NCBI GenBank assembly: GCA_947172415.1
Contig: OX359190.1
Span: 2,170,001-2,234,000 of the forward strand
Reading direction: 5' to 3'
Source: Chondrosia reniformis
Taxonomy: Eukaryota; Porifera; Demospongiae; Chondrillida; Chondrillidae
DNA length: 64,000 nucleotides
Shown here: in pieces, positions 1-64,000 of the stretch
Numbering within the stretch: position 1 is the stretch's first letter
Layout of the letters: each line of letters begins with the position of its first letter
Program-made: the position numbers and the translations under genes
Notes under the pieces: model-generated
Told to the model about the DNA's origin: nothing
Database searches by the model: none
The model's input: the letters and a program-made list of their open reading frames with translations, nothing else

Positions 1-38
1 GTACGTAGGTGTATAAGAGTAATAACATGTATTCTTAG

Positions 39-2999
39 GAGGAAGACACTAGCTTGAAGGAGGGAGACACTAGCTTGAAGGAGGGAGACACTAACTTGAA
101 GGAGGGAGACACTAGCTTGAAGGAGGGAGACACTAGCTTGAAGGAGGGAGACACTAGCTTGAAGGAGGGAGACACTAGCTTGAAGGAGGGAGACACTAGT
201 TTGAAGGAGGGAGGCACTAGCTTGAAGGAGGGAGACACTAGCTTGAAGGATGAATTTATCATTTTCAAGGTAGGTTTGTTGAAGTTTATTTTGATATTTT
301 TACTGATATATTGTCATGTTGTAGGAGAAGGAAATGAAGGAGAAGCAGACATTGATTGATCAAGTAGAGAGATTGAAGCAATCTGAAAGAGAGTACGAGC
401 TAAAGGTCAAAGAACTGATGAAGAGAAACACTCAGTTGAAGGTACGGTATCCTACTGTAACACCTCCCACACCTCTGCTGATTTAACCTGGCTGGATGTA
501 TTAACACTGCCTGCACACAACATCACTAGTTATCCACCAGTTTACACCTAATAGAGTAAGGATTACTTCTGTAACTGCTTCCAACTTATCTTTTGATGGT
601 TCGTCTTTTGACTTTTTGGACATCTAAAGACGCAGTTTGGTAAATATTTTGTTGACAAAAGGTTTACCAATTAAACTGTGTCTTTAGATGTCGAAAGATG
701 AACCTTCCAAAAGATACAGTACATATGGGACATACAGACACTTTGTTAAATAGATAGGTCAATTGAAGTCTCATCCTGACTGGTGAAAGTACATTGTGGA
801 CTAGAGAGCCAATAGTGCACTGACATTACATATTATTTACAAATTTAATGAGTTTCACCTTTTGACTTTTGTTTATAGGAATCTACAGCAAATTAACACA
901 TCTCATGTATGTACATAGATATATTTGTATGTTACCACTGCTAGTCTGTTGGAAATGCCTAATTTCCAATATATATTCAGTATCTTAAGATCTGGTGCTT
1001 AATGTGTCCACCTTTTTAATGTACTTTCTATGATGCAATTTTGAATTAACTGTATAATTTTTGAGTAAGAGTATTTGAAATTTGTTTAAATCTTTCTACA
1101 AATGCTACATCTCACTTCCATTGATATATGCTCTGTTGTGTGTATATACAGACGGAAGTAACTGATTTGAGCAGCAAAGGAACAGAGACACAACAGAAAA
1201 ACATTGGACTTCTTGAGGTATTAGGACACTGGAGAGGATTTATATTGTGTTATTTGACTTACAGGCTCTTAATACTGTAGGAGAGGATAGCTGAACTGAC
1301 CAGAGAACTGAGAGACACTCAGAAAGACAATCTACACCTGAAAGAACGTAATAATGATTTGAAGGAATCCAACATTGAATTAAAGGAGTCCAACATTGAA
1401 TTAAAGGAATCCATTTCAGAATTGAGGAAAACAAATTTAGATTTAAGGGATTCCAATAGCCAGACTACTGTAAATATCACTGTTGACATGTGATCAATAC
1501 ATATGTTATTTAATTTACTTGTCCAATCTTCTTATTGTAGGAGAGGATAGCTGCACTGACCAGTGAACTGAGAGACGCTCAAAGGAATGTAGCTGAACTG
1601 ACCAGAGAACTGAGAGATGCTCAGAAAGACAATCTACACCTGAAAGAGCGTAATAGTGATTTGAAGGAGTCCAACAGCCAGTCTACTGTGAGTGTCACTG
1701 TTGACATGTAATGAATATGGTTTTTGATCAATCCCCTTATATTGATATAGGAGAAGTTGGCTGAACTGACCAGAGAACTGAGAGATGCTCAAAGGAATGT
1801 AGAGAGACTAGAAGTTTACATAGAAAAAGGTATCAAAAGTTAGCTAGTATAGTGCTGTTTTGCAAAGAAATGTACTAGACTTGTTAATTGAGCTATTTGA
1901 TTCATTTCTACTATTTAGAAAAGCAAAGCAAAGGAGAATTAATGAGGTGAGTATATATAGAAGCAATTGTGCATAAATCCTTAAGTGAGTATGTATAAGC
2001 AATTCTTATATTATAAATCTTTTAGTTGGTCCTGATACAATAGTCTATTACAGTTGACTTGTATCTATTTCTACTCATCAGATATAGAGTAAACCTCACC
2101 AATGTCAATAGTCTACAGGGGTGAAGGAAGCTAGTAATTTGACTTTAGTTGGGCAAAGTTGTTGCTACTTGTTTCTGAAAATATAGAGATTCTGAAACTA
2201 AACTGACTCAAATTTGAATGAAGTCTGGAATAATTGTTAATGTTATTTTAATAACGTTTTTTGTCTAAAAGAACCCGTACTAAACCCACTTATGGTTAGT
2301 GTGCAATACAGTCAATTTTTAGAGAACTTTGACTCTTGCTAATTCCTTCACCAGTAAGTCTTCCTACTTTAATTTTACTCAAATTGTTGGCTCAACTTTT
2401 GAAGGGTCTGCCAGACCTCCTCTGCAGTCCCTGATTTCTGACTAATGTACATCAGTTAACTGGGCCAGTTGACTATGTACACAGGAAGATTAATTCTCTA
2501 ATTTTATTCATTACGCTTTAATGATATTCATAGAGTATGTCTTATAGACTAGAATTCTGTGTTATTATGTCCTTATAATATTCACTCAGAAATTCTACAA
2601 TAGATTACATGAAACGTGTCCCTAGACACTCCTAAAAGATGCATGATGTATGTATCTACGAATTAAGTATTTTATTACTTTCCACAGCACTGAACTCACA
2701 ACCAGACACATGGATGTGTTACTGAGTAAGGTCATTGATAAAGTTCCTCAGAAATGGGAGGAAATTGCAATTTGCCTTCGGTTTGGGGACAATAAGATAG
2801 CCTCAGTGGTAAGGATACAAAGTTAAACAATGAGGGACTATGTAAAGCCATGCTGAGATCTTGGCTGAGACAAGAAAAGGAGTCTGGTAGTCGTCCAAGG
2901 ACCTTGAACACATTGTATAAAGTCCTGGTGGATCGAAACTGTAAACTTGAGGCAAAGGAGCTGGTGGAGGCTGTGAAGGGACATGTGGAGAGGGAATGA
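39..2999 (+). CDS. Kelch/heptad-repeat/death-domain protein, copy 1 (5' end outside window, death domain frameshifted)
   Basis: This is the 3' part of a multi-exon gene whose kelch exons lie upstream of the window. Exons with GT-AG borders and consistent phase are 39-269 (about ten SLKEGDT heptads), 325-441, 1,152-1,217, 1,281-1,469, 1,541-1,687, 1,751-1,829, 1,919-1,946 and 2,688-2,999. The middle exons are Glu/Lys/Leu-rich with recurring RELRDAQ and LKESN segments and should form a coiled coil. The last exon begins a death domain (MDVLLSKVIDKVPQKWEEIA). Near 2,806 one extra base relative to copies 2 and 3 shifts the frame and ends the protein early, although a GTAAGG at the same place could act as a new donor. 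Death domains pair with one another in apoptosis and innate immune signalling. The function of this architecture is unknown, and the copy is probably defective. Confidence 0.75.
590..716. repeat. MITE-like inverted repeat in an intron
   Basis: A palindromic segment of about 125 bp lies in the intron after exon 441. Its arms read roughly ATCTTTTGATGGTTCGTCTT and its complement, with a second paired stretch around CATCTAAAGACGC / GTGTCTTTAGATG. The same hairpin lies at about 14,100-14,226 in copy 2, and a partly deleted version at 30,652-30,745 in copy 3, so it predates the triplication. It has the structure of a small foldback element. No transposase relationship can be read from it. Confidence 0.6.
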
Positions 3000-3818
3000 G
3001 GGTTAGCTGATGTTATAAGTGTGTTGTTGTTCATATAGTCAGAGGTGCATGGAAAGTATTATTTTGTTAAAAAGGTGAATTTAAATGAACAATTTACGTC
3101 TAAAGGGAATGTCTAATAGTGACTGGTGTTACTAATTATATTCATGACCAATAGTAGTTGGTGCTCCCTCTCTCCCTCCTGTAGATGTGAAGGGAGTGTA
3201 GAGGGTGTGATGGTTAATAAATGGTTAATAAATGTCAAGTGTTATTCTTGTGGTGTGTCGCATGCTACTTCTTAATTTCTTCATTTAACAATATTTCACA
3301 TTCCATTCACGCAGTGAGAGCAACTTTGCAGTCTTTTAACAAACTATTGGATTACAGAAAGAAAATTAACTAAATAAGCAATAATCAGAAGCAGTCCTGA
3401 CAATCTCTTTTATACGATACATGTATTTTATTTAGCCTTTAACTGTTTGTCAACCATGTAACATAACTTTAATTTTGTGTCAATGGTGTTTGATGTTTGA
3501 TGTTTGTATTGAGCTAAGTGGAGTACCAGTATTATAATGACAGTATCGTATACCAACATAAAGTGCCATCTGCAGCGGAAGAATGTTCTATAAATACGTA
3601 CAATTACGTCATTCAATCGTCTTTACACGTTGTTTGTAAACACTGAACTTGAATATTGCACGTTATGTCAATTTAATTGAAGTTTATTGATCACAAGCAT
3701 TATTCTGTGACTATTTATATACATGTATGTGTGCAGGAGTAAATTTGTGAGTTAAGTGGTTTAAGTACTGTGAGGTTTCAAGCAAAGAGGGTGACGAACT
3801 GTTCCACTTGAAAAGCAC
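3000..3818 (+). other. Spacer and promoter region between death-domain gene and elongase 1
   Basis: No coding exon is visible. The equivalent spacers are 17,258-18,042 (block 2) and 33,325-34,261 (block 3). All three end in a conserved stretch of about 200 bp before the elongase ATG, which should contain its promoter and 5' UTR. Block 3 diverges from the others between about 33,340 and 33,760. A TGCA insertion at 3,046-3,049 distinguishes block 1 from block 2. Confidence 0.6.
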
Positions 3819-4556
3819 ATGATGACGTCGACTGGAGCTGCAGGTCTTGAAGAGACAGTAGGACTCCGACTAACTGCTGTGACTACTAAACTCTGCAGTT
3901 TACATAGTTTTCCACTGTTTGTTGTTTATCTCATTTTCACTGCATCTGCTCGTCTTATTTGGAAGGTGGCTGCACCCGTAGATCTGAAGATTCCATTAAT
4001 ATTGCACAATTTGACTTGCTTTGTGGCGAGTGTGTACACGTTCGTTGCTGGAGTGTACGCATTGACAACAACACCGTCTTTGCTCACTGTTTCTGAAGGA
4101 AACTCGAACGTTATCCACGTCTTATATGGATATTGGATAAGCAAGGTGATTGAACTCTTGGATACCGTATTTATTATCTTTCGACACAAGAAACGGCAGC
4201 TAACGGCGCTTCATGTTTTTCATCACTCGAGTATGCTGCTCCTTGCAGATTTCGCTTACAGCAGGACGCGTTGGACTCCATGCAATATCAGTCGGTTTCA
4301 CCATTAATTCCTTTGTACACATAGTCATGTACGGCTATTACAACCTAGCAACCTTCTACAGCCTCAGCTCAGCATGGTGGAAGAAAGGAGTGACACAGCT
4401 GCAGATTATCCACTTTTTGTTTGTATTTATGTGGGAGTTTATGGCTACGTGAACTACGGGTATTGTATTTATTCCATTATTTATCCCGTAGCAATCTTAT
4501 TATTCTTTATAAACTTTTACTATAATGCCTACTTATCCAAAAGATTCAAGAAGTAA
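3819..4556 (+). pseudogene. ELOVL-type very-long-chain fatty acid elongase, copy 1 (frameshifted)
   Basis: The ELO family catalyses the condensation step of fatty-acid elongation in the ER membrane. Family signatures visible here are KVIELLDTVFIIFRHKKRQ, the catalytic histidine box HVFHH, and NSFVHIVMYGYYN in the continuing frame. The C-terminus ends in a lysine-rich tail (SKRFKK) typical of an ER-retention signal. The reading frame runs open from the ATG at 3,819 to about 4,280, where a 4-bp TGCA insertion (4,281-4,284), absent from copies 2 and 3, shifts the frame. A second shift near 4,427 (one T fewer than copy 2) follows. The gene appears intronless in all three blocks. As assembled it cannot encode a full elongase. 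Which ELOVL subfamily it belongs to cannot be decided by eye. Confidence 0.88.
4281..4284. other. TGCA tetranucleotide insertion in elongase copy 1
   Basis: Copies 2 and 3 read GGACTCCAATATCAG where copy 1 reads GGACTCCATGCAATATCAG. The flanks are identical. The four bases shift the elongase frame just after the histidine box. It is one of at least eight such differences in the window. Confidence 0.9.
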
Positions 4557-4904
4557 TTAAAGAAGACTACGATGAAGCTAAAGAAGAGACTGTATATTAA
4601 GAGAGTTTACGTATAACAAGTCTTTTATTTCTATTACACCTTGCATATACATGCACCAAAGTAGCTATGTGCACACCAAAGCTCCAAAGTAAGTAAGCCA
4701 AAGCAGCTATACTTTTGTGTTGTATATTGAATTGCATGCCCAATTCATTTTCACTATTAAATTTTGGACGGTATTGAACAAGTGGAATTTTGCCATTGTA
4801 GAAAGCTTTTTAATTCATTAAAATATATAAATTTTAAATAAGATTGATGGATGCAATGTATATTCATGTGACTGTCACATGACCTGATGTTCCTCACATC
4901 AGTA

Positions 4905-7618
4905 CTAACAAATGAATGGCATGTCAGGCATTTCTTGTGATGTACTTCGCGTGGGGGAGGACTTTGAACTCTGTCGGGTAGTTCTAGTTACCTCCGAAGG
5001 GGAGGTGTCCCAGGAGGTGGTGTGGTCCTTCTCTTTGGATTTACTCTTCTCAGACTTGACTGGTTTGTGTTTCTTCTTATCACTCTTCTTTTGTTTCTTC
5101 TTTGAAGACTTTCCTACAGTGATACAACGTCATACAGGGGCTTGGAGTGGAGGGTGGAGGCTGTATAGGCTCTATATGTATACACACTTGTATGTTCAGC
5201 TGATCTAGTCTAGTGTACTTTGACTGTGAAGCACACACTAACTTTAATACACAAAGTTTGATACAAGCTGAGAATAGGTTTAGTAATATTCTCCTAAAGT
5301 CAATCCATAACTTAATATAGGTACTGTCATTGGATATACAGTACAATAAAATGATATAGCACTGGTTACACAAGACACATGCTAGGTGCTTCATATTGTA
5401 CCTTCTTTGTGTAGTGATGATGCAATACTGGCAGCACTCCCTGTGGAGCTGGTCTCCCAGTTTCCCTTCTTATTCAGAGGAGGAGCTAACGGTTCATGTT
5501 CCTTAATACCTAGCACATTTGAAGTGTATAACAGACCATCACATCACAATATTCCATAAAGTTAGTAATTAAAATTTAGTAATTCTAAAGTTTGTGCAGA
5601 AGTTATATATATAATTCAGAATGCAAGTGAGTGTTGATCTATAGTATATGTAGTGAACAGTCCATTGGTCAATAGGTATATTGCTTGCATATATTCTATA
5701 CACATGTACGTGCATGTTGTATGTGAAGGTCTATTCTGACCAACTGTATGGAGGTAGACATTATTACTTTCATTGAGTGAGTCTTCATCTTGAAAAGATG
5801 CTCTTCTCTTCCCAAGAGGTGAGAGCTTGGAGGAGGAGCTCAGCAGTCTTGTTCTTATCTCCTTCCTCTGCTCCTCTGTGTGCTGGGGACACTTGACTGA
5901 ACGTGTACACAGTCTCTTTGTCCTCTCAGACACAACTCCACAAATTGAGTTCAATGTACTTCTTTGCTTTTCTGAGGAGAGAGAGAAAGAGAGAGAGAGA
6001 GAGAGGATTAGTAGAGACAAAAATGTCAACAAAACAGAAATGTGCTACACTAAAAATATAGATAAATATATATTTAGTGATAATGGACACATTAAATGTG
6101 TCTAGTGTTGTCTAGTGTTTTAGAGTCCTATAGATCATCATATATATACCAGTTATATCTCCATATATATGTATATGTTCAGTGTTTCTTGAATTTATCT
6201 ATTAAACTATAGAACTACACAATCCAAGAGACATTTGGGACATATTTTCAAATTTACTATTAAGTATGGAAGGTATGCATCCAAAATATCGCTTTAAGAA
6301 TTTTCGTCTCATACAAAAGTTCAACTGTATCAATCTCTTAAATGGTTTACTTTTAGTTTTAGCATAAAACACAATTGGATTGTACTGAAGTTGAAATGCT
6401 GACAAACAATTATATTTTTAGACAATCAAAAAGTCCAAAAATCAACTATTTCTGATCAATATAAAGCTATGTAAGGCTATAGCTATAACTGGAAGGAAGT
6501 CTTATAATTTACCGTACTTATACTGTTTCCATGGCAACACATTACTAACCTTGAGGAAATGTTAGAAAGTTGGCAACCGTTAGTGGAACAGAAGTCGGCT
6601 GAAGGAAACAATTCATTTCACTTACATAGTTATTGTATAAATATCATATATACGTATGTACTAAGTTATAAAGATATACACTCACAATAGCTATACAAAC
6701 ATACTTTAGTCTTCTCTGTGGTTTGTGTGGGAGGGGGAGGAGGAGGAGGGGGCGGGTCTATCTTGACACTCCTCTTTGGAGTAGGTGAAGCTGTTCTGTC
6801 TTTCTCCCTATCTCTCTCCCTATCCTTCTTCGGCCTCTTGGAACCTGCAGTTAAGAAGGTCAGCTAGGAATGTATGCAACCAGTTCTGTGATTCATAAGT
6901 CAGATCTCTAATAGATATAATTATTATATTTGGGGTACTTAAATCTAGTCAACTATTGCTTTCAAATAATTAATTATGAAATAGTAATGACTTACACGTA
7001 TTTACATCTTATAACATCAAATAAATACTATATATATTCTTCTACAGATTAAGGATGTTGAGAATGGCTGACAAGATTAGAAATTTTATACTGTATCACC
7101 TAAATTGCAATACATGTATACCTTGGAAAGTGCACATGTATATGTGTATATATCTTATATTCAATAAATGTGATTGGTGGATCTCATCAAGACTGTACAA
7201 CCGAGTCTCAATTATGGCCAATCTAATCCATTCCAAAGACATGACATCCACTACTGATGTTACAATTTATTTACAATCTTTGTTTTATCCTTCTCGCTAT
7301 TATGTGTGTGCAGTCTAATCCAGTATTACCTTTCTTGTCCGGTACATAACTTTGTCAGTTTATTAGAATTATGCAGCCATTTATCAGATTAGGAATTTGC
7401 CTTTTAACTTTTTGGAGACATTTTCTTGTCATAATGTCAAATTTCATCACGTTATTTAAGTTCTAAAGTCAAGCATTAGTTCTACTCATGACTCATGTCT
7501 CTCATCTTTCTTACCTCTTTGGTCAATGTTACCTGGATCTGGGTCGATCAGTTCTTTGTAGTATCCCAGTTTAATAGCACGATGAAGTTCAAAGGTTACT
7601 TCTAGAAATAATTCATCT
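4905..7618 (-). pseudogene. ATXN7L3/SGF11-like gene, copy 1 (5'-truncated, zinc-finger exon lost)
   Basis: Minus-strand exons can be matched one by one to the complete copy at 49,426-56,341: 6,705-6,844 (Lys/Arg-rich, then a run of nine prolines), 6,550-6,598, 5,768-5,971 (SCA7-type domain with CGVVSERTKRLCTRSVKCPQ), 5,402-5,509 and 4,905-5,113 (Lys-rich C-terminus, stop at 4,905-4,907). The first-exon remnant near 7,510-7,618 keeps VDELFLEVTFELHRAIKLGY but not the original start. The exon carrying the SGF11 zinc finger is missing: sequence jumps across it at about 7,362. A short upstream exon (METSHIVNQEQLDTPL, donor near 7,797) might supply a new start but cannot be proven. Probably non-functional, though the SCA7 part is still open. 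Confidence 0.8.
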
Positions 7619-7935
7619 ACGTTTGTAAAAACCGTAGCATATAATTATGGTAAAGCTGTATTAGTAGTGTTCGCTATATAAACATTACGAAATGATGCAT
7701 ACCTTAGATAGTTCTTAATGAGAATTAAGGAAAAATTGCTTGATTCAACAGAAAATATGAAATAATTATAAAATTGTACAAAAATGGTAGACTTACAAGT
7801 GGTGTATCTAACTGTTCCTGATTGACTATATGAGAAGTCTCCATCTTTTGAAAGCAACTGAATATTATATATGTAACGATAGGAGGAGAAATGGTGTGAT
7901 AGATTATTCATACAGTATACCCTAATGTTTATGCA

Positions 7936-8090
7936 AAGTGGAAGTTGTGTATATAAACAAACAAACAATTAAAAGGTCACTAATTATCAAACTGCTGGAA
8001 GTTGTGTTTATAAACAAACAAACAATTAAAAGATCACTAATTATCAAATTGCTGGAAGTTGTGTTTATAAACAAACAAACATGGATGGAT
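7936..8090. repeat. Tandem repeat, about 57-bp unit, three copies
   Basis: The segment GGAAGTTGTGTTTATAAACA followed by ACAAACAATTAAAAG recurs three times. The same array occurs at about 22,488-22,640 in block 2. It marks the junction where ATXN7L3 exon 1 sequence gives way to the block spacer. Confidence 0.8.
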
Positions 8091-9680
8091 TAGGACTAAG
8101 GGCAATCACTTTTAGAAGTAAGCTTCAATATTCAAAATATTCAAAAAGATGAGATGTTTGCAAATCAATTGCAAATACCATACATTTTAGGATCAGAAAT
8201 AAATTAATTTCTTAATTCCCTTTTACGTACATTATACGTAGGACCAAAAAGTGATGCATAACACATTTATGATAAACAGTAGCTTCACAAGAATGTTGGG
8301 AAACAATAGGTAACCATTAATCACAATTCAAAAGTGTATGCATAAGGACTTTTCAGTAATGTTTAAATGAGGAAAATTTGATAGCCTGCATAAATTAAAT
8401 CATTGTGGCCTTTGAAGGCTGTGCTAGCACAATGGTATCTTAGTTGTGGGTACGTGGTCTACTTTTCTAAGACCTTTATACGTTACTCCCTACACAATGC
8501 ACATGCTATGTAGCAATCACAGTGTATACGTACATGTCAGGCCATACGTACGTAGGTATACAAATGATGGTTCAGCAACTAAATCCTCTTATAATGGTTT
8601 ATCCTTTGACTTTTAGAAACAGTATTAGTAACTCTTTGAATCAACCAGATCAATTCACATGTGAGTAGGTGTTGGTAGGGGGCTAATTGCATTGTGTGTT
8701 TGCATTGTGTGTTTATGGACCTCAAAAGAGGTTGAATAATTTATGTATCACCAAAATTCTCAAATATTTATACGTAGATGGCCATTTTTCTAACACACTG
8801 CTTGGAAGATGTACATAGCAACTAAAAGCTATCTAGTATAAGGAAACTCTTTGAATCTATGTACATATACAGACAGTGTGTCAAAAAAACTTTAACTTAA
8901 ACTTGTTCCATATGCCTCACATACTTTACATGTAGGTGTGCCATCCTTGCCATATTCTTGCCATATTCTGCAGATTAACCTCAACTGAGTAGGACCATTA
9001 ATTCCCCTGGACCAGAAAGACCTGCAGATCCATGCAGATCCAGAAGCTCCTTGTTCACCAACTGTCTTAGTTGTGGGTATGTGGTCTACTTTTCTAAGAC
9101 CTTTTACACATTACTCCCTACACAATGCACATGCTATGTAGCAATCACAGTGTATACATACATGTCAGGCCATACGTACGTAGGTATAAAACTATATATG
9201 ATTCAGCAGCTAAATCCTCTTGCTTTATCCTTTTCAGTATTATAATAACTCTTTCAATCAACCAGATCAATTCACATGTGAGTAGGTGTTGGTAGGAGGC
9301 TAATTGCATTGTGTGTTTATGGACCTCAAAAGAGGTTGAATAATTTACTATATACGTACTATATACGTATATATGTGAAAGGAGAAGTATGTAATAGTCC
9401 ACCTTCATTATTGTTATTGGAGTACAATCTTCATTTGTTATTGTGTAATCACTCACATTCCATTCTCTTATATTTTTGTCTGTTGTGAGGTGAATGTAAC
9501 TTTGCGCTGTTCTTATTCAAACAACATCTCCTCCCTCTGCACCTAACAGAAATGTCACTACATATTAAAATACATTTTCTTCACTTATTTAAATAAGTGT
9601 GTACTTGAAGGGTTTAAAATTACTTCTTTAATATCTACACATTCACTTAGTAACTATGAACGTGCATCATCTTTAATGTT
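8091..9680. other. Block spacer with an internal duplication
   Basis: No convincing gene is visible. A segment of about 120 bp at 8,441-8,562 (from CTTAGTTGTGGGTACGTGG to ACGTACGTAGGTATA) is repeated with few changes at 9,064-9,190; block 2 has only one copy, at about 23,006-23,117. A short collagen-like piece lies at about 9,005-9,060. The region is AT-rich with runs of TACGTA. Confidence 0.6.
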
Positions 9681-9682
9681 AT

Positions 9683-10042
9683 AACCTCTCCAGTGTGACC
9701 ACCTCTCTAATGTGACCACCTCTCTAATGTGACTACCTCTCTAATGTGACCACCTCTCAAATGTTATAACCTCTCCAGTGTGACCACCTCTCTAATGTGA
9801 CCACCTCTCAAATGTTATAACCTCTCCAGTGTGACCACCTCTCTAATGTGACCACCTCTCTAATGTGACCACCTCTCTAATGTGACCACCTCTCTAGTGT
9901 GACCACTTCTCTAGTGTGATCACCTCTCTAATGTGATCACCTCTCTAATGTGACCACCTCTCTAATGTGACCACCTCTCTAATGTGACCACCTTCCTAAT
10001 GTGACCACCTCTCTAATGTGACCACCTCTCTAATGTGACCAC
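9683..10042. repeat. Minisatellite, 18-bp unit
   Basis: About 20 tandem units of CTCTCTAATGTGACCACC, with occasional variants (CTCCAGTGTGACC, TTATAACCTC) that form a loose higher-order pattern at the left end. Block 2 lacks the array at the corresponding place, so it arose or expanded after duplication. Confidence 0.92.
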
Positions 10043-10059
10043 ACTAAAAACTGAAACTT

Positions 10060-10275
10060 GTTCCATATGCCTCACATACTTTACATGTAGGTCTGCCATC
10101 CTTGCCATATTCTGCAGACTAACCTCAACTAAGTAGGACCAGTAATTCCCCTGGACCAGAAAGACCTGCAGATCCAGAAGCTCCTTGTTCAACAGCTGCA
10201 CCAGTGGGACCACAATCTCCAACTGTTCCAGGTAGACTCTGTAGTCATGTATTACCAGGCATAGGAGCAACAAGT
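10060..10275 (-). pseudogene. Collagen-like (Gly-X-Y) gene remnant
   Basis: On the minus strand the stretch 10,137-10,232 translates to Gly-X-Y-like triplets (GTV GDC GPT GAA, then GAS GSA GLS GPG). The block 2 copy at 23,537-23,632 is cleaner (GTG GDC GPT GAA GEQ GAS GSA GLS GPG). A shorter third piece is near 9,005-9,060. There is no open frame of gene length and no partner exon nearby, so it is best read as a decayed exon of a collagen or C1q-like gene carried in the block. Confidence 0.5.
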
Positions 10276-10560
10276 TCTTTCACCAATTATCTCCACCAGC
10301 TTCTGTATGGTAGACCGGTAGACATCATTTTTGTAAATGTTTTTTATTTACTTTAAACATTACGAAATGATGCATACCTTACTGTATTTGGAAGGCAACA
10401 CTTACTCGGGTTTTCCTCTCATGCAGAAGAGGCGGGATGAACCAGATCTGCCGCCAATAGTTCAACGGTGTCAATAGTTGTTATAGTGACAGTTAGAGTT
10501 ATATAGAGCAGTCAGTGAAGTGTTTTCTCAGTTTTTAGTTTTGTTCGCTTTGCTGAAGAT

Positions 10561-13500
10561 ATGAACAAAGATAAAGTGAGTTCACTTAGGTCTAATTGGT
10601 CTCTTGAAAGTAAAAGATGGGCGGAGCCGCTCGGAATCGAACGGTCTGACTGCGTCTCCTACACTCATTTAAAAAGACACAGGCTATAGATCTGAAATAC
10701 TTAAAGCGTTGGGATGAGTCTAATCGTAGAACAGATATCGCAAGTGAACCTGCTCTGTCGGGACGTAGCTGGCATATCTTTACAGAGACTAGTTTCTGTT
10801 CGATTGGGTTTCTTTAGACTGTAGTTTTAAACCAGTCAACTATACGTCAACTATACGTATAAAGACACAAGCGATTCATATCCTTTTAGGGGACAAGTTA
10901 GAAAGCGAGAAACTGATTCCGTAATCTTTTCCATAACTGAATAACCTCTCTGTTGCTCTACTGGTGGGAATTACTTTATCACTGTATATTCGTACGTTAT
11001 GAAGTTTACTAACTTGACTACGTATGAGCCATGCATGCACGTTAAGACAAGATTTACGTTAAGAATATTTAGACAAGAAGATTTACGGTACTTACAGACC
11101 TCAAAGTGTTCAATAAGCTGCTACAGAACTTGCTCCTTCCATGTCATTCAGTTCCTCCAAACAGTGAATATTATCTTTTCTTTCTTGTCTCTATAATTAG
11201 GTATTTCGCAGTGACCTCCTGGCAGCTGGAGGAGGTCACATCCTAAAACCAACTAAAATACCGGAAATGCCTATTGGAACCAAATTTGGCAAAGCTGTTG
11301 TACACAAACAAAGAGTTTTTGTCTGCGGAGAGGAGAGAGTTCAGATTTACGATGTTAAAGCCAATAAATGGTCAACAGTACCTCCATCTCCGTATTCTCT
11401 TAGTCGAGCCACCATCATAAAAGATCAGTTAACTCTGATAGGAGGTGAGGACACTCACATTCCTACAAACAAGCTACTGACATGGACAGGTGAAGAATGG
11501 TTAGAGCTTTATCCTCCAATGCACACTGCCCGATACCATCCAGGTGTTCTTGCAATTGGAGACTTAATAATTGTGTCTGGAGGAGTTAACAACAAACAAT
11601 TAGACACAATTGAATTCCTGGATATTAAGAATAGAATGTGGACCCAATCGAATCTGAAATTTCCTCGACCATTATCAGAACACCACATGGCATTGTGTGG
11701 TGAATACATTTACATCTACCACTGGTTTGGATATTTTTGGAGAATGAATAAGAAGAATTTTATGGCTTCACTTACCAATAATGATGTACATCACTGGGAA
11801 CAGCTCGAGAATGCACCACAGCTCAGTTCACTTTTACAATACAGCACTCTACCAGTCCTAGTAGGTCCAAATGGAATCTTCATTTTTGAGAAAAAGAAGT
11901 GGACACGAATTGGTGAAGAAACGTCTTATTACAACAATTGTACGGCTTCCCTCAACGGAACTACGTTTCTCACCATTGGAGGAAGAGAAGGAGGACAATA
12001 TAAGACAAGAGCTGTACAGTATGATATTGTAGTTAAGGTTAGTAACTTATTTAATTACAAAACATTACATTTAAGTATTAAAATTCTTGTTAATATTAGT
12101 TGCGCGCTTCGCGTGCACTTTCTCCTTCAAATAGAAACATTAGAAGGTTTTATTTCCTTCGTTAGAGTCATCTAACTTGTGCGCTCAGTGTACACGAAGC
12201 GTGTGTCAATGTTAACAAGACTTGTATAGCTTTATTGTTCTCGTACGAGTGTGTTCTACGAGCGCTCTCACGAGTTTAAGTGTTAACTTGATTCCACTAA
12301 CGAAGACTGTTAAGTCTTCTTGCTCTTAGCATTTGAAGGAGAGTGTGTACGTTTTATAAATGTGCCAAATTTTAAAACAGTTTCTTGTCGCGCTACACAT
12401 GTAATTTAAGAGAAAGTAGTTTTATAGAAGTGCTAAGTTGTAAATCGGCATTTAGACCTACACATGGAATTAATTTAACGTCCTGTGCACGTTCGTGTGA
12501 TTAGTTATAACTATGCAGTAGTGTTGGTTGTAAACACAATTAATAAACTACTTCCTCAACAGTAAATTGCTACAAAATTTATTTGGCAGTCTAAAGTCGG
12601 CCATTGTTCCAGTGAAAAATAGTCGTCAGCGTCTTAGGCAGATGATTATTACTCGTATTAAAGAGATGTTGCTTTCTTAAATTAGGTTTTCCTTGTTAAG
12701 GTTAGTGTATAAAAGATAAATAAAGGCAAATAGATTTGTCAGTGAGAATTATTCATACAATTATATTAGGATTTTAAGTATACTGAACTATAGGAATAAT
12801 TGTAAGTTGACATTTTACTTTACAGCCAAGAATAGGACAGCTACATATACAGCTAGGTACTGCGTATACAGCTAGGTGCTACGTATACAGCTAGGTACTG
12901 CGTATACAGCTAGGTACTACATATACAGCTAGGTACTACATATACAGCTAGGTACTACATATACAGCTAGGTACTACATATACAGCTAGGTACTGCGTAT
13001 ACAGCTAGGTACTACATATACAGCTAGGTACTACATATACAGCTAGGTACTACATATACAGCTAGGTACTACATATACAGCTAGGAACTACGTATACAGC
13101 TAGGTACTGCATATACGAATATTGACTTATTGACTCCTACAATGACTTGAGATGTGTTTGTTTCATACAGTATAATTGAACCATAACTTTAAATAGTTTG
13201 AATACTTTTTTTATAAAATGCTATTCCAAAGCTGTAGTGTACGTAAGTGTATAAAAGTATGTAATGTAATATTCTTAGGAGGTAGACGCTAGCTTGAAGG
13301 AGGGAGACACTAGCTTGAAGGAGGGAGACACTAGCTTGAAGGAGGGAGACAGTAGCTTGAAGGAAGGAGACACTAGCTTGAAGGAGGGAGACAGTAGCTT
13401 GAAGGAAGGAGACACTAGCTTGAAGGAGGGAGACAGTAGCTTGAAGGAGGGAGACACTAGCTTGAAGGAGGGAGACACTAGCTTGAAGGAGGGAGACAGT

Positions 13501-16500
13501 AGCTTGAAGGAGGGAGACACTAGCTTGAAGGAGGGAGACAGTAGCTTGAAGGAAGGAGACACTAGCTTGAAGGAGGGAGACAGTAGCTTGAAGGAAGGAG
13601 ACACTAGCTTGAAGGAGGGAGACAGTAGCTTGAAGGAGGGAGACACTAGCTTGAAGGAGGGAGACACTAGCTTGAAGGAGGGAGACAGTAGCTTGAAGGA
13701 GGGAGACACTAGCTTGAAGGAGGGAGACACTAGCTTGAAGGAGGGAGACGCTAGCTTGAAGGATGAATTTATCATTTTCAAGGTAGGTTTGTTGAAAGTA
13801 TATTTAAGTATTTTTTCAACTGATATATTGTCATGTTGTAGAAGGAAATGGAGGAGAAGCAGACATTGATTGATCAAGTAGAGAGATTGAAGCAATCTGA
13901 AAGAGAGTATGAGCTAAAGGTCAAAGAACTGATGGAGAGAAACACTCAGTTGAAGGTACGGTATCCTACTGTAACACCTCCCACACCTCTGCTGATTTAA
14001 CCTGTCTGGATGTATTAACACTGCCTGCACACAACATCACTAGTTATCCACCAGTTTACACCTAATAGAGTAAGGATTACTTCTGTAACTGCTTCCAACT
14101 TATCTTTTGATGGTTCGTCTTTTGACCTTTTGGACATCTAAAGACGCAGTTTGGTAAATATTTGTTGACAAAAGGTTTACCAAACTGTGTCTTTAGATGT
14201 TAAAAGATGAACCATCCAAAAGATACAGTACATATGGGACATACAGACACTTTGTTAAATAGATAGGCCAATTGAAGTCTCATCCTGACTGGTGAAAGTA
14301 CATTGTGGACTAGAGAGCCGATAGTGCACTGACATTACATATAATTTACAAATTTAATGTGTTTCACCTCTTGACTTTGGATCACAGCAAGTTAACACAT
14401 CTCATGTATGTACAGTATGTAGATATATATTTGCTAGTCTGTTGGGAATGCCTAATTTCCAATATATATTCAGAATCCTAAGATCTAGTACTTAATGTGT
14501 CCACCTTTTTAATGTACTTTCTATGATGCAATTTTGAATTAACTGTATAGTTTTTGAGTAAGAGTATTTGAAATTTACTTAAAGCTTTCTACAAATCCGA
14601 ATCACTTCCATTGATATATGTTCTGTTGTGTGTATATACAGACAGAAGTAGCTGATTTGAGCAGCAAAGGAACAGAGACACAACAGAAATACATTGGACG
14701 TCTTGAGGTATGAAGACACTGGAGAGGATTTATAATGTGTTATTTGATTTACAGGCTTATAATATAATACTGTAGGAGAGGATAGCTGAACTGACCACAG
14801 AAATGAGAACTCAGAAAGACGATCTGAAAGAGCGTATTACTGATTTGAAGGAGTCCAACACTCATCTAAAGGAATCTAACATTGAATTAAAGGAATCCAT
14901 TTCAGAATTCAGGAGAAAAAAATCAGATTTGAAGGAGTCCAACAGCCAGTCTACTGTGTGTGTCACTGTTGACATGTAGTGAATATGTTATTTGATCAAC
15001 CCTTTTATATTCTTATATTGATGTAGGAGAGGATAGCTGAACTGACCAGAGAACTGAGAGACGCTCAAAGAAATATAGCTGAAGTAACCAGAGAATTGAA
15101 AGATACTCAAACAAATGTAGACAAATTAGAAGTTTCCAAAGTGTACCTGGAAGAACGTATCAATGACTTAAAGAAAACCAATTCTCTTTTGGAAGAAGGC
15201 AATTCTGATTTGAAGGTAATCCATTGTTTTGACATGTAGATTTCTTATTTTCATGTACGTATATAGTAATTGGTGTATTAATGAGCTGAATGAATACTGT
15301 ATGTAACATGTGAATGTGTTATTGCATGTTAATTATAGATGGAACTTTGTATGTATATACATATAATATGTACGCGTACATGTACGTATATGTCAGAAAC
15401 ATTCACAACTAGTAACTGATTGACAAGACATCTATGTACTGCAATGTAGACTAGACTACAGCAGCAACAGCAAAGTACAGAAAGAGTTGCAGAGTTACAA
15501 GAAGAGAACGTCAAACTAAGAGAAGAGAAGGTATTTCATTTCACTATTACTGTACTCGGGAGTGATTATTGGTACTTCCTTTTAACATGTTTCACAAATA
15601 GTCGATTTTAGGACAACTCATCTAACGTTGCCAACCTTAATTATGTCCCAAATTATCCTATGCTACACTATATGTACATACATAGTTACTTACTCCTGCA
15701 GAATCACTGGATCTGCAATAATACATCTTTTGGTTAAACCAGTGCATTATGAAATAGTAATATATGTACAGTCTGTCCCCATTGATAGTAAGCGTGATAT
15801 ATGAATATCATTATTGAACAAGAAATGGTCTCTCTTTCAAACACCTTGTATCAGCTGTGGAATAGACTGTTACAGATTTTTATAGCTTTTCTTCTAATAT
15901 TTAGAAAACTGTTGATTCTTCTTATTTTTACTTGTGTAGAGCTTTCTTGAAGGTTCCTTGAAAGAAACTGAAGACAGAAGGAAAGCTTTAGAGGAAGAGA
16001 AGGCTAAAACTGAAAAGCAAGCTGAAGAGTTGAGGAGTAACATGTTGGAAAAGGTTGAAGGATTTGGTGCCATGTTAGAAGAAATGAAAAAATCATTAGA
16101 TGTGTTGGAAGGTTAGCTTTTGCAGTCATTTATTTTGCAAAGAAGTGTACTAGACTTGTTAATTGAGCTATTTGATTCATTTCCACTATTTAGAAAAGCA
16201 AAGCAAAGGAGAATTAATGAGGTGAGTATGTACGTATAAGCAATTCATAAATCTTTGAGTTGGTCCTGATACAATAGTCTATTACATTTGACTTGTAGCT
16301 ATTTCTACTCATCAGATATAGAGTAAACCTCACCACTGACAATAGTCTACAGGTGTGAAGGAAGCTAGTAATTTGACTTTAGTTGGGCAAAGTTGTTATT
16401 ACATGTTTCTGAAAATATTGAGATTAAACTGAAAGAAATATAGAGACTAAACTGACTCAAATTTGAATGGAGACTGGAATTATTGTTAATGTTATTTTAG

Positions 16501-17257
16501 TAAAGTTTTTAGTCCAAAAGAACCTGTACTAAACCACTTATGGTTAGTTTGTGTAATACAGTCAATTTTAAGAGAACTGAGGCTCTTGCTAATTCCTTCA
16601 CCAGTAAGTCTTCCTGCTTTTAAATTAATTGTTCTCAAATTGTTTGCTCACCATTTGAAGGGTCTGCCAGACCACCTCTGCAGTCCCTGATCTCTGACTA
16701 ATGTACACCAGTTAACTGGGCCAGTTGACTATGTACACAGGAAGATTAATTCTCTAATTTTATTCATTACTCTTTAATGATATTCATAGAGTACGTCTCA
16801 TAGACTAGAATTCTGTGTTATTATGTCCTTATAATATTCACTCAGAAATTCTACAATAGATAATATGAAATGTGTCCGTAGACACTCCTAAAAGATGCAT
16901 GATGTACGTATCTACGAATTAAGTATTTTATTACTTTCCATAGCACTGAACTCACAACCAGACATATGGATGTGTTGCTAAGAAAGGTCATTGATAAAGT
17001 TCCTCAGAAATGCATGGGAGGAAATTGCAATTTGCCTTCAGTTTGAGGACAATAAGATAGCCTCACTTAAGGACACAAAGTTAAACAATGAGGGACTATG
17101 TAAAGCCATGCTGAGATCTTGGCTGAGACAAGAAAAGGAGTCTGGTAGTCGGCCAAGGACCTTGAACACATTGTATAAAGTCCTGGTGGATCGAAACTGT
17201 AAACTTGAGGCAAAGGAGCTGGTGGAGGCTGTAAAGGGACATGTGGAGAGGGAATGA
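10561..17257 (+). CDS. Kelch/heptad-repeat/death-domain protein, copy 2
   Basis: Exon phases join into one gene: 10,561-10,575 (MNKDK), 11,201-12,037 (kelch-like repeats, e.g. GEERVQIYDVKANKWSTV, LTLIGG and ILVVSGG-type blades), 13,279-13,782 (about 22 SLKEGDT/SLKEGDS heptads), 13,842-13,955, 14,642-14,707, 14,776-14,955, 15,027-15,215, 15,450-15,530, 15,940-16,111, 16,194-16,221 and 16,944-17,257. Kelch blades usually form a beta-propeller for protein binding. The heptads have Leu every seventh residue and are followed by a Glu/Lys-rich coiled coil. The last exon is a death domain (WEEIAICLQFEDNKIASL, then AMLRSW). Every junction I checked keeps phase, and the only lesion seen is a TGCA insertion at 17,011-17,014 that shifts the frame inside the death domain. 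A cytoplasmic adaptor or sensor is plausible. The kelch-to-heptad junction is inferred from phase only. Confidence 0.78.
12837..13113. repeat. Intronic minisatellite, 19-bp unit
   Basis: About 14 units of ACAGCTAGGTACTACATAT, some with TGCGT in place of ACAT, lie in the intron between the kelch exon and the heptad-repeat exon of copy 2. The matching array in copy 3 is at 29,492-29,815 and includes a variant GGGCCAACATATACAG that alternates with the standard unit. Confidence 0.93.
13294..13761 (+). repeat. Coding minisatellite, 21-bp unit (SLKEGDT heptads)
   Basis: The 21-bp unit AGCTTGAAGGAGGGAGACAC is repeated about 22 times, often alternating ACT and AGT at the last codon, so SLKEGDT alternates with SLKEGDS. 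Copy 1 has about 10 units (54-250) and copy 3 about 15 more variable ones (29,988-30,308). The number changes by whole 21-bp units, which preserves the frame. Confidence 0.95.
17011..17014. other. TGCA tetranucleotide insertion in death domain of copy 2
   Basis: Copies 1 and 3 read CAGAAATGGGAGGAA; copy 2 reads CAGAAATGCATGGGAGGAA. The four extra bases shift the frame inside the first helices of the death domain, in a gene whose other exons look intact. Confidence 0.9.
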
Positions 17258-18042
17258 GGGTTAGCTAATGTTATAAGTGTATTGTTATTCATATAGTCCG
17301 AGGTGGAAAGTATTTGTTAAAAAGGTGAATTTAAATGAACAATTTACGTCTAAAGGGAATGTCTAATAGTGACTGGTGTTACTAATTATATTCATGACCA
17401 ATAGTAGTTGGTGCTCCCTCTCTCCCTCCTGTAGATGTGAAGGGAGTGTAGAGGGTGTGATGGTTAATAAATGTCAAGTGTTATTCTTGTGGTGTGTCGC
17501 ATGCTACTTCTTAATTTCTTCATTTAACAATATTTCACATTCCATTCACGCAGTGAGAGCAATTTTGCAGTCTTTTAACAAACTATTGGATTACAGAAAG
17601 AAATACAACTAAATAAGCAATAATCAGAAGTAGTCCTGACAATCTCTTTTATACGATACATGTATTTTATTTAGCCTTTAATTTTGTGTCAATGATGTTT
17701 GATGTTAGTAATTCACTGGGCTTCCTGCTAAGTAGCCACGTTGAGCTAAGTGGAGTACCAGTATTATAATGACAGTATTGTATAGGAACATAAAGTACCA
17801 TCTGCAGCGGAAGAATATTCTATAAAAACGTACAATTACGTCATTCATTCGTCTGCACACGTTGTTTGTAAACACTGAACTTGGATATTGCACGTTAGGT
17901 CAATTTAATTGGAGTTTATTACATTATTCTGTGACTATTTATATGCATGTATGTGTGCAGGAGTATATTTGTGAGTTAAGTGGTTTAAGTACTGTGAGGT
18001 TTCATGCAAAGAGGGCGACGAACTGTTCCACTTGAAAAGCAC

Positions 18043-19896
18043 ATGATGACTGAAGCTGCAGGTCTTGAAGAGACAGTAGGACTCCGACTAACTGCTGTGA
18101 CTACTAAACTTTGCAGTTTACCTAGTTTTCCACTGTTCGTTGGTTATCTCATTTTCACTTCATCTGCTCGTCCTATTTGGAAGGTGGCTGCACCCGTGGA
18201 TCTGAAGATTCCATTAATATTGCACAATTTGACTTGCTTTGTGGCGAGTGTGTACACGTTCGTTGCTGGAGTGTACGCATTGACAACGACATCGTCTTTG
18301 CTCCCTGTTTCTGAAGGAAACTCGAACGTTATCCACGTCTTATCATAGAGTACGGTAGTACTCTATAAGTAGGGATGGCCGAAAAAAACATGGCCGCCCT
18401 ATTCAATGTATTATCAATTAACACCTCATAAATCAACAACGTTCAGATTTTCGGTTGCATTCGTGTGTTTGCAGTCGTTTTTGCATGCTTTTCTAAACGC
18501 CAAAACATGTTACGATGCTCTACAACCTTCGCAAAGTGGTTAAACCGAAATAGGCCAAATTCTGCAATTCCTCATTTTTTCTTCTTCTTCTTCTTCTTCT
18601 TTTTTCAAATGAGCTAGCGCTAACATGCGAACTTACGCAGGTACATACAAATACTAAATCGTCATGAATGTTTCCGAACTAGGGAATAGGCTACCCTAGA
18701 TTTCAACGCGTTCCAACCGAAGCGTGTTACTTTTGAAAGTGCCCAATTTAGGGCCTCTTTGAACGCCATTTTTTAATTAAGTTTCAAATTCTCTGTATAT
18801 AAAATAAGTAACCCGATTGAGTAATATTTGTGGTACTGCCGTTACCCGCGATCGAATTTCTTAGTCGCTTTGCAGGGCCTATATACAGTCGTATTCTTAA
18901 CGATTATGGACCCTTTAATATCCTAAACTGAATGTTAAAGAACGGTAGAAAACATCTTATCAAATCTGGGATCTTTTCGGACGCCATTTTTAATTTAGAG
19001 CTCTCTATTATATCGTCTATTCTGCTACTTTATTTCGAGTTTTCGCCAATAAAACTTTCAAAACAAATATTAACAAGAAAAAAGGAGCAATACAAGTTAA
19101 ATAAAAACATTCAAAAATGAAGTTAAAAGTAGGGATGGCACTATAACAGTGATTGGCACATCTAGAAAAAGTAACGAAACAAGAAAGTGATCATATGGTA
19201 AGGCTAACATTGCAGAAGTGGCATACTGAAACTTAACTATACACATCACTTCTATGTTTGGGCGCATCGATCCCTACTTCTAGTATATCCATGATGCGCC
19301 CAAACATAGAAGTGATGTGTATAGTTAAGTTTCAGTATGCCACTTCTGCAATGTTAGCCTTACCATATGATCACTTTCTTGTTTCGTTACTTTTTCTAGA
19401 TGTGCCAATCACTGTTATAGTGCCATCCCTACTTTTAACTTCATTTTTGAATGTTTTTATTTAACTTTATGCATATTGGATAAGCAAGGTGATTGAACTC
19501 GTGGATACCGTATTTATTATCTTTCGACACAAGAAACGGCAGCTACCGGCGCTTCATGTTTTTCATCACTCGAGTATGCTGCTCCTTGCAGATTTCGCTT
19601 ACAGCAGGACGCGTTGGACTCCAATATCAGTCGGTTTCACCATTAATTCCTTTGTACACATAGTCATGTACGGCTATTACAACCTTGCAACCTTCTACAG
19701 CCTCAGCTCAGCATGGTGGAAGAAAGGAGTGACACAGCTGCAGATTATCCAGTTTTTGTTTGTTATTTATGTGGGAGTTTATGGCTACGTGAACTACGGG
19801 TATTGTATTTATTCCATTATTTATCCCGTAGCAATCTTATTATTCTTTATAAACTTTTACTATAATGCCTACTTATCCAAAAGATTCAAAAAGTAA
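18043..19896 (+). pseudogene. ELOVL-type elongase, copy 2 (split by a foldback element)
   Basis: The 5' half starts at 18,043 and is open to the insertion at 18,344. It encodes the N-terminal half with the same membrane segments as copy 1. The 3' half resumes at about 19,468 and runs to the stop at 19,894-19,896 with KVIELVDTVFIIF, the HVFHH histidine box, NSFVHIVMYGYYN, and the SKRFKK tail, all without frameshift. The inserted 1.1 kb brings stops and has no GT-AG borders at its ends, so splicing it out cleanly looks unlikely. Apart from the insertion this is the best preserved of the three elongases. Confidence 0.88.
18344..19467. mobile_element. Foldback element with 174-bp perfect inverted arms
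   Basis: Comparison with blocks 1 and 3 gives the borders directly: the elongase reads CACGTCTTAT before and GCATATTGGATAAGC after. The right part is a hairpin with arms 19,094-19,267 and 19,294-19,467, which match without a visible difference around a 26-bp spacer, and the outer end of the right arm is the element border. AGTAGGGATGGC occurs near the left end (about 18,368) and three more times, in either orientation, in the hairpin region. The left 750 bp are AT-rich with a CTT run and no ORF of note. TAT flanks both borders, but since the empty site differs by two bases this may not be a true target duplication. It looks non-autonomous and of unknown superfamily. Confidence 0.82.
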
Positions 19897-20207
19897 TTAA
19901 AGAAGACTACGAGGAAGCTAAAGAAGAGACGGTATTTTAAGAGAGTTTATGTATAACAAGTCTGGAAAGTCTTTTATTTCTATTACGTGCTCACCTTGCA
20001 TATACATGCACCAAAGCAGCTATTTCTGTGTTGCATAATTATAATATAATAATGTTGAATTGCATGCCCAATTCATTTTCACTATTAAATTTTGGACGGT
20101 GTTGAATAAGAGGAATTTTGCAGTTGTAGAAGAGAGATTCATTAAAATATATAAATTTTATAATGTTCATGTGACTGTCACATGACCTGATGTTCCTCAC
20201 ATCAGTA

Positions 20208-22178
20208 CTAACAAATGAATGGCATGTCAGGCATGTCTTGTGATGTACTTCGTGTGGGGGAGGACTTTGAACTCTGTCGGGTAGTTCTAGTTACCTCCGG
20301 AGGGGAGGTGTCCCAGGAGGGGGTGTGGTCCTTCTCTTTGGATTTACTCTTCTCAGACTTGACTGGTTTGTGTTTCTTCTTATCAATCTTCTTTTGTTTC
20401 TTCTTTGAAGACTTTCCTACAGTGATACAACGTCATACAGGGGCTTGGAGTGGAGGGTGGAGGTTGTATAGGATCTACATGTATACACACTAGTATGTTT
20501 AGCTGATCTAGTCTAGTGCACTTTGACTGTGAAGCACACACTAACTTTATTACACAAAATTTGATATAAGCTAAGAATAGGTTTAGTAATATTCTCCCAA
20601 AGTCAATCTATAACTTAATATAGATACTGTCATTGGATATACAGTACAATAAAATGATATAGCACTGGTTACACAAGACACATGCTAGGTGCTTCATATG
20701 GTACCTTCTTTGTGTAGTGATGATGCAATACTGGCAGCACTCCCTGTGGAGCTGGTCTCCCAGTTTCCCTTCTTATTCAGAGGAGGAGCTAACGGTTCAT
20801 GTTCCTTAATACCTAGCACATTTGAAGTGTATAACAGACCATCAGATCACAATATTCCATAAGTATTAATTTAGTAATTCTAAAGTATGTACAGAAGTTA
20901 CACAATTCAGAATGCCAGTGAGTGTTGATCTATAGTATATGTAGTGAACAGTCCATTGGTCAATAGGTACATTGCTTGCATATATTCTATACACATGTAC
21001 GTGCATGTTGTATGTGAAGGTCTATTCTGACTAACTGTATGGAGGTAGACATTATTACTTTCATTGAGTGAGTCTTCATCTTGAAAAGATGGTCTTCTCT
21101 TCCCAAGAGGTGAGAGCTTGGAGGAGGAGCTCAGCAGTCTTGTTCTTATCTCCTTCCTCTGCTCCTCTGTGTGCTGGGGACACTTGACTGAACGTGTACA
21201 CAGTCTCTTTGTCCTCTCAGACACAACTCCACAAATTGAGTTCAATGTACTTCTTTGCTTTTCTGAGGAGAGAGAGAGAGAGAGAGGATTAGTAGAGACA
21301 AAAATGTCAACAGAAAACAGAAATGTGCTACACTAAAAATATGGGCGGTATAAATTTAGTGATAATGGACACATTAAATGTGACAGTGTCTAGTTTTAGC
21401 ATAAAACACAATCGGATTGCACTGAAGTTGAAATGCAGACAAACAATTATATTTTTAGACAATTAAAAAAGTCCAAAAATCAACTGTTTCAAATGTAAGG
21501 CTATTTCCATGGCAACACATAGTTACTGACCTTGAGGAAATGTTAGAAAGTTGGCAACCGTTAATGGAACAGAAGTCGGCTGAAGGAAACAATTCATTTC
21601 ACTGATATAATTATTGTATAAAATGTGTACTTATATAGTATCATATATACGTATGTACTAAGTTATAAAGATATACACTCACAATAGCTATACAAACATA
21701 CTTTAGTCTTCTCTGTGGTTTGTGTGGGAGGGGGAGGAGGAGGAGGGGGTGGGTCTATCTTGACACTCCTCTTTGGAGTAGGTGAAGCTGTTCTGTCTTT
21801 CTCCCTGTCTCTCTCCCTATCCTTCTTCGGCCTCTTGGAACCTGCAGTTAAGAAGGTCAGTTAGGAATGTATGCAACCAGTTGTGTGATTCATAAGTCAG
21901 ATCTCTAATAGATATAATTATATTTGGGTACTTAAATCTAGTCACTAAATTTTCAGTTTACTCTTTGGAGACATTTTCTTGTCATAATGCCAAATTTCAT
22001 CACGTTATACTCTATATATTCTAAAGTCAAGTATTAGTTCTATTTCTCGCATTTCTCATCTTTCTTACCTCTTCGGTCAATGTTAGCTGGATCTGGGTCG
22101 ATCAGTTCTTTGTAGTATCCCAGTTTAATAGTACGATGAAGCTCAAAGGCTACTTCTAGAAATAATTCATCTACGTTT
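20208..22178 (-). pseudogene. ATXN7L3/SGF11-like gene, copy 2 (5'-truncated, zinc-finger exon lost)
   Basis: Minus-strand exons: 21,702-21,841 (basic, then polyproline), 21,531-21,579, 21,059-21,262 (SCA7-type Cys/His domain with RTKRLCTRSVKCPQHTEEQ), 20,705-20,812 and 20,208-20,416 (Lys-rich tail ending PDMPFIC). A first-exon remnant (FELHRAIKLGYYKELIDPDP) lies near 22,075-22,178. The deletion that removed the zinc-finger exon is larger than in copy 1: sequence jumps at about 21,955. Start codon and zinc finger are absent, so this is probably not functional. Confidence 0.8.
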
Positions 22179-22640
22179 GTAAAAACTATAGCATATATGG
22201 TAAAGCTGTATTAGTAGTGTTCGCTATATAAACATTACGAAATGATGCATACCTTAGATTAGTTTTTAATGAGAATTAAGGAAAAATTGCTTGATTCAAC
22301 AGAAAATATGAAATAATTATAAAATCGTACAAAATTGTAGACTTACAAGTGGTGTATCTAACTGTTCCTGATTGACTATATGAGAAGTCTCCATCTTTTG
22401 AAAGCAACTGAATATTATATATGTAACGATAGGAGGAGAAATGGTGTGATAGATTATTCATACAGTATACCCTAATTTTTATGCAAAGTGGAAGTTGTGT
22501 TTATAAACAAACAAACAATTAAAAGGTCACTAATTATAATTATCAAACTGCTGAAAGTTGTGTTTATAAACAAACAAACAATTAAAAGGTCACTAATTAT
22601 CAAACTGCTGGAAGTTGTGTTTATAAACAAACAAACATGG

Positions 22641-23969
22641 ATGGATTAAGACTTAGGGCAATCGCTTTTAGAAGTAAGCTTCAATATTCAAAATATTCAA
22701 AAAGATGAGATGTTTGCAAATCAATTGCAAATACCATACATTTTAGGATCGGAAATAAATTAATTTCTTAATTTCTTTATACGTACATTATACGTAGGAC
22801 CAAAGAGTGACGCATAACACATTTATGATAAACAGTAGCTTCACAAGAATGTTGGGGAACAATAGGTAACCATTAATCACAACTCAGTCAATCCCACAAG
22901 TGTACGCATAAGGACTTTTCAGTAGTGTTTAAATGAGGAAAATTTGATAGCCTGCATAAATTAAATCATTGTGGCCTTTGAAGGCTGTGCTAGCACAGAG
23001 GTATCTTAGTTGTGGGTATGTGGTCTACTTTTCTAAGACCTTTTACACGTTACTCCCTACACAATGCACATGCTATGTAGCAATCACAGTGTATACGTAC
23101 ATGTCAGGCCATACGTACACAAATGATGATTCAGCAACTAAATCAACTTAATGGTTTATCCTTTGACTTTTGAGTGTCTATAGAAACAGTATTAGTAACT
23201 CTTTGAATCAACCAGATTAATTCACATGTGAGTAGGTGTTGATAGGAGGCTAATTGCATTGTGTGTTTATGGACCTCAAAAGAGGTTGAATAATTTATGT
23301 ATCACCAAAATTCTCAAATATTTATACGTAGACGACCATTTTTCTAACACACTGCTTGGAAGATGTACATAGCAACTAAAAGCTATCTAGTATAAGGAAA
23401 CTCTTTGAATCTATGTACATATACAGACAGTGTGTCAGAAAAACTTTAACTTAAACTTGTTCCATATGCCTCACATACTTCACATGCAGGTCTGCCATCC
23501 TTGCCATATTCTGCAGACTAACCTCAACTAAGTAGGACCATTAATTCCCCTGGACCAGAAAGACCTGCAGATCCAGAAGCTCCTTGTTCACCAGCTGCAC
23601 CAGTTGGACCACAATCTCCACCTGTTCCAGGTAGACTCTGTAGTCATGTATTACCAGGCATAGGAGCAACGGTTCTTTCACCAATTATCTCCGCCAGCTT
23701 CTGTGCATGGTAGACCGTGTTGTCTTTTGATCACATGGATCTTCTATAGCAGTTTGTAAAAACCATAGCATGGTAAAGCTGTATTAGCAGTGTTCGCTAT
23801 GCATACCTTACTGTATTTGGAAGGCAACACTTACTCGGGTTTCCTCTCAGAAGAGGCGGGATAACCAGATCTACCGCCAATAGTTCAATGTTGACAGTTA
23901 CAGTTAGAGCAGTCAGTTTTTGTGTCAGTTTTCAAGTGTTTTCTCAGTTTTAGTTTCTTCGCTGAAGAT
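22641..23969. other. Block 2 spacer with collagen-like remnant and 5' flank of copy 3 kelch gene
   Basis: No open gene is visible. It holds the single copy of the segment duplicated in block 1 (about 23,006-23,117), a Gly-X-Y coding remnant on the minus strand (23,537-23,632), and about 150 bp before the ATG at 23,970 that are conserved with 10,400-10,560 and probably include the promoter. Confidence 0.55.
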
Positions 23970-26900
23970 ATGAACGAAGAGAAAGTGAGTTTACTTAATT
24001 GGTCTCTTGTAAGTAAAAGATGGGTCGGAGCCGCCCAGAATCGAACGGTCTGACTGCGTCTCCTACACTCATTTAAAAAACACAGGCTATAGATCTGAAA
24101 TACTTAAAGCGTTGGGATGAGTCTAACAGATATCGCAAGTAAACCTGCTCTGTCGGGACGTAGCTGGCATATCTTTACAGAGACTGTAGCTTCTGTTCGA
24201 TTGGGTTTGTTTAGACTGTAGTTTAAAGTAGTCAACTATACGTATAAAGCCACAAGCGATTCATATCCTTTTAGGGGACAAGTTAGAAAGCGAGGAACTG
24301 ATTCCGTAATCTTTTCCATAACTGAATAACCCCTCTGTTGCTCTACTGGTGGGAATTACTTGATCACTGTATATTCGTACGTTATGAAGTTTACTAACTT
24401 GACTACGTATGAGCCATGCATGCATAGTCTCGTACCCAGACCGCTATCTCGCCTCCATATTTATATTATGACGTCACACGGTCGGCGAGATAGGGTCTGG
24501 CAGGGTGTTACTAAAATGCGGAACGGTACGGAACGTTCCGCAAAGGAGAAATACGCTTTTTCCCACAGAACGTATCATTACCGCATATACTCGTATAGCG
24601 TATAGACATATTATTGCGCAATTATTGGAATCAATTATAACTTTGTCAGATATTCGTCTTGAAGAACTCTGTCAGATATTCGTCTGGAAGAACTCTGTCA
24701 GATATTCGTCCTGATGTTCTCCTTGTAAGTATTATACTTTGTGAAATACATTAAGCAACTCTACTAAGCTACTAAATATTTCCAGAAAACAAATATTGTT
24801 TTTTTTGCAAACTGCCCCCATTTCAAGTTTTTAGAACCTTGAAGGATTTGATATAAAATCACAAGCGCATAAGCGTATCTTGGACATGTCATTCTGTTGA
24901 GATATGAAGTCTTCTTCTGAATTATTTATCTTTATTTTAAATTCATTGCCTGAAGTGGATACCTACTTACATGTTAATTAAGAAGTAAGATATTATCCAT
25001 CTTTACAGTCTTATTCTTGTTCATAAAGTCTTCTTGTACTTTATAGACCAGAAGAATCTGTGATGTTTTTGTTAAAGAAGCCAAAAGTATCAGGAGCAAT
25101 TTTATGAAGGTATAGTTACTTAATTGCTAACCATACATTCACTTTCTTATTATTTGTGTATAATGATAGTTACATGAGCATGCTGCCTGAACCAAAATTG
25201 ATAATGCTAAACACATTAACTGATGAAGGAAGATGCAAACAGAATTTAATAAAATGACAACTACTAAGGATGATATATTGCTGAAAAATGTAGTTATAAG
25301 AAATCTCCCTTTCAACTATTAATGCACATGAAGACAAAATGCAATGATTATTTGTAACATTTCGCCCACATTTGAACATACATGAATTTACAATAGTGCA
25401 TGGTTATGCGCACTGTAAATTGATTACAGGAATATGAAGAACAGTTTGGTCAGGAGTTGGAGCTGAATGCTAGTATTAATTCATATGTCAGGTCCTATGA
25501 ACTTGCCTTCAACGGACCAAACACCATTAGATACCAGTTAGGTGTGTTCATGACCAAAGCTTTGATGAAGAAGGTAAATTAAGTATAGCTCCATAGCTAC
25601 TAGTGAGTGCAGTAGTGTTAACCTCACATACATACACTAATATAACTTTAGATACAATCAGAAATCATGTTTATTTTATATGTCATTACTCTATGGTGTT
25701 TTGTGTGTATGTATTGTTTTCATTATAGCCTTTGTACAGGTGTAGTGCAATTAACTCCCCTATAATTCATTTTGTTTTTGTGTCTCTTTAAAACATTTTT
25801 GTGTTCTGTAGTGTGACCTTTAATGAAACTTCTGACTTGACAGAAGTACAGGGAGTGAGATTGGAGCTTCTGAGTATAAAATGTCTTCAGCTCCTCCGAG
25901 CAATAATTTACAATGAAATCAAAAGGATTGACCCCCGAAGCCAAAGAGAACACTCCAGTAAATTACAGAAAGTAAGACCATTGAATGTAAGAACTCACGT
26001 AGCATGTAGTACATGACCCAGCGGAGCTGAAGCAAAAGAGAAGACTCTTGTAAATGGTATTATGGTAGCTCCATGTTTGGAAAGGAAATAGATTCTTCCT
26101 TTTGCGTCAAGCATTGGACCAATGAAAAGGATTTAGAAACCACCTTTACTAATACTATGCAATGTAAAGCCTGCGTAAAAGGTTTTCTATGAGATATGGC
26201 CTTGAAATTGATGGCATTCAAGCACCGACCAGAATTGGTGAACTGAACATCTAAGAACCAGCAATTAGTTCAAGTTTAAATACTTGTTATTTACACTTTA
26301 CTTTGCTTATTTTGATGTAGCACTCCAATTACAACTCAAAATCACCAACTAGAACTTTGAAGGTATACTCCTGCAGAAATTACATTTATAAACACAGTTG
26401 GAATACTATACATATACTCTATGCACTCGATGATAGATATTTACTATCCGTTTCTTCACTCAGGGGGGTGGGGGGGCTATGTACTTTAGCTACACAGTAG
26501 TTGATTGTATTTGATTGTTTTACCTGAATCAATTATAGATTCTGTGTTTGTGATTCTTTTATAATTATTTAGTGTCTTAGAGGGCTGTCACTTGAAGGTG
26601 ATCTAAGCATTCTACCTGAAGAAGAACAATACATGCAAGATATGGGAGGTGACACAACTCAATATGACCTTGAACCTTGTGAAGGTCCACCGAGGACCAA
26701 CTCTATTGGTGCCTTGGTAACTAGAGATGTTACGCGTATCACTCTTACAGGGCAAAATGGATTTCCTTGAGGAGGATATTCAGTCTGGTGTTCCTTCGGC
26801 ACACTGGATGTTGTCAGACATTTTCATTCAGAAACTTCAGGAGGCTAAAGTATGTCCTTGCTCAATCCATGGCAGCATGAGGTTCAAGATCATCCATGTC

Positions 26901-29900
26901 CTGTTTGTGTTTAGGCAAAGCAGGAAGAGAAAGAGAAAAAAGAAAACTCTGGAAATGAACTTGGATTCCAAGACTCCACTTTTGTGGAACTGGCTTTGAG
27001 GGTCCTAGGACTAATGTGTGATGGACAAAACAGAACTTTGCAGGTAAATTGCAAGAAGAAATTAAGTACCATATTTACTATTGTCACGAAACAGGTGGAG
27101 ATTTCTGAGCTGATACTTGCGTAATATCAGTTCCATTCATGTACTTCAAACTGGTATACGATAACTCTTAATTTGTTGTTGCTTTTTCTACTACTACTTC
27201 TTATTTATATATAGGACATGTAAGACATTACATCTTGGCAAGTATGTACAAGGACACAGGCTCAGCAGTTAAAGAAATGTTTTATTTATGTACTTATACT
27301 TTTTAATATTTTTTATAATATCAGTTTAGTGCATATATTTACTATACCTTGTTTTTTTAGGATCATCAATGTAAAAAAGAAATATCTCACCTCCCTTGGG
27401 TTTAGGAGGGATACAGCCCATGCTACCCGTATTTTGGCGCCTAATTTGACTATAATCCACCCCGTTTGATTGTCAAAAGTATTCACTTAAATGTAGAATA
27501 TCAATTTGAATGTTAATTACATAATTATAACTAAATAATATAATAATAATAAGTAAATATCTTACGAAATCGCTAACGTTTTGTAACGCATCACGTGCTG
27601 CGGAACGTTCCGTTCCGTTCCGCATTTTAGTAACACCCGTCTGGCATATTACCTATGCGACAATTCTTCCACCCACGCAACCACAAATATGCAAATAATT
27701 TATTGCACGCGCTAAATAATAAGTGTTACGCGTTCTCTCTCGGAGTTGTAGCAGAGATTCTCTGGGCTCACAAGAACTAGTTCGTGCTTCCCTTGTAAAA
27801 CGCGACTAATTGCTTGTTGGTCCAACTGCAATTCGCCCAGGAACTCCGCATTCACTCCCATCGGGATAAATTTCTTCCTTTGTTCCGCCATCAGGGCTGC
27901 TAGGGGACTCAAAACCACTACAATGCTAGTAGTCGATCTTCGAATCGTGTTAAACAACGACGGAAGAACAGCGAAAATCAGCGTCTTCCCGAACCCAGTA
28001 GGAAGAGATACGAAGACATCCTTGCCTCCGCAGAATGCCAAAATCGCTTCCAGCTGCTGAGGTTTGACGTTCGTGAAGCCTAGTCGAGAAGCCGCTTCGC
28101 GGACTAACACAGATAAAGCTAGTTTACTGAGATCTTCCATTCGGCTGCGAACAGCGGCTTCACATTACGTCATCAATTAACATTCCTCACAGTGTCCCAG
28201 CATTCCAGGACATTAACGAAGTGTAGCATAGGTAATATGCCAGACCCTATCTCGCCGACCGTGTGACGTCATAATATAAATATGGAGGCGAGATAGCGGT
28301 CTGGGTACGAGACTAATGCATGCATGTTAAGGACAAGATTTACGTTAAGAATCTTTAGACAAGAAGATTTACGGCACTTACAGACCTCAAAGTGTTCTTA
28401 CAATAAGCTGCTACAGAACTTGCTCCTTCCATGTCATTCAGTTCCTCCAAACAGTGAATATTATCTTTTCTTTCTTGTCTCTAATTAGGTGTTTCGCAGT
28501 GACCTCCTGACAGCTGGAGGAGGTCACGTCCTCAAACCAACTGAAATACCGGAAATGCCTATTGGAACCAGTTATGGCAAAGCTGTTGTCATCAATCAAA
28601 GAGTATTTGTCAGCGGAGAGCAGATCACAAGGACAATATCCGACAAGAGCTGTACAGTATGATATTGTAGTTGAGGTTAGTAACTTATTTAATTACAAAA
28701 CATTACATTTAAGTATTAAAATTCTTGTTAATATTAGTTGCGCGCTTCGCGTGCACTTTCTCCTTCAAATAGAAACATTAGAAGGTTTTATTTCCTTCGT
28801 TAGAGTCATCTAACTTGTGCGCTCAGTGTACACGAAGCGTGTGTCAATGTTAACAAGACTTGTATAGCTTTATTGTTCTCGTACGAGTGTGTTCTACGAG
28901 CGCTCTCATGCACGAGTTTAAGTGTTAACTTGATTCCACTAACGAAGACTGTTAAGTCTTCTTGCTCTTAGCATTTGAAGGAGAGTGTGTACGTTTTATA
29001 AATGTGCCAAATTTTAAAACGGTTTCTTGTCGCGCTACACATGTAATTTAAGAGAAAGTAGTTGTATAGAAGTGCTAAGTTGTAAATCAGCATTTAGACC
29101 TACACTTGGAATTAATTTAACATCTTGTGCACGTTCGTGTGATTAGTTATAACTATGCAGTAGTGTTGGTTGTAGACACCATTATTAAACTACTTTCTCA
29201 ACAGTAAATTGCTACAAAGTTTATTTGGCAGTCTGAAGTCGGCCATTTGACCAGTAAATAGACCAAAAATAGTCGTCAGCGTCTTAGGCAGATGATTATT
29301 ACTTGTATTAAAGAGATGTTGCTTTCTTAAATTAGGTTTTCCTTGTTAAAATTAGTATATGAAAGATAAATAAAGGCAAATAGATTTGTCAGTGAGAATT
29401 ATTCATATAATTATATTAGGATTTTAAGTATACGTAACTATAGGAATAATTGTAAGTTGACATTTTACTTTACAGCCAAAAATAGGACAGCTAGGGCCAA
29501 CATATACAGCTAGGTACTACATATACAGTTAGGTCCAACATATACAGCTAGGTACTACATATACAGCTAGGGCCAACATATACAGCTAGGTACTACATAT
29601 ACAGCTAGGGCCAACATATACAGCTAGGTACTACATATACAGCTAGGAACTACATATACAGCTAGGTACTGTGTATACAGCTAGGTACTACATATACAAC
29701 TAGGTACTGCATATACAGCTAGGTACTACATATACAGCTAGGAACTACATATACAGCTAGGTACTACATATACAGCTAGGTACTGTGTATACAACTAGGT
29801 ACTACATATACGAATATTGACTTATTGACTCCTACAATGACTTGAGATGTGTTTGTTTCATACAGTATAATTGAACCATAACTTTAAATAGTTTGAATAC

Positions 29901-32900
29901 TTTTTTTTATAAAATGCTATTCCAAAGCTGTAGTGTACGTAGGTGTATAAGAGTATTAACATGTATTCTTAGGAGGAAGACACTAGCTTGAAGGAGGGAG
30001 GCACTAGCTTGAAGGAGGGAGGCACTAGCTTGAAGGAGGGAGACGCTAGCTTGAAGGAGGGAGGCACTAGCTTGAATGAGGGAGACGCTAGCTTGAAGGA
30101 GGGAGGCACTAGCTTGAAGGAGGGAGACGCTAGCTTGAAGGAGGGAGGCACTAGCTTGAAGGAGGGAGACATTAGCTTGAAGGAGGAAAACACTAGCTTG
30201 AAGGTGGGAGACGCTAGCTTGAAGGAGGAAAACACTAGCTTGAAGGAGGGAGACACTAGCTTGAAGGAGGGAGACAGTAGCCTGAAGGAGGGAGGCATTA
30301 GCTTGAAGAATGAATTTATCATTTTCAAGGTAGGTTTGTTGAAAGTTTATTTTGATATTTTTTCAATTGATATATTGTCATGTTGTAGGAGAAGGAAATG
30401 AAGGAGAAGCAGACATTGATTGATCAAGTAGAGAGATTGAAGCAATCTGAAAGAGAGTGCGAACTAAAGGTCCAAGAACTGATGGAGAGAAACACTCAGT
30501 TGAAGGTACGGTATCCTACTGTAACACCTCCCACACCTCTGCTTGTTTAACCTGGCTGGATGTATTAACACTGCCTGCACACAACATCACTAGTTATCCA
30601 TCAGTTTACACCTAATAGAGTAAGGATTACTTCTGTAACTGCTTCCAACTTATCTTTTGATGGTTCTTCTTTTGACTTTTTGGACAACTAAAGACGCAGT
30701 TTTGTAAATATTTTGTTGACAAAAGGTTTACAAAACTGTGTCTTGAAGTCTCATCCTGACTGGTGAAAGTACATTGTGGACTAGAGAGCCAATAGAGTGC
30801 ACTGACATTACACATTATTTGCAAATTTAATGAGTTTCACCTCTTGACTTGGGATCACAGCAAGTTAACACATCTCATGTATGTACGTATAGATACGTAT
30901 TATGCTAGTCTGTTGGAATGCATTTACCAGATGCATTCAGAACCGAAATATCAGATGTTGATATTTTTAATGTACATTTTATGAAGCAAATTGGCCTTAG
31001 TACATAACACTGATTAATTCCTTCCACAAGTGTTTGAAATTTGTTTAAATCTTTCTACAAAATGCTATATCTCACTTCCATTGATATATGCTCTGTTGTG
31101 TGTATATACAGACGGAAGTAACTGATTTGAGCAGCAAAGGAACAGAGACACAACAGAAAATCATTGGACGTCTTGAGGTATGAAGACACTGGAGAGGATT
31201 TATAAATGTGTTATTTGACTTACAGGCTCTTAATACTGTAGGAGAGAATAGCTGAACTGACCAGAGAACTGAGAGACATTCAGAAAGACAATCTACACCT
31301 GAAAGAACGTAATAGTGATTTGAAGGAGTCCAACAGCCAGTCTACTGTTCACCTGGAAGAACGTATCAATGACTTAAAGAAAATCAATTCTCTTCTGGAA
31401 GAAGGCAATTCAGAATTGAAGGTAATCCATTATTTTGACATGTAGATTTCTTATTTTCATGTATGTGTATACGTATATATTGTTGATATTTAGTATTTAT
31501 TTTTGATGTACATACACGTATATACCAGTGAAATGCATGTGAATGTGTTATTGCATATTAGATGGCACTTTGTACGTGTATATGTATAATATGTGCATGT
31601 ACATATACATATGTCAGACACATTCACAACTAGTAACTGATTGACAAGACATCTATGTATACTGCAATGTAGACTAGACTACAGCAGCAACAGCAAAGTA
31701 CAGAAAGAGTTGCAGAGTTACAAGAGGAGAACATCAAACTAAGAGAAGAGAAGGTATTGCATTTCACTATTACTATACTCTGGAGTGATTATGGGTACTT
31801 CCTTTTAGCATGTTTCACTCAACTGCCACAAAATGCACGAGATCCGAGGCGGGAGCATGTATACTGTGATGTTGTAACTGGTATACACTCCGACCCTAGG
31901 TATTTACTCAGTTAGGGAAAAGCGCATTGTATAACTATAATATGAGCTAGGCTGAATGCCTCTTATTATAGTTATACAATGGTTATGGAATATAATTTGC
32001 CTTGGTTGCCCCAGCAACGGACTGTATGACTGTAGAGACTTCATATTTAGAGCAATTTTTCAATTCCATTTATTCATCCCTACTTGTGTAGAGCTCTCTT
32101 GAAGCTTCCTTAAATACTTTGAAAGAAGAGAAGGCTAAAGTTGAAAAGCAAGCTGAAGAGTTGAGGAGTAACATGTTGGGAAAGGTTGAAGGATTTGGTG
32201 CCATGTTAGAAGAAATGAAGAGATCATTAGAGGTGTTGGAAGGTTAGCTTTTGTAGTTATTATTTTGCAAAGAAATGTACTAGACTTGTTACGTAATTGA
32301 GCTATTTGATTCGTTTCCACTATTTAGAGAAACAAAGCAAAGGAGAATTAATGAGGTGAGTATGTACGTATAAGCAATTCATAAATCTTTAAGTTGGTCC
32401 TGATACAATAGTCTATTACAGTTGACTTGTAACTTATTTCTACTCATCAGATATAGAGTAAACCTCACCACTGACAATAGTCTACAGGTGTGAAGGAAGC
32501 TAGTAATTTGACTTTAGTTGGGCAAAGTTGTTATTACTTGTTTCTGAAAATATAGAGAAACTGACTCAAATTTGAATGAAGTCTGGAATAATTGTTAATA
32601 TTATTTAGTAAAGTTTTAGTAGTAAACCCACTTATGGTTAGTTTGTGTAATACAGTCAATTTTTAGAGAACTTTGACTCCTGCTAATTCCTTCACCAGTA
32701 AGTCTTCCTACTTTAATTTTACTCAAATTGTTGGCTCACCATTTGAAGGGTCTGCCAGACCTCCTCTGCAGTCCCTGATCTCTGATTAATGTACACCAGT
32801 TAACTGGGCCAGTTGACTATGTACACAGGAAGATTAATTCTCTAATTTTATTCATTACGCTTTAATGATATTCATAGAGTATGTCTTATAGACTAGAATT

Positions 32901-33324
32901 CTGTGTTATTTTGTCCTTATAATTTTCACTCAGAACTTCTATGTGTCCGTAGACACTCATAAAACATGCATGATGTACGTATCTAAGAATTAAGTATTTT
33001 ATTGCTTTCCACAGCACTGAACTCACAACCAGACACATGGATGTGTTACTGAGAAAGGTCATTGATAAAGTTCCTCAGAAATGGGAGGAAATTGCAATTT
33101 GCCTTCAGTTTGAGGACAATAAGATAGCCTCACTTAAGGATGGAAATTTAAAAATTGAAGAACGATGTAGAGCCATGCTGAGGTCTTGGCTGAGACCAGA
33201 TAAAGATACTGGTAGCCGGCCAAGGACCTTGAAAACCTTGTACACTGCACTTGTGGATCGAGACTGTAAGCCTGAGGCACTTAAACTTGTAGAAGAAGTG
33301 AAGGGACACGTGGAGAAGGAATGA
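23970..33324 (+). CDS. Kelch/heptad-repeat/death-domain protein, copy 3 (kelch exon deleted)
   Basis: Exons by alignment with copy 2: 23,970-23,984 (MNEEK), 28,489-28,675, 29,973-30,329 (about 15 variable heptads, SLKEGG/SLKEEN types), 30,389-30,505, 31,112-31,177, 31,242-31,421, 31,673-31,753, 32,092-32,242, 32,328-32,355 and 33,015-33,324. The death domain is complete here: MDVLLRKVIDKVPQKWEEIA at its start, AMLRSWLRPDKD in the middle, then LYTALVDRDCKPEALKLVEE. The kelch exon has lost 650 bp (187 instead of 837 nt), which removes nearly all blades and shifts the frame. Intron 1 holds two nested transposons. A shorter transcript starting within the coiled coil could still make a death-domain protein, but nothing in the sequence proves that. 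Confidence 0.72.
24503..27638. mobile_element. Inner transposon with 8-bp target duplication and captured exons
   Basis: The element starts GGGTGTTACTAAAATGCGGA and ends with its complement; the TIRs run about 40 bp with one difference. GTCTGGCA is duplicated exactly at 24,495-24,502 and 27,639-27,646, and removing one copy restores the TIR of the outer element. An 8-bp duplication is typical of hAT elements, but no hAT transposase can be read. The interior instead holds several exon-like segments with AG/GT borders. Confidence 0.88.
25430..27042 (+). pseudogene. Captured multi-exon gene fragment, possibly IP3/ryanodine-receptor related
   Basis: Within the inner transposon are open segments bordered by splice-like sites: 25,430-25,573 (EEQFGQELELNASINSYVRS), about 25,812-25,974 (VRLELLSIKCLQLLRAIIYN), 26,574-26,715, 26,751-26,850 and about 26,915-27,042. 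The last contains RVLGLMCDGQNRTLQ, which resembles the RIH-associated domain of IP3 and ryanodine receptors (consensus like R-L-LLCE-HNR-LQ). The resemblance covers only about 15 residues and is from memory of the family. There is no start, no channel domain and no transposase, so transduplication of host exons is the simplest reading. Confidence 0.45.
27712..28140 (-). pseudogene. RecQ-like helicase N-terminal fragment
   Basis: 142 codons on the minus strand starting at 28,140. Visible are a RecQ-type Q-motif region (FTNVKPQQLEAILAFCGGKD), Walker A (SLPTGFGKTLIF) and motif Ia (VVLSPLAALMAEQ). The sequence stops before the DEAD/DEAH motif and all of helicase domain 2, so it cannot be an active helicase. 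RecQ-like genes of this kind are common in repeats of sponges and cnidarians (general knowledge). Here it fills most of the small outer transposon. Confidence 0.75.
28909..28912. other. TGCA insertion in kelch-gene intron, copy 3
   Basis: GCGCTCTCATGCACGAGTTT here against GCGCTCTCACGAGTTT at about 12,270 in copy 2. The surrounding hundreds of bases align closely. Confidence 0.88.
29492..29815. repeat. Intronic minisatellite, copy 3
   Basis: About 16 units of the 19-bp motif ACAGCTAGGTACTACATAT. In the left half, standard units alternate with a GGGCCAACATAT variant, a higher-order dimer not present in the copy 2 array. Confidence 0.92.
31925..31981. repeat. Perfect 18-bp stem hairpin within a copy 3 intron insertion
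   Basis: Arms at 31,925-31,942 and 31,964-31,981 (CATTGTATAACTATAATA and its complement) lie inside about 220 bp (roughly 31,810-32,030) that replace the sequence found at this place in copy 2. It looks like the core of a small non-autonomous insertion. Confidence 0.6.
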
Positions 33325-34261
33325 TGGTTAGTTGATGTTAAGTGTGATGTTGTGTATATAGTCGGAGATTGATCTATGTGGGGAGTATAATGCAAGGGTG
33401 AAGTAACCCTTTGTCAATCAAAGATGAGGTACCCTCTACTGGCTAACCCTTTGTATGAAAGATGTATACAATTTTAACTGTTAAAAATCAGATATGTTAC
33501 TTAACAACAGTACCTTATATGGTAATGAATATTGCTTATCAGTTAAATGACTGTACCATTGATGACCAAGATTTGTGCCTCCTCTCCCTCCCATTATTGT
33601 GGAAGCGAAGGAGTGGAGAGGGTGGGATTGTTAATCATCGATTAGTACATGTACAGTTTATCAGGTCAATGATAAACTGTATAGTTTTGTACAATATCAT
33701 ATAAGTCTTCTTTTATAATTTCTTCTTATCCAATATTTCTCATCCTATTTACAGTATTATAAAGGAGAGCAACTTTGCAGTCTTTTTACAAACTATTGGA
33801 TTACAGAAAGAAAATTAACTAAATAAGCAATAATCAGAAGTAGTCCTGACAATCTCTTTTATACGATACATGTATTTTATTTAGCCTTTAACTGTTTGTC
33901 AACCATGTAACATAACAAATGTTCAACTTTAATTTTGTGTCAATGGTGTTTGATGTTTGTATTGAGCTAAGTGGAGTACCAGTATTATAATGACAGTATT
34001 GTATACGAACATAAAGTGCCATCTGCAGCGGAAGAATATTCTATAAATACGTACAATTTCGTCATTCAGTCGTACACGTTGTTTGTAAACACTGAACTTG
34101 AATATTGCACGCTATGTCAATTTAATTGGAGTTTATTGATTACAAGCATTATTCTGTGAATATTTATGTATGTGTGCAGGAGTATATTTGTGAGTTAAGT
34201 GGTTTAAGTACTGTGAGGTTTCAAGCAAAGAGGGTGACGAACTGTTCCACTTGAAAAGCAC

Positions 34262-34888
34262 ATGATGACTGGAGCTGCAGGTCTTGAAGAGACAGTAGAA
34301 CTCCGACTAACTGCTGTGACTACTAAACTTTGCAGTATACCTAGTTTTCCACTGTTCGTTGGTTATCTCGTTTTCACTGCATCTGCTCGTCCTATTTGGA
34401 AGGTGGCTGCACCCGTGGATCTGAAGATTCCATTAATATTGCACAATTTGACTTGCTTTGTGGCGAGTGTGTACACGTTCGTTGCTGGAGTGTACGCATT
34501 GACAACGACACCGTCTTTGCTCACTGTTTCTGAAGGAAACTCGAACGTTATCCACGTCTTATATGCATATTGGATAAGCAAGGTGATTGAACTCTTGGAT
34601 ACCGTATTTATTATCTTTGGACACAAGAAACGGCAGCTAACGGCGCTTCATGTTTTTCATCACTCGAGTATGCTGCTCCTTGCAGATTTCGCTTACAGCA
34701 GGACGCGTTGGACTCCAATATCAGTCGGTTTCACCATTAATTCCTTTGTACACATAGTCATGTACGGCTATTACAACCTAGCAACCTTCTACAGCCTCAG
34801 ATCAGCATGGTGGAAGAGAGGAGTGACACACACTGTAAAAATCATTGGAGGAGCTAACCACCAAATTACCTTGACCAGTAGAGCCACC
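34262..34888 (+). pseudogene. ELOVL-type elongase, copy 3 (5' part; interrupted by CACTA element)
   Basis: Open from the ATG at 34,262 to the transposon border at 34,830, covering the membrane segments, KVIELLDTVFIIFGHKKRQ, the HVFHH box and NSFVHIVMYGYYN. The frame then runs about 20 codons into the transposon terminus before a stop. The rest of the gene is at 48,961-49,119, beyond the 14.1 kb insertion. An Arg-to-Gly change in the conserved basic stretch after DTVFIIF is also seen. Confidence 0.88.
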
Positions 34889-34990
34889 TTTAAATGGTGT
34901 TAATTCCCACTACAATTTTTTGGTGTTGTAGGCCACCCATTTTACCAGTGCATTCCACATTCCACAATTTTCATTTTCATTTTCATTTTG
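34831..34990. repeat. Left terminus of CACTA-like element
   Basis: The terminal inverted repeat CACTGTAAAAA is followed by subterminal motifs CTAACCACCA, GCCACC, AATGGTG and GGCCACCC in alternating orientations. In CACTA elements such repeats bind the transposase. Confidence 0.75.
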
Positions 34991-35913
34991 AATATTTACA
35001 ATCATAAATTTCAAAAAGATGAACCATGCATGCATTAAAAAGTCATGTATGTTTTTACATTTTCTTCTTATACACTTCCTCAATTCTAGGGTAATAAATT
35101 CTACAAAGGAGAAGAATTATACACATTGATCAATGGAGACAATGCATGCATGGTATAAATGGGAAGTACATGCAGAATCAAATATGGAAACTAAAATGTA
35201 CATATACACTTGAAATTGGACTTTTTATATACACCATTAGTAAATCAAAGTATATAACAGGCATTGTGTGGTATACAAATCACTCGCATGCTCTGTCAGT
35301 ATACATGGAGGAGCTGTCAACAGACCTACAAGAGGAATGTATAAACAATGAATATCATTTAAAGAGTTGGTGGTTGGAGGATAAAGAACTCTGTCTAGCA
35401 GTAAATCCCATGCATAGAATCCTTCAAACAAAACTGCAGGAATTACATTTAACTGCAAGCACAAGTCACATCATGACATGATGATATAATTCCTTTCCCA
35501 ACTGGATCATCTGACAGTCATATTTATAGCTTATAGCAATAGCATACATGGAAGAAGGACCCTTCATAAACATTTTCTCAATGAATTCCTAAAAAGTATA
35601 TCCACATCAGGAAACTATTGCATGCATATATATGTACATACCTGCCTTCTGTTTCTAGCTGCATGGGACAATACCACAAGGTGCAGGACCATGCACCCTT
35701 GCATGTTGCTTCTCCCCTGGCCATATACCATGCCAGGGCATATACTTCAGGTATGCAATTTATATATAATGAGATTCATTGAAAGCTTTAAAACCATATT
35801 CATAGCATTAACTAATGAATAGCGCAGGCCCTCTTTAACAATGGAACCTCACACTATATAATTATATGCATGGGTCAAGTAGTAAATCAAGTTCCATTGT
35901 GTGGTTGATCAGC

Positions 35914-38481
35914 ATGGAATTTAAAGCCATGAAAAGTGGTGAAATTAAGGAATGGTTGACAGACAAAGGAATTTCCTTGGATGTAGTAAACAGCCTATTC
36001 TGTAAGCCCATTTATGCATATAAAAGTGTAGTGCAAGGTATATACGTACCTAATGCCTTTACAGTGGAGGACATAACTGGTGCAGATCTTCTGGAATTAA
36101 CCTCTGAGAAAAACCTGTGTGACCTTTGCACTGTCTGCCCAAGGCTAAAGGATAGGATAAAACTGCGAACAGCAGTGCTACAGATGAATGAAGTAAAAAA
36201 GCTATAAATTTATTTCTAATTCATTAAACTACCATTTTTAAATGCTATATATGCATGCATGGTTTCATACTCACGATTAACTTTTATATACACATTATTA
36301 GGAAGAAGTCAATAAAAAGGTCACTGTTGACATCCAGTGCAGTTCATCATTAAAGAGTTCACTGACAGGAGCAATGCCAGTGCAATGCTTAACTGAAACC
36401 ATCCATGTGTGTATATAGACAAATTAATTATACATATACATAGATGGATGCTCACTTCCACATAGGAAAACAGTGAAATGGAAATTGCTGACTTCAAAGG
36501 TGAATCAGGTTCTAAAAAAGTAGAAAATTCACCTAATAACGATGTTAAAAAAGTCAGTTGAAATTATGATATATGAATTAAGCTTACATACATGAAAATT
36601 ACATATATATAATACACAGGAAATTATAGAATTGGATCAAGATGAACCTATTCCTAATCCCTTTAAATGCCAACTACCTTTAGATTTAGAGGTAGCACTG
36701 AAATCAAATTCAGCAATACCCCCAAAGACAGTGAATAGAGTAGCAAAATATGTTAGCCACAAAATGTTTGGGTACAGTAGAAAGGTCAATAAAAAAGAAA
36801 GAGAAAGGGTAGCAAACGAAATGGTGCAAAAGTATCCTGTTCTTGGGACTAAAGTAAGTACATATACGTACGTACATACACAAGTTCACAATATACAGCA
36901 TTATTTTTATAGAGTGCACATATAAATGTTAAACCTGTCCACATTGACATTCTACTGCATGTATATATGCTTCAGGAAATTGTGTCCCAAGCCATTAGGA
37001 ATAAATTTAAAGAACTTAATCGACGACCTAGAACAGCAAATGAGAAAGAACAAATGCTAGATGTAAGGAAAAGTACACATCTTTACAATGCAATTCGTGC
37101 TTCATGCACATGAGTGCATATATATATATGTAGCAAAAGACTCACTTTATCAAGATGGAGGAAGAAGACAAAAACAGTCAACCTGCAAAGAAAAGGAAAA
37201 TAGAAGTACATTTTAATGCTGATTTTAGAGAGTAGTCAAACAGCCATGCATGCAGTACAGGCATATACTTACGTATATACAAACATTCGTATATGCATAC
37301 TACATAGGAAAAAACTGACATAATCAAGATGGAAGATGAAGAAACATCAACCCAAGCTGGAAAGATTATGGAGGTAAATACATGACACTATATACATGCA
37401 TGCACATGGTATATGCAATTTTAAAGGAATATAAATGCAGGACTACGTTATATATGTATATATAGGCAACCTTATCCAAGACAAAATGTGATGAAGCTAC
37501 CTATGCAAGACTTTCCAAAAGCTTACATGAGCTATACACACAGAGAGAGCAAAACTTGAACTTAATAAGTGAGCAAATACTATACGTACGTATATATGTA
37601 TATCATTACATATAGATCTATACATACGTATATATGTGTGCAGTTAGCTTGATGGCTAGAACATTTATCAATAGGAGGCAAGCCATTGAAAATCATCCTA
37701 TGCATATAGACTTGCTATTGGACAAGTATCCATTCTTAGGCAATTTAGAGGAAGTCAGTCTACCATCTTATATTCAATTGACAGTTTAATTAATTTTGGT
37801 AATTTCTAATTCAGTTTGAATCAGAATTAGGATGGTTAGCAGGACATAAGGTAGATGTAAGTCTGTTTGCCAAAGATTATGCTGACAAAATAATAACACT
37901 TGCTATTAAAGAAGACAGTGCTGCAACTCAGAAAGGCTATAACTCTGATAATGGTGAAAACACATTATGTACATTGAAAGTTTATACGTATACATTATGA
38001 CTTTAAGAGTGATTTATATATGCAGGCAATTTGAAGGTCATAAAAGCCTTGGAATGTCTATGCTACTTACTTAAAAGCAAAAAGGGCAAAACAGACCCTT
38101 CAGCCATCTGTATGCAATATCCGGTAAATAGCACACACTTATATGTATATATGTACATTTAAGTACATACATTTGTATGTGCATCTATAGAATTGCACTG
38201 ACCCTTCTATTGTCTGTGAAGAAAAGGGGGATAAGACGCCAAAGATCATGTGGTCTGACAAAGACACATTCCTAATGGTAGACTGCCGAGCCTTGTTCAA
38301 AATAAACAGTGAAAATGCAGCACATATCCTTCTAGGAGCTTTCCATGTCTTCCACATTGAATATCCAGAGCCATTCAAAAATTGTTTCCATTTTTTGGAG
38401 ACCCTGTATCTAGAAAAGAGTAAAATAACGAAAACTTTATCAAACAAAGTGAAAACCTTAATTGGACTGATTAAACAATAA
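35914..38481 (+). CDS. SAM-domain accessory protein of the CACTA-like element (SAMD3-like)
   Basis: A multi-exon gene with introns of about 60-120 bp. The first exons encode a SAM-like domain (SGEIKEWLTDKGISLDVV, then ITGADLLELTSE; the intron 36,002-36,064 restores a compact SAM spacing). Next come PIPNPFKCQLPLDLEVAL and KTVNRVAKYVSHKMFGYSRK with MVQKYPVLGTK (exon about 36,620-36,853), NKFKELNRRPRTANEKEQML (36,976-37,062), an IENHPMHIDLLLDKYPFLG segment (about 37,650-37,760), and a last exon about 38,190-38,481 with LLGAFHVFHIEYPEPFKNCF. This order matches proteins often annotated in animals as SAMD3-like. In this family I know them as residents of EnSpm-type transposons, but their role in transposition is unknown. 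The start at 35,914 is a best guess. Confidence 0.68.
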
Positions 38482-38638
38482 TACATATATACATATTACT
38501 GTGTGAAGATACAAGGATTTATTCATATAGAATCAAGTTACATTATTATTATTATTGTATACTTTTATATACAATGAACGTGCATGGCAGTATATATATG
38601 GAATACACCAACATATATAACTATATAAATTTACAAAA

Positions 38639-41600
38639 ATGGCTAGATACAAATGTCCGCTTTGTGGCTGTGCATTTCTAAAACATGCTTCAGTATTGTA
38701 TCACATCAACAAAGACCACAAATTCGAACCTTACAAGATCAAGTGTGGAATTCAGGGATGTCCAGCAGAATATGCCAACACAGAAGGCTTGCGGACTCAC
38801 ATTAGAAGGAAACATAAAGATAAAATATCTGAATATGAAACCACATCAATAAACCAAGGCTATGGAAATGATTTTGAAGGCTCTCAGGATGAAGAAGGTA
38901 TACAAGAAGAGCATCACTATTTGACTTCAAAAGAAGCTATGAAGAAGTCATCAGCTAGGTATCTCTTAAAAGTTCGGGAAATTCATAGGCTACCACAAAA
39001 AACTGTCAATGAACTTATTAAGGACACTAGACATCTTTATAAAGAAGTGATGCACCACTACCAGGAGGAAACCAGAAAAGTGTTAGAGGCTGTTGGTGTG
39101 GATACAAGTGAGTCTAACCCTGAATTATATCGTCACTTAGATATAGAAGCACTGCCTGACCCATTTGAAGGACTAGAAACACAACACTTCCAGAGGCAGT
39201 ACTTTCTTGATGAATTTGGGCTCATAGTAAGCTTATATACGTATGTACGTATACATTCTATTCATCACTTTATCTATATGTATATATAGGAACCAATAGA
39301 GAGAAAGTTGGGACAGGTCCTTCAAAGAGTTGGAACCTTTGGTAGGCCATCGCTATCAAGATTGGTCCGAAAATGGGAATGTGCCTATAACATTAGCTTC
39401 AAGTCTTCCCTTCAGCTACTTTTGAATAACAATTTAATTTTGGAACAGGTATGTATAAAAATGTGCTGGATAAATGATGTTCATATAGATAAGTACGTAT
39501 AATATATGTACAAGCTAACACATGCATGTGTATAGGCTGCATGTCCTCTATTGTAGATGGCCGACCACGCCACACACAATGACCTACTTCATGATGTCTG
39601 TGATGGCAAACACTTCAAGGACAATCCCCTTTACAGAGCCCACAATGATGCAATACAGGTTATACTATACTATGATGATGTGGAGATGTGCAATCCACTT
39701 GGCTCAAAAAGGAAAATCCACAAACTTGGTAAAAAGTAATATATTACATACACTCAGACAGTGTAAACTATACATTGCATGTATTGGTTTGCATGTAGCA
39801 ATGTTCTACTATACACTTGCAAATATAAGGCCCGAACAAAGGTCCAACTTAGCCACAATACAATTACTCACTGTAACAAAGAGTGAATATGTTAACAAAT
39901 ACGGGATTGACAAGATCCTGGAACCATTCATCCAAGAAATGGCAGAGTTGGAACAGGTACAGTATATACAGTGCACATACATATATACATGCATACAGGT
40001 ATATGGAATAGTCTCTCTATGTATATACAGCATGCAGAGATAATATGAACATTAATTTTGACATATACGTATTGGAAAGATACGTATATATATGTATTAA
40101 TCCACCAGATATACTGCATATATAAGTTCATGCATATATAGGGGATGGTTATAAACGTGAAGGGCATTCCCAAAACTATCTATGGTACACTTTTATGTGT
40201 ATCTGCCGACAATCTTGCCAGTCAACTAATAGGAGGCTACAAACAACTTGCTTCAGCCTTAAAAAAATGCAGATTTTGTTACGCAGAAGATAATGATGTA
40301 CAAACCAAGGTATATATATATGCATAATGTATAGAGAAAGTAAAATACTTACATATATAAACCTAGAAACAGGCATCTATTATGTATAAATGTCATCAGA
40401 TGTACGAGCATAGTTTCTATACATGTACATAGTTCAATGCAAAGGATATCCCACAACGCACAAGGGCAACATACAATAGTGACTGTGATTTACTGGAACT
40501 TTGTAGGGAGGATCATCAAAGACAGGCAATTGCCAAAAACGTAGGCATTGTCAAAAGGTCAGGACTAAATAAACTTCACTACTTCCACGTTAATGATGGA
40601 CTACCCCCAGACATCATGCATGACCTCCTAGAAGGAGCAGTACCTTGTGAAGTTAAGTGTCTTTTAAAGACATGTATATTGGAGAAAAAACTCTTTTCTT
40701 TGCAGTTCTTTAATAACAGGATGACATATTATGAGTAAGCATATTTAAATTTAACAATGAGATTTTACATTACCGTATATACATATGTAGGTACAACACA
40801 GCAGATGCTAAGGACAAACCATCAAGTATTTACATCAACACTCTGAAAAGCAACGATAACAATCTCAAACTATCAGGTATATATTGTACACTTAATTCCA
40901 TTTACCAATAACTCTATGGATGTAGAACAAACAGTTTTTCACATCAACACATTTATACATATATATAGCCATGCAATCATGGACCCTAGCTCGGTATTTA
41001 CCCCTAATCATTGGAGACAAAATTCCAGAAGACAGTATTTACTGGGAGACATTTTTAACATTGTTGGACATCCTAGATATCTGTTTTTCACCAAATGTAT
41101 CCACCGAACAAGCAACATACCTGGCAAATCTAATTGAATTACATCATGAAAGCTATAAAGAAGCATATCCTGATAAAAAACTAATACCTAAACAGCACTA
41201 CATGATACACTACCCTGACAGCATAAAAAGGTACGAGTATATGGCAATTTATACATCTATACTGAGAAATATATATACGTATATACTTCAAATATACATT
41301 ATATTACAAGGTATGGACCACTGGTGCGTATGTGGTGCATGCGCTTTGAAGCAAAGCATAGTTACTTCAAGAAAATGGCCAACACATTAGGAAATTATAA
41401 AAATCTGCCTAAATCACTAGCAAGTAGACACCAGCATTTAGTTTCCTATCAGATGAGTAACCCTGAAAGATTTGGCAGGTACTACATTGCTGATGCTGTG
41501 AAAACAAGTGAAGGTGTGTATATATATATCTATAGAAACAGCTCTATACATATGTATATCATTGGCAAGCATTATATATCTTATATATAAATGCAGCCAT

Positions 41601-42114
41601 GCAAATGGATCTAAAACAACACAAACATGCAAGCATTATTCAGTTAGCTGTGGGACAGGTTGGGACATTATTCAGGTGAGTAATTAACAGTCCTGCATGT
41701 ATTGGCCAGCATTCAGGCATACATCATTAATGTATGATGTTTGATACTGCTCACTAGACCCTCACCACTCCATATAGGGTTCACTGGGTTAACATGAATA
41801 CGCTAAAGTATTCCATTGGTGCAGTTGTCACATTGGCTATTGGCGATGATGACTTACCAGTATTTGGAGAAGTAAAGGAGATAATTGTCTACAACACTAA
41901 CAAGATAATCTTCCTCACTGAAGTACTCAGCACTGACCAATTTCACCATCACTATCATGCCTATAAAGTTTCAAGAATGGAACATAAAAAATGGCATGTC
42001 ATTCATTACTCCAGCCTAGTGGATCATATACCTCTATCCCTCCTCCAGTCATGTGATGTCTCTCTCCTTGGTAGCTACTTTGTGTTGCCACGATATAACA
42101 TTAATTGGACTTAA
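38639..42114 (+). CDS. EnSpm/CACTA-type transposase with N-terminal C2H2 zinc fingers
   Basis: Eleven exons join in phase: 38,639-39,226, 39,290-39,448, 39,557-39,728, 39,799-39,956, 40,142-40,309, 40,433-40,734, 40,791-40,876, 40,969-41,230, 41,311-41,513, 41,597-41,674 and 41,778-42,114. The N-terminus has C2H2 fingers (CPLCGCAFLKHASVLYHINK; CGIQGCPAEYANTEGLRTH). Candidate catalytic residues are the Asp pair in VILYYDDVEMCNPLG, Asp in VSADNLASQLIGGY and Glu in RFEAKHSYFKK; CRFCYAED looks like the inserted Cys motif of the family. PDIMHDLLEGAVPCEVK and HYMIHYPDSIKRYGPLV match conserved blocks of animal EnSpm-like transposases. No stop or frameshift was seen across the joined exons, so the enzyme may be active. 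Confidence 0.85.
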
Positions 42115-42714
42115 ATACTAATTGCCTCTTCTACCACACTATACAACCTTAATAGAGACTAACATTAAAGTGCATTACCTTACAAAAATGACACCAACTT
42201 CACAACATCAAGAAGATTCATGTGCAAGTATGTTTTTCATTTAATCAAATTCATTTTAAATGAAACAACAGAGCATTTATATAACTGCTATAAGTTTACT
42301 GAATACTACGTAAATCACCAGGTCCTGTCGTACTCATGCAGAAACTACATGAATATGTAATCAATGCGAAAATTATAACCATGCATGGGTCTTAATTACA
42401 TCATAATATAATGACTGAATAGGATGGTGGAATCCATGATGCATGGATCGTAACTTTCATTGCATATATACGTATCTATGACTACACATTATTAACCATA
42501 CAGTCTTTGCACCCTCGCAATTAGATCGATATTACTATATAACTGGAGACAAAATTCCCTATACTGTTTTCGGATTTAGTCATTCAGGGCTATTACTATT
42601 AATTTACTACAGATGATCCCACTTACCATTCTGAATCACCGCAGCAAACATTGAATTAATTAAAGAAGAATTAAAGCTACATTATACTATATACTACACC
42701 TTCATAACTTAATC

Positions 42715-43060
42715 AAATAGGGTCAATTGGGTCACCATGAATACATTCAAGTATTCTATTGGTATATAGTTGTCACCTTGCATGGCTATTGGTGATGATG
42801 ACTTACCCCTGTGTTTGGTAAAGTGAAGGAGATCCTTCTCTATAACACCAGCCAGATCATCTTCCTCACTGAGGAACTCCACACTGACCATCACTATCAT
42901 ACCTATAAAGTTTCAAGAAAGGAACATAAAATATAGCATGCCACTGAATACTCAAGATTAGTGGATCATGTACCCCTATCCCTCCTCAGGTCATGCATGT
43001 GATGTGCTACTCTTTGATAGCTACTTTGTGTTACCGCGATATAACATTAATTGGACTTAA
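42715..43060 (+). pseudogene. Degenerate second copy of the transposase last exon
   Basis: This stretch aligns with 41,778-42,114 (for example GTCACCATGAATAC, GGTGATGATGACTTACC and CGATATAACATTAATTGGAC). It has several small insertions, two of them the tetramer TGCA (42,779-42,782 and 42,994-42,997), and is not open. It is a tandem partial duplication inside the transposon. Confidence 0.82.
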
Positions 43061-44878
43061 ATATGACTACATTTACTACTATTCAACCGTGATTTCAAGC
43101 ATTTATACTCAGCAATCTGGGGCAATTTGAATCGCCACAACAAAGCTGAGGAGAAATTCATAAACTTTGAAACACTACACGATAATTATACACTGTACCC
43201 AGATATGCTGTTTTACTTGACCAATTTACGGAGCCAATATTTTTACTATGTATGAAACTCAGTTACCAACATGCTGTGGGAATGTTAAGCTTCGTTCACA
43301 GTAGGTCTTGCAACATCTGAGAACTACGCATAGGTCTTGAAGAACTGCAAGTCCGGGGTTAAAGCGATCAAAACGCCCAATAGCAAATTTGAATACATAG
43401 CTTCAATTCTGATTGGAGGAAGTTCCTAACCCATTGCGAAATTCATTACAATGGCGGATGATAAATCAGCAGCGAAGATAGAGATTAATCTTCCTAAGTT
43501 GGACACTTGAAAGTTAGACCTTAACAGAATAATAAGGTCAGTGACAGCTGGAATAGAATAATTTTTTTACACATTCATACTTAACAATGTATTGACTTGT
43601 ATGTTTCATACTTAATGTAAGGTAACTATATAATATATAGCTATGTTTTTGTACTGATTTGTATGTTTGGTTTATTAGGTTACGTACATGTCCATTTTGG
43701 TGAAAGGCAGATTTTTGATTAGTAAAATAGTGTTATCCTTTCACTTAGGCTGTCCTTGTTTGTCAGAGTATATACGTACCTGTATATGTGTGTAATAAGA
43801 TGACATGCAAGTGCTGCTCTTTATTTAAGCTAAGCTTAACTTTAACTATACAACAAGGTGTGCTTTATTGTTAGGTAAAATTTTTTTATCTTGTCACTGG
43901 CTTAGCTGCATTAGATTATTTGTGGCAAGACTCATTTCTTTGTAGTACATACATAGTGTGGTAACAGCCTTAGTAAATTAAGTTTACTTTTCAATATATA
44001 CCAGCTGACAATAAAGTACAAAGTTTTCTCATTCTCAGGTTGTGATTGTGAATGGTACAGGTTGTCTCTGTTTGCCAGTGTAAATGTCTATGCTATAGTT
44101 TTGTGGAATAACAAGGTCAGTGACAGCTGGAATAGAATACTCTTTATGTTTATTCATACTTAACAATGCAAGGTACAATGTTTTTGTATTGTATGTTTGT
44201 ATGGCACTGGATCATTACCTGTCCAATAATATATTATATTGGTCATTGTGGTCCTTTTTGAGAAGACTAAGGAGTGGTGAGTTTGGGCCCCTTGATGTAG
44301 TTTAAGTTGGGCAGGCTAGGGCAGGCCCTTCACACTTGGAGGTATTCCACTTACTATTGTCACCTGAGTATGAATACAATTGACCTTTTCCAGATTATAG
44401 GGGTTCACCTATGCATCTATTTCTTCTGTGGAACATTTGCCTTTAAAAGTCCCTAAAGGGATTACTGAAGTTCTCCAGAGGAAAAAGATGTATGACGTAA
44501 AACTGTCCAGGTTCAATAGTTGAATTACTACTCCATGTATATATATGTGCAAACTCAGCCTCTGAGCAAGAAATGAACAGCACAAACAAATGAAAATTAA
44601 ATTCATAGGGATACACAATCAACATTCCAACCAGTCTGTTAGACACTCACCCCACTCCTTGTTGCCATAGTTACACTGGCTTCAAAACATTAATTAAGAC
44701 TCAATGTCTGTACATTATATATAACATCTTTGAACTTACAATTGTTACAATTAAAAACAAAAAATGGAACCTATTAATCCTCAGGGTTAATTAGATGCTT
44801 TTTGTTGCCAGTACATATAGTCAGGTTGTCTCTCTGAAAGTTACAGAAGACCTTCAAACACAACAACTCAAACAAGGA

Positions 44879-44926
44879 GTTCGAGTTAAAAAAACTCGTG
44901 GGGCTGCCGCCCCAATTAACTCGAAC
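44879..44926. repeat. Hairpin with GC-rich apex
   Basis: Arms GTTCGAGTTAA (44,879-44,889) and TTAACTCGAAC (44,916-44,926) surround AAACTCGTGGGGCTGCCGCC, which itself folds (GGGGC/GCCCC). The rest of this part of the element is AT-rich, so the GC apex stands out. Function unknown. Confidence 0.6.
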
Positions 44927-45807
44927 ACCTTGGCGTCATCAGTCGCTGCTTGGCCTATGCAACAGTAATGTAATTGTAAGTATATTGTGAACTTAAAAGT
45001 CTAGTTTAACCGAGAATACCTAATTTTCCTAGATAGAACACTGCACTTTGCGGCTTCGTGTACCTTAATCGTAACAGAGCGCCGTAAAACCTTCATTTTC
45101 GCTTCGCAGAAGGCTCTTGTTCAAATGCTCTTATTGTGTGTATAGTAATTGATACCCTATAGCTGTTGTGCTTCATGGCTGCAACGTAAAAATCAATTCC
45201 TAAGTTTACACTAATATTCCAAACAAGTCTGCTATACACCCACTTCTTGTTGCCATACATGGCTTCAGGGACAAGCTATATAAATTCACTTACCACAAGT
45301 GTAATGGAGTGTTGTGTTAATAGGACATAGGATGATGCAAGTGCTGAGCTAAGCCAAACTTAACATGCTTTATATGTAGTTATGTAAAATAATTTTTCTT
45401 GTGTCTAGAGTTGTGGGAAGACTTAGTTCTTTGTGCATGCATGGTACAAAGTTTTCCTACGCTCAGCAATTACTGAATAATAGGGTCATGCAGTGACAGC
45501 TGGAATGGAATATTTGCATGGAATAGAATGGTCTTTTAGTTTATGCGCATTATCTAATAACAATAAGGTACAATGTTTTTGTACTGACTCTTATTTTATG
45601 TTTGTATAGAACTGGCTAGCTACAGAACTGGCTTTAGCTGCATTTGGAATGGGAATCTTTTTGGGAAGACAATATTAATCATGTACATAAAGACATAACA
45701 GAATCTAGATCTATATAATATTACATTAAAAGAATTAGGAGGCAGACTAGGACAGGCCCTAGAAGTGTACTGTGTACCTATATAACCCTATACATATAAT
45801 ATGGCAC

Positions 45808-45845
45808 CATAGACTATATAAACTACGTAGTTTATATAGTCTATG
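45808..45845. repeat. 38-bp perfect palindrome centred on TACGTA
   Basis: Each 19-bp half, starting CATAGACTATATAAACTAC, is the exact complement of the other with no spacer. It lies about 280 bp before the start codon of the nuclease-like gene. Confidence 0.85.
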
Positions 45846-46124
45846 CTGGCACTTCCGCCTAGTCTGATGTACTGGAGCAAGTATTGCGTAAGTTTTGGGT
45901 CTGATTTCATCACTGATGAACCACATCACTGAACCCGACATCAGACTACTTCCGCCGGGTTGTAATCTTTACCAAGTGCTTGTGTATAAAATCTGAGTTC
46001 TATGCTGTAAGTTACTTTTGTCCTTCGTGTAGAAGATTGTAATCAGTAAGTTGAACATTACTTGGAACGTTTTAACTATTGAGCGAGTTGTCTTCTGTCT
46101 CTTATTGTGCACGCGTAGAAAATA

Positions 46125-47521
46125 ATGGTGACAAGGCTGATGTGGTTTGTCCGTTTATGGACAAGGCCTACCAGGCAGTATTCTGTATACATATCTACAG
46201 ATAGGCATACCACAAGGGGTTTCAGTAGCCGAAAGACCCCTTATGATGAGCTAATCCTTAACAATGAGCCAAAAGAAAAACGAGACAGCATTCTAGGTCA
46301 GTATTTTCCCGTGTTTAAGGCTATTTTTAAAAAAAATATCGGCGAACAGTGTTCGTTAGTCTCTGCTTTCGTTGCCGTCTGGTACCGTACGAGACTAGCA
46401 TTGGCTGTTTTTGCTCTCATCAGCATCCTGGGAGTTTATATATATATCTATAGCGCGTTCTAATCTCATTTCATATTTCTGACTGCTTCCAATTGTGACT
46501 TTGAATTCATCTTCGTTGTAGAAAAATTGCAAGATGCATATAAAAAAATCAAAGAATATAAAGAAGCTGATATAAGAGGAATATCAAGCTCAACAAGGGA
46601 CGCCAAACCCGACTTTACTAAGTGGTTTAAATATCTTGGTTAGTTCAGTTTATATTTTATACCTTTATTGGATCATATCGAGTATAGTGCGATATGATCA
46701 CCTTTATTTAAATACATGTCAACATGACATTAAATTTTTACTTTGCAGATGATTTCATGTATTCCCACATCAAAATGATAACACCAGCAAATGAATTTCC
46801 ATTAAGTAATTCTGATGAAGCAATTTTGTGGAGAGTGAAAGAAAAGAAAGAAAAATATTTTGTGATTGATGATACATCAGTGTATGAGGGTATACTTCCA
46901 AAAGAAGAGGATTTTTTTCAGTACCAGGAGGGTATTCGAGAAATTTTGCTTTCCATGAATCCAACCTTTATTGCACCCCTGTGGACTCCATCACAACCAT
47001 CAAGAAATTTAGAGTACTATGTAGGTCTTGCTATAAGTGCTGTGTTGAGAAGAGGTGTGGCTATTGCAAATAATCTCAAAGGTTCAAGGTTTTACAAAAT
47101 TGTTCACCAGTACCCGTTGTTAAAGAAAAGCCAAAAGGCCGATCACGTTATAACAATAACAAATTTGCTACAGCTGCCAATTAAGGTTGTTGTTGAATTA
47201 AAAGCAGCCGGTTCATTTAAGAGTACAACTTGCTTAAATGATGCTTTAGGGCAGGGGTTAGAATATGCCAAGAGAGCAGCTTTTCTCAATCATTCTATTA
47301 ATACCATTGAGAGTGCTGAGGATAGAGTTGTCTTAATTGTATCCGACCTTAAAGAATGGCATTTTATTGAATTGGAGCCCCTTATTAGTTGTAATGGTTA
47401 TGCTGAATTTAATTATGATTTGACTCAGTATGAGTGTTTATCATATCATGCTGCCTTCAAGGACATATCTTTCTATGGTAATTTTCTTCCAGCTATTATT
47501 ACTAACATTCTGGTAAAATGA
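46125..47521 (+). CDS. Putative PD-(D/E)XK nuclease-like protein carried by the transposon
   Basis: Exon model by phase: 46,125 to about 46,292, 46,521-46,640 and 46,749-47,521. The C-terminal part contains KADHVITITNLLQLPIKVVV followed by ELKAAGS and then ALGQGLEYAKRAAF. An Asp, a hydrophobic strand ending in E-x-K, and a downstream Q-x-x-x-Y-A helix is the signature order of PD-(D/E)XK nuclease folds. The N-terminus (MVTRLMWFVRLWTRPTRQYS) is rich in Arg and hydrophobics with no acidic residues, like a mitochondrial presequence. The second exon is coiled-coil-like (KLQDAYKKIKEYKEADIRG). I do not recognise a named family. Crinkler-type C-terminal nucleases are one candidate. The reading frames are intact and the gene lies wholly inside the transposon. 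Confidence 0.6.
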
Positions 47522-48780
47522 CTATTTGAAAACTATTGTTTGGACATTCATTCCATTATTGTATTATAAATTCACATTATTGAATGTTTCATTATGAAAG
47601 GTATATGTTTAGTAAAGTTACATAAATCAAGTTGTATTAAAAATGGCCGCCTGTAAATCACAATGCAAATTGCAAATGGTGACTCTTCTGAAAATATACA
47701 CATGTACACATAAACAAACAATGAGAAGTGGCAACTAAAACTCTCCTAGTTTTCATGACAAGGCCTGTACCATAATAAACAAACTCAAAAAAGCAAGCAT
47801 GGAATATATAGTAATATATATTTCACCCAGATATATAGGTCTGTGCCATTTAGTCATTACATCTTTTTCCTCAAGAGAATTCAAGCAATCCTACAACGGA
47901 CTTTTAAAGCTCACTTTCCACAAAAAGAATTAAATGTAAGAAATACAATCAACAGAGGCAGCAGCCCTCCTTTAAATTCATCTATACTTGGCTATATACA
48001 CACTTCTACAACGTATACGCAACAAAGTTGTTAAAAGACAGTCACTTATTGTGTCGATTTTCAGACCCTCGACCGGCCATGCTCTATACAGCACTTGCAT
48101 TCAATAAAAGAAAAAGGTAACATGTATAGCCAGTTATAACTATATGGTGAAGTCAGATCACTGTGCTACAAATTACTATTACACAGAAACAGGTTCTTGC
48201 TTGCAGTCAGGCTGGCGAAAAACTGTTCCTTTGCATTCAATTTCGTCCACACGCCATCTTCTTGCAGCTTCTACTACACGTATAAAAGGCCAAAATCATA
48301 AACAAATTCAGCATAACCATAAGAGCTAGCAAGGGGCTGCAATTTAATAAAATGCTACTTAGAGAGTACTACCATTGATGATACCATTGAAAGTAGACAG
48401 GATGGTGCATGTTGTCTTAATGGTAACTGCATGACCTAAGAGATTAGCAGGAATGGCAAAAGTTATTTGCAGTCATTCATTTCATTCTTTTTTTACATGT
48501 TTTGACGCTCTACAGCACCATATACTCTCTGATATAGCCATCTACAATCTACAGTAAACCAATTAAAACTTAGAGTACAAGTGGATGCACCTGTTCGATT
48601 ATCAATTACATGCATGGTATGCGGTAGAAATACATGGAATATTCCTTTCACTGACTTACTTTTACATCTTTCCTACCAAGAATCGGGTCGGATTACAGAG
48701 ATTCAACAGAGACAATCGCAACTAGTCTTCTCCCATATAAAATTGTGGTTATTTTATCTATTCAAAATCTGATTGGTTGG
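47522..48780. other. 3' non-coding part of the CACTA-like element
   Basis: No gene recognised. AT-rich, no ORF with family resemblance, no long repeats noticed apart from short stretches shared with the left end. Confidence 0.5.
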
Positions 48781-48799
48781 TTGTAAAATATGGCGCATT

Positions 48800-48960
48800 A
48801 TAGGTACAGGTGGAAATAACCACCCTACTGTTTCCCACTGTGGTGGGGTGGATCAAATGGTGGTAATATCCATTGATATATACCCACCATGGTGGACATC
48901 AGGACTATATGGCTATTACCACCATATTCAGTGGAAATAACCACCTCATTTTTTACAGTG
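48800..48960. repeat. Right terminus of CACTA-like element with subterminal repeats
   Basis: At least five copies of a GGTGGAAATAACCACC-like palindrome or its half sites (48,809, 48,860, 48,888, 48,913, 48,932) precede the terminal ACAGTG. They match the left end in type, which supports one element spanning 14.1 kb. Confidence 0.8.
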
Positions 48961-49119
48961 CAGCTGCAGATTATCCAGTTTTTGTTTGTTATTTATGTGG
49001 GAGTTTATGGCTACGTGAACTACGGGTATTGTATTTATTCCATTATTTATCCAGTAGCAATCTTATTATTCTTTATAAACTTTTACTATAATGCCTACTT
49101 ATCCAAAAGATTCAAGAAG
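48961..49119 (+). pseudogene. ELOVL-type elongase, copy 3 (3' part)
   Basis: Continues the elongase exactly after the transposon: LQIIQFLFVIYVGVYGYVNY, then the last membrane segment and the SKRFKK tail with a stop at 49,120-49,122. The frame matches copy 2 without change. Confidence 0.88.
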
Positions 49120-49425
49120 TAGTTAAAGAAGACTACGAGGAAGCTAAAGAAGAGACTGTATATATAATTTAAGAGAGTTAATGTATAAAAAGTCTTTTAT
49201 TTCTATTACACCTTGCATATACATGCACCAAAGCTACTTTTGTGTTGCATATAATTATTGTTGAATTATATACCCAATTCATTTTCACTTTTAAATTTTG
49301 CACGGTGTTGAATAAGAGGAATTTTGAACGTTGTAGAAAGCTTTTAATTCATTAAATAAGATTGAAGGATGCAATGTATAATATTCATGTGACTGTCACA
49401 TGACCTGATGTTCCTCACATCAGTA

Positions 49426-52400
49426 CTAACAAATGAATGGCATGTCGGGCATGTCTTGTGATGTACTTCGTGTGGGGGAGGACTTTGAACTCTGTCGGGT
49501 AGTTCTAGTTACCTCCGGAGGGGAGGTGTCCCAGGAGGGGGTGTGGTCCTTCTCTTTGGATTTACTCTTCTCAGACTTGACTGGTTTGTGTTTCTTCTTA
49601 TCAATCTTCTTTTGTTTCTTCTTTGAAGACTTTCCTACAGTGATACAACGTCATACAGGGGCTTGGAGTGGAGGGTGGAGGCTGTATAGGCTCTATATGT
49701 ATATACACTAGTATGTTTAGCTGCTAGTCTAGTGCACATTGACTGTGAAGCACACACTAACTTTATTACACAAAATTTGATATAAGCTGAGAATAGGTTT
49801 AGTAATATTCTCCTAAAGTCAATCCATAACTTAATATAGAAACTGTCATTGGATATACAGTACAATAAAATGATATAGCACTGGTTACACAAGACACATG
49901 GTACTTCATAGTGTACCTTCTTTGTGTAGTGATGATGCAATACTGGCAGCACTCCCTGTAGAGCTGGTCTCCCAGTTTCCCTTCTTACTCAGAGGAGGAG
50001 CTAACGGTTCATGTTCCTTAATACCTAGCACATTTGAAGTGTATAACAGACCATCACATCACAATATTCCATAAAATATTAATTTAGTAATTCAAAAGTA
50101 TGTGCAGATCAAGTTATTATAATTCAAAATGCAAGAGAGTGTTGATCTATAGTATATGTAGCAAACAGTCCATTGGTCAATAGGTACATTGCTTGCATAT
50201 ATTCTATACACATGTACGTGCATGTTGTATGTGAAGGTCTATTCTGACCAACTGTATGGACATTATTACTTTCATTGAGTGAGTCTTCATCTTGAAAAGA
50301 TGGTCTTCTCTTCCCAAGAGGTGAGAGCTTGGAGGAGGAGCTCAGCAGTCTTGTTCTTATCTCCTTCCTCTGCTCCTCTGTGTGCTGGGGACACTTGACT
50401 GAACGTGTACACAGTCTCTTTGTCCTCTCAGACACAACTCCACAAATTGAGTTCAATGTACTTCTTTGTTTTTCTGAGGAGAGAGAGAGAGGATTAGTAG
50501 AGCCAAAAATGTCAACAGAAAACAGAAATGTACTACAATAAAATATACATATTTTCAAATTTACTATTAAGTATGGAAGGTATACATCCATAATCTGACT
50601 TTAAAAGAAATTTCGTCTCATACATAGTTCAACTGTATCAATCTCTTAAATGTTTTTAGCATGAAACACACTTGCATTGCACTGAAGTTGAAATGCTTGA
50701 CAAGCGATTATATTTTTAGACATTCAAAAAGTCCAAAATATCAACTATTTCTGTTCAATGTAAAGCTATAGCTACAGCTGGAAGGAAGTCTTAATTTATA
50801 CTGTTTCCATGGCAACACATACTTACTGACCTTGAGGAAATGTTAGGAAGTTGGCAACCGTTAGTGGAACAGAAGTCTGCTGAAGGAAACAATTCATTTC
50901 ACTTATATAATTATTGTATAAATATCATATATACATTTGTACTAAGTTATAAAGATATACACTCACAATAGCTATACAAACATACTTTAGTCTTCTCTGT
51001 GGTTTGTGTGGGAGGGGGAGGAGGAGGAGGGGGCGGGTCTATCTTGACACTCCTCTTTGGAGTAGGTGAAGCTGTTCTGTCTTTCTCCCTATCTCTCTCC
51101 CTGTCCTTCTTCGGCCTCTTGGAACCTGCAGTTAAGAAGGTCAGCTAGGAATGTATACAGCCAGTTGTGTAATTCATAAGTCAGATCTCTAATAGATATA
51201 ATTACTATATTTGGTACTTAAATCTAGTCAACTATTGCTTTCAAATAATTAATTATGCTTGGCTTTCAAATAGTAATGACTTACACGTATTGACTTCTTA
51301 TAACAACAAAAAAATACTGTTTATAGTCTTTTACAGACAGGTTGTTGAGAATGGCCGACAAGATTAGAAATTTTATACGGTATCACCTAAAATTGCGATA
51401 CATGTATACCTTGGAGAGTACATATGTATATGTGTATATAGGGGGTCAGCTTTTGTAAGAGCTATCTCAGTCAGCGCCTCCACGTGGTGACCCCTGGGCA
51501 GTTGGTTCGCACTCTACTGCACCAACTGGCTAAAGCTGACTATTAGTTTGGATCAACATGAGCACGAGTACGGGGTGTCGTTCGATGGCACCACTCAATG
51601 CTACATGCCAAGCTACTTCCCCTCCGGAGGACTTGCAACCCTCTGAGGATGACCAACCTTTTGCACAGAGAACGAAGCTGAAACGAAGTTCGGTATGGTA
51701 CCTGACATCATGGAACGTTAGATCCCTACTTGACACCACAGGATCAATTGAGACTGCAAGACAAAGGTGCGAAAGTGATGCAGAAGATCGAAAAATTGAC
51801 CAAGTTGTTGATGTGCTAGATGATTACCATGTGACTGTAGCAGCCTTGCAGGAAACCAAGTGGTTTGGAAAGGAGGTCTACAAAGTTAGGGAGAGCCTTG
51901 TGTTGACAGCAGGTAGGCCAGTTCCTCGAGCAGACAGGCAGCGAGAGCGAGGTGAGGGTGTGGCCCTCATTCTGAAGGGTCCTGCTGTGCAAGCATGGAA
52001 AGCAGGAGGCAGCAGATGGAAGTCCTGGGGATCCAGGATAATATCTGCTTCCTTGAGAGTAGGCACACATTGTAGCAAACAGCTTCATGTTCTGTCTTGC
52101 TATGCCCCCACATATTCATCCAGCCGTGAGATGAAAGAAGCCTTTTACAATGACCTGCAGCAAGCGCTATCAGAAATTCCATCACATGAAATGTATGTGG
52201 TCCTCGGAGACTTTAACGCGCGTGTGGGATCCCGGATTGCTGGTGAACACGAGAATGATGACGACGACGAAAGTGGCCAAAGTAGTAATGTGTTGGGGCC
52301 ACATGGACATGGAGAGCTCAATGAAGCAGGAAGGGAACTGCTATCTTTCCTTTCCATCAATGAGGCAACTGTATGCAACACATGGTACCAGAAGAAGGGA

Positions 52401-55400
52401 ATCCACAAGGCCACCTGGCAGCATCCCGGGTCAAAGAAGTGGCATTGCATTGACTATGTAATAATGAAGCAGTCACAGCGCAGGAAGTGCCTGGATGTGT
52501 CAGTCATGCGCGGGGCCCAATGCAACACTGACCACCAAATGTTGCGGATGAAGCTGAATGTGGGGCCAGTAAGACGACATTGTAGACCAAACACCAACAG
52601 TCACATGAGATTTGACATTTCTAAGCTGAAGGAGAAGGCAGTGGATGGACATGGGAGGATGACAGCCAGAGGCCACTTTCAGGAGATGGTTGGGGAGAAG
52701 CTAAACCAATGTTGGAAGGAGACTGACTCAATTGAGGAAAAGTGGACCTCTGTGAAGTCAACATTGTGTGAGGCAGCTGAAGCAACCATTGGTAGAGAGA
52801 AGAGAAGGCAAGCGGACTGGTTTAGAGAAAGTGCTCCAATCATACACCCATTGCTCCAGAAACGAAATGCATTGTACTGTAAATGGCTCAGTAGTGGAAA
52901 GATTTCGGACAAAGAGGAGTTTCAGGAAGCTCGTAAGAAAGCCCAGAAAGTTGTCAGAGAAGCCAAGAACAACTGGTTCTCACTCAAAGCCAAAGAAGCA
53001 CAGGGAGGAGTGAATGGTGGGAAGGTGGTGTGGAAGTGCATCCGAGAAATGCAAAGAGGGAGAAGAGGCCTAGTGCCATTGAAGACAAGGAGCGTGAGAG
53101 ACGAGGAAGGACACACCTGCAGCACCCCTCAGCAGCAGCATGGTCGATGGCGGAGGCACTTCACCAACCTTCTCAATATTGTGAGTGAAGTAGATGTGAG
53201 TGAGATAGAACAAGCTAGACAACGACCAACACGAGCTGAGATGGCCGACCCACCCACCTCTGAAGAGCTGGAAAATGCCATCTCGAAGCTACGCAACGGC
53301 AAAGCAGCAGGTCAGTCTGGTATCCTCCCCGAGATGGTCAAGGCGGCCTGTGGCAATGTTGACTTTTTCAACCACCTACTGGAGCTAGCCACTACCATCT
53401 GGAACGAACAGCAAGTGCCACAAGATTGGGTGGATGCAGTCCTAATCCCCATCCCCAAGAAAGGGGACCTGTGCAACTGCGACAACTGGAGAGGGATTGC
53501 GCTGCTTGATGTTGTCGGCAAAGTAGTAGCTACTATTCTGCAAGAACGTCTCCAGGTACTGGCTGAACAAGAACTCCCAGAGTCACAATGTGGCTTTCGA
53601 AAGGGCAGAAGCTGCACTGACATGATATTTGTAGTCCGCCAACTTATGGAGAAATCATGGGAACACAGGGCTAAGACCTTCTTTACTTTCGTCGACCTGA
53701 AGAAGGCTTATGACTCTGTGCCAAGGAGAGGAATGTGGCTTGCCCTAAAAAAGCTTGGAGTTCCTGAGAAGACAATCAACCTTGTCCGAGCCTTCCACAC
53801 CAATATGAAGGCCAAGATCAGACTAGATGGTGAACTTCTTGAGGACATCAATGTTGAGAACGGTCTGAGGCAAGGCTGCTGCATGGCCCCAGACCTTTTC
53901 AACTTGTACACCACCCTGGTCATTGAACGCTGGCAAGATCAAGTGGCTGACTCTGAAGGCGGAGGCGGAGTAGCTATTCAGTACAAGGAGGACAAGAAAC
54001 TTTTTCGAAGATACACCAAAAATGCCAACAAGCAGAAGATCTCGGAAGGCCTTTTTGCCGATGATGGTGTCCTTTTAGCCTCTAGTAGAAGTGGTGCTGA
54101 GTCAGCTGCTACCATGTACCAGGAAACCACCAAGAAGTTTGGTTTGACAGTGAACACCAGCAAAACCAAGCACATGGTAGTGGGACGGGAGACAATCAGC
54201 AGTGATGAGGAACCCCTACCAGTGCATGGTGGCACCATTGAATCAGTCAAGCAATTCCTCTACCTTGGGTCAGTAGTAGATGTCTCTGGAAAGGTGGATG
54301 AAGACGTGAACAGACGCATTACACAAGCTTCCTCGGCTTTTGGCGCCCTGCGGAAGTCAGTCTTCATGGACAGAGACTTGAATCTTGTCACCAAGAGGAT
54401 AGTCTACCAAGCCTGTGTATTGTCTGTTCTCCTGTATGGGTCAGAATGCTGGACACTGCTTAAGAGACAGTCTAGGCGGCTGGATGCATTCCATCACAGG
54501 TGTATCAGAAGCATTCTAGGCATCACCAACCATGTGCAGTGGACAAATCACATCACCTCAGACCAACTGCGCCAAAAGTGGGGAGACAAAGAGACAACCA
54601 CAGTGAAGATAGCTAAGCGGAGATTGCAGTGGCTAGGCCATCTAGCACGCATGCCAGACAGCAGAATGCCCAAAAAGATCCTCTTTGGATGGTTGTGCCA
54701 ACCTCGACCAAAATGTGGTCCAAAGAAGAGGTGGAGAGATGCAATCCGTGATGATTTGAAGACTATTGGTGTAGATGAGAAGGAATGGTATGAGGTTGCC
54801 ACAACATCAAGAAATGCTTGGAGAACTGTATGCAACTTGGGTTTTGAAAACTGTACTGACACACAAGCATCACAGCAAACAACATCACCAGTCTACTCAG
54901 TCACATGTGACACCTGCCAAAGGACCTTCCGACGGGAGGGAGACAAAAAGAGGCACAAGTGCATTCAAGAGAGAATGAAGCCTACTAGCCAGCAGAGAGG
55001 AGCAGTGCACTGCTCTACATGTGACAGATGGTTCTTGAGCCAAGGTGGCTTCACGGTGCATGTGTGCCGATCACAGGACCAGACCTAAACCACTTTCAGC
55101 TTTGTCCCCAACTTTGGGGTGGCGAAACCGGAAACGGCAGCCGTACAACAGGACAGGATGTGTATATATCTTATATTCAATAAATGTGATTGGTGGATCT
55201 CATCAAGACTGTACATTAGAGTCTCAATTATGGCCAATCTAATCCATTCCAAAGACATGACATCCTACAACTGGTGTAACAATTTATTTAAAATCTTTGT
55301 TTTATCCTTCTTGCTATTATGTGTGTGTGCAGTCTACTCCAGTGTTACCTTTCTTGTCCGGCACATACTCCTCCCCTTCAGAGTCACTTCCCCCACTCTC

Positions 55401-56341
55401 AGAGTCGAGTATCCTCTGTGGTCTCTTGCTGGCCAGTCTGTTGCGACCAAGTCCCATGCACTTCTCAAGATGAGGAGCAAACTTTGGTACTCCGATGGTC
55501 ACACTGCACTTTGGACATCTGCAGGTCAGGTTGGGCTTTTTGAGATCCTGTTTGGTGTTACCAAATACATCCACATCATCAGCTGCAGAAAGCACTATGT
55601 CTGCAAGGAGCGGGTGGATCAAAGGATCTACTTGTACATACAACATAACATACAAACCCAATGTAGTGTTACATACCATAAATCAGCCATTTTATTTCTG
55701 CATCCATATAGTTTTATAAATACAAACAATTCAATTTCCCCATCACTCCAATTCAAACTAGCCAATTGCAAGCTGCTCTAATGGTATACTCTTTATTAAA
55801 CACTTGTGGTTGGGCTGTCTTTATTGATTTCAGTTTTTGTATAGCATGTCACAATAATAAACAATCAATAGTATTATTATTATAATATTTAATTATTACT
55901 ATCATTATTTAACCACTATTTTTATTATTTTTTTAGTATGTTTAGTAGAAATTATGCAGCCATTTATCAGATTAGGAATTCGTTCTAACTCTTTGGAGAC
56001 ATTCTCTTGTCATAATGTCAAATTTCAAAAGCTCATTAAATTGCAGTCAGTATTAGAAAGTCATTGATAAACAACGTACTTAGGTAATGTAATTGCAACA
56101 CATCACGTTACTTATATTCTAAAGTCAAGCATTAGTTCTATTTCTCGCATTTCTCATCTTTCTTACCTCTTCGGTCAATGTTAGCTGGATCTGGGTCGAT
56201 CAGTTCTTTGTAGTATCCCAGTTTAATAGCACGATGAAGTTCAAAGGCTACTTCTAGAAATAATTCATCTACAAAATCATTAAAAACTCCTTCGATGACG
56301 TCGGCCATTTTGTGGTATGCATGGTCTGGCCTCCTGGCCAT
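49426..56341 (-). CDS. ATXN7L3: ATXN7L3/SGF11-like SAGA deubiquitinase-module subunit (complete copy)
   Basis: Seven minus-strand exons join in phase: 56,167-56,341, 55,349-55,600, 50,986-51,125, 50,831-50,879, 50,270-50,473, 49,917-50,024 and 49,426-49,634. The N-terminus (DELFLEVAFELHRAIKLGYY) matches the helix of human ATXN7L3 that binds the SAGA DUB module. Exon 2 carries the SGF11-type zinc finger (CRCPKCSVTIGVPKFAPHLE with KCMGLGRN). The fifth exon is the SCA7-type domain (CGVVSERTKRLCTRSVKCPQ then HTEEQRKEIR, very close to the human CTRSLRCPQHTDEQRR). The tail is Lys/Ser-rich. In the nucleus this subunit helps the DUB module remove ubiquitin from histone H2B. Start may be at 56,341 or at the in-frame ATG at 56,308 (MADVIEG). 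A full-length LINE lies in intron 2. Confidence 0.9.
51441..51541 (+). ncRNA. HDV-like self-cleaving ribozyme at the LINE 5' end
   Basis: All elements of the nested double pseudoknot can be paired. P1 is 51,441-51,447 with 51,489-51,495 (GGGGGTC/GACCCCT). P2 is 51,469-51,475 with 51,535-51,541 (AGTCAGC/GCTGACT). P3 is 51,476-51,478 with 51,486-51,488 around the L3 loop TCCACGT. P4 is 51,499-51,506 with 51,521-51,528 (CAGTTGGT/ACCAACTG). J4/2 is GCTAAA with the presumptive catalytic C at 51,530. The string after P1 (TGGGCA) matches the HDV consensus. Cleavage would occur right before base 51,441, the element's first base. Such ribozymes at 5' ends of R2, RTE and related LINEs are established. 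Confidence 0.9.
51558..55088 (+). CDS. LINE polyprotein: APE-type endonuclease, reverse transcriptase, zinc fingers
   Basis: 1,176 codons without interruption. The N-terminal APE-like endonuclease shows TSWNVRSLLD, LQETKW, VVLGDFNARVG and later IDYVI and NTDHQML. The reverse transcriptase (about residues 570-900) shows IPKKGDLCNCDNWRGIALLD, QCGFRKGRSCTDMIF, FVDLKKAYDSV, GLRQGC and the catalytic FADD (FADDGVLLASS). Beyond it lies the thumb-like RRLQWLGHLARMPDSR region, and two Cys/His motifs end the protein (CDTCQRTFRREGDKKRHKC; CSTCDRWFLSQGGFTVHVC). Key catalytic motifs are present. A single-ORF layout without a gag-like ORF1 suggests an RTE-like or related clade; the exact clade needs a tree. 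Confidence 0.95.
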   Translation: MSTSTGCRSMAPLNATCQATSPPEDLQPSEDDQPFAQRTKLKRSSVWYLTSWNVRSLLDTTGSIETARQRCESDAEDRKIDQVVDVLDDYHVTVAALQETKWFGKEVYKVRESLVLTAGRPVPRADRQRERGEGVALILKGPAVQAWKAGGSRWKSWGSRIISASLRVGTHCSKQLHVLSCYAPTYSSSREMKEAFYNDLQQALSEIPSHEMYVVLGDFNARVGSRIAGEHENDDDDESGQSSNVLGPHGHGELNEAGRELLSFLSINEATVCNTWYQKKGIHKATWQHPGSKKWHCIDYVIMKQSQRRKCLDVSVMRGAQCNTDHQMLRMKLNVGPVRRHCRPNTNSHMRFDISKLKEKAVDGHGRMTARGHFQEMVGEKLNQCWKETDSIEEKWTSVKSTLCEAAEATIGREKRRQADWFRESAPIIHPLLQKRNALYCKWLSSGKISDKEEFQEARKKAQKVVREAKNNWFSLKAKEAQGGVNGGKVVWKCIREMQRGRRGLVPLKTRSVRDEEGHTCSTPQQQHGRWRRHFTNLLNIVSEVDVSEIEQARQRPTRAEMADPPTSEELENAISKLRNGKAAGQSGILPEMVKAACGNVDFFNHLLELATTIWNEQQVPQDWVDAVLIPIPKKGDLCNCDNWRGIALLDVVGKVVATILQERLQVLAEQELPESQCGFRKGRSCTDMIFVVRQLMEKSWEHRAKTFFTFVDLKKAYDSVPRRGMWLALKKLGVPEKTINLVRAFHTNMKAKIRLDGELLEDINVENGLRQGCCMAPDLFNLYTTLVIERWQDQVADSEGGGGVAIQYKEDKKLFRRYTKNANKQKISEGLFADDGVLLASSRSGAESAATMYQETTKKFGLTVNTSKTKHMVVGRETISSDEEPLPVHGGTIESVKQFLYLGSVVDVSGKVDEDVNRRITQASSAFGALRKSVFMDRDLNLVTKRIVYQACVLSVLLYGSECWTLLKRQSRRLDAFHHRCIRSILGITNHVQWTNHITSDQLRQKWGDKETTTVKIAKRRLQWLGHLARMPDSRMPKKILFGWLCQPRPKCGPKKRWRDAIRDDLKTIGVDEKEWYEVATTSRNAWRTVCNLGFENCTDTQASQQTTSPVYSVTCDTCQRTFRREGDKKRHKCIQERMKPTSQQRGAVHCSTCDRWFLSQGGFTVHVCRSQDQT
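55680..56160. other. ATXN7L3 intron 1 with a retroposon-like 3' tail
   Basis: Very AT-rich. Between 55,805 and about 55,895 it holds GGTTGGGCTGTCTTTATTG, then ATAGCATGTCACAATAATAA and an ATT-rich tail. A diverged copy lies at 59,568-59,650. Shared sequence that runs into (ATT)n suggests 3' ends of an old non-LTR retroposon or SINE family. Blocks 1 and 2 have lost this region together with the zinc-finger exon. Confidence 0.5.
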
Positions 56342-56571
56342 TTGGAGAACTATTACCCGGCAATTTTAAATTCTGTTTTAAATTGTGATTTAATGTAAAC
56401 ATATATTTACAAATAAGGTAAGGTTATCATCAACCCATACCAGTTTGTATAAGGGGATAGCATACAGTGTAAAAGAAGCTGTTTGGGAATTCATAAACAA
56501 ATAGACGTATAAAAAATATGAGATACAACTATTTCCAAGAACACATTACTAGTCTGACGAGATCAGACCAT

Positions 56572-56889
56572 TTAATTGTTCAATTTTGTGGCATCTTTGC
56601 ACGTGTCACGGTCTATGGTTGAAGTGCATTGTGTTGGATATGGACGCTGCTCCACTTGAGCTATGAATGTAGCTTCGATGTCTTCTTCATACGCCAAGCT
56701 GACGGGAATGATTTCTAAAGTTTTGGCAAGTGATTCTTGTCGATTGGTCTCTGCAGTACTCCAAAAGTTGACATGTGAAAGGTACCGTGATTCTAACTTC
56801 GATGGCTCAGCCCCTGATATAGTTGCCGTTCCGTTGGAGTATGACGATTCCTCAATCGACAATACCTGCAAAGAGCTTTCCTCTTCCAT
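56572..56889 (-). CDS. Small hypothetical protein
   Basis: 105 codons on the minus strand starting at 56,889 (MEEESSLQVLSIEESSYSNG). It is acidic and Ser/Thr-rich with no recognisable domain. A decayed relative of part of it is visible at about 61,025-61,085 (GATGGCTCAGCCTGATATAG), downstream of the NAB gene, so the two stretches belong to the same local duplication as the NAB copies. It could be a real small gene or an exon fragment. No splice partners were identified. Confidence 0.3.
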   Translation of the reverse strand: MEEESSLQVLSIEESSYSNGTATISGAEPSKLESRYLSHVNFWSTAETNRQESLAKTLEIIPVSLAYEEDIEATFIAQVEQRPYPTQCTSTIDRDTCKDATKLNN

Positions 56890-57159
56890 GCTAGCGCTGT
56901 CACCAATATTTATTTGATAAGCTAGATATCGACTTCAATTTTACAGAAAAAGTACTAGTATTTTCTTAACTAAACTTATACACAAAGACTAGCACTATAT
57001 CCTGCAACCCTTGTAATCTTGCCCATTTACCAAAGTGATACCATGCAAGGAACGGGAGCTGTCTCTTATGACGTCATTATTATTATGCAGTGCATGCCTT
57101 CTCCGCTAGGGTGCGGGACCCGTATACTTCCGCGGAAACCGTATATTTCCTACTTAGAT

Positions 57160-57345
57160 CCAAGATGGCGGAGGACTGGTTTTCCCCGCGCGCTCCTTGG
57201 CTGTAGCCTGGTTACGCACGCCGATCCCACTAAAACCTTCCCCTCGCCCTCCCAAACCATAGCGAGTTTGGTCCCGATCGCATAAGAAGTGGGCCGCGCA
57301 TAGCGAACACACAGACAAACAGACACGGTCAGCTTTATATATTAG
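57160..57345. repeat. Probable retroposon fragment with GC-rich body and ACAGAC tail
   Basis: A GC-rich stretch ends in GAACACACAGACAAACAGAC and CAGCTTTATATATTAGATAT, a type of terminus seen at the ends of interspersed repeats in many invertebrates (general knowledge). It contrasts with the AT-rich surroundings. Family not assigned. Confidence 0.35.
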
Positions 57346-57463
57346 ATATATGTGCTTTGTATTAATCCTTAGTATAATGTCCCGATGTAGTGGAGGACGG
57401 TTGTACTAATTTACCCACGTCTTAATAGTTATATTCTTATTCTTAATGATTGTGTTAATCTGT

Positions 57464-58147
57464 CTATAATATTGTCCTTTTAGTCGGTGTACTCAAAAAC
57501 CTGTCTACTAGTTCATGTAAGTCAGTTATGAGCGAGTCCAAACCACTCTCTGCATGCTGAAACATGTCAACTGAACTAGAAGAAGACATCGCTGAAGTGT
57601 CATGTTGACTGTCAAGGACCTGATGACCTCTGGGAGTGAGGGATGGTAGATCATCAGATGGACCAATGGAAATGGGTCCACAGGATAGTGGTGTCTCCCT
57701 CTCCTCCACAGCATCCGGCTCCTGATGAGGTCTTTTGGATTTATTCTCAAAGTAGCGATCCGATCTCTTTTGTCTCCTCTTCAACTGACCGTACTCTGTC
57801 TCCAGTGTCAGCAACACATTTCCCAGTGTCTCTATCTCAACCTGATGCTGATAGGCAATGTTAAATTCTTTGCCGGCCTTGGCTCTTTCTAAAGCTATTA
57901 ATTTGGACTTTTGGTCTGACTTATTTCTAGCAATCAGACGTTCCAGCTCCTCCAGTCGCATTTTGCGTTTCTCTGACTGATTTATTGCTCCCTGTAAAGC
58001 TATTATCAGCACCAGAAGAAGGCTCTTCAAATGTAGACTGCTGGTTCGCCATTTCGGAAATCGGTTTTTGTAATGTTCCATATTGGACAACCATTCTGAC
58101 AATTTGGCTGTTGTCTTATTCCCACTGTCCCAATTATAGTTGTACAT
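57464..58147 (-). pseudogene. Partial NAB-like pseudogene (3' part)
   Basis: The minus-strand region 57,480-58,060 repeats the 3' third of the NAB gene at 61,548-63,119: EKRKMRLEELERLIARNKSD, HQVEIETLGNVLLTLETEYG, the TPRGHQVLDSQ segment and the VDMFQHAESGLDSLITD end. Upstream of EKRKMRLEE the copy is out of frame with the parent, being two bases short near 57,975, and homology stops near 58,060, so the N-terminal NCD1 and NCD2 domains are absent. The open frame that reaches 58,147 starts in unrelated sequence. Probably not functional. Confidence 0.82.
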
Positions 58148-58410
58148 TGAATGTTAAAATCCGTTGTGATACATGTGTCTTAGTCTTAGCTTTACTGTTT
58201 CCTTACTCTCAAATAATATAAAATAAGAGAGTACTCTTAGTCCCCACCAATCAGTTGAAAATCATAGGGTTGACCTCTTAGGACCTCTGGAGCCATGTAA
58301 TGTAGTGTGCCTGATGATAGTCAGTGCAATGACAGATCCTTTACAGGTTAAAAAGTATTATGTTTGCTTGCAGTGTTTAATCAGGTGCAGGTTTTCATTA
58401 ATGCATGTTG

Positions 58411-58803
58411 ATGTTTGACTGATTATCCTTGTGGTTTGATTATCACTTTGATTATTCATTGATTTACCCAGCTCTCCTGTGGTTGATGGTGGCCAGCGAC
58501 CCATTGGTTAAGATGGCCCCTCCCACTGGAAATGGGCTGGGGTTTGATTGTCAGTTTATTCTGATAAGAGAATCCACCACCAATTAAAATGTAGACTAAT
58601 TATTTATCTGATAGTTAGTTTAGGAGGGAGAACATGGAGGAGGCATTGCTGTGGCAGTTGTAGCTCAGTGGCAGAGCAACTGGTGGTCCAACCAGCTGTC
58701 CTGGGTTCGATTTCCAGCAATTGCTTCTTTCGTGTTTTTCCCTCCTATTGATGTTTGACTGATTATACTTGTGGTTTGATTATCACTTCAATTATTCATG
58801 TAT
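58411..58803. repeat. Direct repeats of about 53 bp flanking the tRNA-like unit
   Basis: TGTTTGACTGATTATCCTTG...TTATTCAT at 58,411-58,463 recurs at 58,749-58,801 with about four differences. The tRNA-like sequence and about 280 bp lie between them. This may be a tandem duplication of a SINE body or a composite insertion. Confidence 0.65.
58654..58724 (+). ncRNA. tRNA-like Pol III unit, probably a tRNA-derived SINE head or tRNA pseudogene
   Basis: Paired arms: acceptor GCAGTTG/CAATTGC (7 bp with one G-U), D-arm GCTC/GAGC, T-arm CTGGG/TCCAG with loop TTCGATT. A box TAGCTCAGTGGCAGAGC and B box GGTTCGATTTCC are present, and a run of five T follows at 58,735. The anticodon arm CTGGT/ACCAG leaves only a six-base loop without a proper U33 and anticodon, so decoding function is unlikely. 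Confidence 0.7.
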
Positions 58804-59870
58804 GCTGTTTTTTTACAACTATAAGGATTATTGTAATGTGATGTACCTGATGCAGCAAGGGAATGTAATAAACCTAAAAAGAGAAGATGAAGGTGACATT
58901 GAAGCTGCAGACACTACTCAAAAGTTCAAGAAGTCGTTTGGTCCTAACACCAGAAGTCCTTATTACTCTGATGAGCTGGTTTTGGCCTGTAACTGTAATT
59001 GTTGCCCTGTTTCTTTCTGTATAATATTATTTCTATGAACTGACACAGAGACATTTTTCGATCCTATCTTCAGTGTGTGTTGGCATGTTACCACTCATGA
59101 AAAGGTGCTACATATCTGTATAAATCTGACTGATTATTAATGATATGAAGCCATGATAGAGATGGGCAGAATAGAAATCCCACTGTGATTTTCCCAATTG
59201 TGCAATGGAACAATGGAATATATATCAAATCAATTAGGTTACTTTGGGAAACATATGAGCAATAGGTGCAATAGAGGACTCCACTCATTTTATTACAACC
59301 TGTCCAGCTTTCAATCATATAAGATGTAATCTTTTTGCTGAATGCTCACTTTTATCCCCTAACTTCTACTCTTACCCAAGTATCCAAAAAAAACACTTCA
59401 TCCTAACATACCCAAATCAAAAGATCTCAAATTATATTTACAGTATGTACATTCATCGTAAATCTCTCACTCATTCTCACTAATTTTTGTTCCATAAAGG
59501 TTTTGTAATACACACATCCTCCCTGCATGGCCCTGGAAATGTATACCCAGTGACTTGTAAACCCACCGTGGGTTGGGCTATTTCTGACTGATCTTTTTTT
59601 CAGAATAGCATGTCACATTAATAAAAATCATTATTATTATTATTATTATGAGATTCGTATTATATAATTCTCAGCAGAAATGCCTCTTGTGTCTAACTCT
59701 AGTAAATTAATCCAAATTTTGAATTTACAATTCACAAACCTCTGCTTCATCGCTTTACGGATATTTAATGCTGGTTAGCGCGAGATGAAGAAAAGCTTCG
59801 GAAAGATTCGATAGACAACTCCTTTATACATCACAAATTTGTAAAGTTCTCAAATTCACCAGGGATTGCG
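58804..59870. other. Region without a recognised gene
   Basis: A short open stretch at 58,846-59,038 (INLKREDEGDIEAADTTQKF) has no recognisable domain or splice partners. A retroposon-like tail with (ATT)n lies at 59,568-59,650. Otherwise AT-rich unique sequence. Confidence 0.45.
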
Positions 59871-60634
59871 ATGAAAATTGTTCTCGCGCCTCTCTTCAAT
59901 TTGGACAGCTAGCACTTCGTCAGCCATTTTGTATCTATTGCGAAAGTGGGATAGTCAAGAAATTATTTTAATAATTAACGCTGACGTCATCTTAACGCGG
60001 GACTATAATTTCCTAATTTGGAATTTGCGCGGGAAAAATGGAATGCAGCCATATAAAAGATGGCGAGGTGTGAAAAATCGCAGTTTACCCCTAGTGGCTT
60101 ACTTGACGCGTGAGGTTGCTAAAGTTTCTGTGCCTGACGGTGGTCTTTCCTTATCCCGAGTAGTCCTGTTCGAAGCGCTAGACAAGTATCCCAGGATTCC
60201 CTCGGCTCCGCCAGCGAGCCGAGAATGCGGCCTGGTGTCACGTTGGATATGCAATTTGATCAGGAACTCAGTGGGAGGGTTGGTGCTTGGGATTGGTCCT
60301 CACTAGCTCTGGCTTCGGCTGGGGTCTGACGGCACGGAGATTGAGGTGATTGCGTAACTATGTAAGTTGAAGTCGGTTGTCGACACCTGATTTGGGCAGT
60401 TGTTTCGCCAGTCCCCACTTCAAGGACGTCATCCGATCCTGAGGAGTTAAAGGTGTGGCAACACACTGATTCTCATTGGGGCAGTTTGCGGTTCGGGAGG
60501 GTCGGACTTGGCATAGGCTGAAAGAGAGGCTAACGCTGACCGATTCCTATGTCATGGCTAGTGACTCCATGAGTGCAGATTACTGCGCAGTTACAGCTTC
60601 TGTTACACAATAGTTAGTGTCAACGCTGTGGGGT
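59871..60634. other. GC-rich segment of unknown nature
   Basis: Markedly richer in G and C than its surroundings, with an ORF of 142 codons (59,878-60,306, plus strand) that I do not recognise. On the minus strand a short start MADEVLAVQIEERRENN at 59,924 precedes a possible donor. The segment runs up to an HDV-like ribozyme at 60,635. It may be part of a mobile element or a CpG-rich promoter. Confidence 0.35.
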
Positions 60635-60710
60635 GGGGCACAATGTACTTTCACCTCCTCGTGGTGTGCCCTGGGACAGCTCTACTTGAGTTGTGCTGAG
60701 AGAAGTACAT
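60635..60710 (+). ncRNA. Solitary HDV-like self-cleaving ribozyme
   Basis: Pairings: P1 60,635-60,641 with 60,666-60,672 (GGGGCAC/GTGCCCT), P2 60,643-60,650 with 60,703-60,710 (ATGTACTT/AAGTACAT, perfect), P3 60,653-60,655 with 60,663-60,665 around L3 TCCTCGT, and P4 60,676-60,682 with 60,688-60,694 (ACAGCTC/GAGTTGT). J4/2 is GCTGAG with the presumptive catalytic C at 60,696. TGGGAC after P1 matches the HDV pattern. Stem sequences differ from the LINE ribozyme, so it belongs to another family. No reverse-transcriptase ORF follows. Confidence 0.8.
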
Positions 60711-61547
60711 GACCAGTTTCAAGATCTATTTTCTCAAGTTAAGTCACTTATGAAACATATTTGCATCATTATATTTCATGCATTTTCATTCTTTAGGATA
60801 TGTAGGAGCTGTTGTGTCTTGAGCTATATTGTGAAATGCAGATTGTGTTATAGTTTAAAGCTACATGTAAACAGGTTACAGTTACTGGGGTACATTCTAC
60901 ATGCAGATGCACTTCATAAAGTTGTTCATAAAGTTATTCATTTGACAGTGACAATTAAGTTACCGTGTAGCATGCTATTATAATTGACATTTGAATGAGT
61001 TGAAAGGTATTGAGAGTCTATTTAATTTGATGGCTCAGCCTGATATAGTTGTCATTATGTTAGAGTATGATTCTTCTTCATAAACCACACAGTGGACAGA
61101 GGTGTGGCAACCACTATAAAAATTACACATCCACATTATAGCAGTAGCAAGCATTGTGAGCAAAGCAGTCTCATGCATCATATATCTGTGTCATACATAA
61201 AAGTGATGTTCCGTGCAGTACTTCTTAATTGGGTATCAACTGAATAACTAAAAAAGATAAATAATCACTAAGAATAAGAAAATAACTATATTAAGAAGTG
61301 CTCTGCAATCATAACTATGCTGCATAAGGTGTGGCTGGGACACAGTCATGAATATAGTTTGGCAAAAATGTTGGCATAACAATAATAACTATAGCAGTCA
61401 TGAATATAGATAGAAGGTAATGCACAAATAACAATCTTTAGTATAATGCCCTATGTAGACTAATAATTAACGTGGTGGAGGTATGTTGTACTGAAACAAC
61501 AATATAGACAGATTAACAAATAATCATTAAGAATAAGAAAACAATTA
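60711..61547. other. Region downstream of the NAB gene
   Basis: AT-rich, no gene. It contains a decayed match (61,025-61,085) to the small ORF at 56,572-56,889. The segment AATAATCACTAAGAATAAGA at about 61,260 is repeated directly at about 61,520 and occurs inverted at 57,422-57,475 next to the NAB pseudogene. Confidence 0.5.
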
Positions 61548-63119
61548 TTAAGTGGGTAAATTAGGTGGTGTACTCAAAAACTTGTCAACTAGTTCATGTG
61601 AGTCAGTTATGAGCGAGTCCAAACCACTCTCTGCATGCTGAAACATGTCAACTGAACTAGAAGAAGACATCGCTGAAGTGTCATGTTGACTGTCAAGGAC
61701 CTGATGACCTCTGGGAGTGAGGGATGGTAGATCATCAGATGGACCAATAGAAATGGGTCCACAGGGTAGCGGTGTCTCCCTCTCCTCCACAGCATCCAGC
61801 TCCTGATGAGGTCTTTTGGATTTATTCTCAAAGTAGCGATCCGATCTCTTTTGTCTTCTCTTCAACTGACCGTACTCTGTCTCCAGTGTCAGCAACACAT
61901 TTCCCAGTGTCTCTATCTCAACCTGATGCTGATAGGCAATGTTAAATTCTTTGCTGGCCTTGGCTCTTTCTAAAGCTATTAATTTGGACTTTTGGTCTGA
62001 CTTATTTCTAGCAATCAGACGTTCCAGCTCCTCCAGTCGCATTTTGCGTTTCTCTCTGACAGATTTATTGCTCCCTGTAAAACTGTTATCAGCACCAGAA
62101 GAAGGCTCTTCAACTGGAGACTGCTGGTTCTTACAAATTTGCTTTGAACGTGAAAACCCATGGACGTATGAGAAACCTCCCTCCCTAACCGCCCTTCTAG
62201 CTAAAGTAAACAACTCATCTCGTCTGGCTAGGAGGGTGGGGTCTCGAAGACAGAGCTGCGCTGCCGCTTCATTAATATTCACTTCGTGACTAGTTAGAGT
62301 AACCACTTTCCTCTGGTTTACCTTACGACCATATATGGCAGCTGCACATTTGATAAACTCCACCCTTTTTGGGTCCCAAATTTGGGGATTAATGGGAGAT
62401 GGCGGAAAGCTGAGTTGGACAGGAGTAGACTCATCAACTAGCTCTGAGAAATCAGTCGTTGCGGAATTTGGGTGCAGATAGGCAGGTAGGTATAGCTTAT
62501 TATCGTTAGCAGCCTCCTTGCTACCGTTGTCATGGAGATGAACACTTCCCTCAGCCAAAACACTTGACTGCATACTGTCAGATGGCAATGAAGAACTTTC
62601 ATCATTATCTGGTGATGCTGATCCTTTAAATCCTGAGCGATGGAGACTAGCTGAGAGAAGTGGAGTTGAAGTGCTCAAGCTGGATACAGTACTTGTTGCA
62701 CCATTAAACGCTGTTGGTATGACCTCGCTTGGTTGGACCAACGAATTTGTGGAAACTTGGATCCGCCGTGGTGGCGTCCCATTGATCAAAACTCTATTTA
62801 GGGATGCGATGTCATTGTAAAACGATTGAGCGTGCTGCTGGTCCGGTATTGCGGTTGATTCGCTTGCTGTTTTCTCAAACCGGCAGTGACTGATAAAATC
62901 ACTTACATTTCTTCCGAGTGCTTGTCTAAACCTTAACAAATGGAGTTGTTTGTCCTTCATGCCAATCACTTGGCACAGGTTGTCAAAGATCTCTTCATTT
63001 AGTGATCTCAACTGGTTCACATCGTCCGCTCCATTAGCCTCGAGTTCTCTTTCGTACACCAGGAGATTGGCTGCACTGAGTAACTCGTGTAGTGTGGCCT
63101 GGGGTAACCTCTCAGCCAT
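61548..63119 (-). CDS. NAB: NAB-family transcriptional corepressor (EGR-binding)
   Basis: 523 codons in a single exon, close to the usual length of animal NAB1/NAB2 (about 490-525). NCD1 is at residues 1-85 (LLSAANLLVYERELEANGAD, QLRSLNEEIFDNLCQVIGM, LHLLRFRQALGR), matching the NAB block ending LVGM-KPLHVRRLQKAL. NCD2 is around residues 245-325 (RVEFIKCAAAIYGRKVNQRK, then LARRDELFTLARRAVREG). A coiled-coil stretch follows (EKRKMRLEELERLIARNKSD) and then a Ser-rich acidic tail. In animals NAB proteins bind EGR-type zinc-finger activators in the nucleus, self-associate through NCD1 and repress transcription. The gene is divergent from the MBD-like gene with 104 bp between the ATGs. A partial pseudogene copy lies 4 kb away. 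Confidence 0.88.
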   Translation of the reverse strand: MAERLPQATLHELLSAANLLVYERELEANGADDVNQLRSLNEEIFDNLCQVIGMKDKQLHLLRFRQALGRNVSDFISHCRFEKTASESTAIPDQQHAQSFYNDIASLNRVLINGTPPRRIQVSTNSLVQPSEVIPTAFNGATSTVSSLSTSTPLLSASLHRSGFKGSASPDNDESSSLPSDSMQSSVLAEGSVHLHDNGSKEAANDNKLYLPAYLHPNSATTDFSELVDESTPVQLSFPPSPINPQIWDPKRVEFIKCAAAIYGRKVNQRKVVTLTSHEVNINEAAAQLCLRDPTLLARRDELFTLARRAVREGGFSYVHGFSRSKQICKNQQSPVEEPSSGADNSFTGSNKSVREKRKMRLEELERLIARNKSDQKSKLIALERAKASKEFNIAYQHQVEIETLGNVLLTLETEYGQLKRRQKRSDRYFENKSKRPHQELDAVEERETPLPCGPISIGPSDDLPSLTPRGHQVLDSQHDTSAMSSSSSVDMFQHAESGLDSLITDSHELVDKFLSTPPNLPT

Positions 63120-63223
63120 TCAACCTCTGGCAGGTACGGTCGGAAAGGTTTGGCGAGAAGGCTGAATCCACATATATGGAAGTAAATTCCTTATATGGAT
63201 AACTAACCTAACAAAGAAATAAA
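63120..63223. promoter_or_regulatory. Short divergent promoter between NAB and MBD5/6-like genes
   Basis: Only 104 bp separate the start codons of the two divergent genes, so UTRs and promoters must overlap or be very short. No TATA box at a convincing distance is evident. Shared regulation is likely but inferred. Confidence 0.65.
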
Positions 63224-64000
63224 ATGGCCGCATTGTATGGTAAGTAAACATCATATATGCCAGCAACAATTTCAAACACTTTTGCAGTCCCTGTTGGATG
63301 GCGGCGAATTGTAGATAACGGAAAAGTGAAGTATATTAGGTAGGTACTTGAGTACTTGAGTACTTCAGTTGCGTTTAAGAAAAATGCAATATCTTTACGT
63401 TTTCGTTAGCTTGGTGATTTGAAGTTGGATGGCTTTAAGCCTTCTGTCACTACATAAACCTAACCTTCTAAAGTAGATGTAGCATGTTGAAAAGTGGTGT
63501 ATTATATTATTATTCCTGAAAAATCTAAGATACCATTTTCCTACATGCTATATGCCTATTCTGTAAAAGAGCCTATAGGGGAACACTATACTATACTACA
63601 GATTAATCTAATGTCAAGTTAAAATGCTGGTGGAGCATATATTATAGTTCACTAATCTCTGATAACAGTCACTTCCTCTTCTATATAGTCCAGATCAAAG
63701 ATGTCTCTCTTCCATCAAGGAGGTCCACACCCACTTGGTTACCAAGGGAACCTGCAAATGTGGACTAGAGTGTCCCTTCAAGATAGAGAACGTCTTCACC
63801 TTTGACCCCTCCGTTCAGTGTGAGAAGCTGACCAGAGCATCTGAGGCAGTCTCCATAGTGTCTCCTCTCACCGGTGAAGTTCATGTTTGTAACCATTCTG
63901 TCAGAGCAGCCAAGAATGAGTCTGTAAGTACCACTGGGGACAGTTGTGTATCTATAAGCACCACTGGGGACAGTTATGTATCTATAAGCACCACTGGGGA
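63224..64000 (+). CDS. MBD5/6-like methyl-CpG-binding-domain protein (5' part, continues beyond window)
   Basis: Exons 63,224-63,239 (MAALY), 63,288-63,339 and 63,689-63,923 join in phase. The product reads VPVGWRRIVDNGKVKYISPD, then LSSIKEVHTHLVTKGTCKCG followed by LECPFKIENVFTFDPSV and a CNHSVRAAKNES end. This matches the MBD of human MBD5/MBD6 (P-GW-R-VD---V-Y-SP, TDGTCKCGLECPL, VFNFDP, and a late Cys-x-His). MBD5/6 proteins act in the nucleus with the PR-DUB complex that removes ubiquitin from H2A; their MBD does not bind methyl-CpG in mammals. GT-AG borders are clear (GTAAGT, GTAGGT, GTAAGT). The rest of the gene is outside the window. Confidence 0.88.
63927..64000. repeat. Tandem repeat in intron 3 of the MBD-like gene
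   Basis: The 30-bp unit that contains CCACTGGGGACAGTT and GTATCTATAAGCA is repeated at least twice and is cut by the window end. Confidence 0.85.

Follow-up and report, generated by a model that had tools for sequence, protein, structure and literature searches.

Recurrent TGCA tetramers at CA/TG dinucleotides between duplicated sequences of Chondrosia reniformis, possible scars of transposon excision

Why would duplicated stretches of DNA repeatedly be told apart by an identical set of four bases? The question is raised by a 64,000-nucleotide stretch of the Chondrosia reniformis genome (assembly GCA_947172415.1, contig OX359190.1, positions 2,170,001 to 2,234,000), referred to here as the window. 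A preliminary description of it listed eight places where TGCA is present in one paralogous copy and absent from another, and named three possible causes, among them a transposon excision footprint.

A recurrent tetramer between paralogous copies

Among the coding sequences of the window are those for an ELO elongase and for a NAB protein that has both an NCD1 and an NCD2 region; kelch repeats and a death domain are encoded as well. To our knowledge, NAB proteins are found in animals alone. The window contains three copies of a long block: copy A from position 1 to ~13,238, copy B at ~13,239-29,934 and copy C at ~29,935-56,272. Identity between aligned pieces of these copies is ~80-98%, mostly 84-94%.

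TGCA was present at all eight coordinates (Table 1), and a paralogous sequence with similar flanks and no tetramer was found for each, the match being weaker for the sites at 42,994 and 45,489. Six of the eight sites were clean in BLAST alignments. At 42,994, the 4-bp gap is placed six bases upstream by BLAST as well as by a global aligner, and there reads AGGT; MAFFT places it at CATGCATG. This site fits a plain tandem duplication of CATG equally well, because the insert-free site already reads CATG. The partner of the site at 45,489 is a short local match at 44,106, which self-BLAST at E 1e-4 did not return over the site. Together the sites are spread over coding DNA, apparently non-coding DNA and a transposon.

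Table 1. Positions in the window of the TGCA tetramers, of the resident transposon and of further indels discussed in the text
Feature	Position	Strand	Remarks
TGCA in copy A, gagg[TGCA]TGgaaag	3046..3049	.	Absent in copy B (17,304); no alignment of copy C at this site
TGCA in copy A, elongase exon, CA->CATGCA	4281..4284	.	ELO frame broken; absent in copies B (19,622) and C (34,716)
TGCA in copy A, CA->CATGCA	10422..10425	.	Absent in copy B (23,848)
TGCA in copy B, death-domain exon	17011..17014	.	Frame shifted; absent in copies A (2,754) and C (33,081)
TGCA in copy B, CA->CATGCA	28909..28912	.	Absent in copy A (12,269)
TGCA in EnSpm element, second exon copy, TG->TGCATG	42779..42782	.	First exon copy (41,834) open; frame changes at site
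TGCA in EnSpm element, second exon copy, CATG->CATGCATG	42994..42997	.	First exon copy open; frame changes at site
TGCA in EnSpm element, CA->CATGCA	45489..45492	.	Compared with short local copy at 44,118
CACTA/EnSpm-type element, 14,130 bp, in copy C	34831..48960	+	Ends CACTGTAAAAA / TTTTTTACAGTG
Left CA target-site duplication of the element	34829..34830	.	Right copy 48,961-48,962
AA->AATTAA, XY·rc(XY)·XY form	669..674	.	Copy A compared with copy B; from indel list
GAC->GACGTCGAC, three-base version of the CATGCA form	3824..3832	.	Copy A compared with copies B and C; from indel list
TA->TACGTA, 2-bp terminal repeat, middle not the reverse complement of TA	32290..32295	.	Copy C compared with copies A and B

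Small indels between the duplicated copies were tabulated in two ways. Self-BLAST of the window outside tandem arrays yielded 131 clean unique indels, including 20 of 4 bp; three cluster pairs each stood for a single site that appeared in two comparisons (668/669, 3,620/17,853 and 5,381/20,688), which reduced the number to 17, and the site at 45,489 was added to give 18. With the global aligner, 116 indels no longer than 12 bp were obtained, of which 20 were likewise of 4 bp, and merging two cluster pairs (668/669 and 3,620/17,853) left 18. The AGGT gap at 42,988 was counted as TGCA at 42,994 in both lists. A few members differ between the two lists.

TGCA accounted for 8 of the 18 nonredundant clean 4-bp indels in either list. 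The rotation class to which it belongs (TGCA, GCAT, CATG and ATGC) makes up 1.98% of the 4-mers in the window, and the binomial probability of such a count is 9e-10. It is 2e-8 when the site at 42,994 is dropped (7/17), 4e-7 when both weaker sites are dropped (6/16), and 4e-6 when indels are counted solely outside the EnSpm element (5/15). The preliminary description had held that random indels would not give one tetramer, and within the window the comparison of TGCA with other 4-mers bears this out (8/18, p ~1e-9). The TGCA insertions are a real, highly non-random class with one sequence and one target context.

Target context and direction of change

All eight sites can be read as CA becoming CATGCA or, on the other strand, as TG becoming TGCATG. 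With random placement, TGCA would fall beside CA| or |TG with a probability of 0.139 per site. This fixed CA context was absent from the preliminary description and is added here. It had also been stated that TGCA fits every site and CATG only some; the former was correct, and CATG likewise fits 8/8. Without the insert, six sites read CA or TG, the site at 17,011 reads ATG and that at 42,994 reads CATG, corresponding to terminal homology of 2 bp, 3 bp and 4 bp, respectively. Terminal homology of at least 2 bp was found in 14 of the 18 curated 4-bp indels, compared with 17.5% expected with random insertion, and it extended to six of the ten indels other than TGCA.

A palindromic rule, XY·rc(XY)·XY, describes CATGCA and is also followed by AATTAA, TATATA/ATATAT and GACGTCGAC; the TATATA/ATATAT indels could be microsatellite changes. 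The 2-bp homology is also seen in the TACGTA, TAATTA and TTATTT indels, which break the rule and may stem from other transposons or from deletions. No change of CA to CACACA occurred among the 18 4-bp indels of either list. Neither list contained a change of CA to CATCA, CAGCA or CATGTGCA, so there is no spread of scar lengths at CA.

The tetramers had been interpreted as insertions rather than deletions. This holds for the four sites that can be polarised by reading frame; the other four (3,046, 10,422, 28,909 and 45,489) are unpolarised. In the elongase, the frame of copy A stops with TGCA, and copies B and C, which have no TGCA, read on through the site; an ELO domain was detected in the copy C elongase. 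In the death-domain exon, TGCA shifts the frame of copy B. Copy C stays open across the site and matched the Death domain (PF00531), and copy A, also without TGCA, has its own 2-bp frame break downstream of the site. Alignment confirmed the earlier statement that the third copy is without TGCA in both genes. Within the EnSpm element, two TGCAs lie in the second of two exon copies, with other small indels between them; the frame changes at each TGCA, and the first exon copy is open. The tetramers at 4281, 17011, 42779 and 42994 are insertions.

The resident CACTA/EnSpm-type element

The element at 34,831-48,960 is of CACTA/EnSpm type by two defining features. Its terminal inverted repeats begin CACT(A/G), with CACTGTAAAAA at both ends, and its target-site duplication, of the 2 or 3 bp typical of the type, is CA. 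The latter was established from two empty sites with a single CA, at 4,396-4,397 in copy A and 19,735-19,736 in copy B. Pfam searches of 10 single frames and of a guessed splice of the element gave no match to a Transposase_21-type/CACTA transposase; zinc-finger matches were obtained in one frame, below curated cut-offs. Several exon peptides of the element presumably resemble animal EnSpm transposases. Searches of viral contigs found no relatives of the transposase peptide, the EnSpm terminus, the LINE reverse transcriptase or the terminus of a 3.9-kb element of the window, and searches of genome contigs found none of the latter two.

A 2-bp duplication is shared with animal CACTA/EnSpm elements of the CMC supergroup: it was described for 7 of 14 SmTRC1 copies and for beetle and mosquito relatives in PMC1636069, and the element described here has CACTG ends and a CA duplication. 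The word 'footprint' is absent from the text of that paper. Fungal relatives, as presented in PMC12810828, include CNEST, which duplicates TA, and CNIRT6, which has CACTG ends and duplicates 3 bp.

The element also bears on the claim that TGCATGCA strings are common in the window as a result of repeated insertion. They are common, but locally so, with 7 of 10 inside the 14.1-kb element, and repeated insertion is a weak explanation for them. Similarly, 11 of 15 CATGCATG strings lie inside the element. TGCATG/CATGCA motifs number 4.1 per kb within the element compared with ~1.0 per kb on either side, and 13 of these motifs fall in its first kilobase. Outside the element CATGCA is in moderate excess (51 observed compared with 28-38 expected). 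The abundance of TGCATGCA is therefore mostly a property of the element, where the strings may be repeats bound by the transposase close to the left end. A k-mer excess was dropped as independent proof of the insertions: CATGCA clusters in the element, and outside it words from tandem arrays top the table.

Proposed excision scars and alternative origins

Among the three causes named earlier, an excision footprint is the best supported, because 8/8 insertions lie at CA/TG and the EnSpm duplication is CA; the other two, templated repair and an unknown mutator, are less likely. We give about even credence to the reading that the TGCA insertions were left as scars when a CA-duplicating DNA transposon, most likely of the resident CACTA/EnSpm family, excised through hairpin ends. 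Excision by this family at the eight sites and the hairpin repair step are both what we infer from the form of the scars. A cut-and-paste transposon would insert and duplicate CA (TG on the other strand), and when it left, both CA copies would stay behind. The broken flanking ends would be closed as hairpins and opened two bases past the tip; the left end would then become CATG and the right end TGCA, each with a palindromic extra TG. As both overhangs would derive from one duplication, they would be complementary and could anneal to yield CA·TG·CA. A uniform scar would follow because the added TG bases overlap and anneal.

Scars of hAT and CACTA elements in plants are usually variable, and hAT duplications are 8 bp long. 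The scars described here differ in that the duplication is 2 bp and the tetramer uniform. They share with the hAT element Ac/Ds the copying of palindromic bases from flanking DNA, as in CA·TG·CA; Ac/Ds scars are palindromes of flanking DNA, from which hairpin ends were inferred, according to PMC4561436. Retention of the duplication on both sides, with its reverse complement between, was found at 8/8 sites, the one at 42,994 being ambiguous with a CATG tandem copy. The proposed repair step has a counterpart in V(D)J recombination, where hairpin opening leads mostly to 2-nt palindromic additions (P nucleotides), like the extra TG here, and where the dominant opening position for Artemis lies 2 nt past the hairpin tip (PMC3528771). 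The comparison is limited to that step and implies no RAG system in this locus.

Tc1/mariner and Stowaway scars likewise have a 2-bp duplication on both sides of a short middle (PMC4561436 and PMC2874221). These elements, however, use TA (PMC2874221) and leave bases of the element ends (PMC4561436); here the flanks are CA/TG at 8/8 sites rather than TA, and no CACACA was seen. This bears on a rather unlikely alternative, that the tetramers were left by another CA-duplicating family (for example, short non-autonomous elements) or consist of element-end bases as in Tc1/mariner. The CA context would fit another family equally well, ends of the form CA...TG would yield CA·TG·CA from one end, and the TA-flanked 4-bp indels (TATATA, TAATTA and TACGTA) suggest that further elements with 2-bp duplications were active here. 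Yet mariner-like retention of two end bases predicts CACACA and CATGCA about equally, and 0 and 8 of 18, respectively, were observed, nor does the window hold another convincing CA-flanked element. An inverted-repeat scan with equal 2-bp flanks returned CA/TG in 8 of 173 pairs, compared with ~15% expected, and EnSpm was the sole convincing element. The best of the other CA-flanked pairs, at 36,260 and 38,843 inside EnSpm, had 13 of 14 end bases alike and no clear likeness further in. The 3.9-kb element (24,425-28,315) and a LINE (51,441-55,157) were rejected as sources of the scars, their duplications being 9 bp and 11 bp.

The CA duplication is known from a single EnSpm element, and a random dinucleotide would be CA/TG with a probability of ~0.14, so that its match to the scar context, taken alone, is modest; moreover, eight scars stand against one resident CA-duplicating element in the window. 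A mutator unrelated to any transposon, in the form of a nuclease or a repair habit, might break DNA at CA/TG and use palindromic bases when joining the ends. It would agree with the shortage of other convincing CA elements and with the extension of the XY·rc(XY)·XY rule to AATTAA and GACGTCGAC. We nevertheless consider it improbable, as the EnSpm CA duplication offers a ready source of scars; we know of no enzyme with this activity. Microhomology deletion, in which a fragile CATGCA would be reduced to CA through its 2-bp direct repeat, draws on the terminal repeat present at all TGCA events as well as at 6 of the 10 other 4-bp indels. It is likewise improbable, given that the reading frame shows all four polarised cases to be insertions, with the third copy agreeing in two of them, and that CATGCA forms just 1.9% of the XYNNXY sites in the window and would need a special fragility.

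Frame-breaking insertions within genes can be sequencing or assembly errors, but these sites span coding, apparently non-coding and transposon DNA, and one tetramer in one dinucleotide context is an unusual error mode; such an origin is very improbable. A restriction-type or Hi-C junction artefact was rejected since filling in a 4-base overhang would repeat a tetramer that was already there, and 7/8 sites had only CA, TG or ATG beforehand. Tandem duplication of local bases was ruled out at the same number of sites and fits 42,994, where CATG pre-exists.

Returning to excision scars, we suggest tentatively that a single mobile family, or else a process that breaks and rejoins DNA at CA, leaves behind a CA·TG·CA scar that hardly varies, with the 2-bp duplication and the 2-nt hairpin opening together making the ends cohesive. 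Among the papers listed by literature searches, no title or abstract opening reported EnSpm-type excision through hairpin ends in animals, and none of those listed for TGCA or palindromic insertions and footprints concerned such insertions. If the proposal is true, CA·TG·CA would amount to a genomic record from which transposon departures could be counted, a scar that makes up 8 of 18 4-bp indels between paralogues and breaks genes. The scars would be indirect evidence for hairpin ends in EnSpm-type excision and would explain a recurrent class of frameshifts in duplicated genes, and the TGCA tetramer would serve as a simple genome-wide tag of past transposon excision in an animal.

Indel lengths between paralogues

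Among the clean paralogue differences identified by self-BLAST of the window outside tandem arrays, indels of even length (4, 6, 8 or 10 bp) formed 43 clusters, compared with 20 for those of odd length (3, 5, 7 or 9 bp). Many of the 4- and 6-bp indels in this window-wide set carried a 2-bp terminal repeat.

Repeats and paired ends within the EnSpm element

The density of CATGCA/TGCATG within the CACTA/EnSpm-type element of copy C, one of three paralogous copies (A to C) of a long block, peaked in the first kilobase (34,831-35,830; n = 13), where these strings are perhaps subterminal binding repeats. The element also contains a pair of CA-flanked ends at 36,260-38,843, TGGTTTCATACTCA and TGGTTTCATATTCA, alike at 13 of 14 positions. 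As no clear similarity was found deeper inward from these ends, the pair is probably due to chance.

Larger insertions in copies B and C

Insertions in paralogous copies B and C, with window-based coordinates
Feature	Length	Position	Location	Hallmarks
Insertion	3,891 bp	24,425-28,315	Copy B	Inverted ends, target duplication, empty site
Insertion	1,124 bp	18,344-19,467	Copy-B elongase exon	Internal inverted repeat
LINE	3.7 kb	51,441-55,157	Inserted in copy C	ORF, 11-bp duplication

The ends of the 3,891-bp insertion, TAGTCTCGTACCCAGACCGC, are inverted and matching, and are flanked by a 9-bp duplication, ATGCATGCA; the corresponding empty site was located in copy A at 11,031. Its target was, by happenstance, a TGCATGCA string. 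At the right end of the 1,124-bp insertion lies a perfect inverted repeat of 175 bp with a 24-bp spacer. The LINE, whose insertion was accompanied by the duplication listed, has a single long open frame of 1,176 aa with endonuclease and reverse transcriptase.
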